Positions 1 through 64,000 of a DNA stretch of 64,000 bases are shown piece after piece (within the stretch, counting starts at the first letter, position 1; the number at the start of each line of letters is the position of its first letter). The notes under the pieces were generated by a model. The model saw nothing but the letters and a program-made list of their open reading frames with translations, had not been told where the DNA came from and ran no database searches. The stretch covers positions 1,426,001-1,490,000 of the forward strand of contig NZ_CP047349.1 in assembly GCF_011045835.1 (NCBI RefSeq). The letters run 5' to 3'. This DNA is from Proteus terrae subsp. cibarius. Its GTDB lineage: Bacteria; Pseudomonadota; Gammaproteobacteria; Enterobacterales; Enterobacteriaceae. The position numbers and the translations under genes were made by a program.

Positions 1-221
1 TGGTCAAGTATCTTAGATTTTATATCGAGATTCTTCACCAATGATTCAAATTCATCTTGTGATGCTTGGGAAATAGATGTGCTTGATGATGTATTAAGTG
101 GGGTGGTGCTTGAATTCGCTAAGCGTGGATTTGCGTTCTGTGAGCTACATGCCGATAGCGTAGCTACAACAATGAACGCCGGTATGAGCTTAAGCATTCT
201 CATATACGGTTTTGTTCTCAT
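1..221 (-). CDS. mepS: MepS (Spr) murein DD-endopeptidase, N-terminal part
   Basis: The gene runs off the left edge, so only about 73 codons are visible. The reverse strand encodes a lipoprotein signal (hydrophobic run, then LSAC with the lipidated Cys) followed by QASQDEFESLVKNLDIKSK, which closely matches the start of mature E. coli MepS/Spr. That family is an outer-membrane-anchored NlpC/P60 peptidase that cuts meso-DAP crosslinks so peptidoglycan can grow; the catalytic domain lies outside the window. The start at 221 (MRTKPYMRML) gives a signal peptide of about the E. coli length; ATGs at 203 and 197 are in frame alternatives. The neighbouring lpxT gene is also its E. coli neighbour, which supports the call. 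Confidence 0.9.
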   Translation of the reverse strand, partial: MRTKPYMRMLKLIPAFIVVATLSACSSQNANPRLANSSTTPLNTSSSTSISQASQDEFESLVKNLDIKSKILD

Positions 222-286
222 TGTGACAGATTTCCCTTACATCCTTACGTGCAGAAGTGCACATGAATTATTCACCAAATAACCAG

Positions 287-314
287 AGAATATAGTGTAA
301 TTTAACTCTGGCAA
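287..314 (-). promoter_or_regulatory. Candidate sigma70 promoter of mepS
   Basis: On the minus strand a -35-like TTGCCA (309-314) is separated by 16 bases from a -10-like TATTCT (287-292), about 65 bases upstream of the mepS start. Both hexamers fit the consensus moderately well. This is a motif reading only. Confidence 0.4.
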
Positions 315-324
315 CCTTATTTCG

Positions 325-348
325 CGAAAAACGTGCTCTAAAGCACGT
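325..348 (-). terminator. Hairpin with U-run upstream of mepS
   Basis: A perfect 7-base stem ACGTGCT/AGCACGT with a 4-base loop, followed on the minus strand by five T. It lies between lpxT and the candidate mepS promoter, so it could stop read-through from lpxT. Confidence 0.5.
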
Positions 349-522
349 AAATATCCACATTAAACAATAAATAATGAGGAAACCAGAAAAGTGTACAGAA
401 ATAGGGACTAAATGGCGAGAGAAAAGAAGCTTAATTTACAAAACATTAGATAATAAAGTGCTAATACTTAAAATAGATCTCATTTTGTCATAATAATATC
501 ATTTAACTGTCAAAAAATGACC

Positions 523-556
523 AAAAGAATAAGTGCAATATTACACTCATTCTTTT
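523..556. terminator. Bidirectional terminator after lpxT
   Basis: An imperfect inverted repeat (AAAAGAAT...ATTCTTTT, extended by AGTG/CACT) with A and T runs on both sides, just downstream of the lpxT stop. It should form a stem with a U-run in either direction. Confidence 0.6.
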
Positions 557-582
557 TTTATTAATTAGATGTGTTTTCTCTT

Positions 583-1290
583 TTATTTTTTAAAAGGAAG
601 ATATTTTTCTAATTGTCTGATAATTATATCCGATAATGGTGTGATTAATAACCAACTCGTCGTAATTAAAGTTAAAGAAATAGAACCCACTAAGATATCT
701 GATGCCCAGTGTGCGCCAGCCATAACTCGTGGTAATGAAAATACGACTGTAATAAGAAGAGCACATAAGAAAGAACGAAACGAGAGATAACGTAATATAA
801 AGCTACAGAAGATAAGTAGCATTAAACCATGATCACCTGGGAAGCTATCGCCAGAGGCATCTTTTGTTGGAATACCTGTCACAACACCCACTCTATGTAC
901 ATCTTGAAAATGAAGTGTCGGGCTTGGTCTTTCAATTGGAATATTTTGTCCAATTTGATTGATGAGCACTGCACTTATTACCATCACTAATCCCACAATT
1001 ATAAGATGGCGTTTGCCCATATAATCTTTTTTACGGAATGTATTGTAATACAACGCGCCCATTGCCAACAAAATAACCAAGTCAAACTTTCTATTATTAA
1101 TATAAGCCACAAAAGAGGCGAAAAAAGTATCTGGTAAAATGTGCTGATTAAAAAAATAAAAAATACGAGTATCTATTGATAGCCAGAATCCATGTTGTGC
1201 TGGAAGATACCAAGAGAGAAAAATAATTAATCCTGTGAGATTAAGTAAAAAAATAACAAGTGCTTTTTGGCGAAAATTAGAAAGTTTCAT
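583..1290 (-). CDS. lpxT: LpxT, Kdo2-lipid A phosphotransferase (YeiU)
   Basis: A 235-residue multi-pass inner-membrane protein of the PAP2 superfamily. LpxT moves a phosphate from undecaprenyl diphosphate onto lipid A at its periplasmic face, giving the 1-diphosphate form and recycling the lipid carrier. The sequence follows E. coli LpxT along its length: FLSWYLP near the N terminus, NNRKFD, PTKDAS, the PAP2 motif SFPGDHG (about residue 149), then GAHWASDI and LLITPLSD at the C terminus. I start at 1290 (MKLSNFRQ) because the 19 upstream residues of the longer frame are hydrophilic and Cys-rich and lack family similarity. It sits next to mepS as in E. coli. In Proteus, 1-position phosphorylation would matter alongside the heavy L-Ara4N modification behind polymyxin resistance; that link is inference. 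Confidence 0.93.
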   Translation of the reverse strand: MKLSNFRQKALVIFLLNLTGLIIFLSWYLPAQHGFWLSIDTRIFYFFNQHILPDTFFASFVAYINNRKFDLVILLAMGALYYNTFRKKDYMGKRHLIIVGLVMVISAVLINQIGQNIPIERPSPTLHFQDVHRVGVVTGIPTKDASGDSFPGDHGLMLLIFCSFILRYLSFRSFLCALLITVVFSLPRVMAGAHWASDILVGSISLTLITTSWLLITPLSDIIIRQLEKYLPFKK

Positions 1291-1637
1291 AGTAATCAAA
1301 TGGCAAGCTTTAAGTGTTTTTTTGTGACACTTGTCACAAAGGTTCAAAATTTAATGATAGGACTATAGTCAAAATAAAAAAATATATCTTTGCAATTTAT
1401 CGCTTAAGTGGATGTTATTTTTTTGTTTCTTTTTTGTTGCTCCTCGTTAATCTCTACTTAACCTAAATTTTAGGTATTTTTTTTCGATAGTCGTAATTTG
1501 AGTAATTTATAATTGTTTTCTATTCTTTAATTAAAGATAAAAGTTAAATAAAAAAAGTTACAGGCCGATATTAGTTATGTCTTTAATAACATATTGGCTT
1601 GTGACTCCTTACACTCCAATAACAAAGGAGATTCAAA
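1291..1637. other. AT-rich gap, no gene seen
   Basis: About 350 bases between the divergent lpxT and the first small secreted-protein gene. It must hold promoters for both, but I see no motif strong enough to name. Confidence 0.5.
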
Positions 1638-1949
1638 ATGAAAAAGATATATATTACAGCTATATGCTTATCTTTATTATTTAGCATTCCATCTTTTAGT
1701 AAAGAAAATAAAGTCATCGGCTCTGGAACTATCACTTTTGTTGGTGCAATTGTTGAAGGCAATTGTTTAATGGATGCGGATAAAAATACTTTTAAAACAA
1801 GCTGTTGGAATGGTAGTGAAATGCAAGAATCTCAATATCAGTTAGAAAAGAATAAGCACTTTAGCTCTAAACTGATTAACAATAAAGGTTCTATGAATAT
1901 TAGATGGATAAATGATCATTTAGCTATAATGAATGTTGTTTATAACTAA
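1638..1949 (+). CDS. Small secreted fimbrillin-like protein 1
   Basis: A 103-residue protein with a clear Sec signal peptide (MKKIYITAICLSLLFS, cut near SFSKE) and a strong ribosome site AAGGAG 8 bases before the ATG. The mature part starts with SGTITFVGAIVEGNCLM, which resembles the first strand of type 1 pilins (G-x-I-x-F-x-G-x-I-V-x-x-x-C), and has two Cys (about 43 and 56) that could form the pilin disulfide. At about 80 mature residues it is half a normal pilin. It shares layout, Cys spacing and the ending IRW-(11-12 residues)-Y with the next gene, so the two are paralogues. No chaperone or usher is adjacent. Function unknown; an export-dependent periplasmic or surface role is likely. 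Confidence 0.7.
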   Translation: MKKIYITAICLSLLFSIPSFSKENKVIGSGTITFVGAIVEGNCLMDADKNTFKTSCWNGSEMQESQYQLEKNKHFSSKLINNKGSMNIRWINDHLAIMNVVYN

Positions 1950-2213
1950 ATTTTCATTGTTAAATAATAAAAATTATAGAGTTAATTAAATTTTTTTTAA
2001 TGCTTCTCTATAGTGTTATTTATTATTTTAAATATTTGGCTTAAGTTTTATCAACGTTGATTTCTTATTTATAAATATCGAGCGTTTATATTTGATAGAC
2101 ATCAAATATTCTTCTTATGTCTATATGAATGTCATATTTTATTGCTATGATGAAAATATGTCGGGTAGGTGTGATCCCCATACCTGCTAGCGCAAACAAG
2201 AAGTGAGGTCGTT

Positions 2214-2543
2214 ATGAGAAAATATCTGACCGTAGTATGCAGTCTTCTCGTTTCCAGTTCGATATCATTGGCTTGGGCGTCTGATCCCATGCAAACAACA
2301 GGGCAGATTTATCTGCGGGGTGCGATTGTGGATCCTGCATGTGAAATGAATTACACATTTGATAAAGCTGAATATCAATGTTACAAACACAACAAAGTGT
2401 TTACATCTACTCAACCCATCATTCCAGCGTCTTTTGATAAATCCCAACAAACTATTATTTTGCCTCAAGATATGGGCAAGGCTGAGATCCGTTGGATGGA
2501 TAATACCCAAAAGAATGGTGTTATTGACGTTCAGTATTTTTAA
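2214..2543 (+). CDS. Small secreted fimbrillin-like protein 2
   Basis: A 109-residue paralogue of the gene before it. It has a signal peptide (cut near AWASDP), then TGQIYLRGAIVDPACEM, a second Cys about 13 residues later, and an ending with IRWMDN and a final aromatic (VQYF), like the last strand of pilins. GTGAGG precedes the ATG at normal spacing. The spacing between the two genes (about 260 bases) suggests separate transcription. It may be a minor pilin, a pilin-like decoy or a periplasmic protein. Family identity rests on the N-terminal strand and the Cys pattern only. Confidence 0.7.
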   Translation: MRKYLTVVCSLLVSSSISLAWASDPMQTTGQIYLRGAIVDPACEMNYTFDKAEYQCYKHNKVFTSTQPIIPASFDKSQQTIILPQDMGKAEIRWMDNTQKNGVIDVQYF

Positions 2544-2644
2544 GGCATCTGTGGGGAAATAGAAGTAGGTAGTAAAGATAAACAAGTCAAATAATCGTTT
2601 GTCACATTGGGTTTCTTTACGATTATCTGACCTATTTAAAGCAA

Positions 2645-2663
2645 CATTAGCTATGCGCTAATG
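2645..2663 (-). terminator. Hairpin downstream of yeiP
   Basis: A perfect 7-base stem CATTAGC/GCTAATG just past the yeiP stop, followed on the minus strand by a weak T-rich stretch. Possible terminator of yeiP. Confidence 0.35.
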
Positions 2664-2684
2664 AGTAGGGCTTTTGACTGTTGA

Positions 2685-3257
2685 TTAGTCAGCACGGCCC
2701 ATATAGCGACGTTCAGCAATATGAATGCGAATTTTATCGCCAGTAGAAAGATATTCAGGAACCTGAATAACTAACCCTGTTGGTAATGTCGCAGGTTTAG
2801 TACGAGCACTTGCAGATGCGCCTTTAATACCTGGAACAGTTTCAACAATTTCCATATCAACAGTTTGTGGCAGTTCTAATGCTAAAACTTGACCTTCCAT
2901 TGTTAATACTTGCATTCCTGCTAAGCCTTCTTCAGGAATAAACAGTAATTCATCTTCAATTTGATCTTTTTTGAAGGTATACGGTGTGTAATCTTCATTA
3001 TCCATAAAGATATACTCATCACCATCAATGTAAGAAAAGCTAACAGCGCGACGTGTTAAGCTGATGGTATCAATCATATCATCGCCTTTAAAACGCTCTT
3101 CTACTTTCTGGCCTGTACGGATATCCGTAAAACGCATTTTGTACAGCGTACTTGCGCCACGAGCACTTGGTGCTTGAATGTCGATATCTTTTACCAGTAA
3201 TAATTTGTTGTTATAACTAACAGCCATACCACGTTTAATTTCATTGGCTTTTGCCAT
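2685..3257 (-). CDS. yeiP: Elongation factor P-like protein YeiP (EfpL)
   Basis: A 190-residue protein that matches E. coli YeiP almost throughout, ending in the same [15 protein letters not shown] tail and having exactly the same length. It is a paralogue of EF-P that binds stalled ribosomes and helps peptide bond formation at difficult motifs. The tip loop reads PSARGAST, with Arg where EF-P carries the modified Lys, as in YeiP rather than EF-P. The start at 3257 is chosen from family length and a GGAAGG ribosome site; the longer frame adds 27 unrelated residues. In E. coli it also lies in the lpxT-fru neighbourhood. Confidence 0.95.
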
Positions 3258-3358
3258 ATAAAACCTTCCATTAAATAACATTGACGATAATGGCGACAAA
3301 ATTACTCGCAGTGCAGAAACTTGGCAAGTTATTCGCACATTTTTTTATAAGATTTGAT

Positions 3359-3394
3359 AAAAAAATAAAGCCAGCTCAAGTATGGGCTGGCTTT
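3359..3394 (-). terminator. Terminator of mtr
   Basis: A perfect 9-base stem AAAGCCAGC/GCTGGCTTT followed on the minus strand by a long T-rich run, 25 bases beyond the mtr stop. Confidence 0.75.
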
Positions 3395-3418
3395 AGATAT
3401 TAACTTTTAGAAAAGAAA

Positions 3419-4660
3419 TTAACGGTAGATAGGAAGAAGATTAAAGTTCGCTAAAATATGTGCACTGGCATTGATAACACCAAATAAAATAACGAAACCA
3501 ATCATAAACATACCACCGGGAGCTTTAAAGCTTTGACTTTGATTACGCTCGCGGCTTGCTTTTGCCATTAATGCAGGGATAATCGCAGCCCAAATCGTTG
3601 CTGCAAGTCCTGCAAAACCAATGGCATATAAGAAACCATCAGGAAAAATAATTGCTAAAATAGTCGGTGGTATAAATGTGACTAATGCAGATTTAAATCG
3701 ACCACTTCCTGTATTTGAAAACTTAAAGAAGTCCGCTAAATAATCGAATAATCCTAATGACACGCCTAAGAATGAACTTGCTAATGCCATATAAGAAAAC
3801 AAGTCTAATAACATTGATACAGTGGCATTGGCGGTTGTTGAGCGCATCTGTGCTAATAAGTTACCAATATTCCCACCATCAGCAATTACCTGCTTGAAAC
3901 CTTCGCGAGGAATATTACCTTGTACAACAAACTGCCATAAAATATAAATCGCCAGTGAAATCAATGTGCCAATAAGCAAGCTTTTCATGACGGCTTTGCC
4001 ATCTTTACGGTAATACGTTACTAAGCCCGGAATATTACCGTGATAACCAAACGAGGTTAGTAAATAAGGTAATGCTGCTAAAGCATAAGGTAAGTAACTC
4101 GCATTGCTTTCATTGGTATTAAATAACACAGGCATTTTTACTTCCGTAAATAAGCCACCAATGGCTAACACAAAGGCAATTACCATACCGCCAATTAAAA
4201 TAGTGCTAAGCCTATCCACAGCACGTGTTGATAACCAAACAAAAAAAGCAACAATTAAGGCAAAGACTAAGCCGGCAATAGCTTGTGGTACGCTGATCAT
4301 ACCTGCAAAGTTTTGCACGATAATGGAACTGCCAGCAGAAATATAAGCGTAAGTTAAAATATAAAGAACAAAAGCAATCGATAGTCCATTAATTGTACTC
4401 CAGCCTTTTCCTAATAAGTCTTTGGTAATGGTATGAAAGCTTGATCCTAAAGGATAATGAAGGTTTACTTCTAAGATCATTAACCCAGACATAAATAAAC
4501 AAAACCAGGTATAGATCAGAAGAAAAATAGAACCGGTAAACCAGACACCGGAAGTCACAATAGGAATGGAAAACATGCCTGCACCCACAGCGGTACCTGC
4601 AATGATCATTGCGCCACCAAGTACAGATGGGCGCTTTGTTATTGATGTGACTTCTGACAT
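3419..4660 (-). CDS. mtr: Tryptophan-specific permease Mtr
   Basis: A 413-residue aromatic amino acid:H+ symporter of the inner membrane with about eleven hydrophobic segments. It aligns with E. coli Mtr along its length: GTAVGAGMFSIP in the first helix, ITKDLLGKGW, IAFVLYILTYAYISA, ESNASY, FGYHGN-PGLV, ASSFLGV-LGLFDYLADF, FLYAIGFAGLAATIWAA, and the ending FNLLPIYR. Mtr imports tryptophan (and indole). It is more similar to Mtr than to TyrP by these blocks. It is transcribed alone: a terminator follows and a promoter with a TrpR-like operator precedes it. Confidence 0.92.
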   Translation of the reverse strand: MSEVTSITKRPSVLGGAMIIAGTAVGAGMFSIPIVTSGVWFTGSIFLLIYTWFCLFMSGLMILEVNLHYPLGSSFHTITKDLLGKGWSTINGLSIAFVLYILTYAYISAGSSIIVQNFAGMISVPQAIAGLVFALIVAFFVWLSTRAVDRLSTILIGGMVIAFVLAIGGLFTEVKMPVLFNTNESNASYLPYALAALPYLLTSFGYHGNIPGLVTYYRKDGKAVMKSLLIGTLISLAIYILWQFVVQGNIPREGFKQVIADGGNIGNLLAQMRSTTANATVSMLLDLFSYMALASSFLGVSLGLFDYLADFFKFSNTGSGRFKSALVTFIPPTILAIIFPDGFLYAIGFAGLAATIWAAIIPALMAKASRERNQSQSFKAPGGMFMIGFVILFGVINASAHILANFNLLPIYR

Positions 4661-4686
4661 AAGATGTCCTTATAAAATTGACTCAA

Positions 4687-4706
4687 TGTACTAGCTTGAT
4701 GGTGTA
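4687..4706. promoter_or_regulatory. Candidate TrpR operator of mtr
   Basis: TGTACTAG followed by a spacer and TGGTGTA gives a 20-base site that matches the E. coli mtr trp operator at most positions, including the strong TGTACT half. It lies just after the predicted -10 box, where a repressor would block initiation. This implies repression of mtr by tryptophan-bound TrpR. The operator sequence used for comparison is from memory. Confidence 0.55.
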
Positions 4707-4707
4707 A

Positions 4708-4736
4708 AGAATACACGTTTGCTATAAAGGTGTAAA
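4708..4736 (-). promoter_or_regulatory. Sigma70 promoter of mtr
   Basis: On the minus strand TTTACA (4731-4736) is followed after exactly 17 bases by TATTCT (4708-4713). The TGTAAA repeats here also resemble TyrR half-sites, so TyrR control is possible. Confidence 0.6.
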
Positions 4737-4950
4737 TAGAGGTTATTGTGCTTTATAAAAGAAAAAAGTGAGTAAAAATAATACAGTAGGAAAAGGTGGT
4801 TATATAAATCAATAGATTATTATGAGGATTATCAGAAATAATAAAGAAACACAGCGATAAATAAGTGAAAATTTACGCAGAAATAGATAATTCGAACATT
4901 ATTCTGAACAAAAAAGATCCAGAATAATGAACGTGATAGGGTGTTTTTAA

Positions 4951-5367
4951 TTAACCTTGATAAAACTGCTTACTTTTCCATAATGCAATAGAATTGCGAC
5001 TAGCTTCGAAGTGTGGTTCAGGTAAATCATCTGGAGAACACCAGCGGATTTCAGAGCATTTATCTGGTTCCATCAATTTAGGCTCATCACCTTGGTGTTG
5101 TGCGATCATACAAATAGAGACTGTGTGTTTACCTTCTAACTGGTAAGTTTCTAGATTATTGCTGATACCAATCACTTGTGGCGCAGTGATCACAATCCCA
5201 ATTTCTTCTTCTATTTCGCGAATAGCACATTGCTCAAAAGTTTCCCCTTCATCAACATGTCCACCAAAAATTGACCAATAAGGGGCATGTTTTCCACAAC
5301 GTTTTCCTAATAACACGTCACCATTTTTATTAGTGATAATTACGCCAACACCGACTACGACTGACAT
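4951..5367 (-). CDS. Nudix hydrolase, MutT-like
   Basis: A 138-residue protein with a perfect Nudix box at about residues 36-58: G-x5-E, seven residues, then REIEEEIGI, holding the metal-binding Glu residues. Such enzymes split nucleoside diphosphates linked to another group, often cleaning oxidised or unwanted NTPs. Length and the early VGVGVII strand fit small NTP pyrophosphatases; the substrate cannot be told from sequence. A good ribosome site (GGAG) precedes the start. It is convergent with no neighbour in an obvious operon. Confidence 0.85.
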   Translation of the reverse strand: MSVVVGVGVIITNKNGDVLLGKRCGKHAPYWSIFGGHVDEGETFEQCAIREIEEEIGIVITAPQVIGISNNLETYQLEGKHTVSICMIAQHQGDEPKLMEPDKCSEIRWCSPDDLPEPHFEASRNSIALWKSKQFYQG

Positions 5368-5505
5368 TTAAGACTCCTTTTTTCTTTTTTATATAGTTAT
5401 AGTTAATGTATGAAATAAGTCGTTTTTTACGGGAAATATTCTCCTTTGTGGAGGGAGCGAGTGCAAGGATAAAAAACCAAATTCACTGAATAAAAGGTTA
5501 ATTGA

Positions 5506-5519
5506 TGCTATATATAGCA
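5506..5519. promoter_or_regulatory. Palindrome upstream of fruK
   Basis: A perfect 14-base palindrome TGCTATATATAGCA about 40 bases before the fruK start, overlapping a possible -10 (TATATA). It could be a regulator site; it does not match the Cra (FruR) consensus. Confidence 0.3.
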
Positions 5520-5559
5520 CCCTTAATATTCATAATAAAAATGATTGGGGAGTGAAGGC

Positions 5560-6498
5560 ATGAGTCGCCGTGTCGCTACGATCACCTTAAACCCTGCTTA
5601 TGATCTTGTTGGTGCTTGTCCAGCTATTGATGTAGGTGGTGTTAATTTAGTCCAAACTGCTGGGCTTAATCCTGCGGGTAAAGGCAATAATGTCGCAAAA
5701 GTCTTACGTGATTTGGGCATTGATATTACTGTTAGCGGGTTTATGGGACGTGAAAATCAAGAAGAATTTCAGCACTTCTTTAGTGAAAATGGGATGGCTA
5801 ACCGTTTTTATCTTGTGTCAGGACGAACACGCATTAATGTGAAGTTAACCGAAGGAAAAGGGCAGGTCACTGACTTTAATTTTTCAGGATTCACCGTATC
5901 AGAGCAAGATTGGCAGCGTTTTGCAACGGATTCACTTAATTGGCTTGGGCATTTCGATATGGTTGTTGTCAGTGGAAGTTTACCGAATGGCGTTGATCCT
6001 GAAGCCTTTACTCAATGGATGATTAAACTAAGAAGATTATGTCCGTGCATCATTTTCGACAGTAGTCGTGATGCTTTAGTTGCAGGGCTAAAAGCAGCAC
6101 CTTGGCTAATAAAACCTAATCATCGTGAATTAGAAGCGTGGGTAGGGCATTCACTAACTGAAATGGCAGATATTATTAAAGCCGCTCATCAACTACGCGA
6201 TAAAGGCATAGCACATGTCGTTATTTCACTGGGTGAAAGAGGGGCTTTATGGGTAAATGCATCTGGTGCATGGCTGGCAAATCCACCACATTGTGATGTG
6301 ATAAGTACCGTTGGTGCAGGGGATTCGATGGTTGCTGGATTAGTGTATGGTTTATTAATGAGTCAAACGAGTGAGCATACTTTGCGTCTTGCAACTGCGA
6401 TTTCTGCGTTATCAGTCAGTCAGCCTGATGTTGGAATAAAAGACAGAAGTCAACTCGCTGAAATGATGGCTAAGATAGAGCTAACACCGATTAAATAA
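5560..6498 (+). CDS. fruK: 1-phosphofructokinase FruK
   Basis: A 312-residue PfkB-family sugar kinase, the same length as E. coli FruK. It phosphorylates fructose 1-phosphate (made by the fructose PTS) to fructose 1,6-bisphosphate in the cytoplasm. It begins MSRRVATITLNPAYDL like E. coli and contains GKGNNVAKVL, NFSGF, CIIFDSSR and the PfkB signature VGAGDSMVAGL with the catalytic Asp. The ATG at 5560 is preferred over an upstream TTG by family start and by a GGGAG ribosome site. Oddly, fruB and fruA, its usual operon partners, are not on either side: a Nudix gene diverges upstream and nfo converges downstream. Confidence 0.93.
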   Translation: MSRRVATITLNPAYDLVGACPAIDVGGVNLVQTAGLNPAGKGNNVAKVLRDLGIDITVSGFMGRENQEEFQHFFSENGMANRFYLVSGRTRINVKLTEGKGQVTDFNFSGFTVSEQDWQRFATDSLNWLGHFDMVVVSGSLPNGVDPEAFTQWMIKLRRLCPCIIFDSSRDALVAGLKAAPWLIKPNHRELEAWVGHSLTEMADIIKAAHQLRDKGIAHVVISLGERGALWVNASGAWLANPPHCDVISTVGAGDSMVAGLVYGLLMSQTSEHTLRLATAISALSVSQPDVGIKDRSQLAEMMAKIELTPIK

Positions 6499-6501
6499 GA
6501 T

Positions 6502-6581
6502 AATTTGCGGTTTATTACTATAATACAAAAACAGTATAAAACGAAAACTATAAAAAACGAAAATTGTATAAACCGCAAATT
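6502..6581. terminator. Long-stem bidirectional terminator between fruK and nfo
   Basis: Perfect 14-base inverted repeats AATTTGCGGTTTAT (6502-6515) and ATAAACCGCAAATT (6568-6581) enclose about 50 AT-rich bases between the convergent genes. The unusually long loop is noteworthy; T-rich flanks on both sides fit termination of both genes. Confidence 0.5.
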
Positions 6582-6602
6582 TTATTAATGCTGCTACTGT
6601 TT

Positions 6603-7445
6603 CTAGTGCTGTTGTGACTTTAGCCAAGCAATTTCGTCAGGCCAAATATCTGGATTAATGGTTTCTAAAATCAGCGGAATACCATCAAAACGCTTATCTT
6701 GCATAATATAGCTAAAAGGGACTTTACCAATATTCCCTTCACCTAAACTGTGGTGACGGTCTACTCGACTGGCTAATTCGCTTTTTGCATCATTAAGATG
6801 CATTGCTTTTAGGTATTGAAAACCAACTATCTTTTCAAATTCAGCAAATGTTTTTTCGCAATCTTCAATTGTTCTTAGATCATAACCAGCGGCAAAAGTG
6901 TGGCAAGTATCAATACAAACGCCTACACGAGATTTGTCTTCTACACCATCAATAATGGCGGCTAGATGTTCGAAACGATAACCTAAATTTGTACCTTGCC
7001 CTGCTGTATTTTCAATCACGGCAGTGACATTTTTAGTTTTTTCTAAAGTGATGTTAATTGATTGGGCTATTTTTTGTAGGCACTTATCAACATCAATCTT
7101 ATTTAAATGGCTTCCTGGATGGAAATTAAGTAACTCAATACCCAGTTGTTCACAACGCTGCATTTCATCCAGAAATGCGTCTCTTGATTTTTCAAGAGCA
7201 TCTTCTTCAGGGTGACCTAAATTAATGAGATAACTGTCATGGGGTAAAATTTGAGAAGGGGTATAACCATAAAGTTCACAGTTCTTTTTAAATTTATCAA
7301 TGACTTCTGCGGATAATGGTGCCGCTTTCCACTGGCGCTGATTCTTAGTAAAAAGGGCAAACGCAGTAGCTTTTATTTCATGTGCGCGTAATACCGCCTG
7401 ATCGACGCCACCAGCAGCACTGACATGTGCGCCAACAAATTTCAT
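6603..7445 (-). CDS. nfo: Deoxyribonuclease IV (endonuclease IV, Nfo)
   Basis: A 280-residue AP endonuclease that matches E. coli Nfo: [96 protein letters not shown] and [10 protein letters not shown]. The His, Glu and Asp residues that hold three zinc ions are all present. The enzyme cuts DNA 5' to abasic sites and repairs oxidised 3' ends. The second of two tandem ATGs (7445) is favoured, 7 bases from AAGGAG. yeiH lies just upstream on the same strand, as in E. coli, separated by a terminator. Confidence 0.96.
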
Positions 7446-7522
7446 CATTTCTCTCCTTAGATTTATTTCACACCATGATAACAAACATACAGCGTATAAC
7501 ATCATATTGAGGTGATAAAAGC

Positions 7523-7550
7523 AAAAAAGCGCAACTAAAAATAGTTGCGC
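7523..7550 (-). terminator. Terminator of yeiH
   Basis: A perfect 9-base stem GCGCAACTA/TAGTTGCGC with a 4-base loop and six T after it on the minus strand, 60 bases beyond the yeiH stop. Confidence 0.85.
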
Positions 7551-7612
7551 AATAATGAAAAGTACTTCTCAAGGCGAAATTTTAAGGGGGATTATTTATA
7601 TCGATATTCTTA

Positions 7613-8707
7613 TTAAGACATCAACACTGTTTGAATAAAGATATTAATTATCGCACCACCAAGGGTTAACCAGAAAAATAAGAATAAGGCTAATAATAAT
7701 GGTTTGACGCCAGCTTGTCGGATAGCGCTAATATGCGTTGTTAAACCTAATGCTACCATCGCCATTGCTAAGAGAATGGTATCAATAATCACAATGTAAC
7801 TAACAATAGACGCTGGAATTAAATTTAAAGAGTTAAAACCTGCCATTAAAATAAAGAATACGGCAAACCAAGGAATAGTAATTGGGCTTTTCTCCGTCGC
7901 TTGTACGCCATTGTTTGCCTTACTTTTTTTCTTACTTAAATAAGTTGAAAGAATAATTAAGAACGGTGCTAACATCATTACGCGGATCATTTTACTAATA
8001 ACCGCAGCATTTTCAGCATCAGGGCTAATTGAGTGTCCCACAGCGACGACTTGAGCGACTTCGTGAATAGTTGAGCCGGAGAAAATACCAAAGGTTTCTT
8101 CTGTAAAGGGTAACCAGCCTGCAAATGCATTTAAATGATAGAACCAAGGGTAAAGGAAAATACCGATAGTTCCGAAAATTACAACAGTAGAAACCGCAAC
8201 GGCAACTTGGCTTGCTTGTGCTTTAACAACAGGCTCTGTCGCCATAACAGCCGCCGCACCACAAATACTACTACCCGCACCAATCAAGATGACAGTTTGT
8301 TCATCTAAGCCGAAATATTTGCGGCCAATCCACATAGCGATAAGAAAAGTCGATGTCAGCATAATGGCATCTATAATTAAGCCTGTTGCACCTACATCTG
8401 CAATTTGCTGAAAAGTCAATCTAAAACCATACAAAATAATACCTGTACGTAATAAATAGTGTTTAGCGAATTTGACACCTTCGTCACTATACGGTTTTGC
8501 GACAGGATAAAAGGTATTACCTACAATAATACCGAATAGGATCGCCAGCGTTAATGCGCCTAAACCCATACTCGAAAACCAAGGAATATCACCAATATAA
8601 ATAGCAAGCGCAGTTAATACGCCTGTTAGTAATAAACCAGGAAGCCAGCGATAGACTGGAGTGAAACATTTTTTCGCCAATGTAATAGGTTGACTTTGCT
8701 CTGACAT
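7613..8707 (-). CDS. yeiH: YeiH/YadS-type putative sulfate exporter family membrane protein
   Basis: A 364-residue inner-membrane protein of the UPF0324 family with about ten hydrophobic segments. It follows E. coli Yei[85 protein letters not shown] and ALGLTTH. The substrate is not established. The start at 8707 has an AAGG site and family-like length; the longer frame is rejected. It is divergent from the LysR gene yeiE, the classic layout of a regulator and its target. Confidence 0.9.
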
Positions 8708-8891
8708 AGAAAAACCTTGCTTATATGAATTTTGCATAAGCATATAACAATCAATCTTATTTATTAAACTCATTATTTTTATAATAATAACCAGTAAAAT
8801 TAATATAGGTGTATTTTCTTAAATGTACTTGGTATGTTACTGGTTTGTGGATAGTATGTTATTACAATGACAGCTCAAAGGTGGAATGGAT

Positions 8892-9785
8892 ATGCGAATT
8901 ACGTTGCGGCAACTGGAAGTCTTTACTGAAGTTCTCAAGAGTGGTTCTACAACGCAAGCATCACAACAGCTTGCTTTATCTCAATCTGCTGTCAGTGCTT
9001 CTTTAACTGATCTCGAAAGCCAACTCGGTGTGCAGCTTTTTGATAGAGTGGGAAAACGGCTTGTCACAAACGAACATGGACGATTACTTTATCCTAGAGC
9101 ACTATCTTTACTCGAACGAGCAACGGAAGTTGAGCAATTATTCCAAGCTGGGAATGGTGCTTTGCGCATCGCTGCAAGTACAACAATAGGTAATTATATT
9201 CTTCCTCAAATGCTGGGGAATTTTCATCGTAATTATCCTGATATTCCGTTAGAAATGAGTATTGGAAATACCGAAGAAGTCGTTAAGTTAGTGAGCGAAT
9301 TCCGTGTTGATTTAGGGCTAATTGAAGGCGCTTGTCAAAGTTCTGAACTGATTAGCCAGAAATGGCTTTTAGATGAAATGGTTATTTTTTGCTCTCCCGA
9401 TCATCCGTTAGCTAAAGCATCAAAAGTGACTTTAACTGATTTACAGTCAGCTCCTTGGATTTTACGAGAAAATGGTTCAGGAACTCGAGATGTGCTTAAC
9501 CATCTTCTATTTGCTTCTTTACCAGGTTATCGCATTGAAATGGAATTAGGTAACTCAGAAGCAATAAAACATGCCGTTATGTATGAAATGGGGATCAGCT
9601 GTTTATCTCGCCGAGTGATTGAAGAGCAGATTAATAATGGTTCATTAAAAGAGATAAAAGTAGAAGGGTTGGCATTACAACGTACCCTATATCTGGTTTA
9701 TCATCGCCAAAAACATGTCTCTGATGCACTGAAAAAACTTCTGACATATTGTAATGCTGAACACTTAATCGGCAATTTTTCATAA
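8892..9785 (+). CDS. yeiE: LysR-type regulator YeiE
   Basis: A 297-residue LysR family protein. The N-terminal winged helix-turn-helix ([49 protein letters not shown]) and the effector domain ([35 protein letters not shown]) match E. coli YeiE. The second in-frame ATG (8892) fits the family start and ribosome-site spacing better than 8886. It is divergent from yeiH with about 180 bases between, so autoregulation and control of yeiH are likely. E. coli and Cronobacter YeiE have been linked to lysine, iron and sulfite responses; the target here is inference. Confidence 0.92.
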
Positions 9786-9903
9786 ATTGCTAATAATTGA
9801 CGCCCGATCATGAAGGTATCTTATAATCCTAGATCCTTGCTATTCACGAACGACAGATTTGCTACAATCCTCGTTAGAAAAGTGAATATAAAAGTGGAAT
9901 GTT

Positions 9904-11391
9904 ATGTCAGAACAACAAAATAGTACTGCTGGTTCGGGCGCAGTACGCACTTTGCGCCGAGAGTTAAAAGCGCGACATTTAGCGATGATTGCTATTGGTG
10001 GTTCAATTGGTACAGGACTTTTTGTCGCATCTGGCGCAACTGTTGCTCAAGCAGGGCCGGGTGGGGCATTACTCTCTTATGCATTAATTGGACTAATGGT
10101 CTATTTTCTAATGACAAGCCTTGGGGAATTAGCCGCATTTATGCCTGTTTCCGGCTCATTCTCAACATACGGCTCTAAGTATGTAGAAGAAGGTTTTGGT
10201 TTCGCATTAGGCTGGAACTATTGGTATAACTGGGCAGTTACAATTGCTGTTGACCTTGTTGCTGCACAATTAGTGATGCTCTATTGGTTCCCTGATGTTG
10301 ATGGTTGGATCTGGAGTGCTCTATTCCTTGGTGTTATTTTCTTACTCAACTATATCTCTGTAAAAGGGTTTGGTGAGGCAGAATATTGGTTCTCTTTGAT
10401 CAAAGTTTCCACAGTAATTATCTTTATTATTGTGGGTATTGCGATGATCACTGGCATTATGAAAGGTGCCGAAAACGCAGGTTGGCACAATTGGGAAATT
10501 GGTGATGCACCTTTTGCAGGTGGATTTGCAGCCATGATTGGTGTTGCCATGATTGTTGGTTTCTCATTCCAAGGTACAGAATTGATTGGTATTGCGGCGG
10601 GTGAATCTAAAGATCCGGCTAAAAATATTCCCAAAGCTGTACGTAAAGTGTTCTGGCGCATCTTACTGTTTTATATCTTCGCGATTTTAATTATTAGCTT
10701 AATTATCCCTTACACTGATCCTAATTTACTGCGTAATGATGTAGGTGATATTAGCGTTAGTCCATTTACACTAGTCTTTAAAAATGCGGGATTATTATCT
10801 GCAGCAGCTATCATGAATGCAGTTATCTTAACGGCAGTACTTTCTGCTGGTAACTCAGGCATGTATGCATCAACGCGTATGCTGTTTACATTAGCAAGAG
10901 AAGGCAAAGCACCAAAATGCTTTGGTAAATTGTCTAAAAATGGTGTGCCACGCAATGCGCTTTATGCGACAACGGTTGTTGCTGGCCTATGTTTCCTAAG
11001 TTCAATGTACGGAAACCAAACTGTTTACTTGTGGTTATTGAATACCTCAGGAATGACTGGTTTTATTGCATGGTTAGGTATTGCGATTAGCCACTATCGT
11101 TTCCGTAAAGGTTATGTTGCACAAGGTCGTGATTTAAATGACTTACCTTATCGCTCCGGCTTCTTCCCAATTGGTCCTATTTTTGCCTTTATATTGTGTT
11201 TAATTATTACATTAGGTCAAAATTACCAAGCTTTCTTAGAAGATACGATTGATTGGTATGGTGCAATTGCAACCTATATTGGTATCCCATTATTCTTATT
11301 AATTTGGTTTACTTATAAGATTGTGAAGAAAACCCGCTTTATTCGTTATAACGAAATGGAATTTCCAACACATATTGCGAATAAAAAATAA
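9904..11391 (+). CDS. lysP: Lysine-specific permease LysP
   Basis: A 495-residue, twelve-helix amino acid permease that aligns with E. coli LysP almost residue for residue: RRELKARHL-MIAIGGSIGTGLF, GWNYWYNWAVTIAVDLVAAQLV, FSFQGTELIGIAAGES, SAGNSGMYASTRML, LWLLNTSGMTGFIAWLGIA and the cytoplasmic tail. It imports lysine with protons and, in E. coli, restrains the CadC sensor. It follows yeiE in the same direction after 118 bases and is closed by a strong terminator. Confidence 0.96.
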   Translation: MSEQQNSTAGSGAVRTLRRELKARHLAMIAIGGSIGTGLFVASGATVAQAGPGGALLSYALIGLMVYFLMTSLGELAAFMPVSGSFSTYGSKYVEEGFGFALGWNYWYNWAVTIAVDLVAAQLVMLYWFPDVDGWIWSALFLGVIFLLNYISVKGFGEAEYWFSLIKVSTVIIFIIVGIAMITGIMKGAENAGWHNWEIGDAPFAGGFAAMIGVAMIVGFSFQGTELIGIAAGESKDPAKNIPKAVRKVFWRILLFYIFAILIISLIIPYTDPNLLRNDVGDISVSPFTLVFKNAGLLSAAAIMNAVILTAVLSAGNSGMYASTRMLFTLAREGKAPKCFGKLSKNGVPRNALYATTVVAGLCFLSSMYGNQTVYLWLLNTSGMTGFIAWLGIAISHYRFRKGYVAQGRDLNDLPYRSGFFPIGPIFAFILCLIITLGQNYQAFLEDTIDWYGAIATYIGIPLFLLIWFTYKIVKKTRFIRYNEMEFPTHIANKK

Positions 11392-11409
11392 CCTATAAAT
11401 CAAGCTATT

Positions 11410-11460
11410 AAAACGTCCGTTTTTGTGATTGTGATCACTATAAAACGGGCGTTTTTCTAT
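11410..11460 (+). terminator. Terminator of lysP
   Basis: A 14-base stem AAAACGTCCGTTTT / AAAACGGGCGTTTT (one G-U pair) with an 18-base loop and a T-run, 18 bases after the stop. Confidence 0.85.
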
Positions 11461-11519
11461 TTTTTGACCTGTCAATTATAAAAAAACATACAAAAACTTT
11501 AATTATATCGGCAATCGCA

Positions 11520-11548
11520 TTGATAATTATTATTATTTGCTTTATTGT
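11520..11548 (+). promoter_or_regulatory. Promoter overlapped by a Fur-box-like sequence
   Basis: TTGATA (11520-11525), 17 bases, then TATTGT (11543-11548) forms a plausible sigma70 promoter. Bases 11522-11540 match 14 of 19 positions of the Fur consensus and lie between the two hexamers, so iron-bound Fur would block it. It precedes an iron-siderophore transporter operon, which makes the reading sensible. Confidence 0.55.
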
Positions 11549-11581
11549 TGGCGTACAATTTATTTGCTGAAAAATAAAATA

Positions 11582-11878
11582 ATGGCGCTATTAGTTGTAA
11601 ATAATATGCTTAATGTAATGAGTCTGATAATAATTAGTCCTTCTAGTGCTCAATACAGCCAACCAACAGCTCATCGCCATATAATAAATTACATAGCGAA
11701 TATAATTCACCGTATAATAATTTGGCGACTCACTTCTTTGTTGAATAAATTGTCTCAAATTAATAATTGGCTTTTTGTACATAAAAAACAGTTGATGGGT
11801 TGTACGGTATGTTTTTGCTTACTTAATGGGTTGGTAAGAACAGAACAACGTAGAAAAAAAACTAGGTACAACAATTGA
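11582..11878 (+). CDS. Doubtful 98-codon ORF in the iron-operon leader
   Basis: An open frame starting MALLVVNNMLNVM ends in TGA one base before the permease ATG, a geometry that allows translational coupling. I recognise no family, see no clear ribosome site, and the low-complexity Ile/Asn/His-rich translation looks like AT-rich noise. It fills the roughly 330-base leader between the Fur-like promoter and the permease. It may be nothing, or the leader may act as RNA. Confidence 0.2.
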   Translation: MALLVVNNMLNVMSLIIISPSSAQYSQPTAHRHIINYIANIIHRIIIWRLTSLLNKLSQINNWLFVHKKQLMGCTVCFCLLNGLVRTEQRRKKTRYNN

Positions 11879-11879
11879 T

Positions 11880-12968
11880 ATGAGCATTATGTCAGAGAGA
11901 CTCACCACACAAGAGCATGAAAAAAATACATCAGATAATGTGAAAGCCCATTATCGAAAAATGATGAATAAACGCATGCTATGGTTGGGAGTTATCATTT
12001 TAATTATTTGTGGTTCAGTGGTGTTAGATTTCACTATGGGGCCTTCTGGTTTATCACTTGATAAATTATTAACAACCCTTTTTCAACCTGAGCTTGTTGA
12101 TGCGGGTTCTCGAGTGATTGTATGGGATATCCGCTTACCTTATGCCTTAATGGCGGTTGTGGTAGGGATGTCGCTAGGATTAGCGGGTGCAGAAATGCAA
12201 ACGATCCTAAATAATCCGTTAGCAAGCCCATTTACATTGGGTTTATCAAATGCAGCTTCATTTGGTGCTGCATTGGCGATTGTTTTAGGTATTGGTATTT
12301 CCGGTATTCCTGACCAATGGTTTATTTCGGCGAATGCGTTTTTCTTTGCATTATTATCAGCCTTATTATTAGACGGAATAACTCGCTGGACACGTGTTCC
12401 AACATCGGGTGTTGTGCTGTTTGGTATAGCTATGGTGTTTACCTTCAATGCATTAGTCTCCATGATGCAATTTATTGCAACAGAAGATACTCTCCAAGGT
12501 CTAGTATTCTGGACTATGGGAAGTTTAGCGCGGGCAACATGGGTAAAACTCGGTATTATGGCTGGCGCATTTGCGGTCATTATGGTGATTTCATGGATGA
12601 GCTCATGGAAATTGACTGCATTGCGATTAGGTGAAGATAGAGCGATTAGCTTTGGTATTGATGTAAAGCGTTTAAGATTAGGTTCATTATTGCGTATTAG
12701 TATTTTAACCGCGCTTGCAGTTGCCTTTGTTGGGCCCATTGCCTTTATTGGTTTGGTTGCACCTCATATTGCTCGCATGATGTTTGGTGAAGATCATCGA
12801 TTCTATTTACCAGCAAGTGCATTAATAGGTGCTTTAGTTTTATCATTGGCATCAATTGCTTCTAAAAATTTAATACCGGGTGTCATTATTCCTGTGGGTA
12901 TCGTGACATCGCTGGTGGGCGTGCCATTTTTCCTCAGTATGATTTTACGTCATAGGGGGAATATCTAA
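11880..12968 (+). CDS. FecCD-family iron-siderophore ABC permease
   Basis: A 362-residue inner-membrane permease with eight to ten hydrophobic segments. FecCD/BtuC hallmarks are present: VWDIRLPYALMAVVVGMSLGLAGAEMQ (shortened: DIRLP, GAEMQ), NNPLASPFTLG, GMGSL-like TMGSLARA, LGEDRAISFGIDVKR, AFVGPIAFIGLVAPHIAR and LIPGVIIPVGIVTSLVG. It forms the channel through which a ferric-siderophore or similar chelate crosses the inner membrane. Its stop overlaps the ATPase start by one base. One permease frame probably forms a homodimer. No periplasmic binding protein is encoded nearby, so one must come from elsewhere. Confidence 0.88.
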   Translation: MSIMSERLTTQEHEKNTSDNVKAHYRKMMNKRMLWLGVIILIICGSVVLDFTMGPSGLSLDKLLTTLFQPELVDAGSRVIVWDIRLPYALMAVVVGMSLGLAGAEMQTILNNPLASPFTLGLSNAASFGAALAIVLGIGISGIPDQWFISANAFFFALLSALLLDGITRWTRVPTSGVVLFGIAMVFTFNALVSMMQFIATEDTLQGLVFWTMGSLARATWVKLGIMAGAFAVIMVISWMSSWKLTALRLGEDRAISFGIDVKRLRLGSLLRISILTALAVAFVGPIAFIGLVAPHIARMMFGEDHRFYLPASALIGALVLSLASIASKNLIPGVIIPVGIVTSLVGVPFFLSMILRHRGNI

Positions 12969-13750
12969 TGATGGAAGGATTAAAGATCCAAGATTTTAGT
13001 ACTGGATATGCTAAACATCTTATCATTAAGACGCTGGATGTAGAGCCATTACCAAAAGGAAAGGTCACTGTATTATTGGGGCCAAATGGTAGCGGAAAAT
13101 CAACCTTACTAAGGGCGTTGGCGGGATTAAATAAATCATCAGGTATTGTCAGTTTAGATGGCAACGATCTTGCGTCGATGAATTTTGCACAACGTGCGCA
13201 AAATGTAGTCTATTTGCCACAAACATTGCCGGCGGGTGTTCATTTACATGTTTTAGAATCCATTATAGTGGCGCAGCGAGCTTCAGGTGGATTACATAAT
13301 GAACATAGTGAAGCTCAGGTAATGCACTTATTACGTCAATTAGGTATCGAGCATTTAGCATTACGTTATTTAGATGAATTATCGGGTGGTCAAAAACAAT
13401 TAGTTGGGCTTGCTCAATCATTAATTAGACAACCTTCTTTATTATTATTGGATGAGCCATTAAGCGCATTAGATCTTAATTACCAATACCATGTAATGGA
13501 TTTAGTCGCTAAAGAAACGCATCGTAGAAATATTATTACTGTTGTTGTTGTTCACGATATTAATATCGCCTTACGACATGGCGAACATATATTAATGTTA
13601 AAACAAGGGCAATTAATTGCACAAGGCGCGCCAGATAAGGTTATCACAGCACAAAGCCTTGCTGATGTTTATGGTGTTCAAGGTAGATTGGAATATTGTT
13701 CACAAGGAATACCTCAAATTATTATTGATGGTTTAGTGGATAAAATATAG
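12968..13750 (+). CDS. Iron-siderophore ABC transporter ATPase (FecE-like)
   Basis: A 260-residue ABC ATPase: Walker A GPNGSGKST (about residues 38-46), Q-loop YLPQ, signature LSGGQKQL, Walker B LLLLDEP with SALD, and the switch His in VVVHD. It powers the permease it overlaps. ATG codons at 12968 and 12971 are both possible. Together with the TonB receptor that follows after 170 bases it makes a nearly complete uptake path. Confidence 0.9.
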   Translation: MMEGLKIQDFSTGYAKHLIIKTLDVEPLPKGKVTVLLGPNGSGKSTLLRALAGLNKSSGIVSLDGNDLASMNFAQRAQNVVYLPQTLPAGVHLHVLESIIVAQRASGGLHNEHSEAQVMHLLRQLGIEHLALRYLDELSGGQKQLVGLAQSLIRQPSLLLLDEPLSALDLNYQYHVMDLVAKETHRRNIITVVVVHDINIALRHGEHILMLKQGQLIAQGAPDKVITAQSLADVYGVQGRLEYCSQGIPQIIIDGLVDKI

Positions 13751-13921
13751 AGAAGTAAAAGAGAAAAGAAGTAAATATAGGGATGCAGTAAATAGGGATA
13801 TAAAAATAATATTAAAATAACCAAGGGTAATTAAATTTATTTATTACCCTAATTTCTGAGCAATTGTCGATCTGTCCATCTATATAAAACTGAGAGAATA
13901 TATATTCTTGGAGAATCGGGA

Positions 13922-15940
13922 ATGGTAGTGTTAAATAAAAATAAAATCGCGCTTGGCGTTATTGCAGCTATTGCATCAAGTTTTGTTATGACTGCATCCG
14001 CAGAAAATGTAGAAAAACTGCTTGTTACAACAGCGGCTGGGTTTAAACAAACGGTTGAAGATGCCCCAGCATCGGTTTCTGTTGTTACACGTGAACAACT
14101 AGAAACTAAATCTTACCGTGATGTCACCGATGCACTAAAAGATGTACCAGGTGTATTAGTGACGGGGGGAGGTAGTAGCTCTGATATCAGTATTCGTGGT
14201 ATGGATGCAAAATATACCATGATCCTTGTTGATGGTAAGCGTATTGCCTCGCGTGAAACGCGCCCTAATAGTGATAACTCTGGTATTGAACAAGGTTGGT
14301 TACCACCTTTACCTGCGATTGAGCGTATTGAAGTTGTACGTGGCCCAATGTCTTCTTTATATGGTTCAGATGCAATGGGTGGGGTTATCAATATTATTAC
14401 CCGTAAAGCGCAAAAAGAGTGGAACTTTAGTCTACGTGCAGACAGTACTATTACAGAGCGTAAAGATTCAGGTAATACTAATCAAGGGAGTTTTTATGCT
14501 GGTGGTCCATTAATTGATAATGTACTTGGTTTAAAAATTCAAGGGCAATATTCTCATCGTAGTGAAGACAAAATTGTGAATGGCTATAACCGTCAAATCA
14601 CAGCAACGGGTGGTGGTACTTTAAGTTGGACACCAGATGAACAAAACACGATTGATTTTGAATTTAAAAAAGATAACCAACATCGTGATTCTCGCGTTTG
14701 GCATTCAAAATCAGGGTTACCTAGTCGAGGAAAAGCACCGGAAAGCAGCTTTACTGATTATGAGCTAACCCATTATGCGTTAACTCATGATGGTGTTTAT
14801 GATTTTGGTACGATGAATACGTATGTTCAGCGTGATGAGAGCCGTAACCCATCTCGTAAGATGGATTATGACGACACAACAGTGCGTAATCAAACCGTCT
14901 TTATGTTAGGTGACCATACATTAAGTGTGGGAGCACAATATCGTTATGAAGAGCTAAAAGACGAAGGTAATAAAATTAAAGGTGGTAACAAGCTAGATCG
15001 TTATAGTTGGGCGTTATTTGCTGAAGATGAGTGGGCAATGACTAACGATTTCGCCTTAACGGGTGGCTTACGTATGGATAAAGATGAGAACTTTGGTACT
15101 CACTGGACTCCTAGAGTATACGGTGTATGGCATCTTGCTGATGAGTGGACATTAAAAGGTGGCGTATCTACTGGTTATCGTTCACCGGATCTACGCCAAG
15201 CAACGGCATCATGGGGTCAAGGTACGGGTGGCGGTAATTATGATGCTGTTATTTACGGTAACCCAAGTTTGAAACCTGAAAAATCAGTCACTGAAGAAAT
15301 TTCAATTATCTGGGATAACCGTGAAAATCTGACGGCAAGTTTAGGTCTTTTTAATACCGACTTTAAAGATAAGATTATGGAAGAACGCCGTTGTGACAGC
15401 CGTACAAATAAAGACGGTTCTAAAATGACGGATCTTCGTGACTGTACATTAGCAGACGGTGTTGGCAATAATGGGAAACCTTATGACTTTGTTAGTGATA
15501 GAACTAACGTAGATAAAGCGAATATGCGTGGTATTGAGGCGACCTTTAACTGGACAATATCACCAGAGTGGAATTTAGCGGCTAACTATACCTTTACGGA
15601 TACTGAACAAAAAAGCGGTGATTTCAAAGGTAAACCACTGAATAAACAGCCTCGTCATATGGCTAATGCAACCTTAAACTGGGAAACAACGCCAGAAATG
15701 GAAACGTGGGCACGTATTAACTTCCGTGGTAAAACCTCTGATTACTTATCACGTACTTCTATGTCACATGGCACGCCTTCTTATGCGTTTGTTGATATTG
15801 GTACCAGCTACAGTTTAACCAAGCAACTAAATGTTATTGGTGGTGTTTATAACGTGTTAGATCGCCGTATTGACCAAGAACATTTTAATACTACTTTAGA
15901 AGGTCGTCGTTACAATATTGGTTTGAACTATAACTTCTAA
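13922..15940 (+). CDS. TonB-dependent siderophore receptor (CirA/IrgA-like)
   Basis: A 672-residue outer-membrane receptor. It has a signal peptide (cut after MTASA), a TonB-box-like KLLVTTA, a plug domain with DAPASVSVVTREQLE, ILVDGKR, IERIEVVRGPMSSLYGSDAMGGVINIIT, and a 22-strand barrel ending with the typical terminal Phe (GLNYNF). The plug is close to E. coli CirA, which takes up catecholates and, in E. coli, also neighbours lysP. The substrate is probably a catecholate siderophore, possibly including alpha-keto-acid iron chelators of Proteus; this is inference. P. mirabilis has, as I recall, an iron-induced receptor next to plaP, matching this layout. Confidence 0.9.
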   Translation: MVVLNKNKIALGVIAAIASSFVMTASAENVEKLLVTTAAGFKQTVEDAPASVSVVTREQLETKSYRDVTDALKDVPGVLVTGGGSSSDISIRGMDAKYTMILVDGKRIASRETRPNSDNSGIEQGWLPPLPAIERIEVVRGPMSSLYGSDAMGGVINIITRKAQKEWNFSLRADSTITERKDSGNTNQGSFYAGGPLIDNVLGLKIQGQYSHRSEDKIVNGYNRQITATGGGTLSWTPDEQNTIDFEFKKDNQHRDSRVWHSKSGLPSRGKAPESSFTDYELTHYALTHDGVYDFGTMNTYVQRDESRNPSRKMDYDDTTVRNQTVFMLGDHTLSVGAQYRYEELKDEGNKIKGGNKLDRYSWALFAEDEWAMTNDFALTGGLRMDKDENFGTHWTPRVYGVWHLADEWTLKGGVSTGYRSPDLRQATASWGQGTGGGNYDAVIYGNPSLKPEKSVTEEISIIWDNRENLTASLGLFNTDFKDKIMEERRCDSRTNKDGSKMTDLRDCTLADGVGNNGKPYDFVSDRTNVDKANMRGIEATFNWTISPEWNLAANYTFTDTEQKSGDFKGKPLNKQPRHMANATLNWETTPEMETWARINFRGKTSDYLSRTSMSHGTPSYAFVDIGTSYSLTKQLNVIGGVYNVLDRRIDQEHFNTTLEGRRYNIGLNYNF

Positions 15941-15964
15941 TTTTTCACCCTCAGTTTGTGTCAC

Positions 15965-15993
15965 TAAGACTCCACTTGTGGAGTCTTTTTTTA
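15965..15993 (+). terminator. Terminator of the TonB receptor gene
   Basis: AAGACTCCA/TGGAGTCTT perfect stem with a 4-base loop and a seven-T run, 25 bases after the stop. Confidence 0.9.
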
Positions 15994-16499
15994 TCATTCA
16001 TTTCTTTTTATTTGTTCAAAATTAGTACTGGAAAATTTAAATATTGAGGTTTATATTTAGCTCAATAATTCATCTTATTCATCGTTTTATTCTGAGTATT
16101 AGATTGTTATTTCTACTTAGTATCTACCGTTTTTTTCTTAATTTATTCTCTTACTTTTTATTTATATAAAATAGGCTGTTAAAAAATAGACATTTTTTAT
16201 TAAAAGTCTACTTTTGAGGGTAAAAAGAAGTGTGAGTTAACAATTCTTTAGCATTAATCTTATTAATGCATTTTAAATGCTTTATTTTGATGATCTATTG
16301 ATGATGTAAATTTTGTTGTAAGGTTTAATTCTTATTTATCAATGTATTACGTTTTTATCCCCTTCGAAGTAGTAAAGACTTTCGAAATATTTAAAGCTTA
16401 ATGATTGTGATAAAAGCACAATTATTGTTAATTAAATGTGGCGTCATATGTTGACTTAGTTTGCGAATTGAAAAGATCGTAAAAAAAGAGGGCTTTTTG
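15994..16499. other. AT-rich upstream region of plaP
   Basis: About 500 bases without a gene. It includes the inverted repeat TTGTG/CACAA near 16405, whose spacing is one base short of a CRP site, and possible -35 boxes such as TTGACT at 16451. It presumably holds the plaP promoter(s). Confidence 0.45.
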
Positions 16500-16550
16500 A
16501 TGAAAATGTATTGCTATTTAAGTCTGAGACGTGCAAAATGCGCCCACTAA
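16500..16550 (+). CDS. Leader peptide of plaP, 16 residues
   Basis: A short frame MKMYCYLSLRRAKCAH with a good ribosome site (AGAGGG, 8 bases upstream). Its stop is 8 bases before a strong intrinsic terminator. Peptide plus terminator, far upstream of a transporter gene in the same direction, is the arrangement of an attenuated operon. The paired Arg and aromatic residues suggest ribosome pausing as a sensor, as in the ornithine-sensing speF leader, though the sequence is unrelated. Translation is not proven. Confidence 0.5.
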   Translation: MKMYCYLSLRRAKCAH

Positions 16551-16558
16551 AAATATGA

Positions 16559-16590
16559 CTGATGCGTTTAAAGTGCATCGGTTTTTTTTT
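16559..16590 (+). terminator. Attenuator-like terminator before plaP
   Basis: CTGATGC/GCATCGG stem (one G-U pair) with a 9-base loop and nine T. It lies about 320 bases upstream of plaP with no full gene before it, so it either ends a small RNA or stops leader transcription. Confidence 0.75.
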
Positions 16591-16708
16591 GCATTTTTAC
16601 TTATTACTACACCAAGAGGTCAGATTCATTTGAGTCTGAATAGATAACATAATTTGATTAGCAGCCAGCCCCTTAGAGAAAGGGTTGTCATGATAGAGGA
16701 ATGCTAAT

Positions 16709-16918
16709 ATGGTACATTTATTCTCTTTCGCAGTTGGGCCTAACGGCACTGCGGGCAATGATGACTACGGAGCACGGCGTCTCCTAAACACATACACATC
16801 CTTAAAAACTTCATTCTATTCTGTTTATAGGCAGATGCGAAGTCTTCCCAGTAACTGTCGGTTGAGTTTATCTAATACTCAAACCGAGGTTATGGGAGGG
16901 TTCGCTAATGTCAGATAA
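16709..16918 (+). CDS. Upstream ORF overlapping plaP start
   Basis: A 69-codon frame starting [13 protein letters not shown] with a ribosome site GAGGA at good spacing. It ends 11 bases inside plaP in another frame, so its translation would reach the plaP start and disturb the hairpin there. Just before it is a CCCTT/AAGGG hairpin. I recognise no family. It could be a regulatory upstream ORF coupled to plaP; the first 35 residues look more protein-like than the rest. Confidence 0.35.
16859..16886 (+). promoter_or_regulatory. Hairpin next to the plaP ribosome site
   Basis: CGGTTGAGT pairs with ACTCAAACCG (one bulged A) about 10 bases before the plaP ribosome site GGGAGG. It could modulate translation initiation, and ribosomes on the upstream ORF would melt it. 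Confidence 0.4.
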
Positions 16919-18287
16919 CGTCATCTCCTCTATCGGCACTAACCAAACTGGTGCTAACAATCGAGTTCAACTACGTAAAACCTTGACGCTAATGCAGGTA
17001 GTCATGATGGGGCTTGCTTTTTTACAGCCTATGACTATTTTCGATACATTTGGTATCGTTTCTGGCATTACCAATGGTCACGTAGCAACATCGTATGCGA
17101 TTGCATTGATTGCAATTTTATTTACAGCTGTAAGCTATGGAAAATTAGTTAAGCGTTTTCCTTCAGCTGGCTCTGCGTATACTTATGCTCAAAAATCCAT
17201 GAGTCCTTATGTTGGCTTTATGGTGGGTTGGTCATCTTTACTCGACTATTTATTTATGCCAATGATCAATATCTTATTGGCGAAAATCTATTTGCAAGCA
17301 ATATTCCCGGGCGTTGAACCGTGGATTTTTGTATTTGGTTTAGTGGCTTTAATGACGTTCTTTAACCTACGTGGTATTAACGTTGTTGCTAACTTAAATA
17401 CAGCAATTGTTATTGTACAAGTTGCAGTAATGGTTGTGTTTGTTGGATTACTTATTCACGGTGTATATAACGGAGAAGGTGCAGGGGAGTTATGGACCTT
17501 TAGACCGTTTGCGTCTGTTGATGCTGAAGTTATACCTATGATAACCGGAGCGACAATACTCTGTTTCTCATTCTTAGGTTTTGACGGTATCAGTACATTA
17601 TCAGAAGAGACACCAAATGCAGGTAAAGTTATCCCTAAAGCGATTTTCTTAACTGCGCTGATTGGTGGGATTATCTTTATTGCTGTTTCTTACTTTTTAC
17701 AATTGTATTTCCCAGATATTTCACGATTCAAGAATCCAGAAGAGTCACAACCTGAAATAATGCTGTATGTTGCTGGTGCTTTATTCCAGTCTATTATTTT
17801 AGTGTTCTCATGTGTGACTGTATTAGCATCAGGTATGGCGGCTCACGCAGGTGTTGCGCGTTTACTTTATGTTATGGGTCGCGATGGTGTATTCCCGGAG
17901 AAGACATTTGGTTACGTACATCCTAAATGGCGCACTCCTGCATTTAACGTGCTATTAGTGGGTTTCTTAGCCTTAGGTGCTGTGTTCTTTGACTTAGTGA
18001 CTGCTACGGCATTAATTAACTTTGGTGCGTTAGTTGCGTTTACTTTCGTGAATCTGTCTGTTATTTCACAGTTCTATATTCGCGAGCGTCGTAATAAAGG
18101 ATTAATGGATCATATTAATTACCTGATATTACCTATCATTGGTGCCGCTACAATGGGTGTCTTGTGGATAAACCTTGAACCAGGTTCTATGGAATTAGGT
18201 CTTATCTGGGGTGCAATTGGTATACTTTATATGGTGTGGATCACGCGTCGGTTCCGTCGACCAATGCCACAGATGCCAGAAAAGTAA
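16908..18287 (+). CDS. plaP: Putrescine importer PlaP
   Basis: A 459-residue APC-family permease with twelve hydrophobic segments. It aligns with E. coli PlaP (YeeF): [125 protein letters not shown] and [24 protein letters not shown]. PlaP imports putrescine with protons. In P. mirabilis, extracellular putrescine is a swarming signal and, as I recall, the PlaP homologue supports swarming. The ribosome site GGGAGG is strong. The long leader suggests post-transcriptional control. Confidence 0.93.
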
Positions 18288-18315
18288 TATTCTAAGAATT
18301 GTCATTATGATAAAT

Positions 18316-18346
18316 AAAATGGCCTCAGCAATGAGGCCATTTTTTT
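18316..18346 (+). terminator. Terminator of plaP
   Basis: AAAATGGCCTCA/TGAGGCCATTTT perfect 12-base stem with a 4-base loop and T-run. Confidence 0.9.
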
Positions 18347-18862
18347 GTATTGAATAAACAGTATTAGAATCAAACAGGATAATAAATAACCAGCTGATTG
18401 ATTTATATACAATAAAATTAAGGGTATTTACTCATTCAAATAAAAAAGTTAAAAATAATTTTATATGGGGCCTGGGGTTTTTCTTAAGTATTTATAATTA
18501 GGTTAATTTACTTGTTTAAGTTAAATTAAATAATTTTTTATATTAGTTTGAATATATCTATATATATGAAAAACAAACTTTATATATTCAAAATATATTT
18601 TTTTACTTTTTAAGTATTATATTGATGCTCAATTAAAGATTAGTCAAATATCCTAAAAATAAAGAAAATACTTTATAAATAAAGTGTTTTAAATAATTAT
18701 CATTATGCAATTTAAACTTACTCTATGAGTAAATTTTGATTGTTGTGCTACTCTTTAATTAGGATTAGAAAATATATTTTCTTAATTCACATCTAATTAA
18801 GATGATTAAGGGAATAATACTAATTCCAATAGGCGATTTATTTAAAAACGAAAGGTAACAAT
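18347..18862. promoter_or_regulatory. AT-rich control region of the fimbrial operon
   Basis: About 515 very AT-rich bases before the major pilin gene, typical of H-NS-silenced fimbrial promoters. It contains a perfect 16-base palindrome AGAAAATATATTTTCT (18767-18782) between outer repeats TTAATTAG (18755-18762) and CTAATTAA (18793-18800). I see no recombinase gene nearby and no long inverted pair that would make an invertible switch like that of mrp. Confidence 0.4.
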
Positions 18863-19414
18863 ATGTCTTTAATTAAGAAAGTTGCTCCGTTTATCGTGTT
18901 GTCTGGATTTATGGTTGCAGGTAATGCTTTTGCTGCGACACAGGGTACAACGGTGTCATTCGAAGCATTAATTCGTGCCGCAAGTTGTGATGTTTCTTCA
19001 ACAACAGAAGGTTCTAGAATTGATTGGGGAACCTTCACAAGTGATGAAGTGACTGGCAAAAACGTCGGTGATCAATTAGGAGATAACAAGACGTTTAATT
19101 TAGAGCTTTCTAATTGTACAGCAGCATTAGCAGCTGATGGAACAATCAATCTTTATGCTCGTGGTAATAAATCAAACTTTGATTCTGAAATGTTTGCTAA
19201 CGCAACAGCAGCTTCTTTAGCTGTAAAATTGCTAGCAACAGCAAGTAATACTTTAGTTAAACCAAATGTTGAAACAGGTCTGACATTAGGACAAGAGATC
19301 ATTAAAGACGGCACTGGTCGTATTCCGATGACAGCTGGTTTGTATTTAACAAATGGTGCAGTAACTAGTGATGAATTAAAAGTACCAGTTACTTTTACTG
19401 TTGCTTATAACTAA
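18863..19414 (+). CDS. Major fimbrial subunit, type 1-like
   Basis: A 183-residue pilin. Signal peptide (cut at NAFA/ATQG), a first strand with VSFEALIRAASCDV, two Cys about 45 residues apart (SCDV and SNCTA) for the conserved disulfide, and the C-terminal donor-strand-type ending VPVTFTVAYN with the penultimate Tyr. Such subunits polymerise outside the cell by donor strand exchange. Being first in the operon and having a 58-base gap to the next gene suggests it is made in excess. Confidence 0.85.
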   Translation: MSLIKKVAPFIVLSGFMVAGNAFAATQGTTVSFEALIRAASCDVSSTTEGSRIDWGTFTSDEVTGKNVGDQLGDNKTFNLELSNCTAALAADGTINLYARGNKSNFDSEMFANATAASLAVKLLATASNTLVKPNVETGLTLGQEIIKDGTGRIPMTAGLYLTNGAVTSDELKVPVTFTVAYN

Positions 19415-19472
19415 TATTACTTAATTTTTAGAGGCTCTATTAAATATAGCCTCTCATTAAAGAAGAAATATA

Positions 19473-20171
19473 ATGATTAAAATTACAAACAGAATAAGAA
19501 AAATTTTTGTTATTTTACTAATGATTATATCTCCACTCGCTTATTCCAAAGGTGTGGGTTTAAACGCTACACGTATTATTTATCCTGAAGGTGAGAATAG
19601 TGTAGGTGTTATCGTTCGTAATGAAGAACCAAAAGTAAATTATTTGGTACAAGCCTATATTTCCTCTGATGAAAATCCAGTTGTATTTCAAGTCACTCCA
19701 CCTCTTTTCAGAATTAATAGTTTATCAAGGCATGAAGTAAAAATTTATGCCATGAGCAATTCTTTACCGAAAGATAGAGAAAGTATTTTTTACTTTCATG
19801 CAAAGATGATCCCTGGACAAAACAATAATTCTGACACAGCGGGTCTAAGTGTAGGATTTGATAATGTCATAAAGCTTTTCTACCGACCTAAAAACTTACC
19901 GATGACATCAGAGGATGCGCAAAAGAAATTAAAATTCAGTGTGGAAGGGAAACAATTAAAGGTAGTCAATAATTCCCCTTATTACATCAATTTTGCTGGG
20001 TTCTCTGTCAATAATATAAAGCTAGATGTTAGTTTGGCTAATAACAATGCCATGATCGCACCTTATAGTTCGATAAAATATGCCTTACCTACAGGTGTAA
20101 ATAAAGGAAGTGTTCAATGGCGTACAATAGATGATTTAGGTGGATTTAATGAACATAAAGCCACATTTTAA
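19473..20171 (+). CDS. Periplasmic fimbrial chaperone 1 (PapD-like)
   Basis: A 232-residue PapD-like chaperone with a signal peptide (cut near LAYSKG). Domain 1 shows VGLNATRIIYPEG, VTPPLFRINS, LPKDRESIFYFHAKMIP and the linker VIKLFYRP; domain 2 ends with a short edge. The conserved Arg and Lys that anchor the pilin C terminus are in TRIIYP and IKLFYRP. It folds pilins in the periplasm and hands them to the usher. The next gene overlaps its 3' end. Confidence 0.85.
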   Translation: MIKITNRIRKIFVILLMIISPLAYSKGVGLNATRIIYPEGENSVGVIVRNEEPKVNYLVQAYISSDENPVVFQVTPPLFRINSLSRHEVKIYAMSNSLPKDRESIFYFHAKMIPGQNNNSDTAGLSVGFDNVIKLFYRPKNLPMTSEDAQKKLKFSVEGKQLKVVNNSPYYINFAGFSVNNIKLDVSLANNNAMIAPYSSIKYALPTGVNKGSVQWRTIDDLGGFNEHKATF

Positions 20172-20703
20172 ACTAATTGTATTGGGAGCATTATTAAGTT
20201 GTATCTCATTTTATGGGTATAGCGCTGTTGATGACTCTGCGGTTGTCATCGTAAAAGGTTCAGTAACAAAAGGTACATGTGCTTTTACTTTATCAGACCA
20301 AACGGTGAAATTTTCTCAATCAACATTAATGCAAAATGTTGATGAAATAGGTGTAAAAGAAGAAAACAAAATACCTTTTTCTGTTAACTATCTTTGTCAA
20401 GATTATGTTGATGAAACACCTGATATGGAAGTTGTTATAAAAGCGGGTTCAGGAACACAAATTGCAAATAACAAAATATCACCGGTGAATAATCCAACTA
20501 ATGCGAGTTTTGCTCTATATGACTGTCAAGGTGATCATTGTTCTTTAGTTAATTTTAATTCTGGAACAAGTTCTGTTTATATTACAACGGGAAATGGTAA
20601 TAAAAATAAAGATTTTGAAGTGGAGCTCGTTAAGAAAGATAGTTCAGCGGTTAATCCCGGTACGCTAAAAGCAATATTAGCATTAACACTTATACAACCT
20701 TGA
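20149..20703 (+). CDS. Minor fimbrial subunit A
   Basis: A 184-residue pilin-like protein with a signal peptide (cut after GYSA). Mature start VVIVKGSVTKGTCAF and a second Cys in NYLCQD give the pilin disulfide pattern. The ATG at 20149 overlaps the preceding chaperone by 23 bases and has AGGTGG 5 bases upstream, suggesting coupled translation. Two further Cys (DCQGDHC) form an extra pair in the middle. It is probably a minor or adaptor pilin. Confidence 0.75.
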   Translation: MNIKPHFKLIVLGALLSCISFYGYSAVDDSAVVIVKGSVTKGTCAFTLSDQTVKFSQSTLMQNVDEIGVKEENKIPFSVNYLCQDYVDETPDMEVVIKAGSGTQIANNKISPVNNPTNASFALYDCQGDHCSLVNFNSGTSSVYITTGNGNKNKDFEVELVKKDSSAVNPGTLKAILALTLIQP

Positions 20704-20713
20704 GAAAGTAAAT

Positions 20714-21256
20714 ATGAACATATTTCTATTGAAAAGGAGTTTGTTAAGTTTATTTATTACACCAGCACTCTTTATTAGTTTTAGTGCTCAAAGTATTGAA
20801 TTTGACTTTAAAGTAACCATTGATAAACAGACCTGCAAGCTCTCAGTTTCAGGAACAAGTAACAATGAAGTTAATTTTGGTAGTATTCAATCGAATAAAA
20901 TTAAAAATAATCTTATAGAACCTATCCCGATAAAGGTATTACTGAGTGACTGTAAAACGAATGACTTTTTTGATACCTATGTGACGATGAAGGCAAAAAG
21001 CACTTTAAATACGATTACTTTTAATGATGATCTCAATAAAAGTTTTGGTATCAGAGTATCAAGCAAAAATAATGTTGCTCAATCTAATACTAATACGGAT
21101 TTTTTTAAATCTGAAGATACGGTTTGGAATAACATAAGTATAGATAAATTAGAAAAAACACTTTATACCTATGTCAAATGCAAAGACCCTACAGTTTGTG
21201 ATCCTGAAACTGGAGAGTTTTCGGCAACGTTAACTTTTTCGTATATCGTTGATTAA
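20714..21256 (+). CDS. Minor fimbrial subunit B
   Basis: A 180-residue exported protein. The mature start EFDFKVTIDKQTCKLSV and NFGSI-like segment fit pilins, and LTFSYIVD at the end resembles a terminal strand. Cys residues occur in TCKL and SDCKT, with a second pair near the C terminus. It sits 10 bases after subunit A. Role in the fibre (adaptor, terminator or second shaft subunit) is not clear. Confidence 0.7.
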   Translation: MNIFLLKRSLLSLFITPALFISFSAQSIEFDFKVTIDKQTCKLSVSGTSNNEVNFGSIQSNKIKNNLIEPIPIKVLLSDCKTNDFFDTYVTMKAKSTLNTITFNDDLNKSFGIRVSSKNNVAQSNTNTDFFKSEDTVWNNISIDKLEKTLYTYVKCKDPTVCDPETGEFSATLTFSYIVD

Positions 21257-21264
21257 GATATTAT

Positions 21265-21957
21265 ATGAATAATTTTATTATAAAAATTTCCATGTTTTTA
21301 ATATTAGCTTTTAGTTATTTTAATGCTAACGCTCAAGGGGTTAGTTTAGGAAAAACACGTGTTATTTTTTCTGAAGGTAGTTCAAGTGAAAGTGTATATA
21401 TTTCTAATGATGATAATCAACCTTATTTAATACAAGCTGGCGTTACTGAAAAAATTGATGGAAATTTGTCATCTAATTTTATTGTTACTCCTCCTGTGTT
21501 TCGTTTAGAGAATAGGAGCGTATCATCTTTACGTATTTTATTAAAAGATACTCAAGATTTACCCAATGACAAAGAGTCACTCTTTTATTTGAATACAAAA
21601 ATTATCCCCTCTACTAAACGACCTGATGAAAGTGAATCACAGGAATCAAAACTAGTATTAATAACTAATTTTGTGATTAAAGTAATTTATCGACCTGAAA
21701 ATATAGCAAGACCTTCAGAACAAGATTACAAAAAAATCTTTATTAAAAAAAACGAAGGAAAGTGGTTTTTAGATAACCCAACACCGTATTATATGACATT
21801 AACATCAATTAAAGTTAATAATGAAAAATATAATAAAACTCTCTTGTTAGCACCTTATAGCAAAGCTGAGTTGGTAGAAGTATCAATAAAAGAAGCTAGT
21901 TGGCATGTAATTAACGACTATGGTGAATTATCAAAAGAATTAAAATATAAGGACTAA
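21265..21957 (+). CDS. Periplasmic fimbrial chaperone 2
   Basis: A 230-residue PapD-like protein: signal peptide cut near NANAQG, VSLGKTRVIFSEG, ITN-like YISNDDNQPYLIQ, VTPPVFRLEN, LPNDKESLFYLNTKIIP and VIKVIYRPENIA. It keeps the anchor Arg/Lys. It lies between pilins and a third chaperone, so it may serve a particular minor subunit. Confidence 0.83.
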   Translation: MNNFIIKISMFLILAFSYFNANAQGVSLGKTRVIFSEGSSSESVYISNDDNQPYLIQAGVTEKIDGNLSSNFIVTPPVFRLENRSVSSLRILLKDTQDLPNDKESLFYLNTKIIPSTKRPDESESQESKLVLITNFVIKVIYRPENIARPSEQDYKKIFIKKNEGKWFLDNPTPYYMTLTSIKVNNEKYNKTLLLAPYSKAELVEVSIKEASWHVINDYGELSKELKYKD

Positions 21958-21961
21958 TGAA

Positions 21962-22708
21962 ATGAACGTTTTAAATAGTCGTATTTTTTCTATTGCTGCT
22001 TTGATATTAGGTTTTTTTTATTGCCAATTAGCATGGTCTGCTAATAATGCATTTGAATTTTCATTACAAAGAATGACATATAATGAAGGTAGTAAAAGCA
22101 TTTCTATCGGTTTAAGAAATAATGAAAAAAAAGCGTATCTCGTTCAAGCGAGTATGAGATGGTTAGATGAATCTACGGGGTTACAATTAATTGATAAAAA
22201 AGAGAACCCTCCTTTTATTTTAACTCCATTATTACAAAAAATAGAGCCTGAAGAATACTATGAGTGGGTAATTAAGTTTACTGGCTCAGAAAGTGCATTA
22301 CCAACAGATAGAGAGAGTGTTTATATTTCTCAATTTCGATTAATACCATCTACATCTGAAGAAACTCCAAATGTGCAGATGAATTTTATTAGAGCATTAA
22401 ACTTTAAAGTATATTACCGGCCAAAATCTCTTGAAGGTATAAAAATAAAAGATGCAGAAAAAAAATTATCATTATCAATTGATGGTAATAAGATAATTGC
22501 TAAAAATGATTCACCTATTTATTTGGCTTTTAACACAATAAAAATAAATGGAAAAGAGATAGAGCTGCAAGAGTTATCGAAAAATGTACCTCCATTTGGT
22601 ACACAAGAATACTTATTTTTTAATAAAAAAAATGTTACATCTATTCATTGGCAAGTATTAGATGAGTTTATGTTCCCATTAGATGAAAAAATGAAAACAG
22701 TAAATTAA
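21962..22708 (+). CDS. Periplasmic fimbrial chaperone 3
   Basis: A 248-residue PapD-like protein, more divergent. FEFSLQRMTYNEG takes the place of the usual TR(V/I)IYPEG, followed by RNNEKKAYLVQASM, PPFILTPLLQKIEP, LPTDRESVYISQFRLIP and LNFKVYYRPKSL. Motif changes around the first anchor (RMTYNEG) suggest a specialised partner, perhaps the large tip adhesin. Four bases separate it from chaperone 2. Confidence 0.8.
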   Translation: MNVLNSRIFSIAALILGFFYCQLAWSANNAFEFSLQRMTYNEGSKSISIGLRNNEKKAYLVQASMRWLDESTGLQLIDKKENPPFILTPLLQKIEPEEYYEWVIKFTGSESALPTDRESVYISQFRLIPSTSEETPNVQMNFIRALNFKVYYRPKSLEGIKIKDAEKKLSLSIDGNKIIAKNDSPIYLAFNTIKINGKEIELQELSKNVPPFGTQEYLFFNKKNVTSIHWQVLDEFMFPLDEKMKTVN

Positions 22709-22760
22709 TAAATTTATAAAAATATATGTTTTTATAAAGCTAAAGGTTAAGAGTGTAAAA

Positions 22761-25346
22761 ATGAATAAATCAATGGCAATGTTTAGATACAGTTTTTTTA
22801 CATCACTTATTTTGTTCTCATTTAATTCTTTTGCAGAGGATTATTTTGATCCCGCATTACTTGATGGGCAATTAGGTGCATCTGCAAATGAAATTGATTT
22901 AAGCCAATTTTCACAAAAAGATGCGTTACCTGAAGGTAAAATATCTTTATTAGTTTATGTCAATAGTAATAATAATGGTGAGTTCATTATTAATTTGGTA
23001 AAAGGGCCTAATAATAAAGTGGTGCCTGAAATAACCCGAGAGTTATTAGATGAATTAGGTGTTAATACTAAAGTGATACCTAAGTTAAATATGTTAAAGA
23101 GTGATCAGGTTATTTATGATATTAATGAATATATTCCTGATGCATTAATAAAAGTAAATTTAGCAGAATTAAAACTAATCACTAGTTTTCCTCAAATTGT
23201 TATGTCCAATGATGCTGTTGGCTATATTGATCCCGCCTCTTTTGATAGTGGTGTTTCTGCCATGTTTATCAATTATATGTTTAGTGGAGGGCATTCTTCT
23301 AACGATAGCCATTTTGATAAAGTTAATAATAATGGGAAACAAAAAAATGATAATTTCTTTGCTCAACTAAGAGCTGGTTTTAATCTTTATGATTGGCGTT
23401 TACGTTCGACAATGACACAGACGTATACCCGAAATTCAAATAATGTAGAGACTCAAAGTAATAATAGTAATAAATTTTCTAATACATATCTTTCTCGTAA
23501 TCTTTATTCTTTACGATCGGAATTTATTATTGGTGAAACTACAACCGGAAATGATGTCTTTGATAGTATACCAATGAAAGGTATGCGTTTAGTTTCTAAC
23601 GAACAGATGTTGCCAGCGAGTCAACAAGGTTTTGCTCCAGATGTGAGTGGGATTGCTCAATCTAATGCGCAAATTACTATCCGACAAAATGGGAATGTCA
23701 TTTATCAAACTTATGTTGCACCCGGCGCATTTAAAATAACCGATCTTTACGCGAGTGGTTCAGGAGGGAACTTGGATGTCACAGTGAAAGAAGAAGATGG
23801 TTCAGAAAGGACATTTACAGTTGCTTTTTCATCATTACCCGTCATGTTAAGACCGGGTGGTTGGAAATATGAAATTAGTACTGGGCGATTTGATGGTGGC
23901 ACAACGGTTGGTTCTAAAAAAGCAGATTTTCTGCTTGCTAGTGGTATTTATGGTTTACCTCATGATGTCACTCTTTATGGTGGGTTATTAGGTGCGAAAG
24001 ATTATTATGCTATTTCTTCTGGGATAGGAATTTCATTAGGTAATTGGGGGGCTCTGTCTACAGATATCACACATGCTCATGCTGACTTTAATACAATAGG
24101 CTCCCAAAATGGGCAATCTTATCGATTCCGCTATTCTAAGAATATGACCACGACAGGAACCTCTGTTGACTTAACTGCATTACGTTTTTCAACTAAAGAT
24201 TATTACGATTTTAATCAATTTAATACTGAAGATTATCGGTTAAAAGATGGTACTTCACCGTGGTTAGGTGAACGAGAAAAAAGTCGTTTTACAACGTCAT
24301 TATCACAATCATTAGGTCAGTACGGTAGTATTTATTTATCTGGTAGCCGTTATAATTATTGGGAACAAGATAAGAATGTTACTCAACTTACGACAGGATA
24401 TAATGGCAATATTCGTGGTATTAACTTTGGCGTTAATTACAGTATTGATAGAATAAAATCAGATGATAGCTGGCCTGAAAATAGGCAAATTAGTTTTAAT
24501 GTGAGCGTTCCATTTAGTGTGTTTAGTAATTCGCCTGCGCTCAGCAATTTTAATAGTACTTACATGATAAACCATGATAATAATGGAAGAACTAACCAGC
24601 AAGTCGGATTATCTGGTAGTGCATTTGATAACTCCTTATCTTATGGTATTTCTCAATCTTGGGCTAACCAAGGCCAATCTAATAATGGCTCAGTATATGC
24701 TAATTATTCAGGTAACTACGGTACATCCTCTCTAAATTATAATTATTCAAGTGACTACTATAATGTTAATGGTAGCATGAATGGTGGTTTGCTTTTACAT
24801 TCAGGTGGTTTATTGCTAGGTAGAAGTATGGGCAATAGTATGGCCATTGTTGAAGCGCCTGGAGCAAAAGGTACTGAATTAAGTTCAGGAAATGGTGCGA
24901 TTAATGGACAGGGATATGCGTTATCACCGTATCTTACAGAATATCGCCAAAACACAATTGCATTAAATGTAAATACATTGCCTGATAATACGACTCTACA
25001 ATCCACATCTCAAAATGTAGTTCCGACAAAAGGCGCTATTGTTAAGGTTACCTTTAAAACAAAGATTGGTTTCCAGGCTATTTTAAATCTTTCTCAGAAT
25101 AAAAGTGTTATCCCATTTGGCGCTATTGCTACGTTAATTGATGCTGATAATCCTAATGATTTGAATACAGGTATTGTTGGTGAAAATGGCCAGCTTTATA
25201 TGAGTGGGCTTCCTGATAATGGCAAGTTGTTAGTGAAATGGGGTAATAAAAATCAGCAAAGTTGCAACGTTTCATATAGTGGCTTAAGTAATATTGAAGT
25301 CAATAGCAAGCAACCAATAAGAATTTTATCTCTTTCTTGCCAATAA
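22761..25346 (+). CDS. Outer-membrane fimbrial usher
   Basis: An 861-residue FimD/PapC-type usher. Signal peptide (cut near NSFA), N-terminal chaperone-binding domain starting EDYFDPALLDG and DLSQFSQ, a 24-strand barrel with the plug region (NGNVIYQTYVAPGAFKITD, VTVKEEDGS) and YG-rich strands (SGIYGLPHDVTLYGGL), and C-terminal domains ending in a Cys pair (QQSCNVSY ... LSLSCQ). It accepts chaperone-pilin complexes and secretes the fibre. The adhesin gene overlaps its 3' end region. Confidence 0.92.
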   Translation: MNKSMAMFRYSFFTSLILFSFNSFAEDYFDPALLDGQLGASANEIDLSQFSQKDALPEGKISLLVYVNSNNNGEFIINLVKGPNNKVVPEITRELLDELGVNTKVIPKLNMLKSDQVIYDINEYIPDALIKVNLAELKLITSFPQIVMSNDAVGYIDPASFDSGVSAMFINYMFSGGHSSNDSHFDKVNNNGKQKNDNFFAQLRAGFNLYDWRLRSTMTQTYTRNSNNVETQSNNSNKFSNTYLSRNLYSLRSEFIIGETTTGNDVFDSIPMKGMRLVSNEQMLPASQQGFAPDVSGIAQSNAQITIRQNGNVIYQTYVAPGAFKITDLYASGSGGNLDVTVKEEDGSERTFTVAFSSLPVMLRPGGWKYEISTGRFDGGTTVGSKKADFLLASGIYGLPHDVTLYGGLLGAKDYYAISSGIGISLGNWGALSTDITHAHADFNTIGSQNGQSYRFRYSKNMTTTGTSVDLTALRFSTKDYYDFNQFNTEDYRLKDGTSPWLGEREKSRFTTSLSQSLGQYGSIYLSGSRYNYWEQDKNVTQLTTGYNGNIRGINFGVNYSIDRIKSDDSWPENRQISFNVSVPFSVFSNSPALSNFNSTYMINHDNNGRTNQQVGLSGSAFDNSLSYGISQSWANQGQSNNGSVYANYSGNYGTSSLNYNYSSDYYNVNGSMNGGLLLHSGGLLLGRSMGNSMAIVEAPGAKGTELSSGNGAINGQGYALSPYLTEYRQNTIALNVNTLPDNTTLQSTSQNVVPTKGAIVKVTFKTKIGFQAILNLSQNKSVIPFGAIATLIDADNPNDLNTGIVGENGQLYMSGLPDNGKLLVKWGNKNQQSCNVSYSGLSNIEVNSKQPIRILSLSCQ

Positions 25347-25381
25347 AAAATAATCCTTATTTTATAGGTGGATGCATAACA

Positions 25382-26548
25382 ATGAAAATGCGTAATTTAA
25401 TGATGGCATCACTAACTTCAGTATTAATGACCTCGTCATTTAATGTTTTAGCTGGAACAGATAGGGGGACTATGACATTAAGCTTAACTGGGGTGATTGA
25501 TATGAATATTAGCCCTACACAAGTTCAATATATAAATGGTACATTGACTGGGAATAGTAGTTTTCCTGGGAGTCCTGTTTATGATAATAGCAGTAACTCT
25601 TCTTGGGATACTAAGTATGCGATTATTTCTTTAAGTCAGTCAAAAACGAGATGTGATTCTACATTTGTTTCTAAAATTCCAGGGCAAACTAATAAATACG
25701 GTCTAAAATTAACGCATTCCAATAATACAAGTACGGCAGTTTATGTAACACCACAATTTAACTTCAATGTCAGTTTATCTAATTTTAGTTCTAATTATCA
25801 AAGTGCTTATTCGGGGCAATTTTTTCAGGTGAATAGTAGTCTCGTTGATAAAGAATCATCTAGTATTAATGTATGTTTTGTGCCACATAATTATGCAACG
25901 ACAACAGTTCCTGGTGGTGGCTCAAAAGTTGTTAGTGTCACAACACCAAGTTCATTTCCTGTTTATATTGATGCTAATTTAACGCCAGGTAAGTTAACGT
26001 ATAAAGGCACTCCTTTTTATGTAGGTAGTTTTGGTCGGAGTGCTAGTGGTGACTTTTTTTCACAAGTTAACGTAATTGCTGATGTAACAGTAAAACGTTC
26101 TTGTGCTGTTACAGGTGTATCTAATCAACAAATTAATGAAAATATGACATTTACAAATGAAGTCATTAAAGACTCTGTATTTACATTATCCTGTGGGGGG
26201 ACAGGTAACCCTGTAAATATGTCAGCGGTGATTAAAGAGGGAAGTTTAGACCCAAGTAATGTAAATAAATTAGTCTTAGCTCCTATTAATGGTACTGTAT
26301 CTAACAAAAAGCCTTGGGTTATAGGATTGCCTTATAAGCAAACTTCAATACCAAATTTAAAATGTGCTGATGAAAATAATAACAACTTATTAAAGTTCAA
26401 TAATACTGATATTGAGCTAAGTGGAACCAATATGGGGAATAATCAACCTGATATATTTGGTATCAAATGGGCTCTTTGCAAACCAGATGGGACAAAAGCA
26501 GGTGAATACCGCGGAAAAGTAGATGTGAATATTTTTGTCCGTGGATAA
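25382..26548 (+). CDS. Putative two-domain fimbrial tip adhesin
   Basis: A 388-residue exported protein, the last gene of the operon. It has a signal peptide (cut near NVLAGT), an N-terminal lectin-like part of about 220 residues with its own Cys pair, and a C-terminal pilin domain starting near VTVKRSCAVTG with a Cys partner in LSCGG and an ending DVNIFVRG. This two-domain layout is that of tip adhesins. The ligand is unknown. The ATG at 25382 is preferred (signal peptide, AGGTGG upstream) over a TTG inside the usher gene. Confidence 0.75.
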   Translation: MKMRNLMMASLTSVLMTSSFNVLAGTDRGTMTLSLTGVIDMNISPTQVQYINGTLTGNSSFPGSPVYDNSSNSSWDTKYAIISLSQSKTRCDSTFVSKIPGQTNKYGLKLTHSNNTSTAVYVTPQFNFNVSLSNFSSNYQSAYSGQFFQVNSSLVDKESSSINVCFVPHNYATTTVPGGGSKVVSVTTPSSFPVYIDANLTPGKLTYKGTPFYVGSFGRSASGDFFSQVNVIADVTVKRSCAVTGVSNQQINENMTFTNEVIKDSVFTLSCGGTGNPVNMSAVIKEGSLDPSNVNKLVLAPINGTVSNKKPWVIGLPYKQTSIPNLKCADENNNNLLKFNNTDIELSGTNMGNNQPDIFGIKWALCKPDGTKAGEYRGKVDVNIFVRG

Positions 26549-26573
26549 AAATCACAAAGTTAGAAAAGAAAAA

Positions 26574-26603
26574 TAAAAGTGGACCTTAAGGTCCACTTTT
26601 TTA
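26574..26603 (+). terminator. Terminator of the fimbrial operon
   Basis: AAAAGTGGACCTTAAGGTCC-type perfect palindrome with T-run, 26 bases after the adhesin stop. Confidence 0.9.
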
Positions 26604-26985
26604 TGGAAGATATTTTTATTTCTATTGATTTAAGCTAAGAATTTATTTTAACTCGAATAAGAATTTCAATAATGAATAAATTATTTCAATTTAAGTTATT
26701 TAAACTAAATAAAAGGCTATAATTTAATTTAAAGTGCAATTTATTTTAATTTTTATAATTAATTAAGATTAATATTAATTAATTTATTAAGTAATTTTTT
26801 TGATTATATAAGGCTAATTTTTTAACATAAGTTGATTTTTTTTAATCTTTATATTGTCAAAGTTGCGGTATTTTATTTGTTATTCATTTTTTGATATTTA
26901 CTTTATATATTTTAATATTAATAATGTTAAAGATTAGATGTATCTTAAATACAATTAAAATCACACACTCTATTTATTGCACAAT
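26604..26985. promoter_or_regulatory. Very AT-rich region upstream of cdiB
   Basis: About 380 bases composed mostly of A and T with no open gene. It must contain the cdi promoter; the composition suggests H-NS silencing. No regulator gene is adjacent. Confidence 0.45.
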
Positions 26986-28698
26986 ATGAAAAAAATTATA
27001 CTCTTTTTAAATTTATGGGTGTTTTTTACGCTATTTAATATTCCCATATCTTCAGCAGATGCTTCTGAAAAAGCGACTGAAATCTTTAATCAGCAACAAC
27101 AGCATAATCAAAGCCAACAAGAAGCGCTTTACCAACAATTAACACCTGAAATACCTAGTATATATTTTGATATTGGCAAATATGAAGAAACAGAGAATAA
27201 GACAGAAGAAAAGCTTTGCTTCCAAATAGAGCACATTGAAATAACAAATGCCGAAGTTATTCCCCATTGGGTTAATTTATCCCTTTTAAAAACTGAATTT
27301 ATAGGACAATGTTTGGGGGTAAAAGGAATAAACGCTTTAGTGACTCGTATGCAAAATCGGCTATTAATGCATGGGTGGATCACCACGCGTATTGTTGTAC
27401 CTGAACAAGATATTAGCCGCGGAACTTTATATCTAACAATAGTTCCCGGCATTATTCGCAATGTTAAGTTTACAAATGACTCTGATAAATACGCCTTGCT
27501 GTATACCAGTATGCCTGCACATAAAAAACAACTACTCGATTTACGAGATATTGAACAAGGGTTAGAAAATCTGCAACGATTACCGGTTGTTAGTGCAGAA
27601 ATGGAAATTAAGCCAGGTGAAAATGCAGGCGAAAGCGACATTGTGATAAAGCGAACACAATCTCGTTTCTGGCATACTTCATTGTGGATAAATGATGCCG
27701 GATCACCTGCAACAGGGCGTTATCAAGGTGGTTTAATGTTCGCACTAGATAATCCTTTAGCGCTGAGTGATTTGTTCTATTTATCAACAGAACGTGATTT
27801 AGACTTTGTTGGTAGTAAGAATAATCAAAATATTATGGCGCATTATTCAGTGCCTTTTGGCTATTGGTTATTCGATATTAACGTCTCTAAATATGATTAC
27901 TCTCAGACAGTAGCAGGCCATATTAAAGATATCCTCTATTCAGGAGAAAGTGATAGCGTTAATGCAGGTGTGTCATACATTCTCTTTCGTAATCAAAATA
28001 GTAAAACAACATTACGTTATGGTGTTCAAGCCAAAGTATTACGAAATTATATTGATAATACCGAAATTGAAATACAACGCCGACGAGTGAGCCATTGGCT
28101 AGTGAATCTCTCTCATCGTCAATATTTTAGCTTTGGGACTTTGGACGGTAGTATAAATTACCAAAAAGGAACTCGCTGGTTTGGTTCAATGGCGGCTTAC
28201 GAAGAAAAGTATCTTGATAATTACTATGCAACAGATAAAGCGAATATTTTAACGTGGCGAGCTGAATTAGATATTCCAATCTCTATTGCCCAACAGCAAT
28301 TTAAATACCAAGCAAGCTATCGCAAACAAATGACTCACGATGCATTAACCCCCATTGATCAATTTGCAATTGGTAATCGTTGGTCTATTCGTGGATTTGA
28401 TGGTGAAAGAACGCTAAGTGCAAATGAAGGTTGGTTTTTACAAAATACATTGAGTTGGCGATATCCTGCAACAGAACAGTTTATTTACCTTGGTGCGGAC
28501 TATGGTGAGTTAAAAACAAATACGGATAATCCTCGATTATTAGGTAAACATCTTGCTGGTGGTGTTGTGGGTATAAAAGGTTCGTTATTTTCATCCACAA
28601 TAAAATATGATTCATTTATTGGCACGCCATTATCTAAACCTGATGGCTTTAAAACGGATCATGTTAATTTGGGATTTAGTATTAATTTTAATTATTAA
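26986..28698 (+). CDS. cdiB: CdiB, two-partner secretion outer-membrane transporter
   Basis: A 570-residue TpsB/Omp85 transporter (ShlB/FhaC family). It has a signal peptide (cut near ISSADA), a Gln-rich linker, a POTRA region with CLGVKGINALVTRMQNRLL-like and GWITTRIVVPEQDISRGTL segments, a second POTRA, and a 16-strand barrel with the family motif RWSIRGFDGERTLS and the ending LGFSINFNY. It exports CdiA across the outer membrane. The ATG at 26986 (MKKIILFLN) is taken instead of an upstream TTG. cdiA begins 79 bases later. Confidence 0.92.
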   Translation: MKKIILFLNLWVFFTLFNIPISSADASEKATEIFNQQQQHNQSQQEALYQQLTPEIPSIYFDIGKYEETENKTEEKLCFQIEHIEITNAEVIPHWVNLSLLKTEFIGQCLGVKGINALVTRMQNRLLMHGWITTRIVVPEQDISRGTLYLTIVPGIIRNVKFTNDSDKYALLYTSMPAHKKQLLDLRDIEQGLENLQRLPVVSAEMEIKPGENAGESDIVIKRTQSRFWHTSLWINDAGSPATGRYQGGLMFALDNPLALSDLFYLSTERDLDFVGSKNNQNIMAHYSVPFGYWLFDINVSKYDYSQTVAGHIKDILYSGESDSVNAGVSYILFRNQNSKTTLRYGVQAKVLRNYIDNTEIEIQRRRVSHWLVNLSHRQYFSFGTLDGSINYQKGTRWFGSMAAYEEKYLDNYYATDKANILTWRAELDIPISIAQQQFKYQASYRKQMTHDALTPIDQFAIGNRWSIRGFDGERTLSANEGWFLQNTLSWRYPATEQFIYLGADYGELKTNTDNPRLLGKHLAGGVVGIKGSLFSSTIKYDSFIGTPLSKPDGFKTDHVNLGFSINFNY

Positions 28699-28777
28699 AT
28701 ACAAAATTAACTCAAATATTAAATAAAAAATAATAATCAAATAAAATTTTGTTGTCTTGATGGCAAGGGTCTAACAC

Positions 28778-31700
28778 ATGAATAAATTATGTTATCGCGT
28801 TATTTATAATCGTACACGACAGTTAATGGTTGTCGTTTCTGAATTAACTAAATCAAGTGGTGAAAATAATAAACGAAATAATATTATTTCATCGCCTATT
28901 CGTACATCACTTAATAGTGTGGCCTTTATTTTACTGTTAATGCAGGGATTAGTGAGTTTTTCAGCACAAGCAAGTCAAATTATTGCTGATCAACATGCGC
29001 CCCAAAATCAACAAGCAACGGTATTACAAACAAGTAATGGGCTTGCTCAAGTTAACATTCAGCAACCGAATCAACATGGTGTTTCTCGTAACCAATTTAC
29101 ACAATTTGATGTCGATAATAAGGGCGCAATTTTAAATAACAGTTTGCAAGATACGCAAACTCAGTTAGCAGGAATGATAACAGGCAATCCTTGGCTCGTT
29201 AATGGTGAAGCTAAAGTTATTTTAAATGAAATTAATAGCCAAAATCCGAGCCAATTAAATGGTTTTATTGAGGTTGCAGGCCAACGTGCTGAAATTATTA
29301 TTGCAAACCCAGCAGGGATCAGTTGCCAAGGTTGTGGCTTTATTAATGCAGTAAATACCACATTAGTTGCAGGTAATGCACTAACGCAAGATGGTGCAAT
29401 CACTGGATATGAAATTAACAATGGTAAAATTGTTATTTCAGGAAATGGATTAAATGATACAGCGAGTGATTACACGCGTATTTTAGCGCGAGCGGTAGAA
29501 GTAAACTCACGTCTTCAAGCTAATAAATTAGAAATTACGACAGGGAAAAATATATTAGATAACGAAGGTAATATTGTAAATCAAGATGATAAAGCTGAAA
29601 AACAAACTGACTATGCAATTGATGTTGCACTGGTTGGGGGTATGTATGCCAATAAAATAAAGCTTGTTGGTACTGAGCATGGTGTAGGTGTACATAATGC
29701 TGGAGAAATTGGTGCTGATATTGGTGGTTTAACTCTTAATGAAAATGGGCAGTTAGTTAATAGTGGTAAAATCCAATCTTATTCAGAATTAGATATAAAA
29801 ACAACGAGCCTTAACAATCAGGGATCTATCGTTGGTAAGCAAAACCTAAATGTTACTGTTGAAAACCATTTAGCAAATAGTGGTACGTTACAAGCTAAAA
29901 ATAATATTCAAGTTGATGCAAAAGGAACTGTTTCTCAAGCGGAAGCAGGTAAATTTCTTGCACAAGAAAATATTCAGATTGATGCTAAAAACTATTTGGC
30001 AGAGAAAAAAAGCCAGTTAGGTGCTGGCGTTGATAATAAAGGTAATATCTCAAAACCTGCAACGTTGACATTAAATATAAAGGACGAATTAAATTCTGCG
30101 GGCCAACATTTAAGTAGTAGTAATATTGCTTTTAATGCTAAGAGTATTGATCTTTCAAATAGTCATACTCAGGGTAAATCACTGCAAGTAAAAGCGGCAG
30201 AAGGCCACGTAACTTCTGACTCAGCTCAGGTTAATGCTGAAAATATAGTGCTTGATGCGGGTACTTATATCTCAAATCGTCACGGTGAAATTAAAGGTGA
30301 GACGGTTTCACTTATGGCACCTCAATTGATTGATAATACCAAGGGGAAAGTTACACAAACAGGCTCTCGTGAATTATCTTTCAATGCAAATGAGTTAAAT
30401 AATCAACAAGGTGAAATTAACGCACGAGGTGTGCTGACTTTTAACAACCAAATATTAAAAAACCAAAAAGGAAATATTCAAAGTTTAGGTAATCAATTAA
30501 TAGTAAAAACAACCGAACTGAATAACCAGCAAGGTATTATTTCTTTACCCAAACAAGGGTTATTAGCTATAGAAACCCAGCATCTTTCTGGAAGAGAGGG
30601 AACATTATTATCAGCAGGAGACTTATCTTTACAAGGTCAACTGCTTGATTTAGAAAAAGCAACAACGCAGGCTGATAATATAACTATTACTGCAACTAAT
30701 CTGAATCATGATAATGCGACCTTAAAGCAAACAGGAGATAAGACAACATTTATTACAGTTAAACAAACACTCAGTAATCAACAAGGTAAAATCCAGACTC
30801 AAGATCAGTTAACGCTTAAAGCAAGTATAATTAATAATAATCAAGGCGAAATCAGAACATTAAATAATGATCTTGCTATAACAACGCAACAAGACTTGAT
30901 CAATACTGAAGGTAAATTAATTGCAACTGCTCAGAATAAAATCGATGCAGGTCAATTAGATAATTCAAAAGGTTTTGTACAGGCTGAAAAAAATATTTCA
31001 CTTACCTTAATGAATGAGCTGAATAATCATTCAGGTAAAATTATTACGTCTGAAGATAGTCAAATCCAAGCAGGTCGATTGAACAATCAGCAAGGTGAAA
31101 TTGGTGCGAATACATTAAATATAATGTTGAGTAACGAGGCGAATAATAAAAAAGGCATTATTCTTGCTCAAGATACGCTCCATTTTACAGCAAAAGGTAT
31201 CGATAATAGTGAAGGTAGTATCCAATCTGAAAGTAACATGTGGATTGATACCAAAGGATATACATTAAATAATCAAAATACCCAGCATTCAGGCGGCATA
31301 ATTAGCCGTATTGCATTAAATTTACTAACAGGAAATATTAATAATATTCAAGGCGTTATTAATGCCAGAAAAACAATTGACTTACAAGGAAAAACAGTCA
31401 ATAACCTAAAAGGTCAAATAGCAACTGAGGCGAATTTTACTGCTGAGACTCAAGGCTGGAATAATACTTCAGGATTAATACACGCATTAAATATTACAAT
31501 AAATACTAATAAACAAAAGCTTATTAATCGGGATACACAAGATAATCAAGGTATTCAGGCCAGTCAAAAAATAAAATTAAATACGGGTGTTTTAGATAAC
31601 TATAAAGGTGATATTGGCGGAAAAACCGTATTGTTAACAACAGAAGGGCTAGATAACGGGCAAGGTATTATTGATGGAAAAACGTTAGATCTGAACACAG

Positions 31701-34700
31701 GTAAATTTACCTTGATTAACCAATTAGGAAAAATAAGTTTAACTGAAGGTGTAGATTTAAAAACGGGTGAAATTAATAATCAACAAGGGTTAATTATTAC
31801 AGGTAAAGATTTAACAATTAATAGCCATCAGCAAATAATCAATAATCGTGAGACAAAAAAGAGTGGTGGTATTGTTAGTCAAGGAAAATTAACACTAGAG
31901 AGTGGAGAGCTTGATAATCAACAAGGACAAATACTTGCTAAGCAAGCTATAAATTTAACAACCCAAACTGTAAAAAACAATACAGGTAAAATTGTTAGTG
32001 AATTATCGAGTTTAACATTTAAAGGATTATCGTTAGATAATACTCAAGGCCATCTCTTTTCTTCTAAAAATTTGCTATTAACGTTAAGTGATAAATTGGC
32101 CAATCACTTTACGAAAGAGAACGACCAAGGTATTGAAGCACAAGGGTTATTAACTATTACTAGTGGAAATATTGATAGCACCAAAGGGCGTATTGTTTCT
32201 GGTGAAAAATTAATATTAGAAAGTAGTGATCTTATTAATAAACAAGGAATTTTAGGTAGTCTGAATAATAATTTATCTATTACTAGTAAAGCAATAAATA
32301 ATGATGATGGCTCAATCAGTGCTTATGATATTACTATTAATACACAAGGTGAACATTTAAGTAATCAAAGCCAACAAAATAGTAGCCAAATTTTTAGTAA
32401 GCATAACCTTACGATTGAAAGCGGTACAATAGATAATACTAAAGGTAAATTAGTTGGTAAAAATACAATTAATATTACGAGTGATGGAGATTTAAATAAC
32501 CAACAAGGTCAAATATCCAGCACTCATTCTTTAGATATAACGACAAACAGCTTAAATAATGCTCAGGGGCAGATTTCCTCAAATAAAGCTATCACGGTAA
32601 CCTCCGATAATAATATAGATAATACAGAAGGAAAAATAGAAGGACGTGATAGTATTAGGATTGAAAATAATGGCCAATTTAATAATACATTAGGCGAAAT
32701 TATTGGGAAAAATAGTGTCAGTATTTTATCTCAGGGTGATTTAATTAACTACAAAGGGCGTTTAGGGAGTGAAAAATCATCAGTAACACTAAATACCTAT
32801 AAAATTGATAACCGTTATGGTGTTATATCAGCACAAAGTACTTTAGAGTTAGATTCCAATAAATATACTATTAATAATACTGATACTAGCCAAAGTGGTG
32901 GTATTGTTAGTCAAAAAAATATTATCTTAAAAAGTGGTGAATTAAATAATGAAAAAGGTCATTTAATTGCTAAAACTGACCTGAATATTGATACTCATCA
33001 GCAAAAAATAATTAATAATAATGGAATTATATCTGCTGATAATGGCATGTTAACGGTAGACTCAACGGCTATAAATAATATATCTGGGTTGATTTATTCT
33101 CTTAAAAACATGCTTGTTAATACTCAAGATCATGATATTGATAACAGCGATACTAAGAATAATAAGGGGATCTTGACCAAAGGAAATTTATTATTAAATG
33201 CAGGTAATATTTTTAATGTGCAAGGTAACTTAAGTGCTGAAGGCTTAGCAAAGATAACTTTTTATATATTAAATAGTGAACAAGGAAAACTTGCTAGTTT
33301 ACAAAATAATCTAACCTTAACAGGAAATCAGCTTAATAATAACAAAGGATTAGTTTACGCATCAGAAGAACTCAAAATAATACTAAAAGAGTCACTCAGT
33401 AATAATGAAACAGTTGATGAGCTAGGTATTATTAGCCATGGTAATATTGAAATTACAGCGAAAAATTTTGATAATCAACAGGGTCGTTTGATTGCCAAAA
33501 AAGATAATCAGCTATCTTTGAATGAAATTAATAATCAGCAAGGCACAATAGCAAGCCAAGCTGAAAAATTAATAGTAAACAGTCAATCATTATTTAATTC
33601 TTCAGGATTAATAAGTGCTTTTTCCTTATTGGATATTAATACCCACAAACAGAAAATAGATAATCAGCAGGGTGTAATAGTTAGCCAGTCTGACAATATC
33701 ACTATCAATAGTGGTGAAATAATCAATAATTCAGGCTTAATCACGGGAATAAAAAATGTAGAAATTAACACCCATGATCAACATTTTGATAATAGTCACA
33801 CAAAAGAGAATGGCGGTATTGTTAGCAAAGGAGAGTTAACGATCCATGTAGGTGATCTTATTAATGAAGATGGAAAAATAATATCGACAGCAAAGCAATC
33901 CCTTTTTACTCAAGATATTAATAATAAAAAAGGAAAAATAGGGAGCTTGCAAGAGAGTGTTTCTATTGAAAGTCTGGCTATTAATAATCAAAATGGATTA
34001 ATTAGTGCTAATAATAATCTAACTATTACCACTCATGATAATGAATTTGATAATAGTAACTCTTTATCTAATGCAGGTGTGATTAGCCAAGGTACACTTA
34101 ATTTATATACGGGAAAATTAAATAACCAGTCTGGATATCTATTTTCTGCAAAATCACTATTACTTAATAGTTTTGGATTAAATAATCAAAATGGCGAAAT
34201 TGCCAGTCAATCTAATGGCCTTAAATTAGTAACACAAGCACTAAATAATCAAAAAGGGACACTTTATTCGACAGGCTATTTCTCGTTAGATACTCAAAGT
34301 AATCAATTAGATAATAGTCAAACCTTGACTAAAGGTATTATTAGTAAAGGTCCGTTGATACTAAAAACGGGTGATATAATTAATACTCAAGGACGATTAG
34401 TTTCGGACGATAACGTTAATATCACAAGTGGTAAATTGATTAATAACCAAGCACAGCTTGGTAGTCAATATGGTAAGTTAAATCTGACCACAGCAGAAAT
34501 TGAAAACAAGAAAGGTGTAATTACTGCGAAAAATGACTTAATCATTAAAGCACAACAACAAAAAATTAATAACCAAAATGGAACAATAAGTACCTTAGCT
34601 AAACTGGTTATAAATAGTGGTGATTTGATTAATCACTTTGGAAAGATTGCATCTGATCAATATGCTGATATTACAGCAAAACAACTCGATAACACAAAAG

Positions 34701-37700
34701 GCACTATTGCAAGTAATAGTGATAAGCTGAAATTACAAACAAAAGATGTTAATAATAATCAAGGTCTGATTTATGCGGAAAAAGTATTAACAATTTATGC
34801 TGATGGCGAATTAAAGAATACTGATAATAAAGCAACTTCAGGTATTGTTGCTAAAGATGATCTTAACCTGAAAGTTAAACAACTTAATAATCAGGAAGGA
34901 TTAATTTCAGTAGTAGGAAATTTAGATCTAACTAGCTTTGAAAAAATAAATAACCAACAGGGATTAGTCACTATTGGGGGAAAAACAGATTTAACAACTT
35001 CCCAACTAAATAATTTTCAAGGAAAAGTCTCATCTTTGGGTTTATTAAAAATAAATCATGGTGATTCTCTATTCAATAATCGTGAAGGTAATTTAGTTTC
35101 TTCTAATAATATTTGGCTAAAAAGCGGCATATTAGATAATCAATACGGTAGCATTACTGCAAATAATGCGGTAACGATTAATAGTGCTAATTTACAGAAT
35201 AATCAAGGTACATTATATGCAAAATCGACTTTAAAAATTAGTGCTCAAAAATTAGATAATACAGAAGGATTATTACAGTCCGATGATCAGCTATCAGTAA
35301 ATACAAATAAAAAAATACTAATTAATACTAAAGGTAACGTAATTAGTGGTACGGAAACACAATTAAATATTGGTAGCTTAAATAATCAAAAAGGCCATAT
35401 TCAAGCAATTGAAAAGCTTAATATTCAATTAAATAAACAAGTATTAGATAATCAACAAGGAACGTTGTTATCTAAAAAAGATCTTTTTATTCAAGGAAAT
35501 AGTGTAAATAATAAAGACGGAAGTATTGTTAGCGGAAATAATACCAATATTACGTTGGAGCAAGGTTTTAATAACCAATTAGGGCAAGTTCAATCTCAAG
35601 GTTTGTTAGTCCTCAATGCTCAGAAACTAGATAACCAACAAACTCAAAATGATGAATTAGGACTAAAGGCAAGTAATATTCATATTTCAACTAATGAACT
35701 CCTTAACCATCAAGGTGTTATTCAGGCGAGTGAATTATTAAAATTAATACCAGCAGAAAAACTAAATAATCAAAGTGGTTTGATTTCTGCAAATGAATTA
35801 ACTATAGGTGGATCACCAAAAAATAACTTAGCCATTGATAATAAAAAAGGGCTGTTAGCTACAACGTCACAGCTTCGCTTATGGGCTGAAAATTTAACCG
35901 GCGATGGTGACGTTATCTCGGGAGGTAACAGTGAAATTCAGCTCAAGAATGCTCTTGTATTAGATGAAAATGCCACAATTAAAGCTCAAGATTCATTAAT
36001 ATTTTCTTCAGAACAAAGAATTGATAATCGTGGATTTATTTATGCAGGTGAGCAACTTTCACTGAAAGCAACAAGCTTTACTAATTATGAACCTGTAAAA
36101 AATAATGAGATCATTACAGCACGTATTGCAAGAAGTGCTGATGAGTATGAAAAACGTAATGGTGAAGTGAGTGCTAAAAATCTAGCGATTACAGTATCAG
36201 ATAATCTGCACAATACAGGATTGATTGATGCCTTTGGGGGAAAACTTTCCTTAATTGCAACGACAATCTATAACCAAGTTGGTGGTCGTATATATGGCGA
36301 TAATATTTATATAAAAAGTCAGCAATTTGATAATAGTGCGAAACTTGATGAGATTGCGCCAGTATTAGCATCTCGTGAAAATTTACAACTTTTCAGTAAT
36401 ACGATAAATAATCGTAATCATGCCCTGATTTATAGTGGCGATGATATGGCAATTGCTGGTTTTGATACCGAAAATCTGCCAGAAAGTATCGCTGCTGATG
36501 TCCTTAATAATGAAAGTGCATCAATTGAAGCAAATGGGAATTTGTTTGCCCATATTTCAGAAATTAATAATCGTGATCTCTATTTAAAAATAAGTGATCC
36601 TGAAAAAGTGTCTGAAATTCCAATGTATCAATTTGGTGTTGATTACAGTAGTGATAAATTTGACGCTGATGATGAAAAAATTTGGTACAACATCAATACG
36701 CGTGAACATTTATTACATGTTAATGGTAGACAATATAAAGATTTTTATGAATTTAAATATAATATCGTTACAGAAGAATCTAAATTATTACACCGTGATC
36801 CCGCATTAATATTAGCGGGCAAAGATATCACTCTAAAAGGTGATAATTTAAATAATATAGATAGCCATATTATTGCTGGCGGAAAACTGATTATTGATGA
36901 AATGCATATTAATAATCAGGAAACTGCTGGGCAACATATTGAATACCATGAAGGTACAGCAATAAAGCATAAACGCCCAGGTAAGCGTAGAGGAGGTAAG
37001 AAAAAAAGTAGCTCTACTTCACATTCTCAATATGGGCCGTTTGAAGTGGTTACTGATTTGCCATTGGGCTTATTAGAATATAAAGAAAACAGTAATCAAA
37101 CGTCAGATAAACGTCCAGAAGCAAGTAAAACTGATGAAGTTATTATATCGGCTAAGCCAAGATTTGGTCTTCTAACTATTAAAGAAAAGAATATTGATGT
37201 TCATACTGAAAATATTGCTTCTATTACCTTAGATAAAAGTACCGAAAAATTAGCTAATGAATTGTCGTTAACACAACATCAAGATAATTTATTGACTGAA
37301 CAAAATGATTTTATCTTATCAGGGAAGATAGAGACAAAAAAACTTGATGGAACTATTGAGCAAAAAACAGCTGAAAATAAAGCTTTAAAAGTAGGTAATG
37401 AAGTCTCTATTACTGAAATTAAACAAACTGAAATTAATCAGCCAAAATTAATCCTACCTGAAATAAAACATGTAGATAAACAGCCTTTAGTGCAACAGCC
37501 TATTGGTAAAATTATTACAGTACCTCAATTAGATAAACCAACAGAAAATAAAACTATTGAGGTTAATATTCAAACAGTAGCACCAATATTGAAATTACCT
37601 GAGAATCGTTTATTTAACTTAAATAAAGGAACAGATAGCCAATATATTGTTGAAACAGACTCTCGTTTTACCAATAAAAGAGAGTGGTTAAGCTCAGATT

Positions 37701-40700
37701 ATATGCAGAATGCATTATCTGTTGATCACAATAATACACATAAACGTATTGGTGATGGTTTCTATGAACAACGCATAGTACGCGATCAAATTATCCAATT
37801 AACGGGTAATCAATATTTAGATGGGCATAATGATAATGAGCAGCAATATCATGCATTGATGGATGCAGGTATTCGTTTTAGTGAAGAGTTTGGTATTAAA
37901 CCGGGTGTAACACTAACACCAGAACAAATGGCAATGATCACGGCTGATATGGTGCTATTAACCAGCAGGGAAATCACTTTACCTAATGGTTCCGTTGAAA
38001 AAGTGTTGGTGCCACAAGTTTATGCCAGAGTATTACCTGGTGATTTGCAAAATAGTGGCGCATTACTTTCGGGTAGTGAAGTTATTTTAAATAATATTCC
38101 AGAGCTGAAAAACCAAGGTACTATTTTAAGTAAAAATGGATTACAAGCATCAACAGATAATTTAATAAACCAAGGTCTTATAAAAGGAAAGACGGTTGAT
38201 TTAACAGCGTTGCATGATATTAAAAATGAGGGTGGCCAAATTGCAGGGCAGAGTCGCGTTAATTTGCAAGCCGGTGATTCTCTTATTAGTACTGCAACAA
38301 CAAAGGGTGACGAGACTAATCAATGGATAAATCGTGGTGCTGCCATTTATTTAACTGAGCCTGATGGCGAAATTGCATTAAAGGCAACACGTAACTTAGA
38401 ACTGACGGCAACAGATATTTTAGCCGGTGGTAATAGTCGAGTTTTATTAAATGCAGGTGAAAATATTGAGTTAGGAACTATCAATACGGTTCGCCAAGAA
38501 AATATAGATTGGGATAGTAAAAACTATCTGCATAAAACGACGCAAGAAGAGATAGGCTCTCGCCTTTATGCGGGTGATATTACATTGCAATCAGGTGAGG
38601 ATATTCATCTTACAGCAACAGATATTCAAGCAACAGGACTGTTAGGATTACATGCAGGTAATGATATTTCGCTAAATAGTGGTTACTCCTCAATTGATCA
38701 AATTGCCCATAGTGTCACAAAAGACAAATCGTTTGGTTCATCGGAAACACGCACTACGCATGCTGAAATTCATAATAAACAAGCAACAGGCTCTCTATTA
38801 AAAGGGAATGAAATTTCGGTTTCTGCAGGCAATAATTTAACGGCACAAGGCAGTGAAATTATAGCAACACAAGATATTAATCTTGATGCAGGTAATCAAT
38901 TATCACTAACAACGGCACAAGAATTAGAGTTCCAATCTTATGAAGAAAAGATCAAAAAATCAGGGATTGGTGGTACTGGCGGTATTGGTTTTACCGTCGG
39001 AAAATCAACTTTTGAACAACTGAATAACAGTGATGCGATTACTTATAAAGGCAGTGTAATCGGCAGTACCGAGGGCAATATTCGCATAAATTCGGGTGAT
39101 AATCTCACTATAGATGGCAGCGAAATGATTGCCAAAAAGGAGATATCTCTTACTGGGGATTCTGTTGATATTTCTTCTTCTGAAAATAGCTATACCGAAT
39201 TAAGTCGAACCAAAAGTAAACAAAGTGGTGTGACGGTTGCCCTAAGCGGTACGGCAGGAAGTGCCATTAATGGCGCTATTGCAGGATACAAAGCCGCCAA
39301 AGAAACTGACGATAGCCAAATTAGTACCTTACAAAGTATCAAAGCTGGGCTTTCGGGGGCTCAAGCAGTGGGTGCTGTAGCGTTAGATAATGCCCAATCA
39401 GGTACAGATAATGAAAGCACAACATTAATTGGCGCTAATGTTTCTTATGGTAAAAGCTCGTCTGAATCAGAAACCATACACCAACGAAATATTGCTCAAG
39501 GCAGTAGTTTAAGTGCAGGTGAAAACCTCTCTATCACCGCAACAGGTAAAGAAACAGGCGATATCACTGTTACGGGCAGTGAACTGCAAGCTGGCAACGA
39601 TCTCTCGTTGATTGCTACCCGTGATATCACTTTACAGTCAGCACAAAACCAAGAAACAACAGACAGCAAAAACGAAAGTAAAAGCGCTTCTGTTGGCGTT
39701 GGTGTGACAGTGGGCTCTGGCGGTGTTGGCGTTAACATTAATGCCAATGGTAGCCGAGGTAAGGGATTTGAAGAGGGCGATCACACCTATTACACCAATA
39801 CGACGCTAAATGCAGGGCAAACTCTCACCTTACAAAGTGGTCAAGATACAACCCTAAAAGGCGCACAAGCTCAAGGTGATAAAGTTATTGCGAAAGTGGG
39901 TGGGGATTTACATCTTGAAAGCCAGCAATCCATAGATGACTACAAGTCGAAGCAATCGAGCGAAAGTGTGGGTGGTAGTGTCAATGTGATGGGCACACCG
40001 GGAGGTTCAGCCAATATCTCGTTTAGTCGCGATAAAATGGACAGTAAATACCGTTCAGTGGAAGAACAAACCGGCTTATTTGCAGGCAATCAAGGATTTG
40101 ATCTTACCGTGGGTAAACATACCCAGCTTGATGGTGCGGTGATCAGCAGTAAAGCTGATGCAAAAAATAATCAGTTAGATACAGGTACATTAGGCTTTAG
40201 TGATATCCATAATTACGCAGAATATAAAGTTGAGCATCAATCTGGTGGTGTAAGTACTTCAGGTGGCGTTGAAGGGAATATGCTGGCGAATATGGGCCAT
40301 GCATTAGCTATGGCAGGCAACCATAGTGATAGCGCTGAAAACACCACTCAATCTGCGGTATCACAAGGGACATGGACAGTGCGTGATAGCGACAATCAAC
40401 AGCAAGATATCGCGCAATTAAGCCAAGATACCGATAATGCTCACAGCACGTTAAATAAAATCTTTGACAAAGAAAAAGAGCAAAATCGCCAACAAAAACA
40501 ACAGTTGGTGGGCGAAATTGGGGCGCAGGTTATCGACTTAGCAACCACGGTGGACACTATTCGTGGTACGAACCAAGCGAAAGCTGATTCAAAACTCGAT
40601 AATCTTTCTGATACGGCTTACGACAATCTCTATCAAGCCCTTTCAGAAACTAACGATAACGTTACTGAGCGTGATATTCAAAATCACCTCTTCCAGCAAG

Positions 40701-42046
40701 CCTTACAGGATTATACTAACCAATCCGACTTTGGTACGGGGGGTAAATATACCCGTGCTATCCAAGCCATTACCGCATTTACGCAAGGTGTAATGGGCAA
40801 CAATATTGTTACTGCGATTGCTAATGGTTCCGCGCCTTATCTTGCCAATGAAGTGAAAAACCAAATTCAAGGCAACAGTGTTGAAAGTGATATTCAGCGT
40901 ACGATAGCGCACGGATTACTCAATGCAGGTCTTGCGTTGGCAAAAGGTGAGAATGCAGTAGTACAAGCCTCTGGCGCAATGACAGGGGAAACAGTGGGTA
41001 TTTTATCGCACTCACTTTATGGCAAAACCCCCGAAGAGCTGACTGAGACTGAAAAGCAGAATATAAGTGCATGGGCAACGTTAACTTCAGGGATTGTCGG
41101 CGGTTTAATCAGCGATAATAGCACCGGAGTTGCCAATGCTGCCCAAGCTGGGAAAGTGGTGGTTGAGAATAACTCACTGACCGGAGATAAAACCCGCGAA
41201 TCCCTGAAACAGAGTAATGAGTGGTGGAAGCAGCAGGTCAGGGAGACTCTGGGTGAAAATTTGGCATCACAGGTGACTAACGGTATACTGAATGCGGTTG
41301 CTGAAACCGGTGATGTCGCCTTATTTGCGGGGGACTCAGCCTTTGATGCCACTGCGGCGGTTGTTACCTGTGGTCTGGGGGACAGTTATTGTCAGCAGGC
41401 AATAAGTGACTTAAATAAAAAAGATCAGGCTGTTTCAAATGCGGTGAATGCACTCACCAGCGGAGAAAGTTGGGAGGCGGTAAAAGATACGGTTAATAAA
41501 GCCGCCGAGGGTGATCAGAAAGCGCTGGAAAATCTGGCCGGAATGCTGACAACTATTTTAACGCCGGCGAAAGCGTTGACAACGGTTGAAAAAGGCTCTG
41601 TTTTGGCCGAGAAAGGTTCAGCGGTTGCCAGTGGTAAGCCTAAATGGTTGCAGGATATTCAGGCGGGTAATAAATTTAATGCTGAGCAGTCTAAAAACTA
41701 CCCGTATAATGAACTGTATGTGAATAAACCGGACGGAAGTGGCTATTACCGTGTTGATTCATATAACCCAGCTACAGGTGAAATTGTATCCCGTAAGTTC
41801 ACTCAGTTTTCTGAGATCACTGAAACAACCGCGAAAAACTATATTCGCGAGGCGGTGAATAAATATCCGGCAGGGGCAACGATATCTAAGGTTCCATCCA
41901 GTGGGTCCTTGGCTGGTGATACATTGCGTGGATCTAATATTTTAGAAATACCTCCCCAAATAAAACCAATCCCTCAATCAGTTTTAGATGCTGCAGATAA
42001 AGCAGGAGTAATAATCAGGGATACTAACGGGAAAATTTACCCATGA
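28778..42046 (+). CDS. cdiA: CdiA, giant contact-dependent growth inhibition toxin
   Basis: A 4422-residue TpsA exoprotein. It starts with an extended signal peptide (ESPR, MNKLCYRVIYNRTR), then a TPS secretion domain (to about residue 320, with NPAGISCQGCGF). A very long FHA-1 repeat region full of LNNQQG-type turns runs to about residue 2640. A putative receptor-binding region follows (about 2700-3030, with a basic stretch KRRGGKKK and the landmark REWLSSDYM), then FHA-2 repeats and the pretoxin segment ending in VENN at residues 4129-4132. The last 290 residues are the toxin: an entry domain, then a C-terminal domain with YYRVDSYNPATGEIVSRKFT and ILEIPPQIKPIPQ. I cannot assign its activity; related tails occur in other CdiA proteins and are probably nucleases. 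It is exported by CdiB and neutralised in kin by CdiI, whose ATG overlaps its stop. It is longer than E. coli EC93 CdiA (about 3100). Confidence 0.93.
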   Translation: MNKLCYRVIYNRTRQLMVVVSELTKSSGENNKRNNIISSPIRTSLNSVAFILLLMQGLVSFSAQASQIIADQHAPQNQQATVLQTSNGLAQVNIQQPNQHGVSRNQFTQFDVDNKGAILNNSLQDTQTQLAGMITGNPWLVNGEAKVILNEINSQNPSQLNGFIEVAGQRAEIIIANPAGISCQGCGFINAVNTTLVAGNALTQDGAITGYEINNGKIVISGNGLNDTASDYTRILARAVEVNSRLQANKLEITTGKNILDNEGNIVNQDDKAEKQTDYAIDVALVGGMYANKIKLVGTEHGVGVHNAGEIGADIGGLTLNENGQLVNSGKIQSYSELDIKTTSLNNQGSIVGKQNLNVTVENHLANSGTLQAKNNIQVDAKGTVSQAEAGKFLAQENIQIDAKNYLAEKKSQLGAGVDNKGNISKPATLTLNIKDELNSAGQHLSSSNIAFNAKSIDLSNSHTQGKSLQVKAAEGHVTSDSAQVNAENIVLDAGTYISNRHGEIKGETVSLMAPQLIDNTKGKVTQTGSRELSFNANELNNQQGEINARGVLTFNNQILKNQKGNIQSLGNQLIVKTTELNNQQGIISLPKQGLLAIETQHLSGREGTLLSAGDLSLQGQLLDLEKATTQADNITITATNLNHDNATLKQTGDKTTFITVKQTLSNQQGKIQTQDQLTLKASIINNNQGEIRTLNNDLAITTQQDLINTEGKLIATAQNKIDAGQLDNSKGFVQAEKNISLTLMNELNNHSGKIITSEDSQIQAGRLNNQQGEIGANTLNIMLSNEANNKKGIILAQDTLHFTAKGIDNSEGSIQSESNMWIDTKGYTLNNQNTQHSGGIISRIALNLLTGNINNIQGVINARKTIDLQGKTVNNLKGQIATEANFTAETQGWNNTSGLIHALNITINTNKQKLINRDTQDNQGIQASQKIKLNTGVLDNYKGDIGGKTVLLTTEGLDNGQGIIDGKTLDLNTGKFTLINQLGKISLTEGVDLKTGEINNQQGLIITGKDLTINSHQQIINNRETKKSGGIVSQGKLTLESGELDNQQGQILAKQAINLTTQTVKNNTGKIVSELSSLTFKGLSLDNTQGHLFSSKNLLLTLSDKLANHFTKENDQGIEAQGLLTITSGNIDSTKGRIVSGEKLILESSDLINKQGILGSLNNNLSITSKAINNDDGSISAYDITINTQGEHLSNQSQQNSSQIFSKHNLTIESGTIDNTKGKLVGKNTINITSDGDLNNQQGQISSTHSLDITTNSLNNAQGQISSNKAITVTSDNNIDNTEGKIEGRDSIRIENNGQFNNTLGEIIGKNSVSILSQGDLINYKGRLGSEKSSVTLNTYKIDNRYGVISAQSTLELDSNKYTINNTDTSQSGGIVSQKNIILKSGELNNEKGHLIAKTDLNIDTHQQKIINNNGIISADNGMLTVDSTAINNISGLIYSLKNMLVNTQDHDIDNSDTKNNKGILTKGNLLLNAGNIFNVQGNLSAEGLAKITFYILNSEQGKLASLQNNLTLTGNQLNNNKGLVYASEELKIILKESLSNNETVDELGIISHGNIEITAKNFDNQQGRLIAKKDNQLSLNEINNQQGTIASQAEKLIVNSQSLFNSSGLISAFSLLDINTHKQKIDNQQGVIVSQSDNITINSGEIINNSGLITGIKNVEINTHDQHFDNSHTKENGGIVSKGELTIHVGDLINEDGKIISTAKQSLFTQDINNKKGKIGSLQESVSIESLAINNQNGLISANNNLTITTHDNEFDNSNSLSNAGVISQGTLNLYTGKLNNQSGYLFSAKSLLLNSFGLNNQNGEIASQSNGLKLVTQALNNQKGTLYSTGYFSLDTQSNQLDNSQTLTKGIISKGPLILKTGDIINTQGRLVSDDNVNITSGKLINNQAQLGSQYGKLNLTTAEIENKKGVITAKNDLIIKAQQQKINNQNGTISTLAKLVINSGDLINHFGKIASDQYADITAKQLDNTKGTIASNSDKLKLQTKDVNNNQGLIYAEKVLTIYADGELKNTDNKATSGIVAKDDLNLKVKQLNNQEGLISVVGNLDLTSFEKINNQQGLVTIGGKTDLTTSQLNNFQGKVSSLGLLKINHGDSLFNNREGNLVSSNNIWLKSGILDNQYGSITANNAVTINSANLQNNQGTLYAKSTLKISAQKLDNTEGLLQSDDQLSVNTNKKILINTKGNVISGTETQLNIGSLNNQKGHIQAIEKLNIQLNKQVLDNQQGTLLSKKDLFIQGNSVNNKDGSIVSGNNTNITLEQGFNNQLGQVQSQGLLVLNAQKLDNQQTQNDELGLKASNIHISTNELLNHQGVIQASELLKLIPAEKLNNQSGLISANELTIGGSPKNNLAIDNKKGLLATTSQLRLWAENLTGDGDVISGGNSEIQLKNALVLDENATIKAQDSLIFSSEQRIDNRGFIYAGEQLSLKATSFTNYEPVKNNEIITARIARSADEYEKRNGEVSAKNLAITVSDNLHNTGLIDAFGGKLSLIATTIYNQVGGRIYGDNIYIKSQQFDNSAKLDEIAPVLASRENLQLFSNTINNRNHALIYSGDDMAIAGFDTENLPESIAADVLNNESASIEANGNLFAHISEINNRDLYLKISDPEKVSEIPMYQFGVDYSSDKFDADDEKIWYNINTREHLLHVNGRQYKDFYEFKYNIVTEESKLLHRDPALILAGKDITLKGDNLNNIDSHIIAGGKLIIDEMHINNQETAGQHIEYHEGTAIKHKRPGKRRGGKKKSSSTSHSQYGPFEVVTDLPLGLLEYKENSNQTSDKRPEASKTDEVIISAKPRFGLLTIKEKNIDVHTENIASITLDKSTEKLANELSLTQHQDNLLTEQNDFILSGKIETKKLDGTIEQKTAENKALKVGNEVSITEIKQTEINQPKLILPEIKHVDKQPLVQQPIGKIITVPQLDKPTENKTIEVNIQTVAPILKLPENRLFNLNKGTDSQYIVETDSRFTNKREWLSSDYMQNALSVDHNNTHKRIGDGFYEQRIVRDQIIQLTGNQYLDGHNDNEQQYHALMDAGIRFSEEFGIKPGVTLTPEQMAMITADMVLLTSREITLPNGSVEKVLVPQVYARVLPGDLQNSGALLSGSEVILNNIPELKNQGTILSKNGLQASTDNLINQGLIKGKTVDLTALHDIKNEGGQIAGQSRVNLQAGDSLISTATTKGDETNQWINRGAAIYLTEPDGEIALKATRNLELTATDILAGGNSRVLLNAGENIELGTINTVRQENIDWDSKNYLHKTTQEEIGSRLYAGDITLQSGEDIHLTATDIQATGLLGLHAGNDISLNSGYSSIDQIAHSVTKDKSFGSSETRTTHAEIHNKQATGSLLKGNEISVSAGNNLTAQGSEIIATQDINLDAGNQLSLTTAQELEFQSYEEKIKKSGIGGTGGIGFTVGKSTFEQLNNSDAITYKGSVIGSTEGNIRINSGDNLTIDGSEMIAKKEISLTGDSVDISSSENSYTELSRTKSKQSGVTVALSGTAGSAINGAIAGYKAAKETDDSQISTLQSIKAGLSGAQAVGAVALDNAQSGTDNESTTLIGANVSYGKSSSESETIHQRNIAQGSSLSAGENLSITATGKETGDITVTGSELQAGNDLSLIATRDITLQSAQNQETTDSKNESKSASVGVGVTVGSGGVGVNINANGSRGKGFEEGDHTYYTNTTLNAGQTLTLQSGQDTTLKGAQAQGDKVIAKVGGDLHLESQQSIDDYKSKQSSESVGGSVNVMGTPGGSANISFSRDKMDSKYRSVEEQTGLFAGNQGFDLTVGKHTQLDGAVISSKADAKNNQLDTGTLGFSDIHNYAEYKVEHQSGGVSTSGGVEGNMLANMGHALAMAGNHSDSAENTTQSAVSQGTWTVRDSDNQQQDIAQLSQDTDNAHSTLNKIFDKEKEQNRQQKQQLVGEIGAQVIDLATTVDTIRGTNQAKADSKLDNLSDTAYDNLYQALSETNDNVTERDIQNHLFQQALQDYTNQSDFGTGGKYTRAIQAITAFTQGVMGNNIVTAIANGSAPYLANEVKNQIQGNSVESDIQRTIAHGLLNAGLALAKGENAVVQASGAMTGETVGILSHSLYGKTPEELTETEKQNISAWATLTSGIVGGLISDNSTGVANAAQAGKVVVENNSLTGDKTRESLKQSNEWWKQQVRETLGENLASQVTNGILNAVAETGDVALFAGDSAFDATAAVVTCGLGDSYCQQAISDLNKKDQAVSNAVNALTSGESWEAVKDTVNKAAEGDQKALENLAGMLTTILTPAKALTTVEKGSVLAEKGSAVASGKPKWLQDIQAGNKFNAEQSKNYPYNELYVNKPDGSGYYRVDSYNPATGEIVSRKFTQFSEITETTAKNYIREAVNKYPAGATISKVPSSGSLAGDTLRGSNILEIPPQIKPIPQSVLDAADKAGVIIRDTNGKIYP

Positions 42047-42537
42047 AGCAAAAAATATTTTATTGTAAATCATGGTTTAGAGCGAAGAATAAACCTATTG
42101 ATGTATGGTCTGAAAATAAAGCCCAAAAAAAACATATAGCTGGTGAGTCATACACGGCACTTATTGGTTCTGATGTAAAACCCTCATGTTTTGTTGAGGT
42201 AATGAAAAATAAAGGATGGGTTGGTGTTAGTTTTTTAGATCAGGAGTTAAGAGAGTATTTATTGTATAACTTCAGGTTGCTTGATGATGGTAGATTATTT
42301 TTGTCTATGGCAGTTCACCGTGAGTTTGCTGAAAATGAAGGTGAAGGAGCGGGAATATTGAACGTATCAAGTGGCACAACTTATATTTTTAATGAAGACG
42401 GCAATACTATTGTCAGAGAAGAACAGTTTAACCCTTATAAACTGGAAGAAAGTCAGACGATGGTTGATATATCAGGTAATTACGATAAATTCCCTGAGTT
42501 TGGTAAATACGATCTTCTGATACGAAAAGAAAGGTAA
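42043..42537 (+). CDS. cdiI: CdiI immunity protein for the resident CdiA
   Basis: A 164-residue cytoplasmic-looking protein. Its ATG overlaps the cdiA stop (ATGA), the usual coupling of cdiA and cdiI, so position identifies it as immunity to the resident toxin. No signal peptide or membrane helix is seen. The sequence (KSWFRAKNKP, VGVSFLDQELREYLLYNFRLLDDGRLFLS) belongs to no family I can name. The composition is AT-rich, unlike the more GC-rich toxin entry domain before it. Confidence 0.85.
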   Translation: MKQKIFYCKSWFRAKNKPIDVWSENKAQKKHIAGESYTALIGSDVKPSCFVEVMKNKGWVGVSFLDQELREYLLYNFRLLDDGRLFLSMAVHREFAENEGEGAGILNVSSGTTYIFNEDGNTIVREEQFNPYKLEESQTMVDISGNYDKFPEFGKYDLLIRKER

Positions 42538-42539
42538 TA

Positions 42540-42662
42540 TTATCATCACCAAAGGGCGCAAGACATAATGCTGATTGTGCCTGGTTGGGTAGTATCAACT
42601 GCGCATAATCCCTCTGTATTATGTTAAGTTGCCGGAGGCTATTTACCCTGCGGTGATGATAA
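42540..42662. repeat. Structured palindromic repeat (MITE-like), copy 1
   Basis: A 123-base element with perfect 11-base terminal inverted repeats TTATCATCACC and GGTGATGATAA, plus inner inverted pairs (AGGGCG.../CCCT, ACATAAT/ATTATGT). It begins 3 bases after cdiI. A shorter related copy is at 46254. It has no coding capacity; it could be a miniature transposable element or a REP-type structured repeat. Confidence 0.6.
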
Positions 42663-42713
42663 CCTTTTGATTCCTTTCTTAATAAAAATATAAAACTGTT
42701 GTGCTTTAATAAA

Positions 42714-43892
42714 TGTGGACACTTTGATAAAGGAATATATTCACCTTTAAAATAAGATGTCGATATGAAACGAAAAACCTCAAAGCAGTACACTGAAAGC
42801 TTTCGAAAAGAAGCCGTTAATTTAATCCTCGAGCAAGGGCACACCGTTCCTCAAGCCGCCAAAGCACTCGATATTCCCACTAAACTCCTTTATTCATGGC
42901 GTAAACGATACGAGAAGGACGGTCAGCCTGGAGCGCTCACCCTTACTGAGCGTCAAGAGTTACTTGCTCTTCGTAAAGAAAATAAGTTATTGAAAATGGA
43001 GAAGAAATCCTAAAAAGGCGAGCGCCTTCTTTGCGAAGGAACTGCTCTAAGGTACTGGTTTGTTCAAGAGCACCTAACGCAATATCCGGTTAAGCATTTA
43101 TGTCGCGTGATGAAGCTCGGGCGTTCAACGTTTTATGCTTGGCTCAAACGACCAAGAAGGGCGTTGGATGAGCAGACTCACGCGTTGCATCAAACGGCTA
43201 AAGCGCGAGCCGAAACAGCTTAGGTTACCGTATGTTAGGCGCTCAATTACGCAAAGAAGGGTATGCCATCAGTGATTATCGAACGCGAAAGTTGATGTGC
43301 CTGTTAGGACTGGTTGTTAAGCAACGAAAACGGCATAGGAATCCCCCTAAAAATAAAGTGATAGCCACAGCGGATAACTTGCTCAATCAGAACTTTAATC
43401 CATTGGCACCGAACGAAGTCTGGGCGGGGGATATCACCTACTTAAAAACCCCAGAAGGTTGGTTGTATCTGGCGATAGTGATGGATTTATATTCTTGTGT
43501 ATCGTGGGCTGGCATCTGTCGACATGTATTGATAATACATTGATAAATAAGGGCTTAATGAAAGCTTATAACCTACGTTATCCCTCAAAAGGCTGTGCTT
43601 TTCACAGTGATAGAGGGAGTCAATATACGGGAAGCCATTATCAAGCTTTATTGAAAAGCTATGATATGCGCCCAAGCCAAGGAGATGTCGGAGCCTGTTG
43701 GGATAATGCGGTTGTTGAACGTTTTTTTGGGAGTTTAAAGCATGATTGGTTATTTAAAAAAACGTATTCAACACGAGAGGAAATGAAGCAGGATGTGTTG
43801 GATTACCTGCATTATTATAACGTAATGCGCTTACACACGGCGAATCGCAAATTATCGCCAGTGGAGTATGAAAACTCCTTCAAAAAAGTGTC
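42714..43892 (+). mobile_element. Decayed IS3-family insertion sequence
   Basis: Left end TGTGGACACTTTGATAAAG (42714 on) and a right end resembling its inverse (AAAAAAGTGTC near 43892) enclose remnants of orfA and orfB. Several frameshifts and deletions inactivate it. The right end appears to lack its last bases and abuts a truncated toxin gene, so the element or a later deletion removed the front of that cassette. Confidence 0.8.
42765..43050 (+). pseudogene. IS3-family orfA, frameshifted
   Basis: Encodes a helix-turn-helix transposase front half (MKRKTSKQYTESFRKEAV, AAKALDIPTKLLYSW) and a leucine-zipper-like KENKLLKMEK. The frame ends early at 43013; restoring two lost bases gives the family ending (ASAFFAKELL) up to the stop at 43050. 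Confidence 0.75.
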
Positions 43893-43896
43893 TTAA
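43049..43896 (+). pseudogene. IS3-family orfB (DDE integrase domain), broken
   Basis: The translation in pieces reads RYWFVQEHLTQYPV, YRMLGAQLRKEGY-like, PNEVWAGDITYLKTPEGWLYLAIVMD, HSDRGSQYTGSHY, DVGACWDNAVVERFFGSLKHDW and YYNVMRLHTANRKLSP, the core of an IS3 transposase. Catalytic Asp, Asp and Glu motifs are recognisable but lie in different frames: breaks occur near 43220 and 43500. Confidence 0.8.
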
Positions 43897-44362
43897 ATTT
43901 ATTGTGCAGAACAGTAATGAGAATAATAAAAAGCAGACACCAGAACGAGATAATAAAGAGTCTCTGAATAACATAGAACCAGGAAAACAAGTCTCTGGTA
44001 GTAAAGGAAATTGGAATAAAGAATTAAATAAAAGTGATAGAAATGGTTACCAGCAATGTAAAGTTGGTAAATGTGGTGAAACTGGGGATGATGGTGGACA
44101 TTTAATCGCGACAAGATTTTCAGGACTAGGTGAAAAAATAAACATGGTGCCAATGAATTCTAATTTAAATCGTAGTGAATGGAAAAAAATGGAGAATATA
44201 TGGGCAAGATCGTTAAAAGATAATAAAGAGACAAGCGTTAAGATAGAGCCTGTATATATAAGGAATAGTGATAGGCCAAGTAGTATTAACGTTACATACA
44301 AAATAGGAAATGAGCCCCCTATAGAAAGGACGTTTATTAATGACTCTAAAGGTGAAAAATGA
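43868..44362 (+). pseudogene. Module 1: orphan CdiA toxin end, DNA/RNA non-specific endonuclease
   Basis: The frame starts inside the IS remnant; CdiA-type sequence begins about 43893, so the VENN front is missing. From about residue 60 it reads GYQQCKVGKCGETGDDGGHL, then NMVPMNSNLNRSEWKKMENIWARSL, then VTYKIGNEPPIERTF. This is the Endonuclease_NS-type toxin fold with the catalytic DGGH motif and the conserved Asn-rich metal site. It degrades DNA and RNA in target cells when delivered. Here it can be neither secreted nor delivered as it stands. The next gene overlaps its stop and is the matching YezG-like immunity gene. Confidence 0.8.
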
Positions 44363-44691
44363 AAACAGATCAGGAAATATATAATAATATAGGTACGTTA
44401 TTGTATAACATAGCTCCTAATGAGGCTAAAAAGATAAATATGAGGGCTAATTTATCAGTTGAAGGTAATACATGTGAATATGAATATGATTATCTTGACA
44501 ATGAAAATTCATTGAAATGGTTTACAGCTGGTGGTGTTGCAAATACACATATGCTCCACAATTTGGTTGAACTGAGAAATTATTATATAGAACATAATTT
44601 AACTAATGATCTACCTATTTGGAAAGGCTGTGAAGTAACTTTAGATTTAGAAACAATGAAAATTAATATAGATTTTAAGTACGAAAATTAA
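44359..44691 (+). CDS. Module 1 immunity protein, YezG-like
   Basis: A 110-residue acidic protein whose ATG overlaps the toxin stop (ATGA). IYNNIGTLLYNIAP, EGNTCEYEYDY, KWFTAGG, LVELRNYYIEHNL and WKGCEVTLDLETMKINIDF resemble the YezG/DUF600 immunity family, known partners of YeeF-type DGGH nucleases. Frame intact, so protection may persist although the toxin is headless. Confidence 0.8.
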   Translation: MKTDQEIYNNIGTLLYNIAPNEAKKINMRANLSVEGNTCEYEYDYLDNENSLKWFTAGGVANTHMLHNLVELRNYYIEHNLTNDLPIWKGCEVTLDLETMKINIDFKYEN

Positions 44692-44712
44692 ATTACAATC
44701 TCGAACGCTATT

Positions 44713-44733
44713 GTGGATCCCAAAGGGATCCAC
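44713..44733. repeat. Cassette-boundary hairpin
   Basis: GTGGATCCC/GGGATCCAC perfect 9-base stem with a 3-base loop directly after the module 1 immunity gene. Related hairpins close other cassettes. It may serve as a terminator, though the T-run is weak. Confidence 0.5.
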
Positions 44734-45969
44734 CTTGTGACTTTACTCTCCTTCAGCTTCTTACCAAGAATAGTCAGTTGGGAGTGGACAGTTGAAAGTG
44801 ATATTCAGCGCACGATAGCGCACGGATTACTCAATGCAGGCCTTGCGTTGGCAAAAGGTGAGAATGCAGTAGTGCAAGCTTCTGGCGCAATGACAGGGGA
44901 AACAGTGGGTATTTTATCGCACTCATTTTATGGCAAAACCCCCGAAGAGCTCACCGAAACTGAAAAGCAGAATATAAGTGCATGGGCAACGTTAACTTCA
45001 GGGATTGTCGGCGGTTTAATCAGCGATAATAGTGCAGGTGTTGCCAATGCCGCCCAAGCTGGGAAAGTGGTGGTTGAGAATAATTATTTAACAGCCAAAC
45101 AAATAACTTCATGGCTTGAAAAGTATTATCTTGCTTCTACAGATGAGGAAAAGAAACATTTAGTTGAATTAGGAAATAATGTCGATGCAGAACAACAGCA
45201 AAAAGCGATAGAAACTAGGATCACTAAAGAACATTTGGTTCAACAACAAGATGAATTAATTTTACTTATTCAATCAGCAGATTGTAATGCTCATTGCAAA
45301 TCAATTGCTGAATATAGTATCAGAAAACTGGATCCTATCATTGAAAATTATAGTGAATTACAGCGTGGTAATAATATTCCACGAGCCGTTGTTGCAACGA
45401 CAGCATTAGGTTTACCTATAATGAGTAAGGCTATTAGCCCTTATGTAGCGAGTTGGTTAGGTAGCACTACTGTTGCTAGCCGTGTAGTAGGTGTAACAAC
45501 TACGGGCACAGCAAATTTAGCCATGCAGGTGCATAATATTAACACAGACCCAAAAGCGAGCTTTAGTTATGCAAGCTTTGGTTCTTCTTTGTTAACAGGA
45601 GGAATAACATCAGGAATGGGGTATTGGGGAACGCTCACAACCAATACAACTGGTGCGGGTGTTTCAAGTTTAATTGATGGAGAATCACCTTGGGTCTCAA
45701 TGGGAGGCGCATTAGTTGGTTCAACATTCGGCTATGGAGGCACAAAATGGTTAACTCATCATTTTGATAATAAATTTAATCCTTGGTCTAGCGGGCTTAA
45801 AGATCGCCCATTAGTTGTAATGCCATCAATTACAGCTCCGCCGAGTGTATCGCCAATGCCTGGAATTATAGGTAGCCTTCTTGGATCCGCGGGTTCAGAA
45901 TATTTAAATAAAGAGACTAGCGAAGTATTGAAGAAAATCACAATAGAGAACGAAAATGAAAGTAATTAA
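44713..45969 (+). CDS. Module 2: orphan CdiA C-terminus with membrane toxin
   Basis: The open frame has a GTG start in the boundary repeat, but homology to cdiA begins at 44791 (VESDIQRTIAHGLLNAG) and runs to VENN. Then comes an entry-type region (LTAKQITSWLEKYYLAS, CNAHCKSIAEYSIRKLDPIIENY) and a glycine/alanine-rich hydrophobic end (VVATTALGLPIMS, SLLTGGITSGMGYWG, MGGALVGSTFGYGG, PGIIGSLLGSAGS). Glycine-zipper-like segments plus a membrane immunity protein next door suggest a pore-forming or depolarising toxin, comparable to E. coli EC93 CdiA, whose immunity protein is also a small membrane protein. No secretion parts, so silent unless recombined into cdiA. The frame is intact. Confidence 0.75.
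   Translation: MDPKGIHLVTLLSFSFLPRIVSWEWTVESDIQRTIAHGLLNAGLALAKGENAVVQASGAMTGETVGILSHSFYGKTPEELTETEKQNISAWATLTSGIVGGLISDNSAGVANAAQAGKVVVENNYLTAKQITSWLEKYYLASTDEEKKHLVELGNNVDAEQQQKAIETRITKEHLVQQQDELILLIQSADCNAHCKSIAEYSIRKLDPIIENYSELQRGNNIPRAVVATTALGLPIMSKAISPYVASWLGSTTVASRVVGVTTTGTANLAMQVHNINTDPKASFSYASFGSSLLTGGITSGMGYWGTLTTNTTGAGVSSLIDGESPWVSMGGALVGSTFGYGGTKWLTHHFDNKFNPWSSGLKDRPLVVMPSITAPPSVSPMPGIIGSLLGSAGSEYLNKETSEVLKKITIENENESN
44735..44790 (-). pseudogene. Degenerate SymE-like fragment
   Basis: The minus strand reads SQLTILGKKLKESKVTR, resembling the SPKLTIRGKWL core of the clearer SymE remnants further right. Very short and uncertain on its own; the recurring position supports it. Confidence 0.35.
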
Positions 45970-46183
45970 TTATTTTTTAATATTATTTTTTTGTTATTTT
46001 GTACTGGTTTTTATTACATTCTTATTGCTTGGTTTTATTGTTGAATTTATTCATTATATGAAATTAGGTATTTTTTACATTGATATATTTTTTTTAAAAA
46101 AACCGATTATTTTTGGGGGAGTGTTTGGTTTGAGTTTTAGTGGTATTCATCTATTTGTGAATTATTGGGAAAATAAACATTGA
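45956..46183 (+). CDS. Module 2 immunity protein, two-helix membrane type
   Basis: A 75-residue protein overlapping the toxin end by 14 bases. A long hydrophobic N-terminal helix (NYFLILFFCYFVLVFITFLL) and a glycine-rich second helix (PIIFGGVFGLSFSGIHLFVNY) make it an inner-membrane protein. Its layout matches the immunity proteins of modules 3, 4, 6, 9 and 10, all ending G-x-G-rich helix, aromatic, then a short Lys-rich tail. It probably blocks the membrane toxin in the bilayer. Confidence 0.7.
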   Translation: MKVINYFLILFFCYFVLVFITFLLLGFIVEFIHYMKLGIFYIDIFFLKKPIIFGGVFGLSFSGIHLFVNYWENKH

Positions 46184-46253
46184 GCAGCTAAATCAATCAT
46201 TAAATAGATATTAATTTTGTTGTGTTCAGCCAAACATCAGTCTGTAATTATTA

Positions 46254-46323
46254 TCACCAAAGGGCGCAAGACATAATTATCGAGTGTTATGTTGAATTGC
46301 CGAAGGCAATTGCCCTGTGGTGA
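46254..46323. repeat. Structured palindromic repeat, copy 2
   Basis: A 70-base relative of the repeat at 42540: TCACCAAAGGGCGCAAGACA is shared exactly, and the far end again reads CCCTGTGGTGA, the inverse. Inner pairs ACATAA/TTATGT and TTGCC/GGCAA allow one long folded stem. It lies after the module 2 immunity gene. Confidence 0.6.
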
Positions 46324-46457
46324 TGAAGGTTGTAGGTGTATAGGTGGCATAAATTTTAGTAAATTCATTTAATTATCTATAATATTTTGTTTTGGACTAA
46401 TGATTTAGTACTAATTCTTTGGCATTATTTTATTAGTATATTTTTCTAATTTAAATT

Positions 46458-46745
46458 ATGAGCAATCTCTATCAAACCCTTTCAGAAAATAACAATAAGC
46501 CTATAAGTTATGGATGGAATCAATATAAATTGTGGAAAACAGGAGGTTGGGATCCTAAATATAACTCTAAATTGCAAGGTGGAGCTATAAAAGGATTATA
46601 TGGACTTTCGAAAGATATGAAACCCTATCCTTTGCCTGGTATTTTGGGAAATATGGGAGCTGCTGGTATAACTGAAACAACAAATACTCTGATACAAGAG
46701 GAAATTAAAGAATTTAAGGAAAAAATGGATGAGAATAAAAAATAA
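46458..46745 (+). pseudogene. Module 3: membrane-toxin tail fragment
   Basis: Begins with a short scrap of cdiA (NLYQTLSENNN, compare NLYQALSETND) fused to a 70-residue tail KPISYGWNQYKLWKTGG, LQGGAIKGLYGLS, PLPGILGNMGAAGITETTN. The PLPGILG segment lines up with PMPGIIG in module 2, so this is the extreme C terminus of another membrane toxin variant without its body. Confidence 0.6.
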
Positions 46746-46767
46746 TTAATTAATATTCGTGGTTATA

Positions 46768-46967
46768 ATGAGCATTGTATGTGGGCTTGCCATGTTTCTG
46801 ATAATTATAATATCTTTTTTATTGGTAAATGCCTAATTTGATGGTTTGTAAGTGGAGAATTTACTTTTTCACTTGAGTATGTAGAAAAGGCTTTCAGAGT
46901 AGGTTTGATCACAGGCCCAATAGTTGGAATAGGGATGTGGTTTATAGAATATAAGTTACGTAGATGA
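46768..46967 (+). pseudogene. Module 3 immunity gene, frameshifted
   Basis: The first frame encodes MSIVCGLAMFLIIIISFLLVNA and stops. The next frame encodes EFTFSLEYVEKAFRVGLITG and PIVGIGMWFIEYKLRR, which lines up with the second helix of the other two-helix immunity proteins. A single frame change inactivates it. Confidence 0.6.
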
Positions 46968-46971
46968 TGTT

Positions 46972-47006
46972 AAGATCCCAGCTCAAAATGTTGGGATCTT
47001 TCTTTT
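46972..47006 (+). terminator. Cassette-boundary terminator, module 3
   Basis: AAGATCCCA/TGGGATCTT perfect 9-base stem, 11-base loop, then TCTTTT, directly after the immunity remnant. Confidence 0.6.
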
Positions 47007-47120
47007 GGCTATCACTCCGTCTCAATAACCTTAGCTTGTTAGCCTGTGGTACTCATCAATTCTTTCAGAAACCAACGATAACGTTGCTGAGCGTGATATT
47101 CAAAATCACCTCTTCCAGCA

Positions 47121-47411
47121 ATGGGGGCAATCACGACAGGAGGTGGAGCATTAATGGGGTATGGATTAGGTAATTTTATAGTAAAACCTGTAACTAATTG
47201 GGCTGGTAAAATAATAACAAAAGGCAATAATCCCAGATTTAATGAAGTGTTGAGAAAATATTCAGAGTCAGAGGTTAAGGGAAGGTCTTATATTATGCAG
47301 GAAGTATCCGAAAGTAAAATTTCTTCTGGAGCAGGTAACTTAAGTAGTAGTGGTATATCTGAATTAGGTGTTTTTTATATACAAAAAAAGGTGAAGAGGA
47401 GAAAAAAGAGT
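47121..47411 (+). pseudogene. Module 4: membrane-toxin tail fragment, frameshifted
   Basis: A scrap of cdiA (47052-47119, ending HLFQQ) joins out of frame to MGAITTGGGALMGYGLGNFI, TNWAGKIITKGNNPRFNEVL, SEVKGRSYIMQEVSESKIS and SSGISELGVFYIQKK. This is the C-terminal portion of a membrane toxin: GGGALMGYGLG parallels MGGALVGSTFGYG in module 2. Near the end it has seven A (47383-47389) where module 6 has eight, so the frame slips into a longer false ORF. The immunity gene follows at once. Confidence 0.6.
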
Positions 47412-47643
47412 GAAAATAATTTTTCTTCTTATAGTGTTAATGATTATGTTTATATTTGTTTCATTTATAAGTGTAATGATTTTTTATTTTTTAGTGGAGG
47501 TGTTTTTTTATTTTTATTCAGATATCTCAATTTCATTTAAAGTTAATGAAATAAAAAAAGCATTAAAAGTAAGTATTGGTGGAGGTGCAAGTATGGGGTT
47601 AGGTATTGGAATGTTATACATAAAAGAAAATAAACTAAAATGA
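47410..47643 (+). CDS. Module 4 immunity protein, two-helix membrane type
   Basis: A 77-residue membrane protein with a GTG start overlapping the expected toxin stop and GAGG upstream. Helix 1 is MKIIFLLIVLMIMFIFVSFI and onward; helix 2 is SIGGGASMGLGIGMLY, then IKENKLK. Differs from the module 6 protein at one residue (Ser for Ile). Confidence 0.7.
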   Translation: MKIIFLLIVLMIMFIFVSFISVMIFYFLVEVFFYFYSDISISFKVNEIKKALKVSIGGGASMGLGIGMLYIKENKLK

Positions 47644-47708
47644 TTTTTTTAGAATGAAATTTCAAGCTTTGAACTATTTTAGATATTTTAACGTAAATTA
47701 ATAATGCT

Positions 47709-48230
47709 ATGAATATAAGATTAATCGAATTTCTACACTCGGTTTATCCAGAGTTACCTATTGATGTTAGCTATATGCGAGGTTACTCAGTAGATGAAAT
47801 TCAGAAAATTGAGCGTTTATATGATATTGAAGTAAAAGATCAGTTATATGATTTTTTAACGAGTATAGGGCGTTGTAGTGGTGGTCTTTTTGGCGATGAT
47901 CCTCTTCTTTTTTATAGAAATCAAAAAACAATAAGAGGAAGTATATTGATGCAATCAGGAATGAGAGAGGAACTCTCTGCTATTCAACAATATGATTTAT
48001 TAGATAAAAAACCATTTTTTATTGCAGTGGAAAGTTATACTCAATACTTTTTTGTTTTAACAGCATCAGTTACACCTAATATCATTTATCAATATGATGA
48101 GAATGAAGAAATTATAGAAGCTACTGAATGGGATCTAAATAGTTATTTAAGGCATATAGTTAATGCTTATACTCGTCACTATGATCTGAATGTGCCTTTT
48201 GATCGACATGGTGAGCTTATCATTATTTAA
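47709..48230 (+). CDS. Module 4 second immunity protein, SUKH (SMI1/KNR4)-like
   Basis: A 173-residue soluble protein: IRLIEFLHSVYPELPIDVSY, IERLYDIEVKDQLYDFLTSI, GRCSGGLFGDDPLLFYR, FFIAVESYTQYFFVLTAS, YDENEEIIEATEWDLNSYLR. The fold-type pattern (L-Y-x-F-L-x-x-x-G, FFI-A, tryptophan-led C-terminal helix) fits SUKH immunity proteins, which guard against several nuclease toxins. Its toxin partner is not present next to it. Copies at 50920 and 58212 share its ends. Confidence 0.65.
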   Translation: MNIRLIEFLHSVYPELPIDVSYMRGYSVDEIQKIERLYDIEVKDQLYDFLTSIGRCSGGLFGDDPLLFYRNQKTIRGSILMQSGMREELSAIQQYDLLDKKPFFIAVESYTQYFFVLTASVTPNIIYQYDENEEIIEATEWDLNSYLRHIVNAYTRHYDLNVPFDRHGELIII

Positions 48231-48236
48231 TTGCTA

Positions 48237-48262
48237 AAGATCCCAACTTATAATGGGATCTT
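48237..48262. repeat. Cassette-boundary hairpin, module 4
   Basis: AAGATCCCA/TGGGATCTT 9-base stem with an 8-base loop right after the SUKH gene; identical in sequence to the one at 51448. Confidence 0.55.
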
Positions 48263-48273
48263 CGTTAATGTTA

Positions 48274-48405
48274 TCACTTCCTCTTAGCCATTCGGATAAT
48301 CAACCGTCCGGTTTGGCGAGTGAGAGTGATGTTGCTACCCATCGTAAACCCTAACTTACTCAGCCACTTACCTCTGATAGTCAGTTTTGGACTTGCAATT
48401 ATGGA
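48274..48405 (-). pseudogene. SymE-like 3' remnant, copy A
   Basis: The minus strand encodes 43 residues: SIIASPKLTIRGKWLSKLGF then TMGSNITLTRQTGRLIIRMA, KRK, stop. The pattern of LTIRG-W-L---GF--G----V/L-------L-I matches SymE-family toxins (SOS-induced type I toxins with an AbrB-like fold). An in-frame TAG lies immediately upstream, so the front is lost. It lies antisense to the cassettes. Confidence 0.65.
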
Positions 48406-48611
48406 CTAATTTTCTGGTGCTAGTTTTTCTAATCTAAATTACGACAATCTTTATCAAGCCCTTTTTAGAAACCAACGATAACGTTACTGAGCGTGATATT
48501 CAAAATCACCTCTTCCAGCAAGCCTTACAGGGTTATACTAACCAATCCGATTTTGGCACGGGGGGTAAATACACCCGCGCAATCCAAGCCATCACCGCAT
48601 TTACGCAAGGT

Positions 48612-49883
48612 GTGATGGGTAACAACATTGTTACCGCGATTGCTAATGGTTCCGCGCCTTATCTTGCTAATGAAGTGAAAAACCAAATTCAAGGTAACAG
48701 TGTTGAAAGTGATATTCAGCGCACGATAGCGCACGGATTACTCAATGCAGGTCTTGCGTTGGCAAAAGGTGAGAATGCAGTAGTGCAAGCTTCTGGCGCA
48801 ATGACAGGCGAAACGGTGGGTATTTTATCGCACTCACTTTATGGCAAAACCCCCGAAGAGCTCACCGAAACTGAAAAGCAGAATATAAGTGCATGGGCAA
48901 CGTTAACTTCAGGGATTGTCGGCGGTTTAATCAGTGATAATAGCACCGGAGTTGCCAATGCTGCCCAAGCTGGGAAAGTGGTGGTTGAGAATAATTGGTT
49001 GAGCACCAGTCAACTAGAAAATTTTGCACATAAAGCAAGAACTTGTGTTGGTGAAGAATGTCAGCAAGTTATTCGTGATATGGTTGATGCTAATATTCGG
49101 CAACAGGAAGAGATAAAGCAAATTTGTTCAACCTCACCAGAGCAGTGTAAACAGCAGTATGGATATTTAGTTGAACAATGGAATGCTTTCGATACAGCAA
49201 TAAAACATCTTGCAGCAGATAAATCGTTGCCTGATGATTTTCGTGATTATTTGCCTGCAGTGTATATGTTGAGTATGGATGCGACAGGGATTACAGTCGA
49301 ACATCAGTGGGCTAAACGATTTGAGGCAATAGGGCTTGAACCAGAAACAGCCGGTTTGATAGCGATGGCACTTCCCGGAATGATTAATGGTGGAAGTGGT
49401 AAAGGTAATCGTGGAACAACAGATAAACGAATCAATAACAGCAAGTTAGAATCAGAAAAAAATGCTCTAAATAGAATTGGCGAGAATTCAAACAATACTA
49501 AAAATTTTGGTCAGAAAGAAGCTAACTCAGTTTATAATAAACAGCTGATTATAAATGCAGAAAAAATATCAACGGCGAAGCCTGGACAACAAACAGCAGT
49601 ACCAAGGGATCTTAATGAGCAAACATTTTGGAAAGAGGTTCAAGCTAATCCAATTCTGGGAAGTAAATTACTAAATATGAATAAAGATCCTCGTTTCCCT
49701 ACTAGCGCCGGTTTTCAAAAAATGGAAGCAAAACATAAACTCCCAGATGGACAAACAATAACTATACATTATCAGTTTAATTCAACGACTGGTAAGGCTT
49801 ATGATATGAAAATCACGTCACCTCAGAGGATGCAACAAGATCCAAAACAAGTGGTGGATACAATAAAGGATAATGTTAAATGA
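48612..49883 (+). CDS. Module 5: orphan CdiA C-terminus with unknown toxin
   Basis: The cdiA-like copy starts about 48440, with a frameshift near 48470 (an extra T), and is open from 48612. After VENN comes an entry domain (WLSTSQLENFAHKARTCVGE, VEQWNAFDTAIKHLAADKSL, LEPETAGLIAMALPGMI) nearly identical to module 8. The toxin end differs: FWKEVQANPILGSKLLNMN, FPTSAGFQKMEAKHKLPDGQ, YDMKITSPQRMQQDPK. I do not recognise the toxin family; a small RNase-type fold is possible. It overlaps its immunity gene by four bases. Confidence 0.75.
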   Translation: MMGNNIVTAIANGSAPYLANEVKNQIQGNSVESDIQRTIAHGLLNAGLALAKGENAVVQASGAMTGETVGILSHSLYGKTPEELTETEKQNISAWATLTSGIVGGLISDNSTGVANAAQAGKVVVENNWLSTSQLENFAHKARTCVGEECQQVIRDMVDANIRQQEEIKQICSTSPEQCKQQYGYLVEQWNAFDTAIKHLAADKSLPDDFRDYLPAVYMLSMDATGITVEHQWAKRFEAIGLEPETAGLIAMALPGMINGGSGKGNRGTTDKRINNSKLESEKNALNRIGENSNNTKNFGQKEANSVYNKQLIINAEKISTAKPGQQTAVPRDLNEQTFWKEVQANPILGSKLLNMNKDPRFPTSAGFQKMEAKHKLPDGQTITIHYQFNSTTGKAYDMKITSPQRMQQDPKQVVDTIKDNVK

Positions 49884-50197
49884 AGATACAAGAATCAGAT
49901 GGCTCTATTGTTGATATTTTTGCTATTTATTGGTTTGATGATGAAACATATTTTTATGGAATGCCTATTAATTATGGCGGATTGCAAACATATAAAGCTG
50001 ATGAAGTAAAAATCATTGATAATCAATTAGATTTTAAAACAGTCTTTTTTTCAAATGATGATGCAAAGAGCGTCCATCATTGGGCTTTAATCGAAGAATC
50101 ATTATTAGATGACTTGCTTGAATTAGATGACACCGCCTATAAAAGATTTTTAGAGATATTAAAATCTGAAGGTCAGTTAGACGATAATTTTTATTGA
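49880..50197 (+). CDS. Module 5 immunity protein
   Basis: A 105-residue acidic soluble protein, ATG overlapping the toxin stop. Sequence (YWFDDETYFYGMPINYGGLQ, ESLLDDLLELDDTAYKRFLE) of no family I can name. Role inferred from position and overlap. Confidence 0.7.
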   Translation: MKIQESDGSIVDIFAIYWFDDETYFYGMPINYGGLQTYKADEVKIIDNQLDFKTVFFSNDDAKSVHHWALIEESLLDDLLELDDTAYKRFLEILKSEGQLDDNFY

Positions 50198-50236
50198 TAA
50201 TAGATCCCTGCATTCACAGGAGTCTCCCTTACCCCC

Positions 50237-50275
50237 TCACTTCTTTGCCAATCGGATAATCAACTGTCCGGTTTT
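50237..50275 (-). pseudogene. SymE-like C-terminal tail
   Basis: The minus strand reads KTGQLIIRLAKK, stop: only the last dozen codons of the same SymE-like gene, at the boundary between modules 5 and 6. Confidence 0.45.
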
Positions 50276-50297
50276 CTTTAATGCAGCAGCAGGAGCA

Positions 50298-50624
50298 TTG
50301 ACGAATACAATAAATGATGAAAGTGCAACAATGGGGGCAATCACGACAGGAGGTGGAGCATTAATGGGGCATGGATTAGGTAATTTTATAGTAAAACCTG
50401 TAACTAATTGGGTTGGTAAAATAATAACAAAAGGCAATAATCCCGGATTTAATGAAGTGTTGAGAAAATATTCAGAGTTAGAGGTTAAGGGAAGGTCTTA
50501 TATTATGCAGGAAGTATCCGAAAGTAAAATTTCTTCTGGAGCAGGTAACTTAAGTAGTAGTGGTATATCTGAATTAGGTGTTTTTTATATACAAAAAAAA
50601 GGTGAAGAGGAGAAAAAAGAGTGA
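50298..50624 (+). pseudogene. Module 6: membrane-toxin tail fragment
   Basis: Nearly the same as module 4 but with a longer front (AAAGALTNTINDESATMGAI) and eight A in the late run, so the frame ends properly in GEEEKKE, overlapping the immunity start (GTGA). No VENN front: a decapitated tail. The apparent TTG start at 50298 is not likely real. Confidence 0.6.
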
Positions 50625-50854
50625 AAATAATTTTTCTTCTTATAGTGTTAATGATTATGTTTATATTTGTTTCATTTATAAGTGTAATGATTTTTTATTT
50701 TTTAGTGGAGGTGTTTTTTTATTTTTATTCAGATATCTCAATTTCATTTAAAGTTAATGAAATAAAAAAAGCATTAAAAGTAAGTATTGGTGGAGGTGCA
50801 ATTATGGGGTTAGGTATTGGAATGTTATACATAAAAGAAAATAAACTAAAATGA
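50621..50854 (+). CDS. Module 6 immunity protein, two-helix membrane type
   Basis: A 77-residue membrane protein, all but identical to the module 4 protein, GTG start overlapping the toxin tail stop. Confidence 0.7.
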   Translation: MKIIFLLIVLMIMFIFVSFISVMIFYFLVEVFFYFYSDISISFKVNEIKKALKVSIGGGAIMGLGIGMLYIKENKLK

Positions 50855-50919
50855 TTTTTTTAGAATGAAATTTCAAGCTTTGAACTATTTTAGATATTTT
50901 AACGTAAATTAATAATGCT

Positions 50920-51441
50920 ATGAATATAAGATTAATCGAATTTCTACACTCGGTTTATCCAGAGTTACCTATTGATGTTAGCTATATGCGAGGTTACTCA
51001 GTAGATGAAATTCAGAAAATTGAGCGTTTATATGATATTGAAGTAAAAGATCAGTTATATGATTTTTTAACGAGTATTGGTCGTTGTAGTGGGGGGCTGT
51101 TTGGTGATGATCCTTTAGTTTTTTATAGAAGTAGACAAACAGTTAGAGGAGCTATGTTATATCAAGATGCACTGAGATATGAGCTACCTACAGACCAACG
51201 ATATGATTTAATAAAACAAAAATCATTTTTTATCTCATTGGAAAGTTATACTCAGTACTATTTTTTACTTACAGCAACTGATGATCCTAATAGAATTTAT
51301 CACTATGATGAAAATGAAGAAATTATAGAAGCTACAGAATGGGAGCTAAATAGTTATTTAAGGCATATAGTTAATGCTTATACTCGTCACTATGATCTGA
51401 ATGTGCCTTTTGATCGACATGGTGAGCTTATCATTATTTAA
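50920..51441 (+). CDS. Module 6 second immunity protein, SUKH-like, mosaic
   Basis: A 173-residue SUKH-like protein. Its first 60 and last 40 residues are the same as the copy at 47709, but the middle is replaced: LVFYRSRQTVRGAMLYQDAL and RYELPTDQRYDLIKQKSFF instead of the NQKTIRGSILMQS type. This sharp mosaic suggests gene conversion or selection on the toxin-binding face. Confidence 0.65.
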   Translation: MNIRLIEFLHSVYPELPIDVSYMRGYSVDEIQKIERLYDIEVKDQLYDFLTSIGRCSGGLFGDDPLVFYRSRQTVRGAMLYQDALRYELPTDQRYDLIKQKSFFISLESYTQYYFLLTATDDPNRIYHYDENEEIIEATEWELNSYLRHIVNAYTRHYDLNVPFDRHGELIII

Positions 51442-51447
51442 TTGCTA

Positions 51448-51473
51448 AAGATCCCAACTTATAATGGGATCTT
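51448..51473. repeat. Cassette-boundary hairpin, module 6
   Basis: The same AAGATCCCA/TGGGATCTT hairpin as at 48237, exactly 3211 bases further on. Confidence 0.55.
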
Positions 51474-51484
51474 CGTTAATGTTA

Positions 51485-51616
51485 TCACTTCCTCTTAGCC
51501 ATTCGGATAATCAACCGTCCGGTTTGGCGAGTGAGAGTGATGTTGCTACCCATCGTAAACCCTAACTCACTCAGCCAATTACCTCTGATAGTCAGTTTTG
51601 GACTCGCAATTATGGA
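51485..51616 (-). pseudogene. SymE-like 3' remnant, copy B
   Basis: 43 codons on the minus strand: SIIASPKLTIRGNWLSELGF then TMGSNITLTRQTGRLIIRMA, KRK, stop. Differs from copy A at two residues (N for K and E for K). Same upstream TAG. Confidence 0.65.
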
Positions 51617-51825
51617 CTAATTTTCTGGTGCTAGTTTTTCTAATCTAAATTACGACAATCTTTATCAAGCCCTTTTTAGAAACCAACGATAACGTTACTG
51701 AGCGTGATATTCAAAATCACCTCTTCCAGCAAGCCTTACAGGATTATACCAACCAATCCGACTTTGGTACGGGGGGTAAATACACCCGCGCAATCCAAGC
51801 CATCACCGCATTTACGCAAGGTGTC

Positions 51826-53250
51826 ATGGGCAACAATATTGTTACTGCGATTGCTAATGGTTCCGCGCCTTATCTTGCCAATGAAGTGAAAAACCAAATT
51901 CAAGGCAACAGTGTTGAAAGTGATATTCAGCGCACGATAGCGCACGGATTACTCAATGCAGGTCTTGCGTTGGCAAAAGGTGAGAATGCAGTAGTGCAAG
52001 CTTCTGGCGCAATGACAGGCGAAACGGTGGGTATTTTATCGCACTCACTTTATGGCAAAACCCCCGAAGAGCTGACTGAGACTGAAAAGCAGGATATAAG
52101 TGCATGGGCAACGTTAACTTCTGGGATTGTCGGCGGTTTAATCAGTGATAATAGCACAGGCGTTGCCAATGCTGCCCAAGCAGGGAAAGTGGTGGTTGAG
52201 AATAATTATTTAAATAACTCAGACCATCGCCAAAAAACATCGTTGGAGCTTAAAGAGCGTCAAGGAAATATAACTGAAGTTGAACAACTGAAACTGGCTG
52301 AGTTACGGATTAAAGATATAAATACAACACAAGCTGTGCTTGATGCTTGTGTTGGCGGTACCTCACCAGAATGTACCGCAGCCAGAAAAGATGCATTTAA
52401 GGCGATAGACACCTATGTAAATCTAACGTATCAAAACCCAAAAACAGCGCAAGCAGGTTATCAAGAAATCGAGCGTTTGTTGAACTAGACATCATCGGAA
52501 GCACAGCAAGCGTTTAATCTGTTAGAGTCTTATACGGAAGCGTTTAAAAACTTTGGTTATCCCGATAACGAAGCGCGTGTTCGAGCCGGGATGTATGTTG
52601 GTTCTATTTATGCCTTTGGCGGAGTATCAGCGGTTGTAAATTCAGGCATATTGGTTAAGCAATTTGGGAAAGATATTGCAAAACCTAGAGTTAAGCTAGA
52701 GCTGATACCACCAAAAGGCTCAAATAATAGTGCTGAATTAGGCGCTGGTAGTAAATGGGCTGTAGATAAAAACGGGGTATATAGTCCCAAAGAAATTGAA
52801 AGTATTACAAAGGTAGAGAAAGGTGATACTAAATACAATGCGGATTTGTTACCTTATAAAGATATTGTTGGAAAAGTTGATCCTAATACAAATTATATTG
52901 ATATTCTCTCTCCAGAGGCGAAGCTGCATATACTATATGGAGAAAGCCCAACTCAAGGTGGCCACTTGTTCCCTGGTAATCCAGGGAAAACAACTTTTCC
53001 ATCTAATTGGCCAGCAGAAAAAGTAATACATGAAATTGGTGATATAGCGACATCACCAACGACTCAGTGGTATGCACAATCAGGAACTGGCGGTTTATAT
53101 ACAAAAGCGGGAAGACCAGCTAGATGGGTGGCATGGGAAACTCGTGATGGAGTACGTATGAGGGTAATTTACGAGCCAGCAAATGGTAAAGTAGTTACTG
53201 CTTTTCCTGATAAAACATCGCAACCAGGTTCTCTGAAACCAATAAAATGA
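51826..53250 (+). pseudogene. Module 7: orphan CdiA C-terminus with EndoU nuclease, amber stop
   Basis: cdiA-like sequence from about 51650 to VENN, an entry domain (LKERQGNITEVEQLKLAELR, ACVGGTSPECTAARKDAF), then an in-frame TAG at 52486-52488. The same frame goes on open for 254 codons: YTEAFKNFGYPDNEARVRAG and the EndoU domain LHILYGESPTQGGHLFPG, GKTTFPSNWPAEKVIHEIGD, ATSP, WVAWETRDGVRMRVIYEP, GKVVTAFPD. Two His and a late Lys/Tyr region fit the EndoU RNase active site. One base change makes the toxin unexpressable as a whole. MafI-like immunity follows after 13 bases. Confidence 0.82.
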
Positions 53251-53263
53251 TTAGGTAACAAGT

Positions 53264-53521
53264 ATGGGTGTTAATCAGAAAATACAATCTTTTGGTAACA
53301 AATTAAAAGGGCGTTTAGATGCATCATTAGTTGACTTTGATTTAGAGTACATAAATCATTCAGAAAATATTTTAGCATTTGAAACATTATGTGATCATAT
53401 AGCAGATTATGGTGTAGAAATAACAAAAGATGAGTATAACCAAGTCATAGAGATAGTGAATGAACTCAATCTTGAATTAGATGAAAGATATTTATATATA
53501 AAACCAGAAAAAAGTAGTTAA
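53264..53521 (+). CDS. Module 7 immunity protein, MafI-like
   Basis: An 85-residue acidic helical protein: INHSENILAFETLCDHIADY, then GVEITKDEYNQVIEIVNELN. This matches the MafI family, known partners of EndoU-type MafB toxins, which agrees with the toxin next to it. Frame intact. Confidence 0.78.
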   Translation: MGVNQKIQSFGNKLKGRLDASLVDFDLEYINHSENILAFETLCDHIADYGVEITKDEYNQVIEIVNELNLELDERYLYIKPEKSS

Positions 53522-53535
53522 GTTGAACGCTATCG

Positions 53536-53562
53536 TGGATCCCAAGGTTCAGTTGGGATCCA
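53536..53562. repeat. Cassette-boundary hairpin, module 7
   Basis: TGGATCCCAA/TTGGGATCCA perfect 10-base stem with a 7-base loop just after the MafI-like gene; related to the one at 44713. Confidence 0.5.
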
Positions 53563-53574
53563 TCTTGTGACTTT

Positions 53575-53645
53575 ACTTTCATTCAGCCAACCGAATAATC
53601 AACTATTCAACTTGACTAATAAGGTATGAACACCCATTTCAAACT
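53575..53645 (-). pseudogene. Degenerate SymE-like fragment
   Basis: The minus strand reads SPKFEMGVHTLLVKL, a break, then LIIRLAE and stop, again the C-terminal half of the SymE pattern. Shorter and more decayed than copies A to C. Confidence 0.4.
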
Positions 53646-53698
53646 TGGGGCTAATTTCAATATCTATATTCGCTTTAAGCTGACGAGATATTTGAATT

Positions 53699-55209
53699 AG
53701 TGGGCGAAATTGGGGCGCAGGTTATCGACTTAGCAACCACGGTGGACACTATTCGTGGTACGAACCAAGCGAAAGCTGATTCAAAACTCGATAATCTTTC
53801 TGATACCGCTTACGACAATCTCTATCAAGCCCTTTCAGAAACTAACGATAACGTTACTGAGCGTGATATTCAAAATCACCTCTTCCAGCAAGCCTTACAG
53901 GATTATACTAACCAATCCGATTTTGGCACGGGGTAAATACACCCACGCAATCCAAGCCATCACCGCATTTACGCAAGGTGTCATGGGCAACAATATTGTT
54001 ACCGCGATTGCTAATGGTTCCGCGCCTTATCTTGCCAACGAAGTGAAAAACCAAATTCAAGGTAACAGTGTTGAAAGTGATATTCAGCGCATGATAGCGC
54101 ACGGCATTACTGAATGCAGGCCTTGCATTGGCAAAAGGCGAGAATGCCTTAGTGCAAGCTTCTGGCGCAATGACAGGGGAAACAGTGGGTATTTTATCGC
54201 ACTCACTTTATGGCAAAACCCCCGAAGAACTCACCGAAACTGAAAAGCAGAATATAAGTGCATGGGCAACGTTAACTTCCGGTATTGTCGGCGGTTTAAT
54301 CAGCGATAATAGCACAGGCGTTGCCAATGCCGCCCAAGCTGGGAAAGTGGTGGTTGAGAATAATTGGTTGAGCACCAATCAACTAGAAAATTTTGCGCAT
54401 AAAGCAAGAACTTGTGTCGGTGAAGAATGTCAGCAAGTTATTCGTGATATGGTTGATGCCAATATTCGGCAACAGGAAGAGATAAAGCAAATCTGTTCAA
54501 CCTCACCAGAGCAGTGTAAACAGCAGTATGGATATTTAGTTGAACAATGGAATGCTTTCGATACAGCAATAAAACATCTTGCAGCAGATAAATCGTTGCC
54601 TGATGATTTTCGTGATTATTTGCCTGCAGTGTATATGTTGAGTATGGATGCGACAGGGATTACAGTCGAACATCAGTGGGCTAAACGATTAGAGGCAATG
54701 GGGCTTGAACCAGAAACAGCCGGTTTGATAGCGATGGCACTTCCCGGAATGATTAATAGTGGAAGTGGTAAAGGAACAACTAATAAGCAAACGAGTATTC
54801 CTGTTGTAAAACAACTGAATGTAAGTAAAGATAAATTTATTTCTCCAGAAAATCCGGGAATTACACAATCGAGAGTGAATGTCGCAAATGTAACATTTGA
54901 TAATGGTAAAATAAGAGGGTTTGACTATGCGATGGGTAAACATGGTATTGATGCTAGTGTGCCTAATAAAAGCCGTTTTACTGTTACAAATAATGAGGTT
55001 AAAGAGTATTACAACGACCTGATATAGTTAATAAAACTGTTTATAATCCAATTCAAATAGGCGGAAAAGTTGAAACTGATAAATTTGTGAGGCAGGTTGA
55101 TACAGGTAAGTCTATTGGTGTTGATCAAAGTGGAAAAGGTACGTCTGTTATTACCATTATTACCGATAAAAAAGGTAACTTAATCAATGTATTCCCTGGC
55201 TCATTATAA
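53699..55209 (+). pseudogene. Module 8: orphan CdiA C-terminus, several frameshifts
   Basis: The longest cdiA-like copy (matching cdiA from about 40507). It is broken by loss of two G near 53930 and an extra base near 54105, then open from 54128 through VENN and the module 5-type entry domain. The toxin end NVANVTFDNGKIRGFDYAMG, KHGIDASVPNKSRFTVTN breaks again near 55010 and continues in the next frame as DIVNKTVYNPIQIGGKVETD, GKSIGVDQSGKGTSVITIIT, GNLINVFPGSL. Toxin family not recognised; a small cytotoxic RNase fold is possible. Confidence 0.7.
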
Positions 55210-55223
55210 ATGATAGGATTTTT

Positions 55224-55625
55224 ATGCCATTAATTAGCTTAATAAAATCATCTAATGGTGATAATGAGAATGAAGTATTATACCGAACCTTTCATGAACG
55301 CAATGCTCGTTACCTAGAAAGGGAAAATCAATCGGATAAATTTAAGATAATTTGGAATATTGATGACGCATCACCATCTGTTTTTATGAACTCTGATGAT
55401 TTAGTGTCACTTCTAGAAGATCTTGAAATTCTGGTGCAAGAAGCATGCAAGAATAATGATCATGAGATACTCAACCATTTGAAAGAAATAGCAGTTTTAT
55501 GCAAATTATGTTTATGGAATGAAAGTTTATTTTATTTGGAATTTTCTCCTTGGGGAGTTAGTCTTGATAGTTACCCAACCAAGATACCGGAGCAATATAG
55601 ATTTAATATTTCTACTATAGATTAA
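55224..55625 (+). CDS. Module 8 immunity protein
   Basis: A 133-residue acidic, mostly helical soluble protein (DDLVSLLEDLEILVQEACKN, HLKEIAVLCKLCLWNESLFY) starting 14 bases after the toxin's restored stop. No family named. Frame intact although the toxin is broken. Confidence 0.65.
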   Translation: MPLISLIKSSNGDNENEVLYRTFHERNARYLERENQSDKFKIIWNIDDASPSVFMNSDDLVSLLEDLEILVQEACKNNDHEILNHLKEIAVLCKLCLWNESLFYLEFSPWGVSLDSYPTKIPEQYRFNISTID

Positions 55626-55670
55626 TGTCTGCGATTTAGAATCTAGCAAGTTCTGGGGGGCTTATCTACC

Positions 55671-55799
55671 TTATTCCTCAGCTAGCCGGATAATCCACTG
55701 TCCGGCTTGGCGGGTGAGAGTGATGTTGCTACCCATCGTAAACCCTAACTCACTCAGCCAATTACCTCTGATAGTCAGTTTTGGACTCGCAATTATGGA
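55671..55799 (-). pseudogene. SymE-like 3' remnant, copy C
   Basis: 42 codons on the minus strand: SIIASPKLTIRGNWLSELGF then TMGSNITLTRQAGQWIIRLA, EE, stop. The C-terminal end differs from copies A and B. The same upstream TAG shows a shared origin of the truncation. Confidence 0.65.
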
Positions 55800-55837
55800 C
55801 TAATTCTCTGGTGCTAGTTTTTCTAATCTAAATTACG

Positions 55838-57256
55838 ACAATCTCTATCAAGCCCTTTCAGAAACTAACGATAACGTTACTGAACGTGATATTCAGAATC
55901 ACCTCTTCCAGCAAGCCTTACAGGATTATACTAACCAATCCGACTTTGGTACGGGCGGTAAATATACCCGTGCTATCCAAGCCATTACCGCATTTACGCA
56001 AGGTGTAATGGGCAACAATATTGTTACCGCGATTGCTAATGGTTCCGCCCCTTATCTTGCTAATGAAGTGAAAAACCAAATTCAAGGTAACAGTGTTGAA
56101 AGTGATATTCAGCGCACGATAGCGCACGGATTACTCAATGCAGGCCTTGCGTTGGCAAAAGGTGAGAATGCAGTAGTACAAGCTTCTGGCGCAATGACAG
56201 GGGAAACAGTGGGTATTTTATCGCACTCACTTTATGGCAAAACCCCCGAAGAACTCACCGAGACTGAAAAGCAGAATATAAATGCATGGGCAACGTTAAC
56301 TTCTGGGATTGTCGGTGGTTTAATCAGTGATAATAGCACAGGCGTTGCCAATGCCGCCCAAGCTGGGAAAGTGGTGGTTGAGAATAATTATTTAACAGCC
56401 AAACAAATAACTTCATGGCTTGAAAAGTATTATCTTGCTTCTACAGATGAGGAAAAAAAACATTTAGTTGAATTAGGAAATAATGTCGATGCAGAACAAC
56501 AGCAAAAAGCGATAGAAACTAGGATCACTAAAGAGCATTTGGTTCAACAACAAGATGAATTAATTTTACTTATTCAATCAGCAGATTGTAATGTTCATTG
56601 CAAATCAATTGCTGAATATAGTATCAGAAAACTGGATCCTATCATTGAAAATTATAGTGAATTACAGCGTGGTAATAATATTCCACGAGCCGTTGTTGCA
56701 ACGACAGCATTAGGTTTACCTATAATGAGTAAGGCTATTAGCCCTTATGTAGCGAGTTGGTTAGGTAGCACTACTGTTGCTAGCCGTGTGGTAGGTGTAA
56801 CAACTACGGGCACAGCAAATTTAGCCATGCAGGTGCATAATATTAACACAGACCCAAAAGCGAGCTTTAGTTATGCAAGCTTTGGTTTTTCTTTGTTAAC
56901 AGGAAGAATAACATCAGGAATGGGGTATTGGAGAACGCTCACAACCAATACTACTGGGTGCGGGTATTTCAAGTTTAATTGATGGAGAATCACCTTGGGT
57001 CTCAATGGGAGGCGCATTAGTTGGTTCAACATTCGGCTATGGAAGTACAAAATGGTTAACTCATCATTTTGATAATAAATTTAATCCTTGGTCTAGCGGG
57101 CTTAAAGATCGCCCATTAGTTGTAATGCCATCAATTACAGCTCCGCCGAGAGTATCAGTAGTACCAAGTATTGTTGGAAGTACAATTGGAGCTATTGGTT
57201 CCGAAGGTGCGAATAAAATAATTACAGAAGAGTTAAAATCAAAGGATGAGAAATGA
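55838..57256 (+). pseudogene. Module 9: orphan CdiA C-terminus with membrane toxin, frameshifted
   Basis: The cdiA-like copy runs in frame from 55838 (first ATG 56008) through VENN. The toxin body is nearly identical to module 2, with changes such as Gly to Arg in TGRITSGMGYW. An extra G near 56956 shifts the frame at 56982; it resumes as VSMGGALVG-type sequence at 57005. After SITAPPRVS it diverges fully from module 2 (VVPSIVGSTIGAIGSEGANK). Its immunity gene differs too. Confidence 0.75.
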
Positions 57257-57483
57257 AAATATTTATATACTTTTTACTTTGGTCTTTGAGTATGTGTGTA
57301 ACTGTTTTTTTGACAATAATATTAATTAAACTTCTAGTTAAACTAATGTTATATTTTGAAAAAAACTCGTTTGTTTGGGAGTTAAATGATTTTATTGATG
57401 CATTAAAAATAGGAGGAGTAATGGGATTGTTTTTAGGAGCCGTAATTTGTTTAGTTAACTATTTAGAATATAAAAGGCACTAA
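57253..57483 (+). CDS. Module 9 immunity protein, two-helix membrane type
   Basis: A 76-residue membrane protein overlapping the toxin stop (ATGA). Helix 1 FIYFLLWSLSMCVTVFLTII; helix 2 LKIGGVMGLFLGAVICLVNY, then LEYKRH. Same plan as the other five but with its own sequence, matching the module 9 toxin tail. Confidence 0.72.
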   Translation: MKIFIYFLLWSLSMCVTVFLTIILIKLLVKLMLYFEKNSFVWELNDFIDALKIGGVMGLFLGAVICLVNYLEYKRH

Positions 57484-57534
57484 TGTGATTTTACAGAATG
57501 GCTAATAAAATTAATTCTTAAATTACAGGGGGTA

Positions 57535-57861
57535 TTGATAGATATAACTATTAAGCCCCACAGAGTACATCAATCCTTAACTCCTGAAATTAAAATTGAA
57601 GGATATTATGGAAAAACCAATATAACAGGGAAAGTGGGCAGATTAGGTAATTTTATAGTAAAACCTGTAACTAATTGGGTTGGTAAAATAATAACAAAAG
57701 GCAATAATCCCGGATTTAATGAAGTGTTGAGAAAATATTCAGAGTCAGAGGTTAAGGGAAAGTCTTATATTATGCAGGAAGTATCCGAAATTAGAATTCC
57801 TTCTTGAGTAGGTAATATTGGTGATAGCGGGGCTGCGGAAGTTAGTGCAAGTTATATGTAA
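57535..57861 (+). pseudogene. Module 10: membrane-toxin tail fragment with opal stop
   Basis: Shares LGNFIVKPVTNWVGKIITKG and YIMQEVSE with modules 4 and 6, but a Gly codon has become TGA at 57805-57807. The frame continues VGNIGDSGAAEVSASYM to 57861. The front is unrelated sequence, so it is truncated at both levels. Confidence 0.6.
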
Positions 57862-57890
57862 GACATAATTAATGAAACTGGAGAATAACA

Positions 57891-58133
57891 ATGAAAAGAA
57901 TATTTCATATTATTGTACTTATTATAGCATTAATGATTTTATTTACTTTATCATTATTGATTGTTGCAATAGTTACTTATATTAGCATAGATTTATTCTT
58001 TTATTTTTATGCAGAAAGACCTATTTTATTTAGTTTAATTGAATTTAAACGAGCGTTAAGAATTAGCATAGGCGGAGGTATACCCGCAGGGATTGGCTTT
58101 GGAATTCTCTATATAAAGGAAAATAAAATATAA
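57891..58133 (+). CDS. Module 10 immunity protein, two-helix membrane type
   Basis: An 80-residue membrane protein with a good ribosome site (GGAG). Helix 1 IFHIIVLIIALMILFTLSLL; helix 2 ISIGGGIPAGIGFGILY, then IKENKI. Clearly related to the module 4 and 6 proteins at the second helix, different at the first. Confidence 0.7.
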   Translation: MKRIFHIIVLIIALMILFTLSLLIVAIVTYISIDLFFYFYAERPILFSLIEFKRALRISIGGGIPAGIGFGILYIKENKI

Positions 58134-58211
58134 TGATTTTACACTATTTGGTAAAAGTTTTATTTTTAATATATCACCTTGAGTTTAGCTTTAGACGAAA
58201 TTAATAATACT

Positions 58212-58731
58212 ATGAATATAAAATTAATCGAATTTTTACACTCAGTTTATCCAGAATTACCTATTGATGTTAGCTATATGCGAGGTTATTCTGATGATGA
58301 AATAAAAAAATCGAACGTTTATATGATATCGAAGTGAAAGATCAGTTATATGATTTTTTAACGAGTATAGGCGTTGTAGTGGTGGTCTTTTTGGCGATGA
58401 TCCTCTTCTTTTTTATAGAAATCAAAAAACAATAAGAGGAAGTATATTGATGCAATCAGGAATGAGAGAGGAACTCTCTGCTATTCAACAATATGATTTA
58501 TTAGATAAAAAACCATTTTTTATTGCAGTGGAAAGTTATACTCAATACTTTTTTGTTTTAACAGCATCAGTTACACCTAATATCATTTATCAATATGATG
58601 AGAATGAAGAAATAGTGGAAGCTACTGATTGGGATCTAAAAAATTATTTGAGATATATAGTTAATGTTTATACTCGAAATTACGACGTAAAGACATCTTT
58701 CGATCAACATGGTGAACTAATTATTATTTAA
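58212..58731 (+). pseudogene. Module 10 SUKH-like immunity gene, two single-base deletions
   Basis: 520 bases against 522 in the intact copies. One base is lost near 58305 and one G near 58371. The later part (MQSGMREELSAIQQYDLLDK) matches the 47709 copy rather than 50920, and the last 30 codons diverge from both. Decaying third copy. Confidence 0.7.
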
Positions 58732-58767
58732 ATAGTATGACTAGTCCTGATATAGATTGACAACTTT

Positions 58768-59570
58768 TCAGGCATAAAACGCTCGATGTACTTCATCGGA
58801 CGTTTTATAGTTTAATGATAATTGTGGCCGTTTTTCATTATAGAGTTGAATTGATTCTTCTACTAATTTTCTTGCTTGTTCCATATTACTGGGTTTTATC
58901 AGTAGATACTCCATTTTTAATATTCCATTAATTCGTTCTGCTAAGTCATTTTGATAACAATCATACCCATCAGTCATAGGACATTGAATATTATGCTCTT
59001 TATGTATTTCCTGATATTCCGAAGAACAATACTGTATCCCTCGATCTGAATGATGGATTAACGAAGTTGTCGAAGTCCGTTTTTTTAACGCCTGAACCAA
59101 CGATTTCTTCACTGAACTTGTTTTCATATTGTCATCTAAATGATATCCCACGATTTTTCGTGAATACGCATCCGTAATTAAGTTCAAATAAGTATCACCT
59201 TCATGTGTCGATAAATAAGTAATATCTGCCACCCAAAGCGGTTCTGGTTGTGTGGGGATAAACCCTGACTTAATCAAATTTGGATGCCGATGAAAACGAT
59301 GATGGCTTAATGTTGTTCGATGATAAGCCCGTTTATTAGGCACCAGTAACTGATGTTCTTTCAATAAAGAAAATAGCCGATCACGACCAATAACCATCTG
59401 TTTTTGCTTTAAAAATAAAATGTAATTTACGTCCACCTAGTCGAGGTTGTAAGACTCGTTCAGATTTAACAACGTCAATAATGGCCGAATCGACTTTCTT
59501 TCGTTCCTCAGTTCTATCCAGTCTCTTGTAATAAGCCTGTCGGCTGATCTGCATAAAACGGCAAGAAATT
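58768..59570 (-). pseudogene. IS3-family orfB (DDE transposase), frameshifted
   Basis: Intact from 59436 down: VIGRDRLFSLLKEHQLLVPN, PLWVADITYLSTHEGDTYLN, VGYHLDD, LIHHSDRGIQYCSSEY, DCYQNDLAERINGILKMEYL, YNEKRPQLSLNYKTSDEVH, with the DDE residues. The front (MQISRQAYYKRLDRTEERKK, then QPRLGGRKLHFI) lies in another frame, joined near 59410 at a T/A run. Either a true frameshift or a homopolymer sequencing error. Confidence 0.75.
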
Positions 59571-59571
59571 G

Positions 59572-59989
59572 TTACGGTGAGATTTTTAACCGTTTTTTCT
59601 TTAATAACTCGGTTTTGCGCTTTTTTGACAAACGAACTCCAAAGTCTCTATCCATGACTTTAACCACTGCTTCGAAAAAATCGGATTTAAGCCGAGCTTC
59701 TTCAAGTTCCTTTTCAAGGATCTTAATGCGTTGTTCCGGCGTTTGTTGTTCAGAAGATTGGGTCATAGCGGAACCTCTATAAAAAGTATCAGGGGTACCG
59801 TTTGACCAATCTAACCTACCATGCTTACGAAGCTAAACTAAAACAGTAGAGCATCCTTGTATTACTGTAGTGATCTTGGGCTTGTTTATAGGTTATTTCG
59901 CCTTTTTCAACTTGGTTAACAAGCTGTACACGTTGTAATTTAAAAGCAAGAGAATAATCGCGTTGAGTTCGTTTAGTGATTGGTTTCAT
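59572..59989 (-). pseudogene. IS3-family orfA, frameshift and nonsense
   Basis: Begins MKPITKRTQRDYSLAFKLQR and VNQVEKGEITYKQAQ. After a one-base insertion it reads GCSTVLV, stop in place of Trp, LRKHGRLDWSNGTPDTFYRG, SAM, then on to TQSSEQQTPEQRIKILEKEL and KSDFFEAVVKVMDRDFG. The A-rich run near its end is a likely -1 slippage site into orfB. Confidence 0.75.
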
Positions 59990-60068
59990 TACACTCTCCA
60001 ATTTCAGATTGGAAAAGTGTCAACCTTATTCAGGACGAGTCACAGATATAAAGATCTATAAAAATAAT

Positions 60069-60100
60069 GGCATAGTGGCTATTTAAATAGCCATTATGCC
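60069..60100 (-). terminator. Long palindrome, likely terminator of the autotransporter gene
   Basis: A 32-base near-perfect palindrome around TGGCTATTTAAATAGCCA, with one mismatch per arm and a T-rich run after it on the minus strand. It is 210 bases past the autotransporter stop; the bases between hold nothing I recognise. Confidence 0.5.
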
Positions 60101-60312
60101 AACAAATTTTAATCTTCTACCTAAATTGCTTTATTCGCTCTCCACATAACGAATAAGAGGATAATTTTAAACTCTCATAATATGTAGAGCAACTTATCAT
60201 TGTGGATGAGCTATAGTCAGAGTTAAGAATTCCTCAATAAGATCCTCATTCCTATCATCTATCCGCGTTGAATACTTCACTTTATTATGAGGAGAGTGTC
60301 AAAAAATCTTAA

Positions 60313-63234
60313 TCAGAAAGAGATAGATACTTTCATATCAACGCTATTATTTTGCTGATTTTTTGCTGTTAATCCACTATATCCAATTGATACTCTTGAT
60401 ATTTCATTGATTTTAATGGTTGTTCCTGCTTTAACTACAAGAGCATCCTGTGCCGTATCAACGCTATTAGCAGTAAATGTTGGTTGGGTATTAGTGAAGC
60501 GTAAATTGATACCTCGTTCCACATCGTTGTATTGGTGTAACCAACCTAGTTCACCATACAGAGAAATATTAGATTTACTGTTAAGTTTCCACTGGTTATT
60601 TAAACGTAATCCTGTAGTAGATGTGGTTGAATCTAGACTTTGTGAATGGGCTTGCAAGGCTGCACGGCCTCCTTGCTCGTTAATGGTAGCGTTTTTTGTT
60701 TTGGCGTATTCTAAATTAACAAAAGGCTCTAATTGTGCATCGGAGAGAGTTATCGGATAAGCTGCTTCGATAAAGATCTGGCTGGTATTTCCATCGTAGT
60801 GCGCGTTATTTTTATCTGATTGTGAGGCATAGTTGACCGTTTTTGACGTATGGACACGATGAAACGTATTAGATGCGCCTGTACGCAAGGTGAAGGGGGC
60901 CAAATCATAACCACCATAAAGTGATAAATGATAATTTTCGCTATTGGCGTGACTGTTATAACCCGAGAGAGAGGTTTTGGTGAACCCCGTTGCGATGCCA
61001 AGTAACATTTTATCGTTATTAAAACGTTGGTCTGCTCCTAATAGTATGCCATAGGTTGAAGTATCATAACTATTCGCATTACCATCACTTGAACTATCTT
61101 CCCAATTATATAGAACTTTAGCCCAGACATTGCCTTTATTGTCTGTACTTTCTTTTTCACCTTTAAGGTCTTCTGCATTTTTAACCTGAGTGAGGAGTGT
61201 TTCTTTTATTTGCCGACTACTGTTGAGTTGATGAGATAAAACATCGGCATGAATTTGACCTGTTAATTCATTATAGGCAGAGCGGACATCATGCTTTATA
61301 TCCATTCTTACAATGCTTTCATAGACTGGATGCCCTGAAGGTAATACCTCTATTGCATTGGCTATTGATGTTTGATTGTTTGTTTTTGCCAAACTTGAAA
61401 ATGCAGTATTATTTCTTCCAATATTTAATATTACTGCATTTTGATCATAAGATAACGTTGTTCCTATAAAAAGGTAGTTTGGGTTTACATCAGTAAATTT
61501 ACCATTAATACCTTTATTTGCCGTTAAAATGGTATATTTTGTGTTATATAAACTTTGAACATCATTTTTTGTGAGGAGATTTTGGTTATCTTCAAGAGAT
61601 ACATTAACCGTTCCTCCGTTAAGTACTGCGGTACCGAGACTGGTTATTTTGTCGCTATCACCTTGTGTGTTTATTTCAACATGATAGTGACTACCAGAAT
61701 TAAAAATTACAGTATCGTTTATATTTATCGTACCAATTGAATGGCCTGGTGATACCATGCCTCCTGAATTAACCTTCAACTGATTAATTTTTCCTTTACC
61801 AGAAAGTATACCCTTGTCATTGATACTAACTTGAGAATTTACACTTCCATCATTTAATAGCAACGTACCTTTGTTAACATCCAGCAAAGAATTTAATTTC
61901 CCTTCAAGTAACAATGTTCCCCCATTAATGGCAGAATTTTTTGAATAATTATTTTCACCGGTGAGTAGTAAATTGCCTTGATTAACCTCGACGCCAGCAA
62001 AATGGTTATTGCCAGATAAGATCAATGTGCCATCGCCTTGTTTGATTAATTTACCAGGCCCACTAATATCATTTTTCCATTCATCAAGTTTACCAAACTC
62101 AGCGAAGTCAAATTCATTAGTTGTTTGATTAACAATAAAATGATTATAGAAATATGAAGGTCCATTATAGGCTTTAGGAAGATTAATTAATCCCCAGCTA
62201 GAATCTGGATCATTTCCGTTTGAAGCCCAGCCAGCCAAAGAATTACTTGGGTAGGCTGTACTCGCTAAAATAGATCGCCTCTGCTCTTTGGTTAAATATG
62301 CAAAACGTAAACGCAGTAAATTGCTGGCTGATCCGGGAATTTTATTGGGAGAAATTAGGGATGAAGTTTCAGGATCTTTTGTTCCATAATAACCCGCTTC
62401 ATCGTTAGTAATTTCTTTTGACGGTGATAAGCAATTTTGATTTTTACATTGGTTAGCGACATTTTGGCGGACTTCTTTGGCAAGCTTAACAAAGGTACGG
62501 GTTGTGTCATCATTGGCAAGCATCTGTGATAATAGATAATAATTTCCTATTCTCGATGCGATGGTATCTGTTGCAAAATGTGCTCCTACGATGACTCTAC
62601 TTTCACCATATTCGATTGCTCGGGCAAATATTTCGCTACCTTTTTCAGGGAATAAAATGGATAGCACTGCAGCTTGTTTGTACCCGTTCCACGTATGGCC
62701 ACTTGGATAAGAAGAGCCTGTTATACTGGTGTAGTTATCAAGATAATTACCTTCTTTATCAATAACCTGATAAGGCCGACCACGTGAAAAAAGTTCTTTT
62801 AAGATAAAATCTATCGAGCGTGCTCTTTTTTTGTTTGGATCATAAGCATATGTACCTGTGTTATGTAATATGTTCAGATCTTGGTAAGCTTGAATATCGT
62901 TAAAATTGATCGACTTGGCGTTGTTGCCAAATAAAATATTGGCATAGGTATTAAAAACATAAGAATGATCCTGTGACTTATCAGCTTCGGCGAGTTCCCT
63001 CCGTTCACCAGTGATAGCTTGATAATTATTGCTTATTATTCTATCTAGTTCGGCTGTTTTTGACTCTTTTTCAGGGGGAGCTGTGATAACACCAGTTTTG
63101 ATCTCTTCTAGCCAATTATTACGTTGGTCTATAATACGTTGTTTGGTTTGTAAAATATCTGTTTCAGACCATGATGAATTCGAAAAAAGTAAAAAAAAGA
63201 AGCTTAACGAGGTAGGTATTACAATGTTTTTCAT
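60313..63234 (-). CDS. Autotransporter with PAP2 acid phosphatase passenger
   Basis: A 973-residue type Va autotransporter. Signal peptide (cut near SSWSET); passenger enzyme about 25-400 with the full PAP2 signature: KELFSRGRP (K-x6-RP, Lys about 146), PSGH (about 177-180) and SR-x5-H-x3-D (about 212-223). Then comes a beta-helix of GDGTLILSGNN and GGTLLLEGKL-type repeats (about 400-620), then a C-terminal barrel (about 690-973) ending in Phe (KVSISF). It should display a class A non-specific acid phosphatase on the cell surface. The start at 63234 gives the best signal peptide; an ATG at 63246 is possible because GGAGG lies close to it. It is transcribed alone. Confidence 0.88.
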   Translation of the reverse strand: MKNIVIPTSLSFFFLLFSNSSWSETDILQTKQRIIDQRNNWLEEIKTGVITAPPEKESKTAELDRIISNNYQAITGERRELAEADKSQDHSYVFNTYANILFGNNAKSINFNDIQAYQDLNILHNTGTYAYDPNKKRARSIDFILKELFSRGRPYQVIDKEGNYLDNYTSITGSSYPSGHTWNGYKQAAVLSILFPEKGSEIFARAIEYGESRVIVGAHFATDTIASRIGNYYLLSQMLANDDTTRTFVKLAKEVRQNVANQCKNQNCLSPSKEITNDEAGYYGTKDPETSSLISPNKIPGSASNLLRLRFAYLTKEQRRSILASTAYPSNSLAGWASNGNDPDSSWGLINLPKAYNGPSYFYNHFIVNQTTNEFDFAEFGKLDEWKNDISGPGKLIKQGDGTLILSGNNHFAGVEVNQGNLLLTGENNYSKNSAINGGTLLLEGKLNSLLDVNKGTLLLNDGSVNSQVSINDKGILSGKGKINQLKVNSGGMVSPGHSIGTININDTVIFNSGSHYHVEINTQGDSDKITSLGTAVLNGGTVNVSLEDNQNLLTKNDVQSLYNTKYTILTANKGINGKFTDVNPNYLFIGTTLSYDQNAVILNIGRNNTAFSSLAKTNNQTSIANAIEVLPSGHPVYESIVRMDIKHDVRSAYNELTGQIHADVLSHQLNSSRQIKETLLTQVKNAEDLKGEKESTDNKGNVWAKVLYNWEDSSSDGNANSYDTSTYGILLGADQRFNNDKMLLGIATGFTKTSLSGYNSHANSENYHLSLYGGYDLAPFTLRTGASNTFHRVHTSKTVNYASQSDKNNAHYDGNTSQIFIEAAYPITLSDAQLEPFVNLEYAKTKNATINEQGGRAALQAHSQSLDSTTSTTGLRLNNQWKLNSKSNISLYGELGWLHQYNDVERGINLRFTNTQPTFTANSVDTAQDALVVKAGTTIKINEISRVSIGYSGLTAKNQQNNSVDMKVSISF

Positions 63235-63599
63235 AAAATAAGCCATATCCTCCAAAAAATTTGGAGTTAATTTATATTATTTATGTTTAGTTTTTATGAC
63301 AGGAGTTATTATATTAAGAGGTGGATTTAAAGTGGGTTTTAATTTATTCAATAAGAATATCTTGATGGTTTTCTACTAGCAACATACGACTATCTTAATA
63401 TGATTAGATTAATTTAGGGATGAAATGTTGGCATGTTCTATATATTTAAAATAAAAATTAGACCATGCCAATCATTTAATTTATACCTAACTCAATAAAA
63501 GAAGATTAGCTAGTCTTTTATCCAGTTATCTTTTAAAATACTTCATTTATTCATTTATTCATTTATTCATTTATTCATTTATTCATTTATTCATTTATT
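63235..63599. other. Intergenic region upstream of the autotransporter
   Basis: About 365 AT-rich bases that must hold the autotransporter promoter, including the octamer repeat tract at its far end. I see no gene and no strong promoter motif. Confidence 0.5.
63542..63597. repeat. Seven perfect copies of the octamer TTCATTTA
   Basis: A 56-base simple tandem repeat directly after the decarboxylase stop codon and about 310-360 bases upstream of the autotransporter start. Such tracts change copy number by slippage. Confidence 0.95.
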
Positions 63600-64000
63600 T
63601 TAGAATGAATATAACGAACTTTTAGACTCTTTTAATTTTTGTGCTAATTCAGAAGCTTCATATCGTTCTGTTACTATTTCGATATAAGAGGCATTCTCTG
63701 CGGTTCCAGCGAATTCAAGTGCTTTATTTAATTCATCTATTGTTGTGACTTTTTCACAATGCCAATCTCTTGCACCAAAAGCTTTAGGTAACTGATGATA
63801 ATTCCATTGAGTAAGGTCGTTATAATAAGCTTCGGGGTAATCACATAATAATCGTTCAATTAAGTAACCATCGTTATTTAAAACAAGGATGATTGGTTTT
63901 AATCCAAAACGAATAAATTGGCTAATCTCTTGTACGGTTAATTGATGTGAGCCTTCACCTGTAATTAAAATAACTCGTTTGTTAGGTGCTGCAAGTGCAG
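63600..64000 (-). CDS. ipdC: Indole/phenylpyruvate decarboxylase, C-terminal part
   Basis: Only the last 133 codons are inside the window. They encode the thiamine-diphosphate binding end of a pyruvate decarboxylase-type enzyme: ITGEGSHQLTVQEISQFIRF, then LNNDGYLIERLL (the Asn-Asp-Gly-Tyr metal and cofactor motif), YNDLTQWNYHQLPKAFGA and YIEIVTERYEA. Order and motifs fit IpdC/phenylpyruvate decarboxylases, which turn indolepyruvate or phenylpyruvate to the aldehyde. Proteus makes these keto acids in quantity by amino acid deaminase, so the role is plausible; exact substrate cannot be told from this part. Confidence 0.8.
   Translation of the reverse strand, partial: ALAAPNKRVILITGEGSHQLTVQEISQFIRFGLKPIILVLNNDGYLIERLLCDYPEAYYNDLTQWNYHQLPKAFGARDWHCEKVTTIDELNKALEFAGTAENASYIEIVTERYEASELAQKLKESKSSLYSF

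What the first reader, a model, noticed from the sequence alone, without database searches (positions are those of the whole stretch)
42540..58731. Ten-module orphan cdiA-CT/cdiI array behind a complete CDI locus
Copies of the cdiA pretoxin segment up to VENN recur at 44791, 48440, 51650, 53699 and 55838, each leading to a different end and its own immunity gene. Four further modules are toxin tails plus immunity genes, and one is an IS-beheaded nuclease with its immunity gene. Orphan modules are known in other CDI loci, but this number and the mixture of types is striking. Most toxins are broken or lack a start while at least ten immunity genes are open, as if selection keeps protection rather than attack.
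Basis: partly seen in the sequence, partly recalled or inferred. Interest (0 to 1): 0.85.

Follow-up and report, generated by a model that had tools for sequence, protein, structure and literature searches.

The report
Proteus archive of spare immunity genes
Behind a bacterial contact-killing system sits a row of ten discarded toxin ends with their antidote genes; most antidotes are still readable while most toxins are broken, a known kind of gene archive that here seems to be kept mainly for protection and to swap very small pieces.

Summary
A complete cdiB-cdiA-cdiI locus is followed by ten orphan cdiA-CT/cdiI modules (42.6-58.7 kb), five with a pretoxin-VENN copy. Two of ten toxin ends are intact; 11 of 13 immunity genes are open. 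The kind is known: E. coli EC869 has eleven orphan pairs, and 14 of 20 Proteus genomes match the pretoxin (2-10 matches each).

Retained protection has moderate support. Of 54 orphan immunity loci in 12 genomes, 39 pair an open immunity gene with no intact toxin frame; none is the reverse. In matched modules pN/pS is 0.32 for immunity, 0.48 for toxin tails. The SUKH genes here belong to a deaminase CdiA toxin not found in this genome: SUKH in 15 of 20 genomes, toxin in 7, always directly before a SUKH gene; SUKH omega in toxin-less genomes 0.10. But toxins, too, have omega below 1, and some tests are not significant.

New detail: ionophore-type modules are mosaics whose toxin body is shared while the last ~35 residues switch together with the small membrane immunity gene (tip-immunity r 0.92 and 0.69; body-immunity near 0). 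Expression, fold and protection are untested.

The parts
26977..28698 (+). cdiB-type outer-membrane transporter gene
   Evidence: 573-aa ORF directly before cdiA; family assigned by reading the sequence and its place, not by a profile search
28778..42046 (+). cdiA, 4422 aa, VENN at the pretoxin end; deployed toxin end CT0 from 41174
   Evidence: first 138 residues of CT0 match PDB chain 8ssk_A, E 5.7e-47; CT0 90% identical to the main CT of G003
42043..42537 (+). cdiI of the main locus
   Evidence: 79% to the cdiI of G003
42712..43897 (+). degenerate IS3-family element that beheads module M1 (edges approximate, by eye)
   Evidence: ORFs 42765-43013, 43232-43543, 43459-43896; rve/HTH_21 Pfam hits
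43895..44362 (+). M1 toxin remnant, Endonuclea_NS_2
   Evidence: PF13930 E 1.6e-29; truncated at its 5' side
44359..44691 (+). M1 immunity, YezG-like
   Evidence: PF04634 E 5e-5; omega 0.09 over 4 copies
44787..45969 (+). M2: partial pretoxin + intact ionophore-type CT (T2), no start codon of its own seen
   Evidence: PT-VENN E 2.2e-16; GxxxGxxxG at residue 208
45956..46183 (+). M2 immunity, 75 aa, hydrophobic
   Evidence: GRAVY 1.30
46458..46745 (+). M3 toxin tail
   Evidence: homologues at six further places in relatives
46740..46968 (+). M3 membrane immunity gene, frame broken
   Evidence: open homologues of 66-69 aa in G003, G014 and G016
46972..47000 (+). terminator-like stem-loop after M3
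   Evidence: 12 such sites found, 10.7 expected by chance, so weak on its own
47062..47408 (+). M4: 60 nt of pretoxin joined to an ionophore tail
   Evidence: D10/D5 repeats, T4 family
47410..47643 (+). M4 immunity, 77 aa, hydrophobic; same type as the immunity of the deployed CdiA of G012
47709..48230 (+). SUKH immunity gene (deaminase type); its toxin was not found in this genome
   Evidence: SUKH_6 E 0.0038, below cut-off; neighbours in relatives; toxin search empty
48237..48262 (+). terminator-like stem-loop (copy at 51448-51473)
48277..48405 (-). antisense SymE remnant, headless (copies 51488-51616 and 55677-55799)
   Evidence: PF08845 profile positions 20-53 of 54, E 7e-10, 3.7e-10 and 7.1e-9; the 3 SymE matches of the genome at E <= 0.01 lie in this array
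48440..49883 (+). M5: pretoxin + intact CT (entry domain MID5 + toxin domain T5)
   Evidence: T5 relatives end frames of 2791-4667 aa in five genomes of other genera
49880..50197 (+). M5 immunity, 105 aa
50298..50624 (+). M6 ionophore tail (copy of M4, 3.2 kb further on)
50621..50854 (+). M6 immunity, 77 aa
50920..51441 (+). second SUKH immunity gene, interior differs from the M4 copy
51650..53250 (+). M7: pretoxin + EndoU toxin, interrupted by one stop
   Evidence: PT-VENN, DUF6862, EndoU_bacteria E 4.6e-12
53264..53521 (+). M7 immunity, 85 aa
   Evidence: 99% in G019
53697..55209 (+). M8: pretoxin and CT with frameshifts; same entry domain as M5, other toxin domain
55224..55625 (+). M8 immunity by position, 133 aa
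   Evidence: open frame; no relative in 246 sampled family genomes or in the 20 fetched Proteus loci
55838..57256 (+). M9: pretoxin + ionophore CT, frameshifted; body 97% to M2, different tip
57253..57483 (+). M9 immunity, 76 aa, hydrophobic
57593..57866 (+). M10 ionophore tail with a stop shared by four species
57891..58133 (+). M10 immunity, 80 aa, hydrophobic
   Evidence: open in the four species that share the toxin stop
58211..58731 (+). third SUKH gene, frameshifted

Best explanation
This is an orphan cdiA-CT/cdiI array in which displaced toxin ends are kept chiefly for their immunity genes. New toxin/immunity pairs entered at a stretch shared with cdiA and pushed older pairs downstream (inferred). 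Detached toxin ends then decay; immunity genes stay open and would protect the cell from relatives that still deploy those toxins (protection inferred). Recombination works at three nested edges: at VENN (whole CT), at the entry-domain/toxin-domain junction (M5 against M8), and, in the ionophore-type modules, about 35 residues before the toxin's end, so that the tip travels with its small membrane immunity gene (mosaics shown, recognition of the tip by the immunity protein inferred).
For: Anatomy. Asymmetry: 54 orphan immunity loci in the window and 20 fetched relative loci: 8 with open immunity and an open toxin frame through VENN, 39 with open immunity only, 0 the reverse, 7 both broken (its own count of 9 includes one 42-aa frame, L069:5494, which I moved to 'no intact toxin'). 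Corrected for gene length the open small immunity genes (36 of 39) exceed the expectation drawn from toxin loss (24.6 of 39 for a 290-codon CT, P 3.5e-5); the direction holds in 6 of 6 families. Matched modules, 28 of 30 pairs used: pN/pS immunity 0.32 (0.26-0.38), toxin tail 0.48 (0.41-0.56). SUKH: toxin in 7 of 20 genomes, each next to a SUKH gene; SUKH in 15 of 20; no toxin match in the window's genome; omega 0.098, LRT 230, in 7 of the 10 fetched SUKH copies of toxin-less genomes. The main CdiA of G012 (4367-aa frame) ends in the T4 toxin, with an immunity 97% identical to window 50621. Mosaics at nucleotide level. Tip-immunity coupling: and, in other genera, 68.
Against: Toxin segments also have omega below 1 (0.11-0.43), so toxins were, or are, constrained too. 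Point lesions per kb: small immunity 0.20, SUKH 0.93, toxin 0.83; all immunity against toxin P 0.17, small immunity alone P 0.028. For I10 behind the stop shared by four species omega is 0.57, not different from 1 (LRT 0.6); I2 and I10 overall are not significant. Of the 8 genomes with SUKH and no toxin, 4 (G000, G003, G014, G016) have an open copy of at least 66% identity, 3 (G004, G011, G019) only copies of 50-58% that may answer another toxin, and G018 only broken pieces; on the strict four the sign test would not be significant. Several of these are drafts, and a fast-changing toxin is easier to miss. Copies in related species are not independent, and the 54 loci were found by immunity homology, which under-samples broken immunity genes; for SUKH the gene directly upstream is often another immunity gene. 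No promoter signal above chance; no expression or protection data.
Confidence: 0.65

Rival explanations
1. Silent toxin reserve: modules are kept because homologous recombination at the pretoxin can load an orphan toxin onto cdiA; immunity is retained as part of the unit.
For: Five orphan pretoxin copies differing from each other and from cdiA by 4.7% on average, omega 0.10 on pretoxin over 40 rows, copies of five related genomes intermixed in the tree (window's six copies need 6 changes, shuffled mean 5.8), M2 and M5 toxin ends intact, toxin omega below 1. Proposed in print as one of two models (passages of PMC4927057).
Against: 8 of 10 toxin ends in the window are broken or truncated; 39 of 54 loci keep immunity without an intact toxin frame; a single crossover would also delete the main cdiI and everything between, as Poole 2011 points out.
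Confidence: 0.4
2. Fossil record only: displaced pairs decay neutrally and immunity genes look intact because they are short and recent.
For: Immunity genes are 75-173 codons against about 290 for a CT; several families have few changes; I10 omega 0.57 is compatible with neutrality; SUKH has as many lesions per kb as toxins.
Against: Length-corrected excess of open small immunity genes; omega 0.09-0.28 with significant LRT for I1, I5, I6, I9 and SUKH; SUKH pN/pS 0.08-0.19 in three comparisons at pS 0.21-0.33 between genomes without the toxin (a fourth, with the copy at 50920, gives 0.33 at pS 0.44, and one very close pair with 5 changes gives 1.0).
Confidence: 0.17
3. The tip-immunity coupling is only physical linkage: any crossover in the toxin body drags along everything downstream.
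For: Tip and immunity gene are adjacent, so they must often move together. M9 and the G014 module share most of the tip (0.80) although their immunity proteins are 43% alike.
Against: Breaks fall at about the same place before the tip in different families and genera, homology resumes after the immunity gene in M4/M10, and tip class and immunity class disagree in only 1 of 28 and 3 of 91 pairs, at cut-offs that I chose.
Confidence: 0.25
4. The array is an assembly artefact of repeats.
For: Long near-identical repeats, for instance M4 and M6 3.2 kb apart.
Against: The copies have their own lesions and neighbours; same junction spacing in two other assemblies; pretoxin matches in 14 of 20 congeners.
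Confidence: 0.03

Closest known systems
Orphan cdiA-CT/cdiI modules behind cdiBAI (Poole et al. 2011, PMC3150448; passages read)
   Same: Detached CT fragments, generally without a start, each followed by a cdiI gene, in tandem; EC869 has eleven pairs; immunity-repertoire idea already proposed there.
   Different: Here most toxin ends are broken or tails only, and the retention of immunity is tested with lesion counts, pN/pS and an immunity family whose toxin is missing.
Alpha-helical CDI ionophores, type 10 (Halvorsen et al. 2024, PMC11630599; abstract, passages, section 8 and first part of the discussion read)
   Same: CT with glycine zipper; immunity proteins of 72-100 residues, very hydrophobic; similar toxins paired with divergent immunity; polymorphism in the helices alpha1, alpha4, alpha5 predicted to contact CdiI.
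   Different: Here mainly the last ~35 residues differ between types, body about 90% alike in T2, and the tip moves with the immunity gene as a recombining piece in an orphan array; no structure was obtained to place the tip on alpha5.
P. mirabilis BL95 CDI cluster (PMC11278526; passages read)
   Same: Proteus, orphan pairs o1 and o2, symE in opposite orientation inside the cluster, displacement from the main position.
   Different: Two orphan pairs on an ICE against ten here; SymE described there as not part of the CDI system, here headless copies recur at module edges.
Polyimmunity loci and SUKH immunity of BURPS668_1122 deaminases (PMC3482391; passages read); rAID orphan immunity arrays (PMC12247911; abstract read)
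   Same: Immunity genes without toxin, SUKH type, thought to shield against toxins of others.
   Different: Here the SUKH genes sit inside a CDI array, and a deploying CdiA is found in a congener (G009).

Membership tests
Orphan cdiA-CT/cdiI array | Complete cdiB-cdiA-cdiI locus upstream, same orientation | tested here: met
   (cdiB by reading and place)
Orphan cdiA-CT/cdiI array | CT fragments beginning in or near the pretoxin/VENN region, detached from cdiA, each followed by an immunity gene | tested here: met
   PT-VENN in five orphan modules; four tails and the IS-cut module lack VENN, as some known fragments do
Orphan cdiA-CT/cdiI array | Orphan CT or immunity found at the main position in relatives | tested here: met
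   T4/I6 at the main cdiA of G012; SUKH behind the main CdiA of G009; T5 family in long frames of other genera. Not shown for M1, M3, M7 and M8; M2/M9-type full-length ends at contig edges (L061, L070) could be main or orphan
Orphan cdiA-CT/cdiI array | Orphan immunity expressed and protective | not testable with these tools
   needs RNA and competition assays
Alpha-helical CDI ionophore with two-helix immunity (M2, M3, M4, M6, M9, M10) | GxxxGxxxG zipper in the toxin | tested here: met
   T2 and T4 yes; not in the short M3 tail
Alpha-helical CDI ionophore with two-helix immunity (M2, M3, M4, M6, M9, M10) | Immunity 72-100 aa and very hydrophobic | tested here: met
   75-80 aa, GRAVY 1.14-1.34, for five genes; M3 immunity broken; two helices not predicted here
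Alpha-helical CDI ionophore with two-helix immunity (M2, M3, M4, M6, M9, M10) | Five-helix bundle fold | not tested
Alpha-helical CDI ionophore with two-helix immunity (M2, M3, M4, M6, M9, M10) | Dissipates membrane potential | not testable with these tools
   bench assay
SUKH immunity of Toxin-deaminase (PF14424) | SUKH profile | tested here: inconclusive
   SUKH_6 E 0.0038 and 0.0074, 17-18 bits against cut-off 27
SUKH immunity of Toxin-deaminase (PF14424) | Gene directly behind a deaminase CdiA toxin in relatives | tested here: met
   7 of 7 toxin matches in the genus lie next to a SUKH match; G009 toxin PF14424 E 3.5e-6, 27.7 bits against cut-off 29.6, G008 toxin no PF14424 hit

The most novel reading that the evidence does not exclude
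CDI ionophores evolve new kin-recognition types by exchanging a very small cassette, the toxin's last ~35 residues plus its small membrane immunity gene, on a constant toxin body; orphan arrays such as this one store such tip/immunity cassettes, some cut down to little more than tip and immunity gene, as a protective library and as donors for new types.
Probability: 0.45. Interest if true: 0.68.

Novelty: new member of a known kind. Interest (0 to 1): 0.5.

Why it matters
Whether orphan CDI modules are kept as shields, as spare weapons or as debris has been discussed since 2011. The Proteus arrays give a comparative test bed: the same families recur in different order and state of decay in about a dozen genomes, one immunity family survives where its toxin is not found, and a sister species deploys a toxin whose antidote is an orphan here. 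The tip/immunity mosaics suggest how new incompatible types could arise from tiny exchanges.

Tried and rejected
Novelty by number: rejected (EC869 eleven pairs; up to 15 orphan immunity genes in P. aeruginosa; up to ten pretoxin matches in a congener). Strict concerted evolution of pretoxin copies inside a genome: rejected, copies of G000, G012, G014, G015 and G016 intermix (mean difference within G000 0.047, to these genomes 0.054-0.071). Promoters for single immunity genes: no excess over shuffles (59 found, 67.7 expected). Immunity-only selection from codon models alone: not supported, toxins too have omega below 1. The first codon-model run of I6 stayed at its start values and was repeated on the non-main rows of that family. 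M8 immunity: no relative in 246 sampled genomes. PDB sequence searches of T5, SUKH, EndoU, I7 and T2: nothing; the deaminase search gave only unconvincing hits. NCBIfam: no hit above cut-off. In one search several element frames were wrong and the map was redone. Rows dropped: in the tip analysis two T2 rows cut at contig ends and one T4 row without tip; L057 T4, whose 'immunity' was miscalled, was and left out; two of 30 matched pairs with under 40 toxin codons (two of the 28 kept involve the main copy of G012, and M4/M6 enters twice); one of 26 hits without an adjoining immunity ORF. Other-genus loci: 18 regions from 17 of the 37 genomes that matched. Literature: eight searches; in their listings I saw no paper on tip/immunity exchange or on a selection test of orphan cdiI genes, but of these I opened only PMC3150448, PMC4927057, PMC9086364, PMC11278526, PMC11630599, PMC12247911 and PMC3482391, in the parts stated (PMC9086364 and PMC4927057: passages).

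Full report
What is there. The window is part of a 4.12-Mb genome whose named pretoxin relatives are Proteus species except one Budvicia (17 and 1 of 18 loci). A cdiB-type gene (26977-28698), a 4422-aa cdiA (28778-42046) and cdiI (42043-42537) are followed by ten orphan modules up to 58731, closed by an IS3-family transposase on the other strand. Five orphan copies of the pretoxin segment each run to VENN and then into different ends, M2 and M9 being alike for most of their length. The toxins are an NS_2 nuclease cut by a broken IS (M1), EndoU (M7), an unnamed domain whose relatives end frames of 2791-4667 aa in five genomes of other genera (M5), an unnamed domain (M8), and six ends of the ionophore type (M2, M3, M4, M6, M9, M10).

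State. Complete and open toxin ends: M2 and M5, 2 of 10. Truncated: M1, M3, M4, M6, M10. Interrupted: M7 (one stop), M8 and M9 (frameshifts). Immunity genes open: 11 of 13; broken are the M3 membrane immunity and the M10 SUKH gene.

How unusual. Of 20 Proteus genomes, the window's included, 14 match the pretoxin, with 2-10 matches each; a copy can be split into two matches, and a few matches belong to other, distant loci. The window's seven matches are its six copies, one being split. EC869 has eleven orphan pairs (passages of PMC3150448). The array is a good example, not a record.

Is protection kept? Four tests. (1) Over the window and 20 fetched loci of 12 further genomes, 54 orphan immunity loci (in 12 of these 13 genomes) were classified by whether the immunity gene is open and whether an open frame runs from VENN to it: 8 both, 39 immunity only, 0 toxin only, 7 neither (after moving one 42-aa frame that the script had counted as toxin). 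Of the 39 small immunity genes 36 are open and 8 have an intact toxin; given the toxin loss per codon, 24.6 open ones would be expected for a 290-codon CT (P 3.5e-5) and 26.7 for 350 codons (P 3.9e-4), assuming independence, which related copies do not have. By family the direction is the same in 6 of 6. In the window alone 9 of 10 cognate immunity genes are open (P 0.041). (2) Stops and frameshifts per kb: small immunity 0.20, toxin 0.83 (P 0.028), but SUKH 0.93, and all immunity against toxin P 0.17. (3) Matched modules: pN/pS immunity 0.32 (0.26-0.38), toxin tail 0.48 (0.41-0.56), 28 pairs sharing lineages. Codon models: I1 0.09, I5 0.19, I9 0.28, SUKH 0.10, I6 0.20, all significant; I2 0.45 and I10 0.44 not; toxin segments 0.11-0.43, all significant. 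(4) SUKH. In G009 the deployed CdiA (3457-aa frame) ends in a deaminase-like toxin (PF14424 E 3.5e-6, just under its cut-off) directly followed by a SUKH gene 73% identical to that at 47709. The toxin is found in 7 of 20 genomes, each time next to a SUKH gene; SUKH in 15 of 20; 8 genomes, the window's among them, have SUKH and no toxin match, none the reverse (sign test P 0.008). Of the eight, four have an open copy of at least 66% identity, three only copies of 50-58%, and one only broken pieces. Between toxin-less genomes SUKH pN/pS is 0.08-0.19 in three comparisons at pS 0.21-0.33, 0.33 in a fourth at pS 0.44, and 1.0 in one very close pair with five changes; omega over seven such copies (of ten; two broken and one of 50% left out) is 0.098 (LRT 230). 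When each lineage lost the toxin is not known, so part of the constraint may predate the loss; drafts may lack it by gaps, and a faster-changing toxin may be missed more often.

A result against this: the M10-type toxin has the same in-frame stop in four species (window, G012, G015, G016), and its immunity gene is open in all four, yet omega there is 0.57 and not different from 1. The sample is small.

Link to deployed toxins. The main CdiA of G012 ends in the T4 toxin, and its immunity is 97% identical to the orphan immunity at 50621.

Three nested edges (all, 60-nt windows). At VENN any CT may follow. M5 and M8 share pretoxin (88-98%) and entry domain (95-100% up to 49358) and then differ wholly. 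M2 and M9 are 90-100% alike up to 45805 and then differ through tip and immunity gene. M4 and M10 are 90-98% alike in the toxin body (47188-47308), fall to 48-70% over tip and immunity, return to 85-100% in SUKH up to 48122 and drift apart at its end. The SUKH interior of M4 is 100% identical to that of M10 but 62-85% to that of M6, within a duplication otherwise 97-100% identical from 47160 on, apart from the edges of that interior: best read as gene conversion or a similar exchange.

Tip and immunity. In T2 (8 modules) identity of the immunity proteins goes with the tip (Mantel r 0.92, reached by none of 5000 permutations) and not with the body (r -0.16); in T4 (15 modules, one of them a main CdiA) r 0.69 (P 0.0002) and -0.03. 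In T2 the difference between immunity types starts near residue 256 of 294 (7 modules). Classes disagree in 1 of 28 and 3 of 91 pairs; in the one T2 case, M9 and G014, most of the tip is shared although the immunity proteins are 43% alike. In 25 modules from 17 genomes of other genera, the 76 pairs with similar body give tip-immunity r 0.89 and body-immunity 0.65; two adjacent modules of one genome (L094) have body 99%, tip 41%, immunity 40%. Halvorsen 2024 reports variation in helices alpha1, alpha4 and alpha5, predicted to contact CdiI, and cognate-only protection with some partial cross-resistance; what is added here is the sharp edge before the tip and its joint exchange with the immunity gene. 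That the tip is alpha5 is my inference: the structure job did not finish.

Punctuation. Headless SymE genes lie antisense between modules (48277, 51488, 55677); the three SymE matches of the genome are here, and G012, G015 and G001 have such matches in their arrays too, G012 and G001 also elsewhere. Stem-loops with the core GATCCC/GGGATC follow M3, M4 and M6, though terminator-like sites as a class are not above chance. A role as 3' homology for module exchange is a guess.

Verdict.

Noticed in passing
window 60313-63255 (-): 980-aa autotransporter with a PAP2 domain in its N-terminal part and a passenger repeat.
   Followed up: no
window 48277-48405, 51488-51616, 55677-55799 (-): Antisense SymE genes missing their start, before three modules; a further degraded one seems, by eye, to lie at 53560-53698.
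   Followed up: partly
window 47869-48168 / 51080-51379 / 58370-58669: Interior of the SUKH genes is a mosaic: M4 equals M10, not its own duplicate M6.
   Followed up: partly
window 18863-26548 (+): Fimbria-like cluster (usher, chaperones, pilins by eye) directly upstream of cdiB.
   Followed up: no
window 41174-41587: First part of the deployed toxin end matches PDB chain 8ssk_A, whose molecule label 'Fimbrial usher protein StbD' looks odd.
   Followed up: no
L094 1-12001 (G233): Array of five ionophore modules in another genus with the same tip/immunity switching.
   Followed up: partly
G015:C38:66423-67444 and G008:C1:1227286-1228307: Deaminase toxin plus SUKH gene, in frames of 1828 and 817 aa; in G015 on another contig than the main CDI array.
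   Followed up: no
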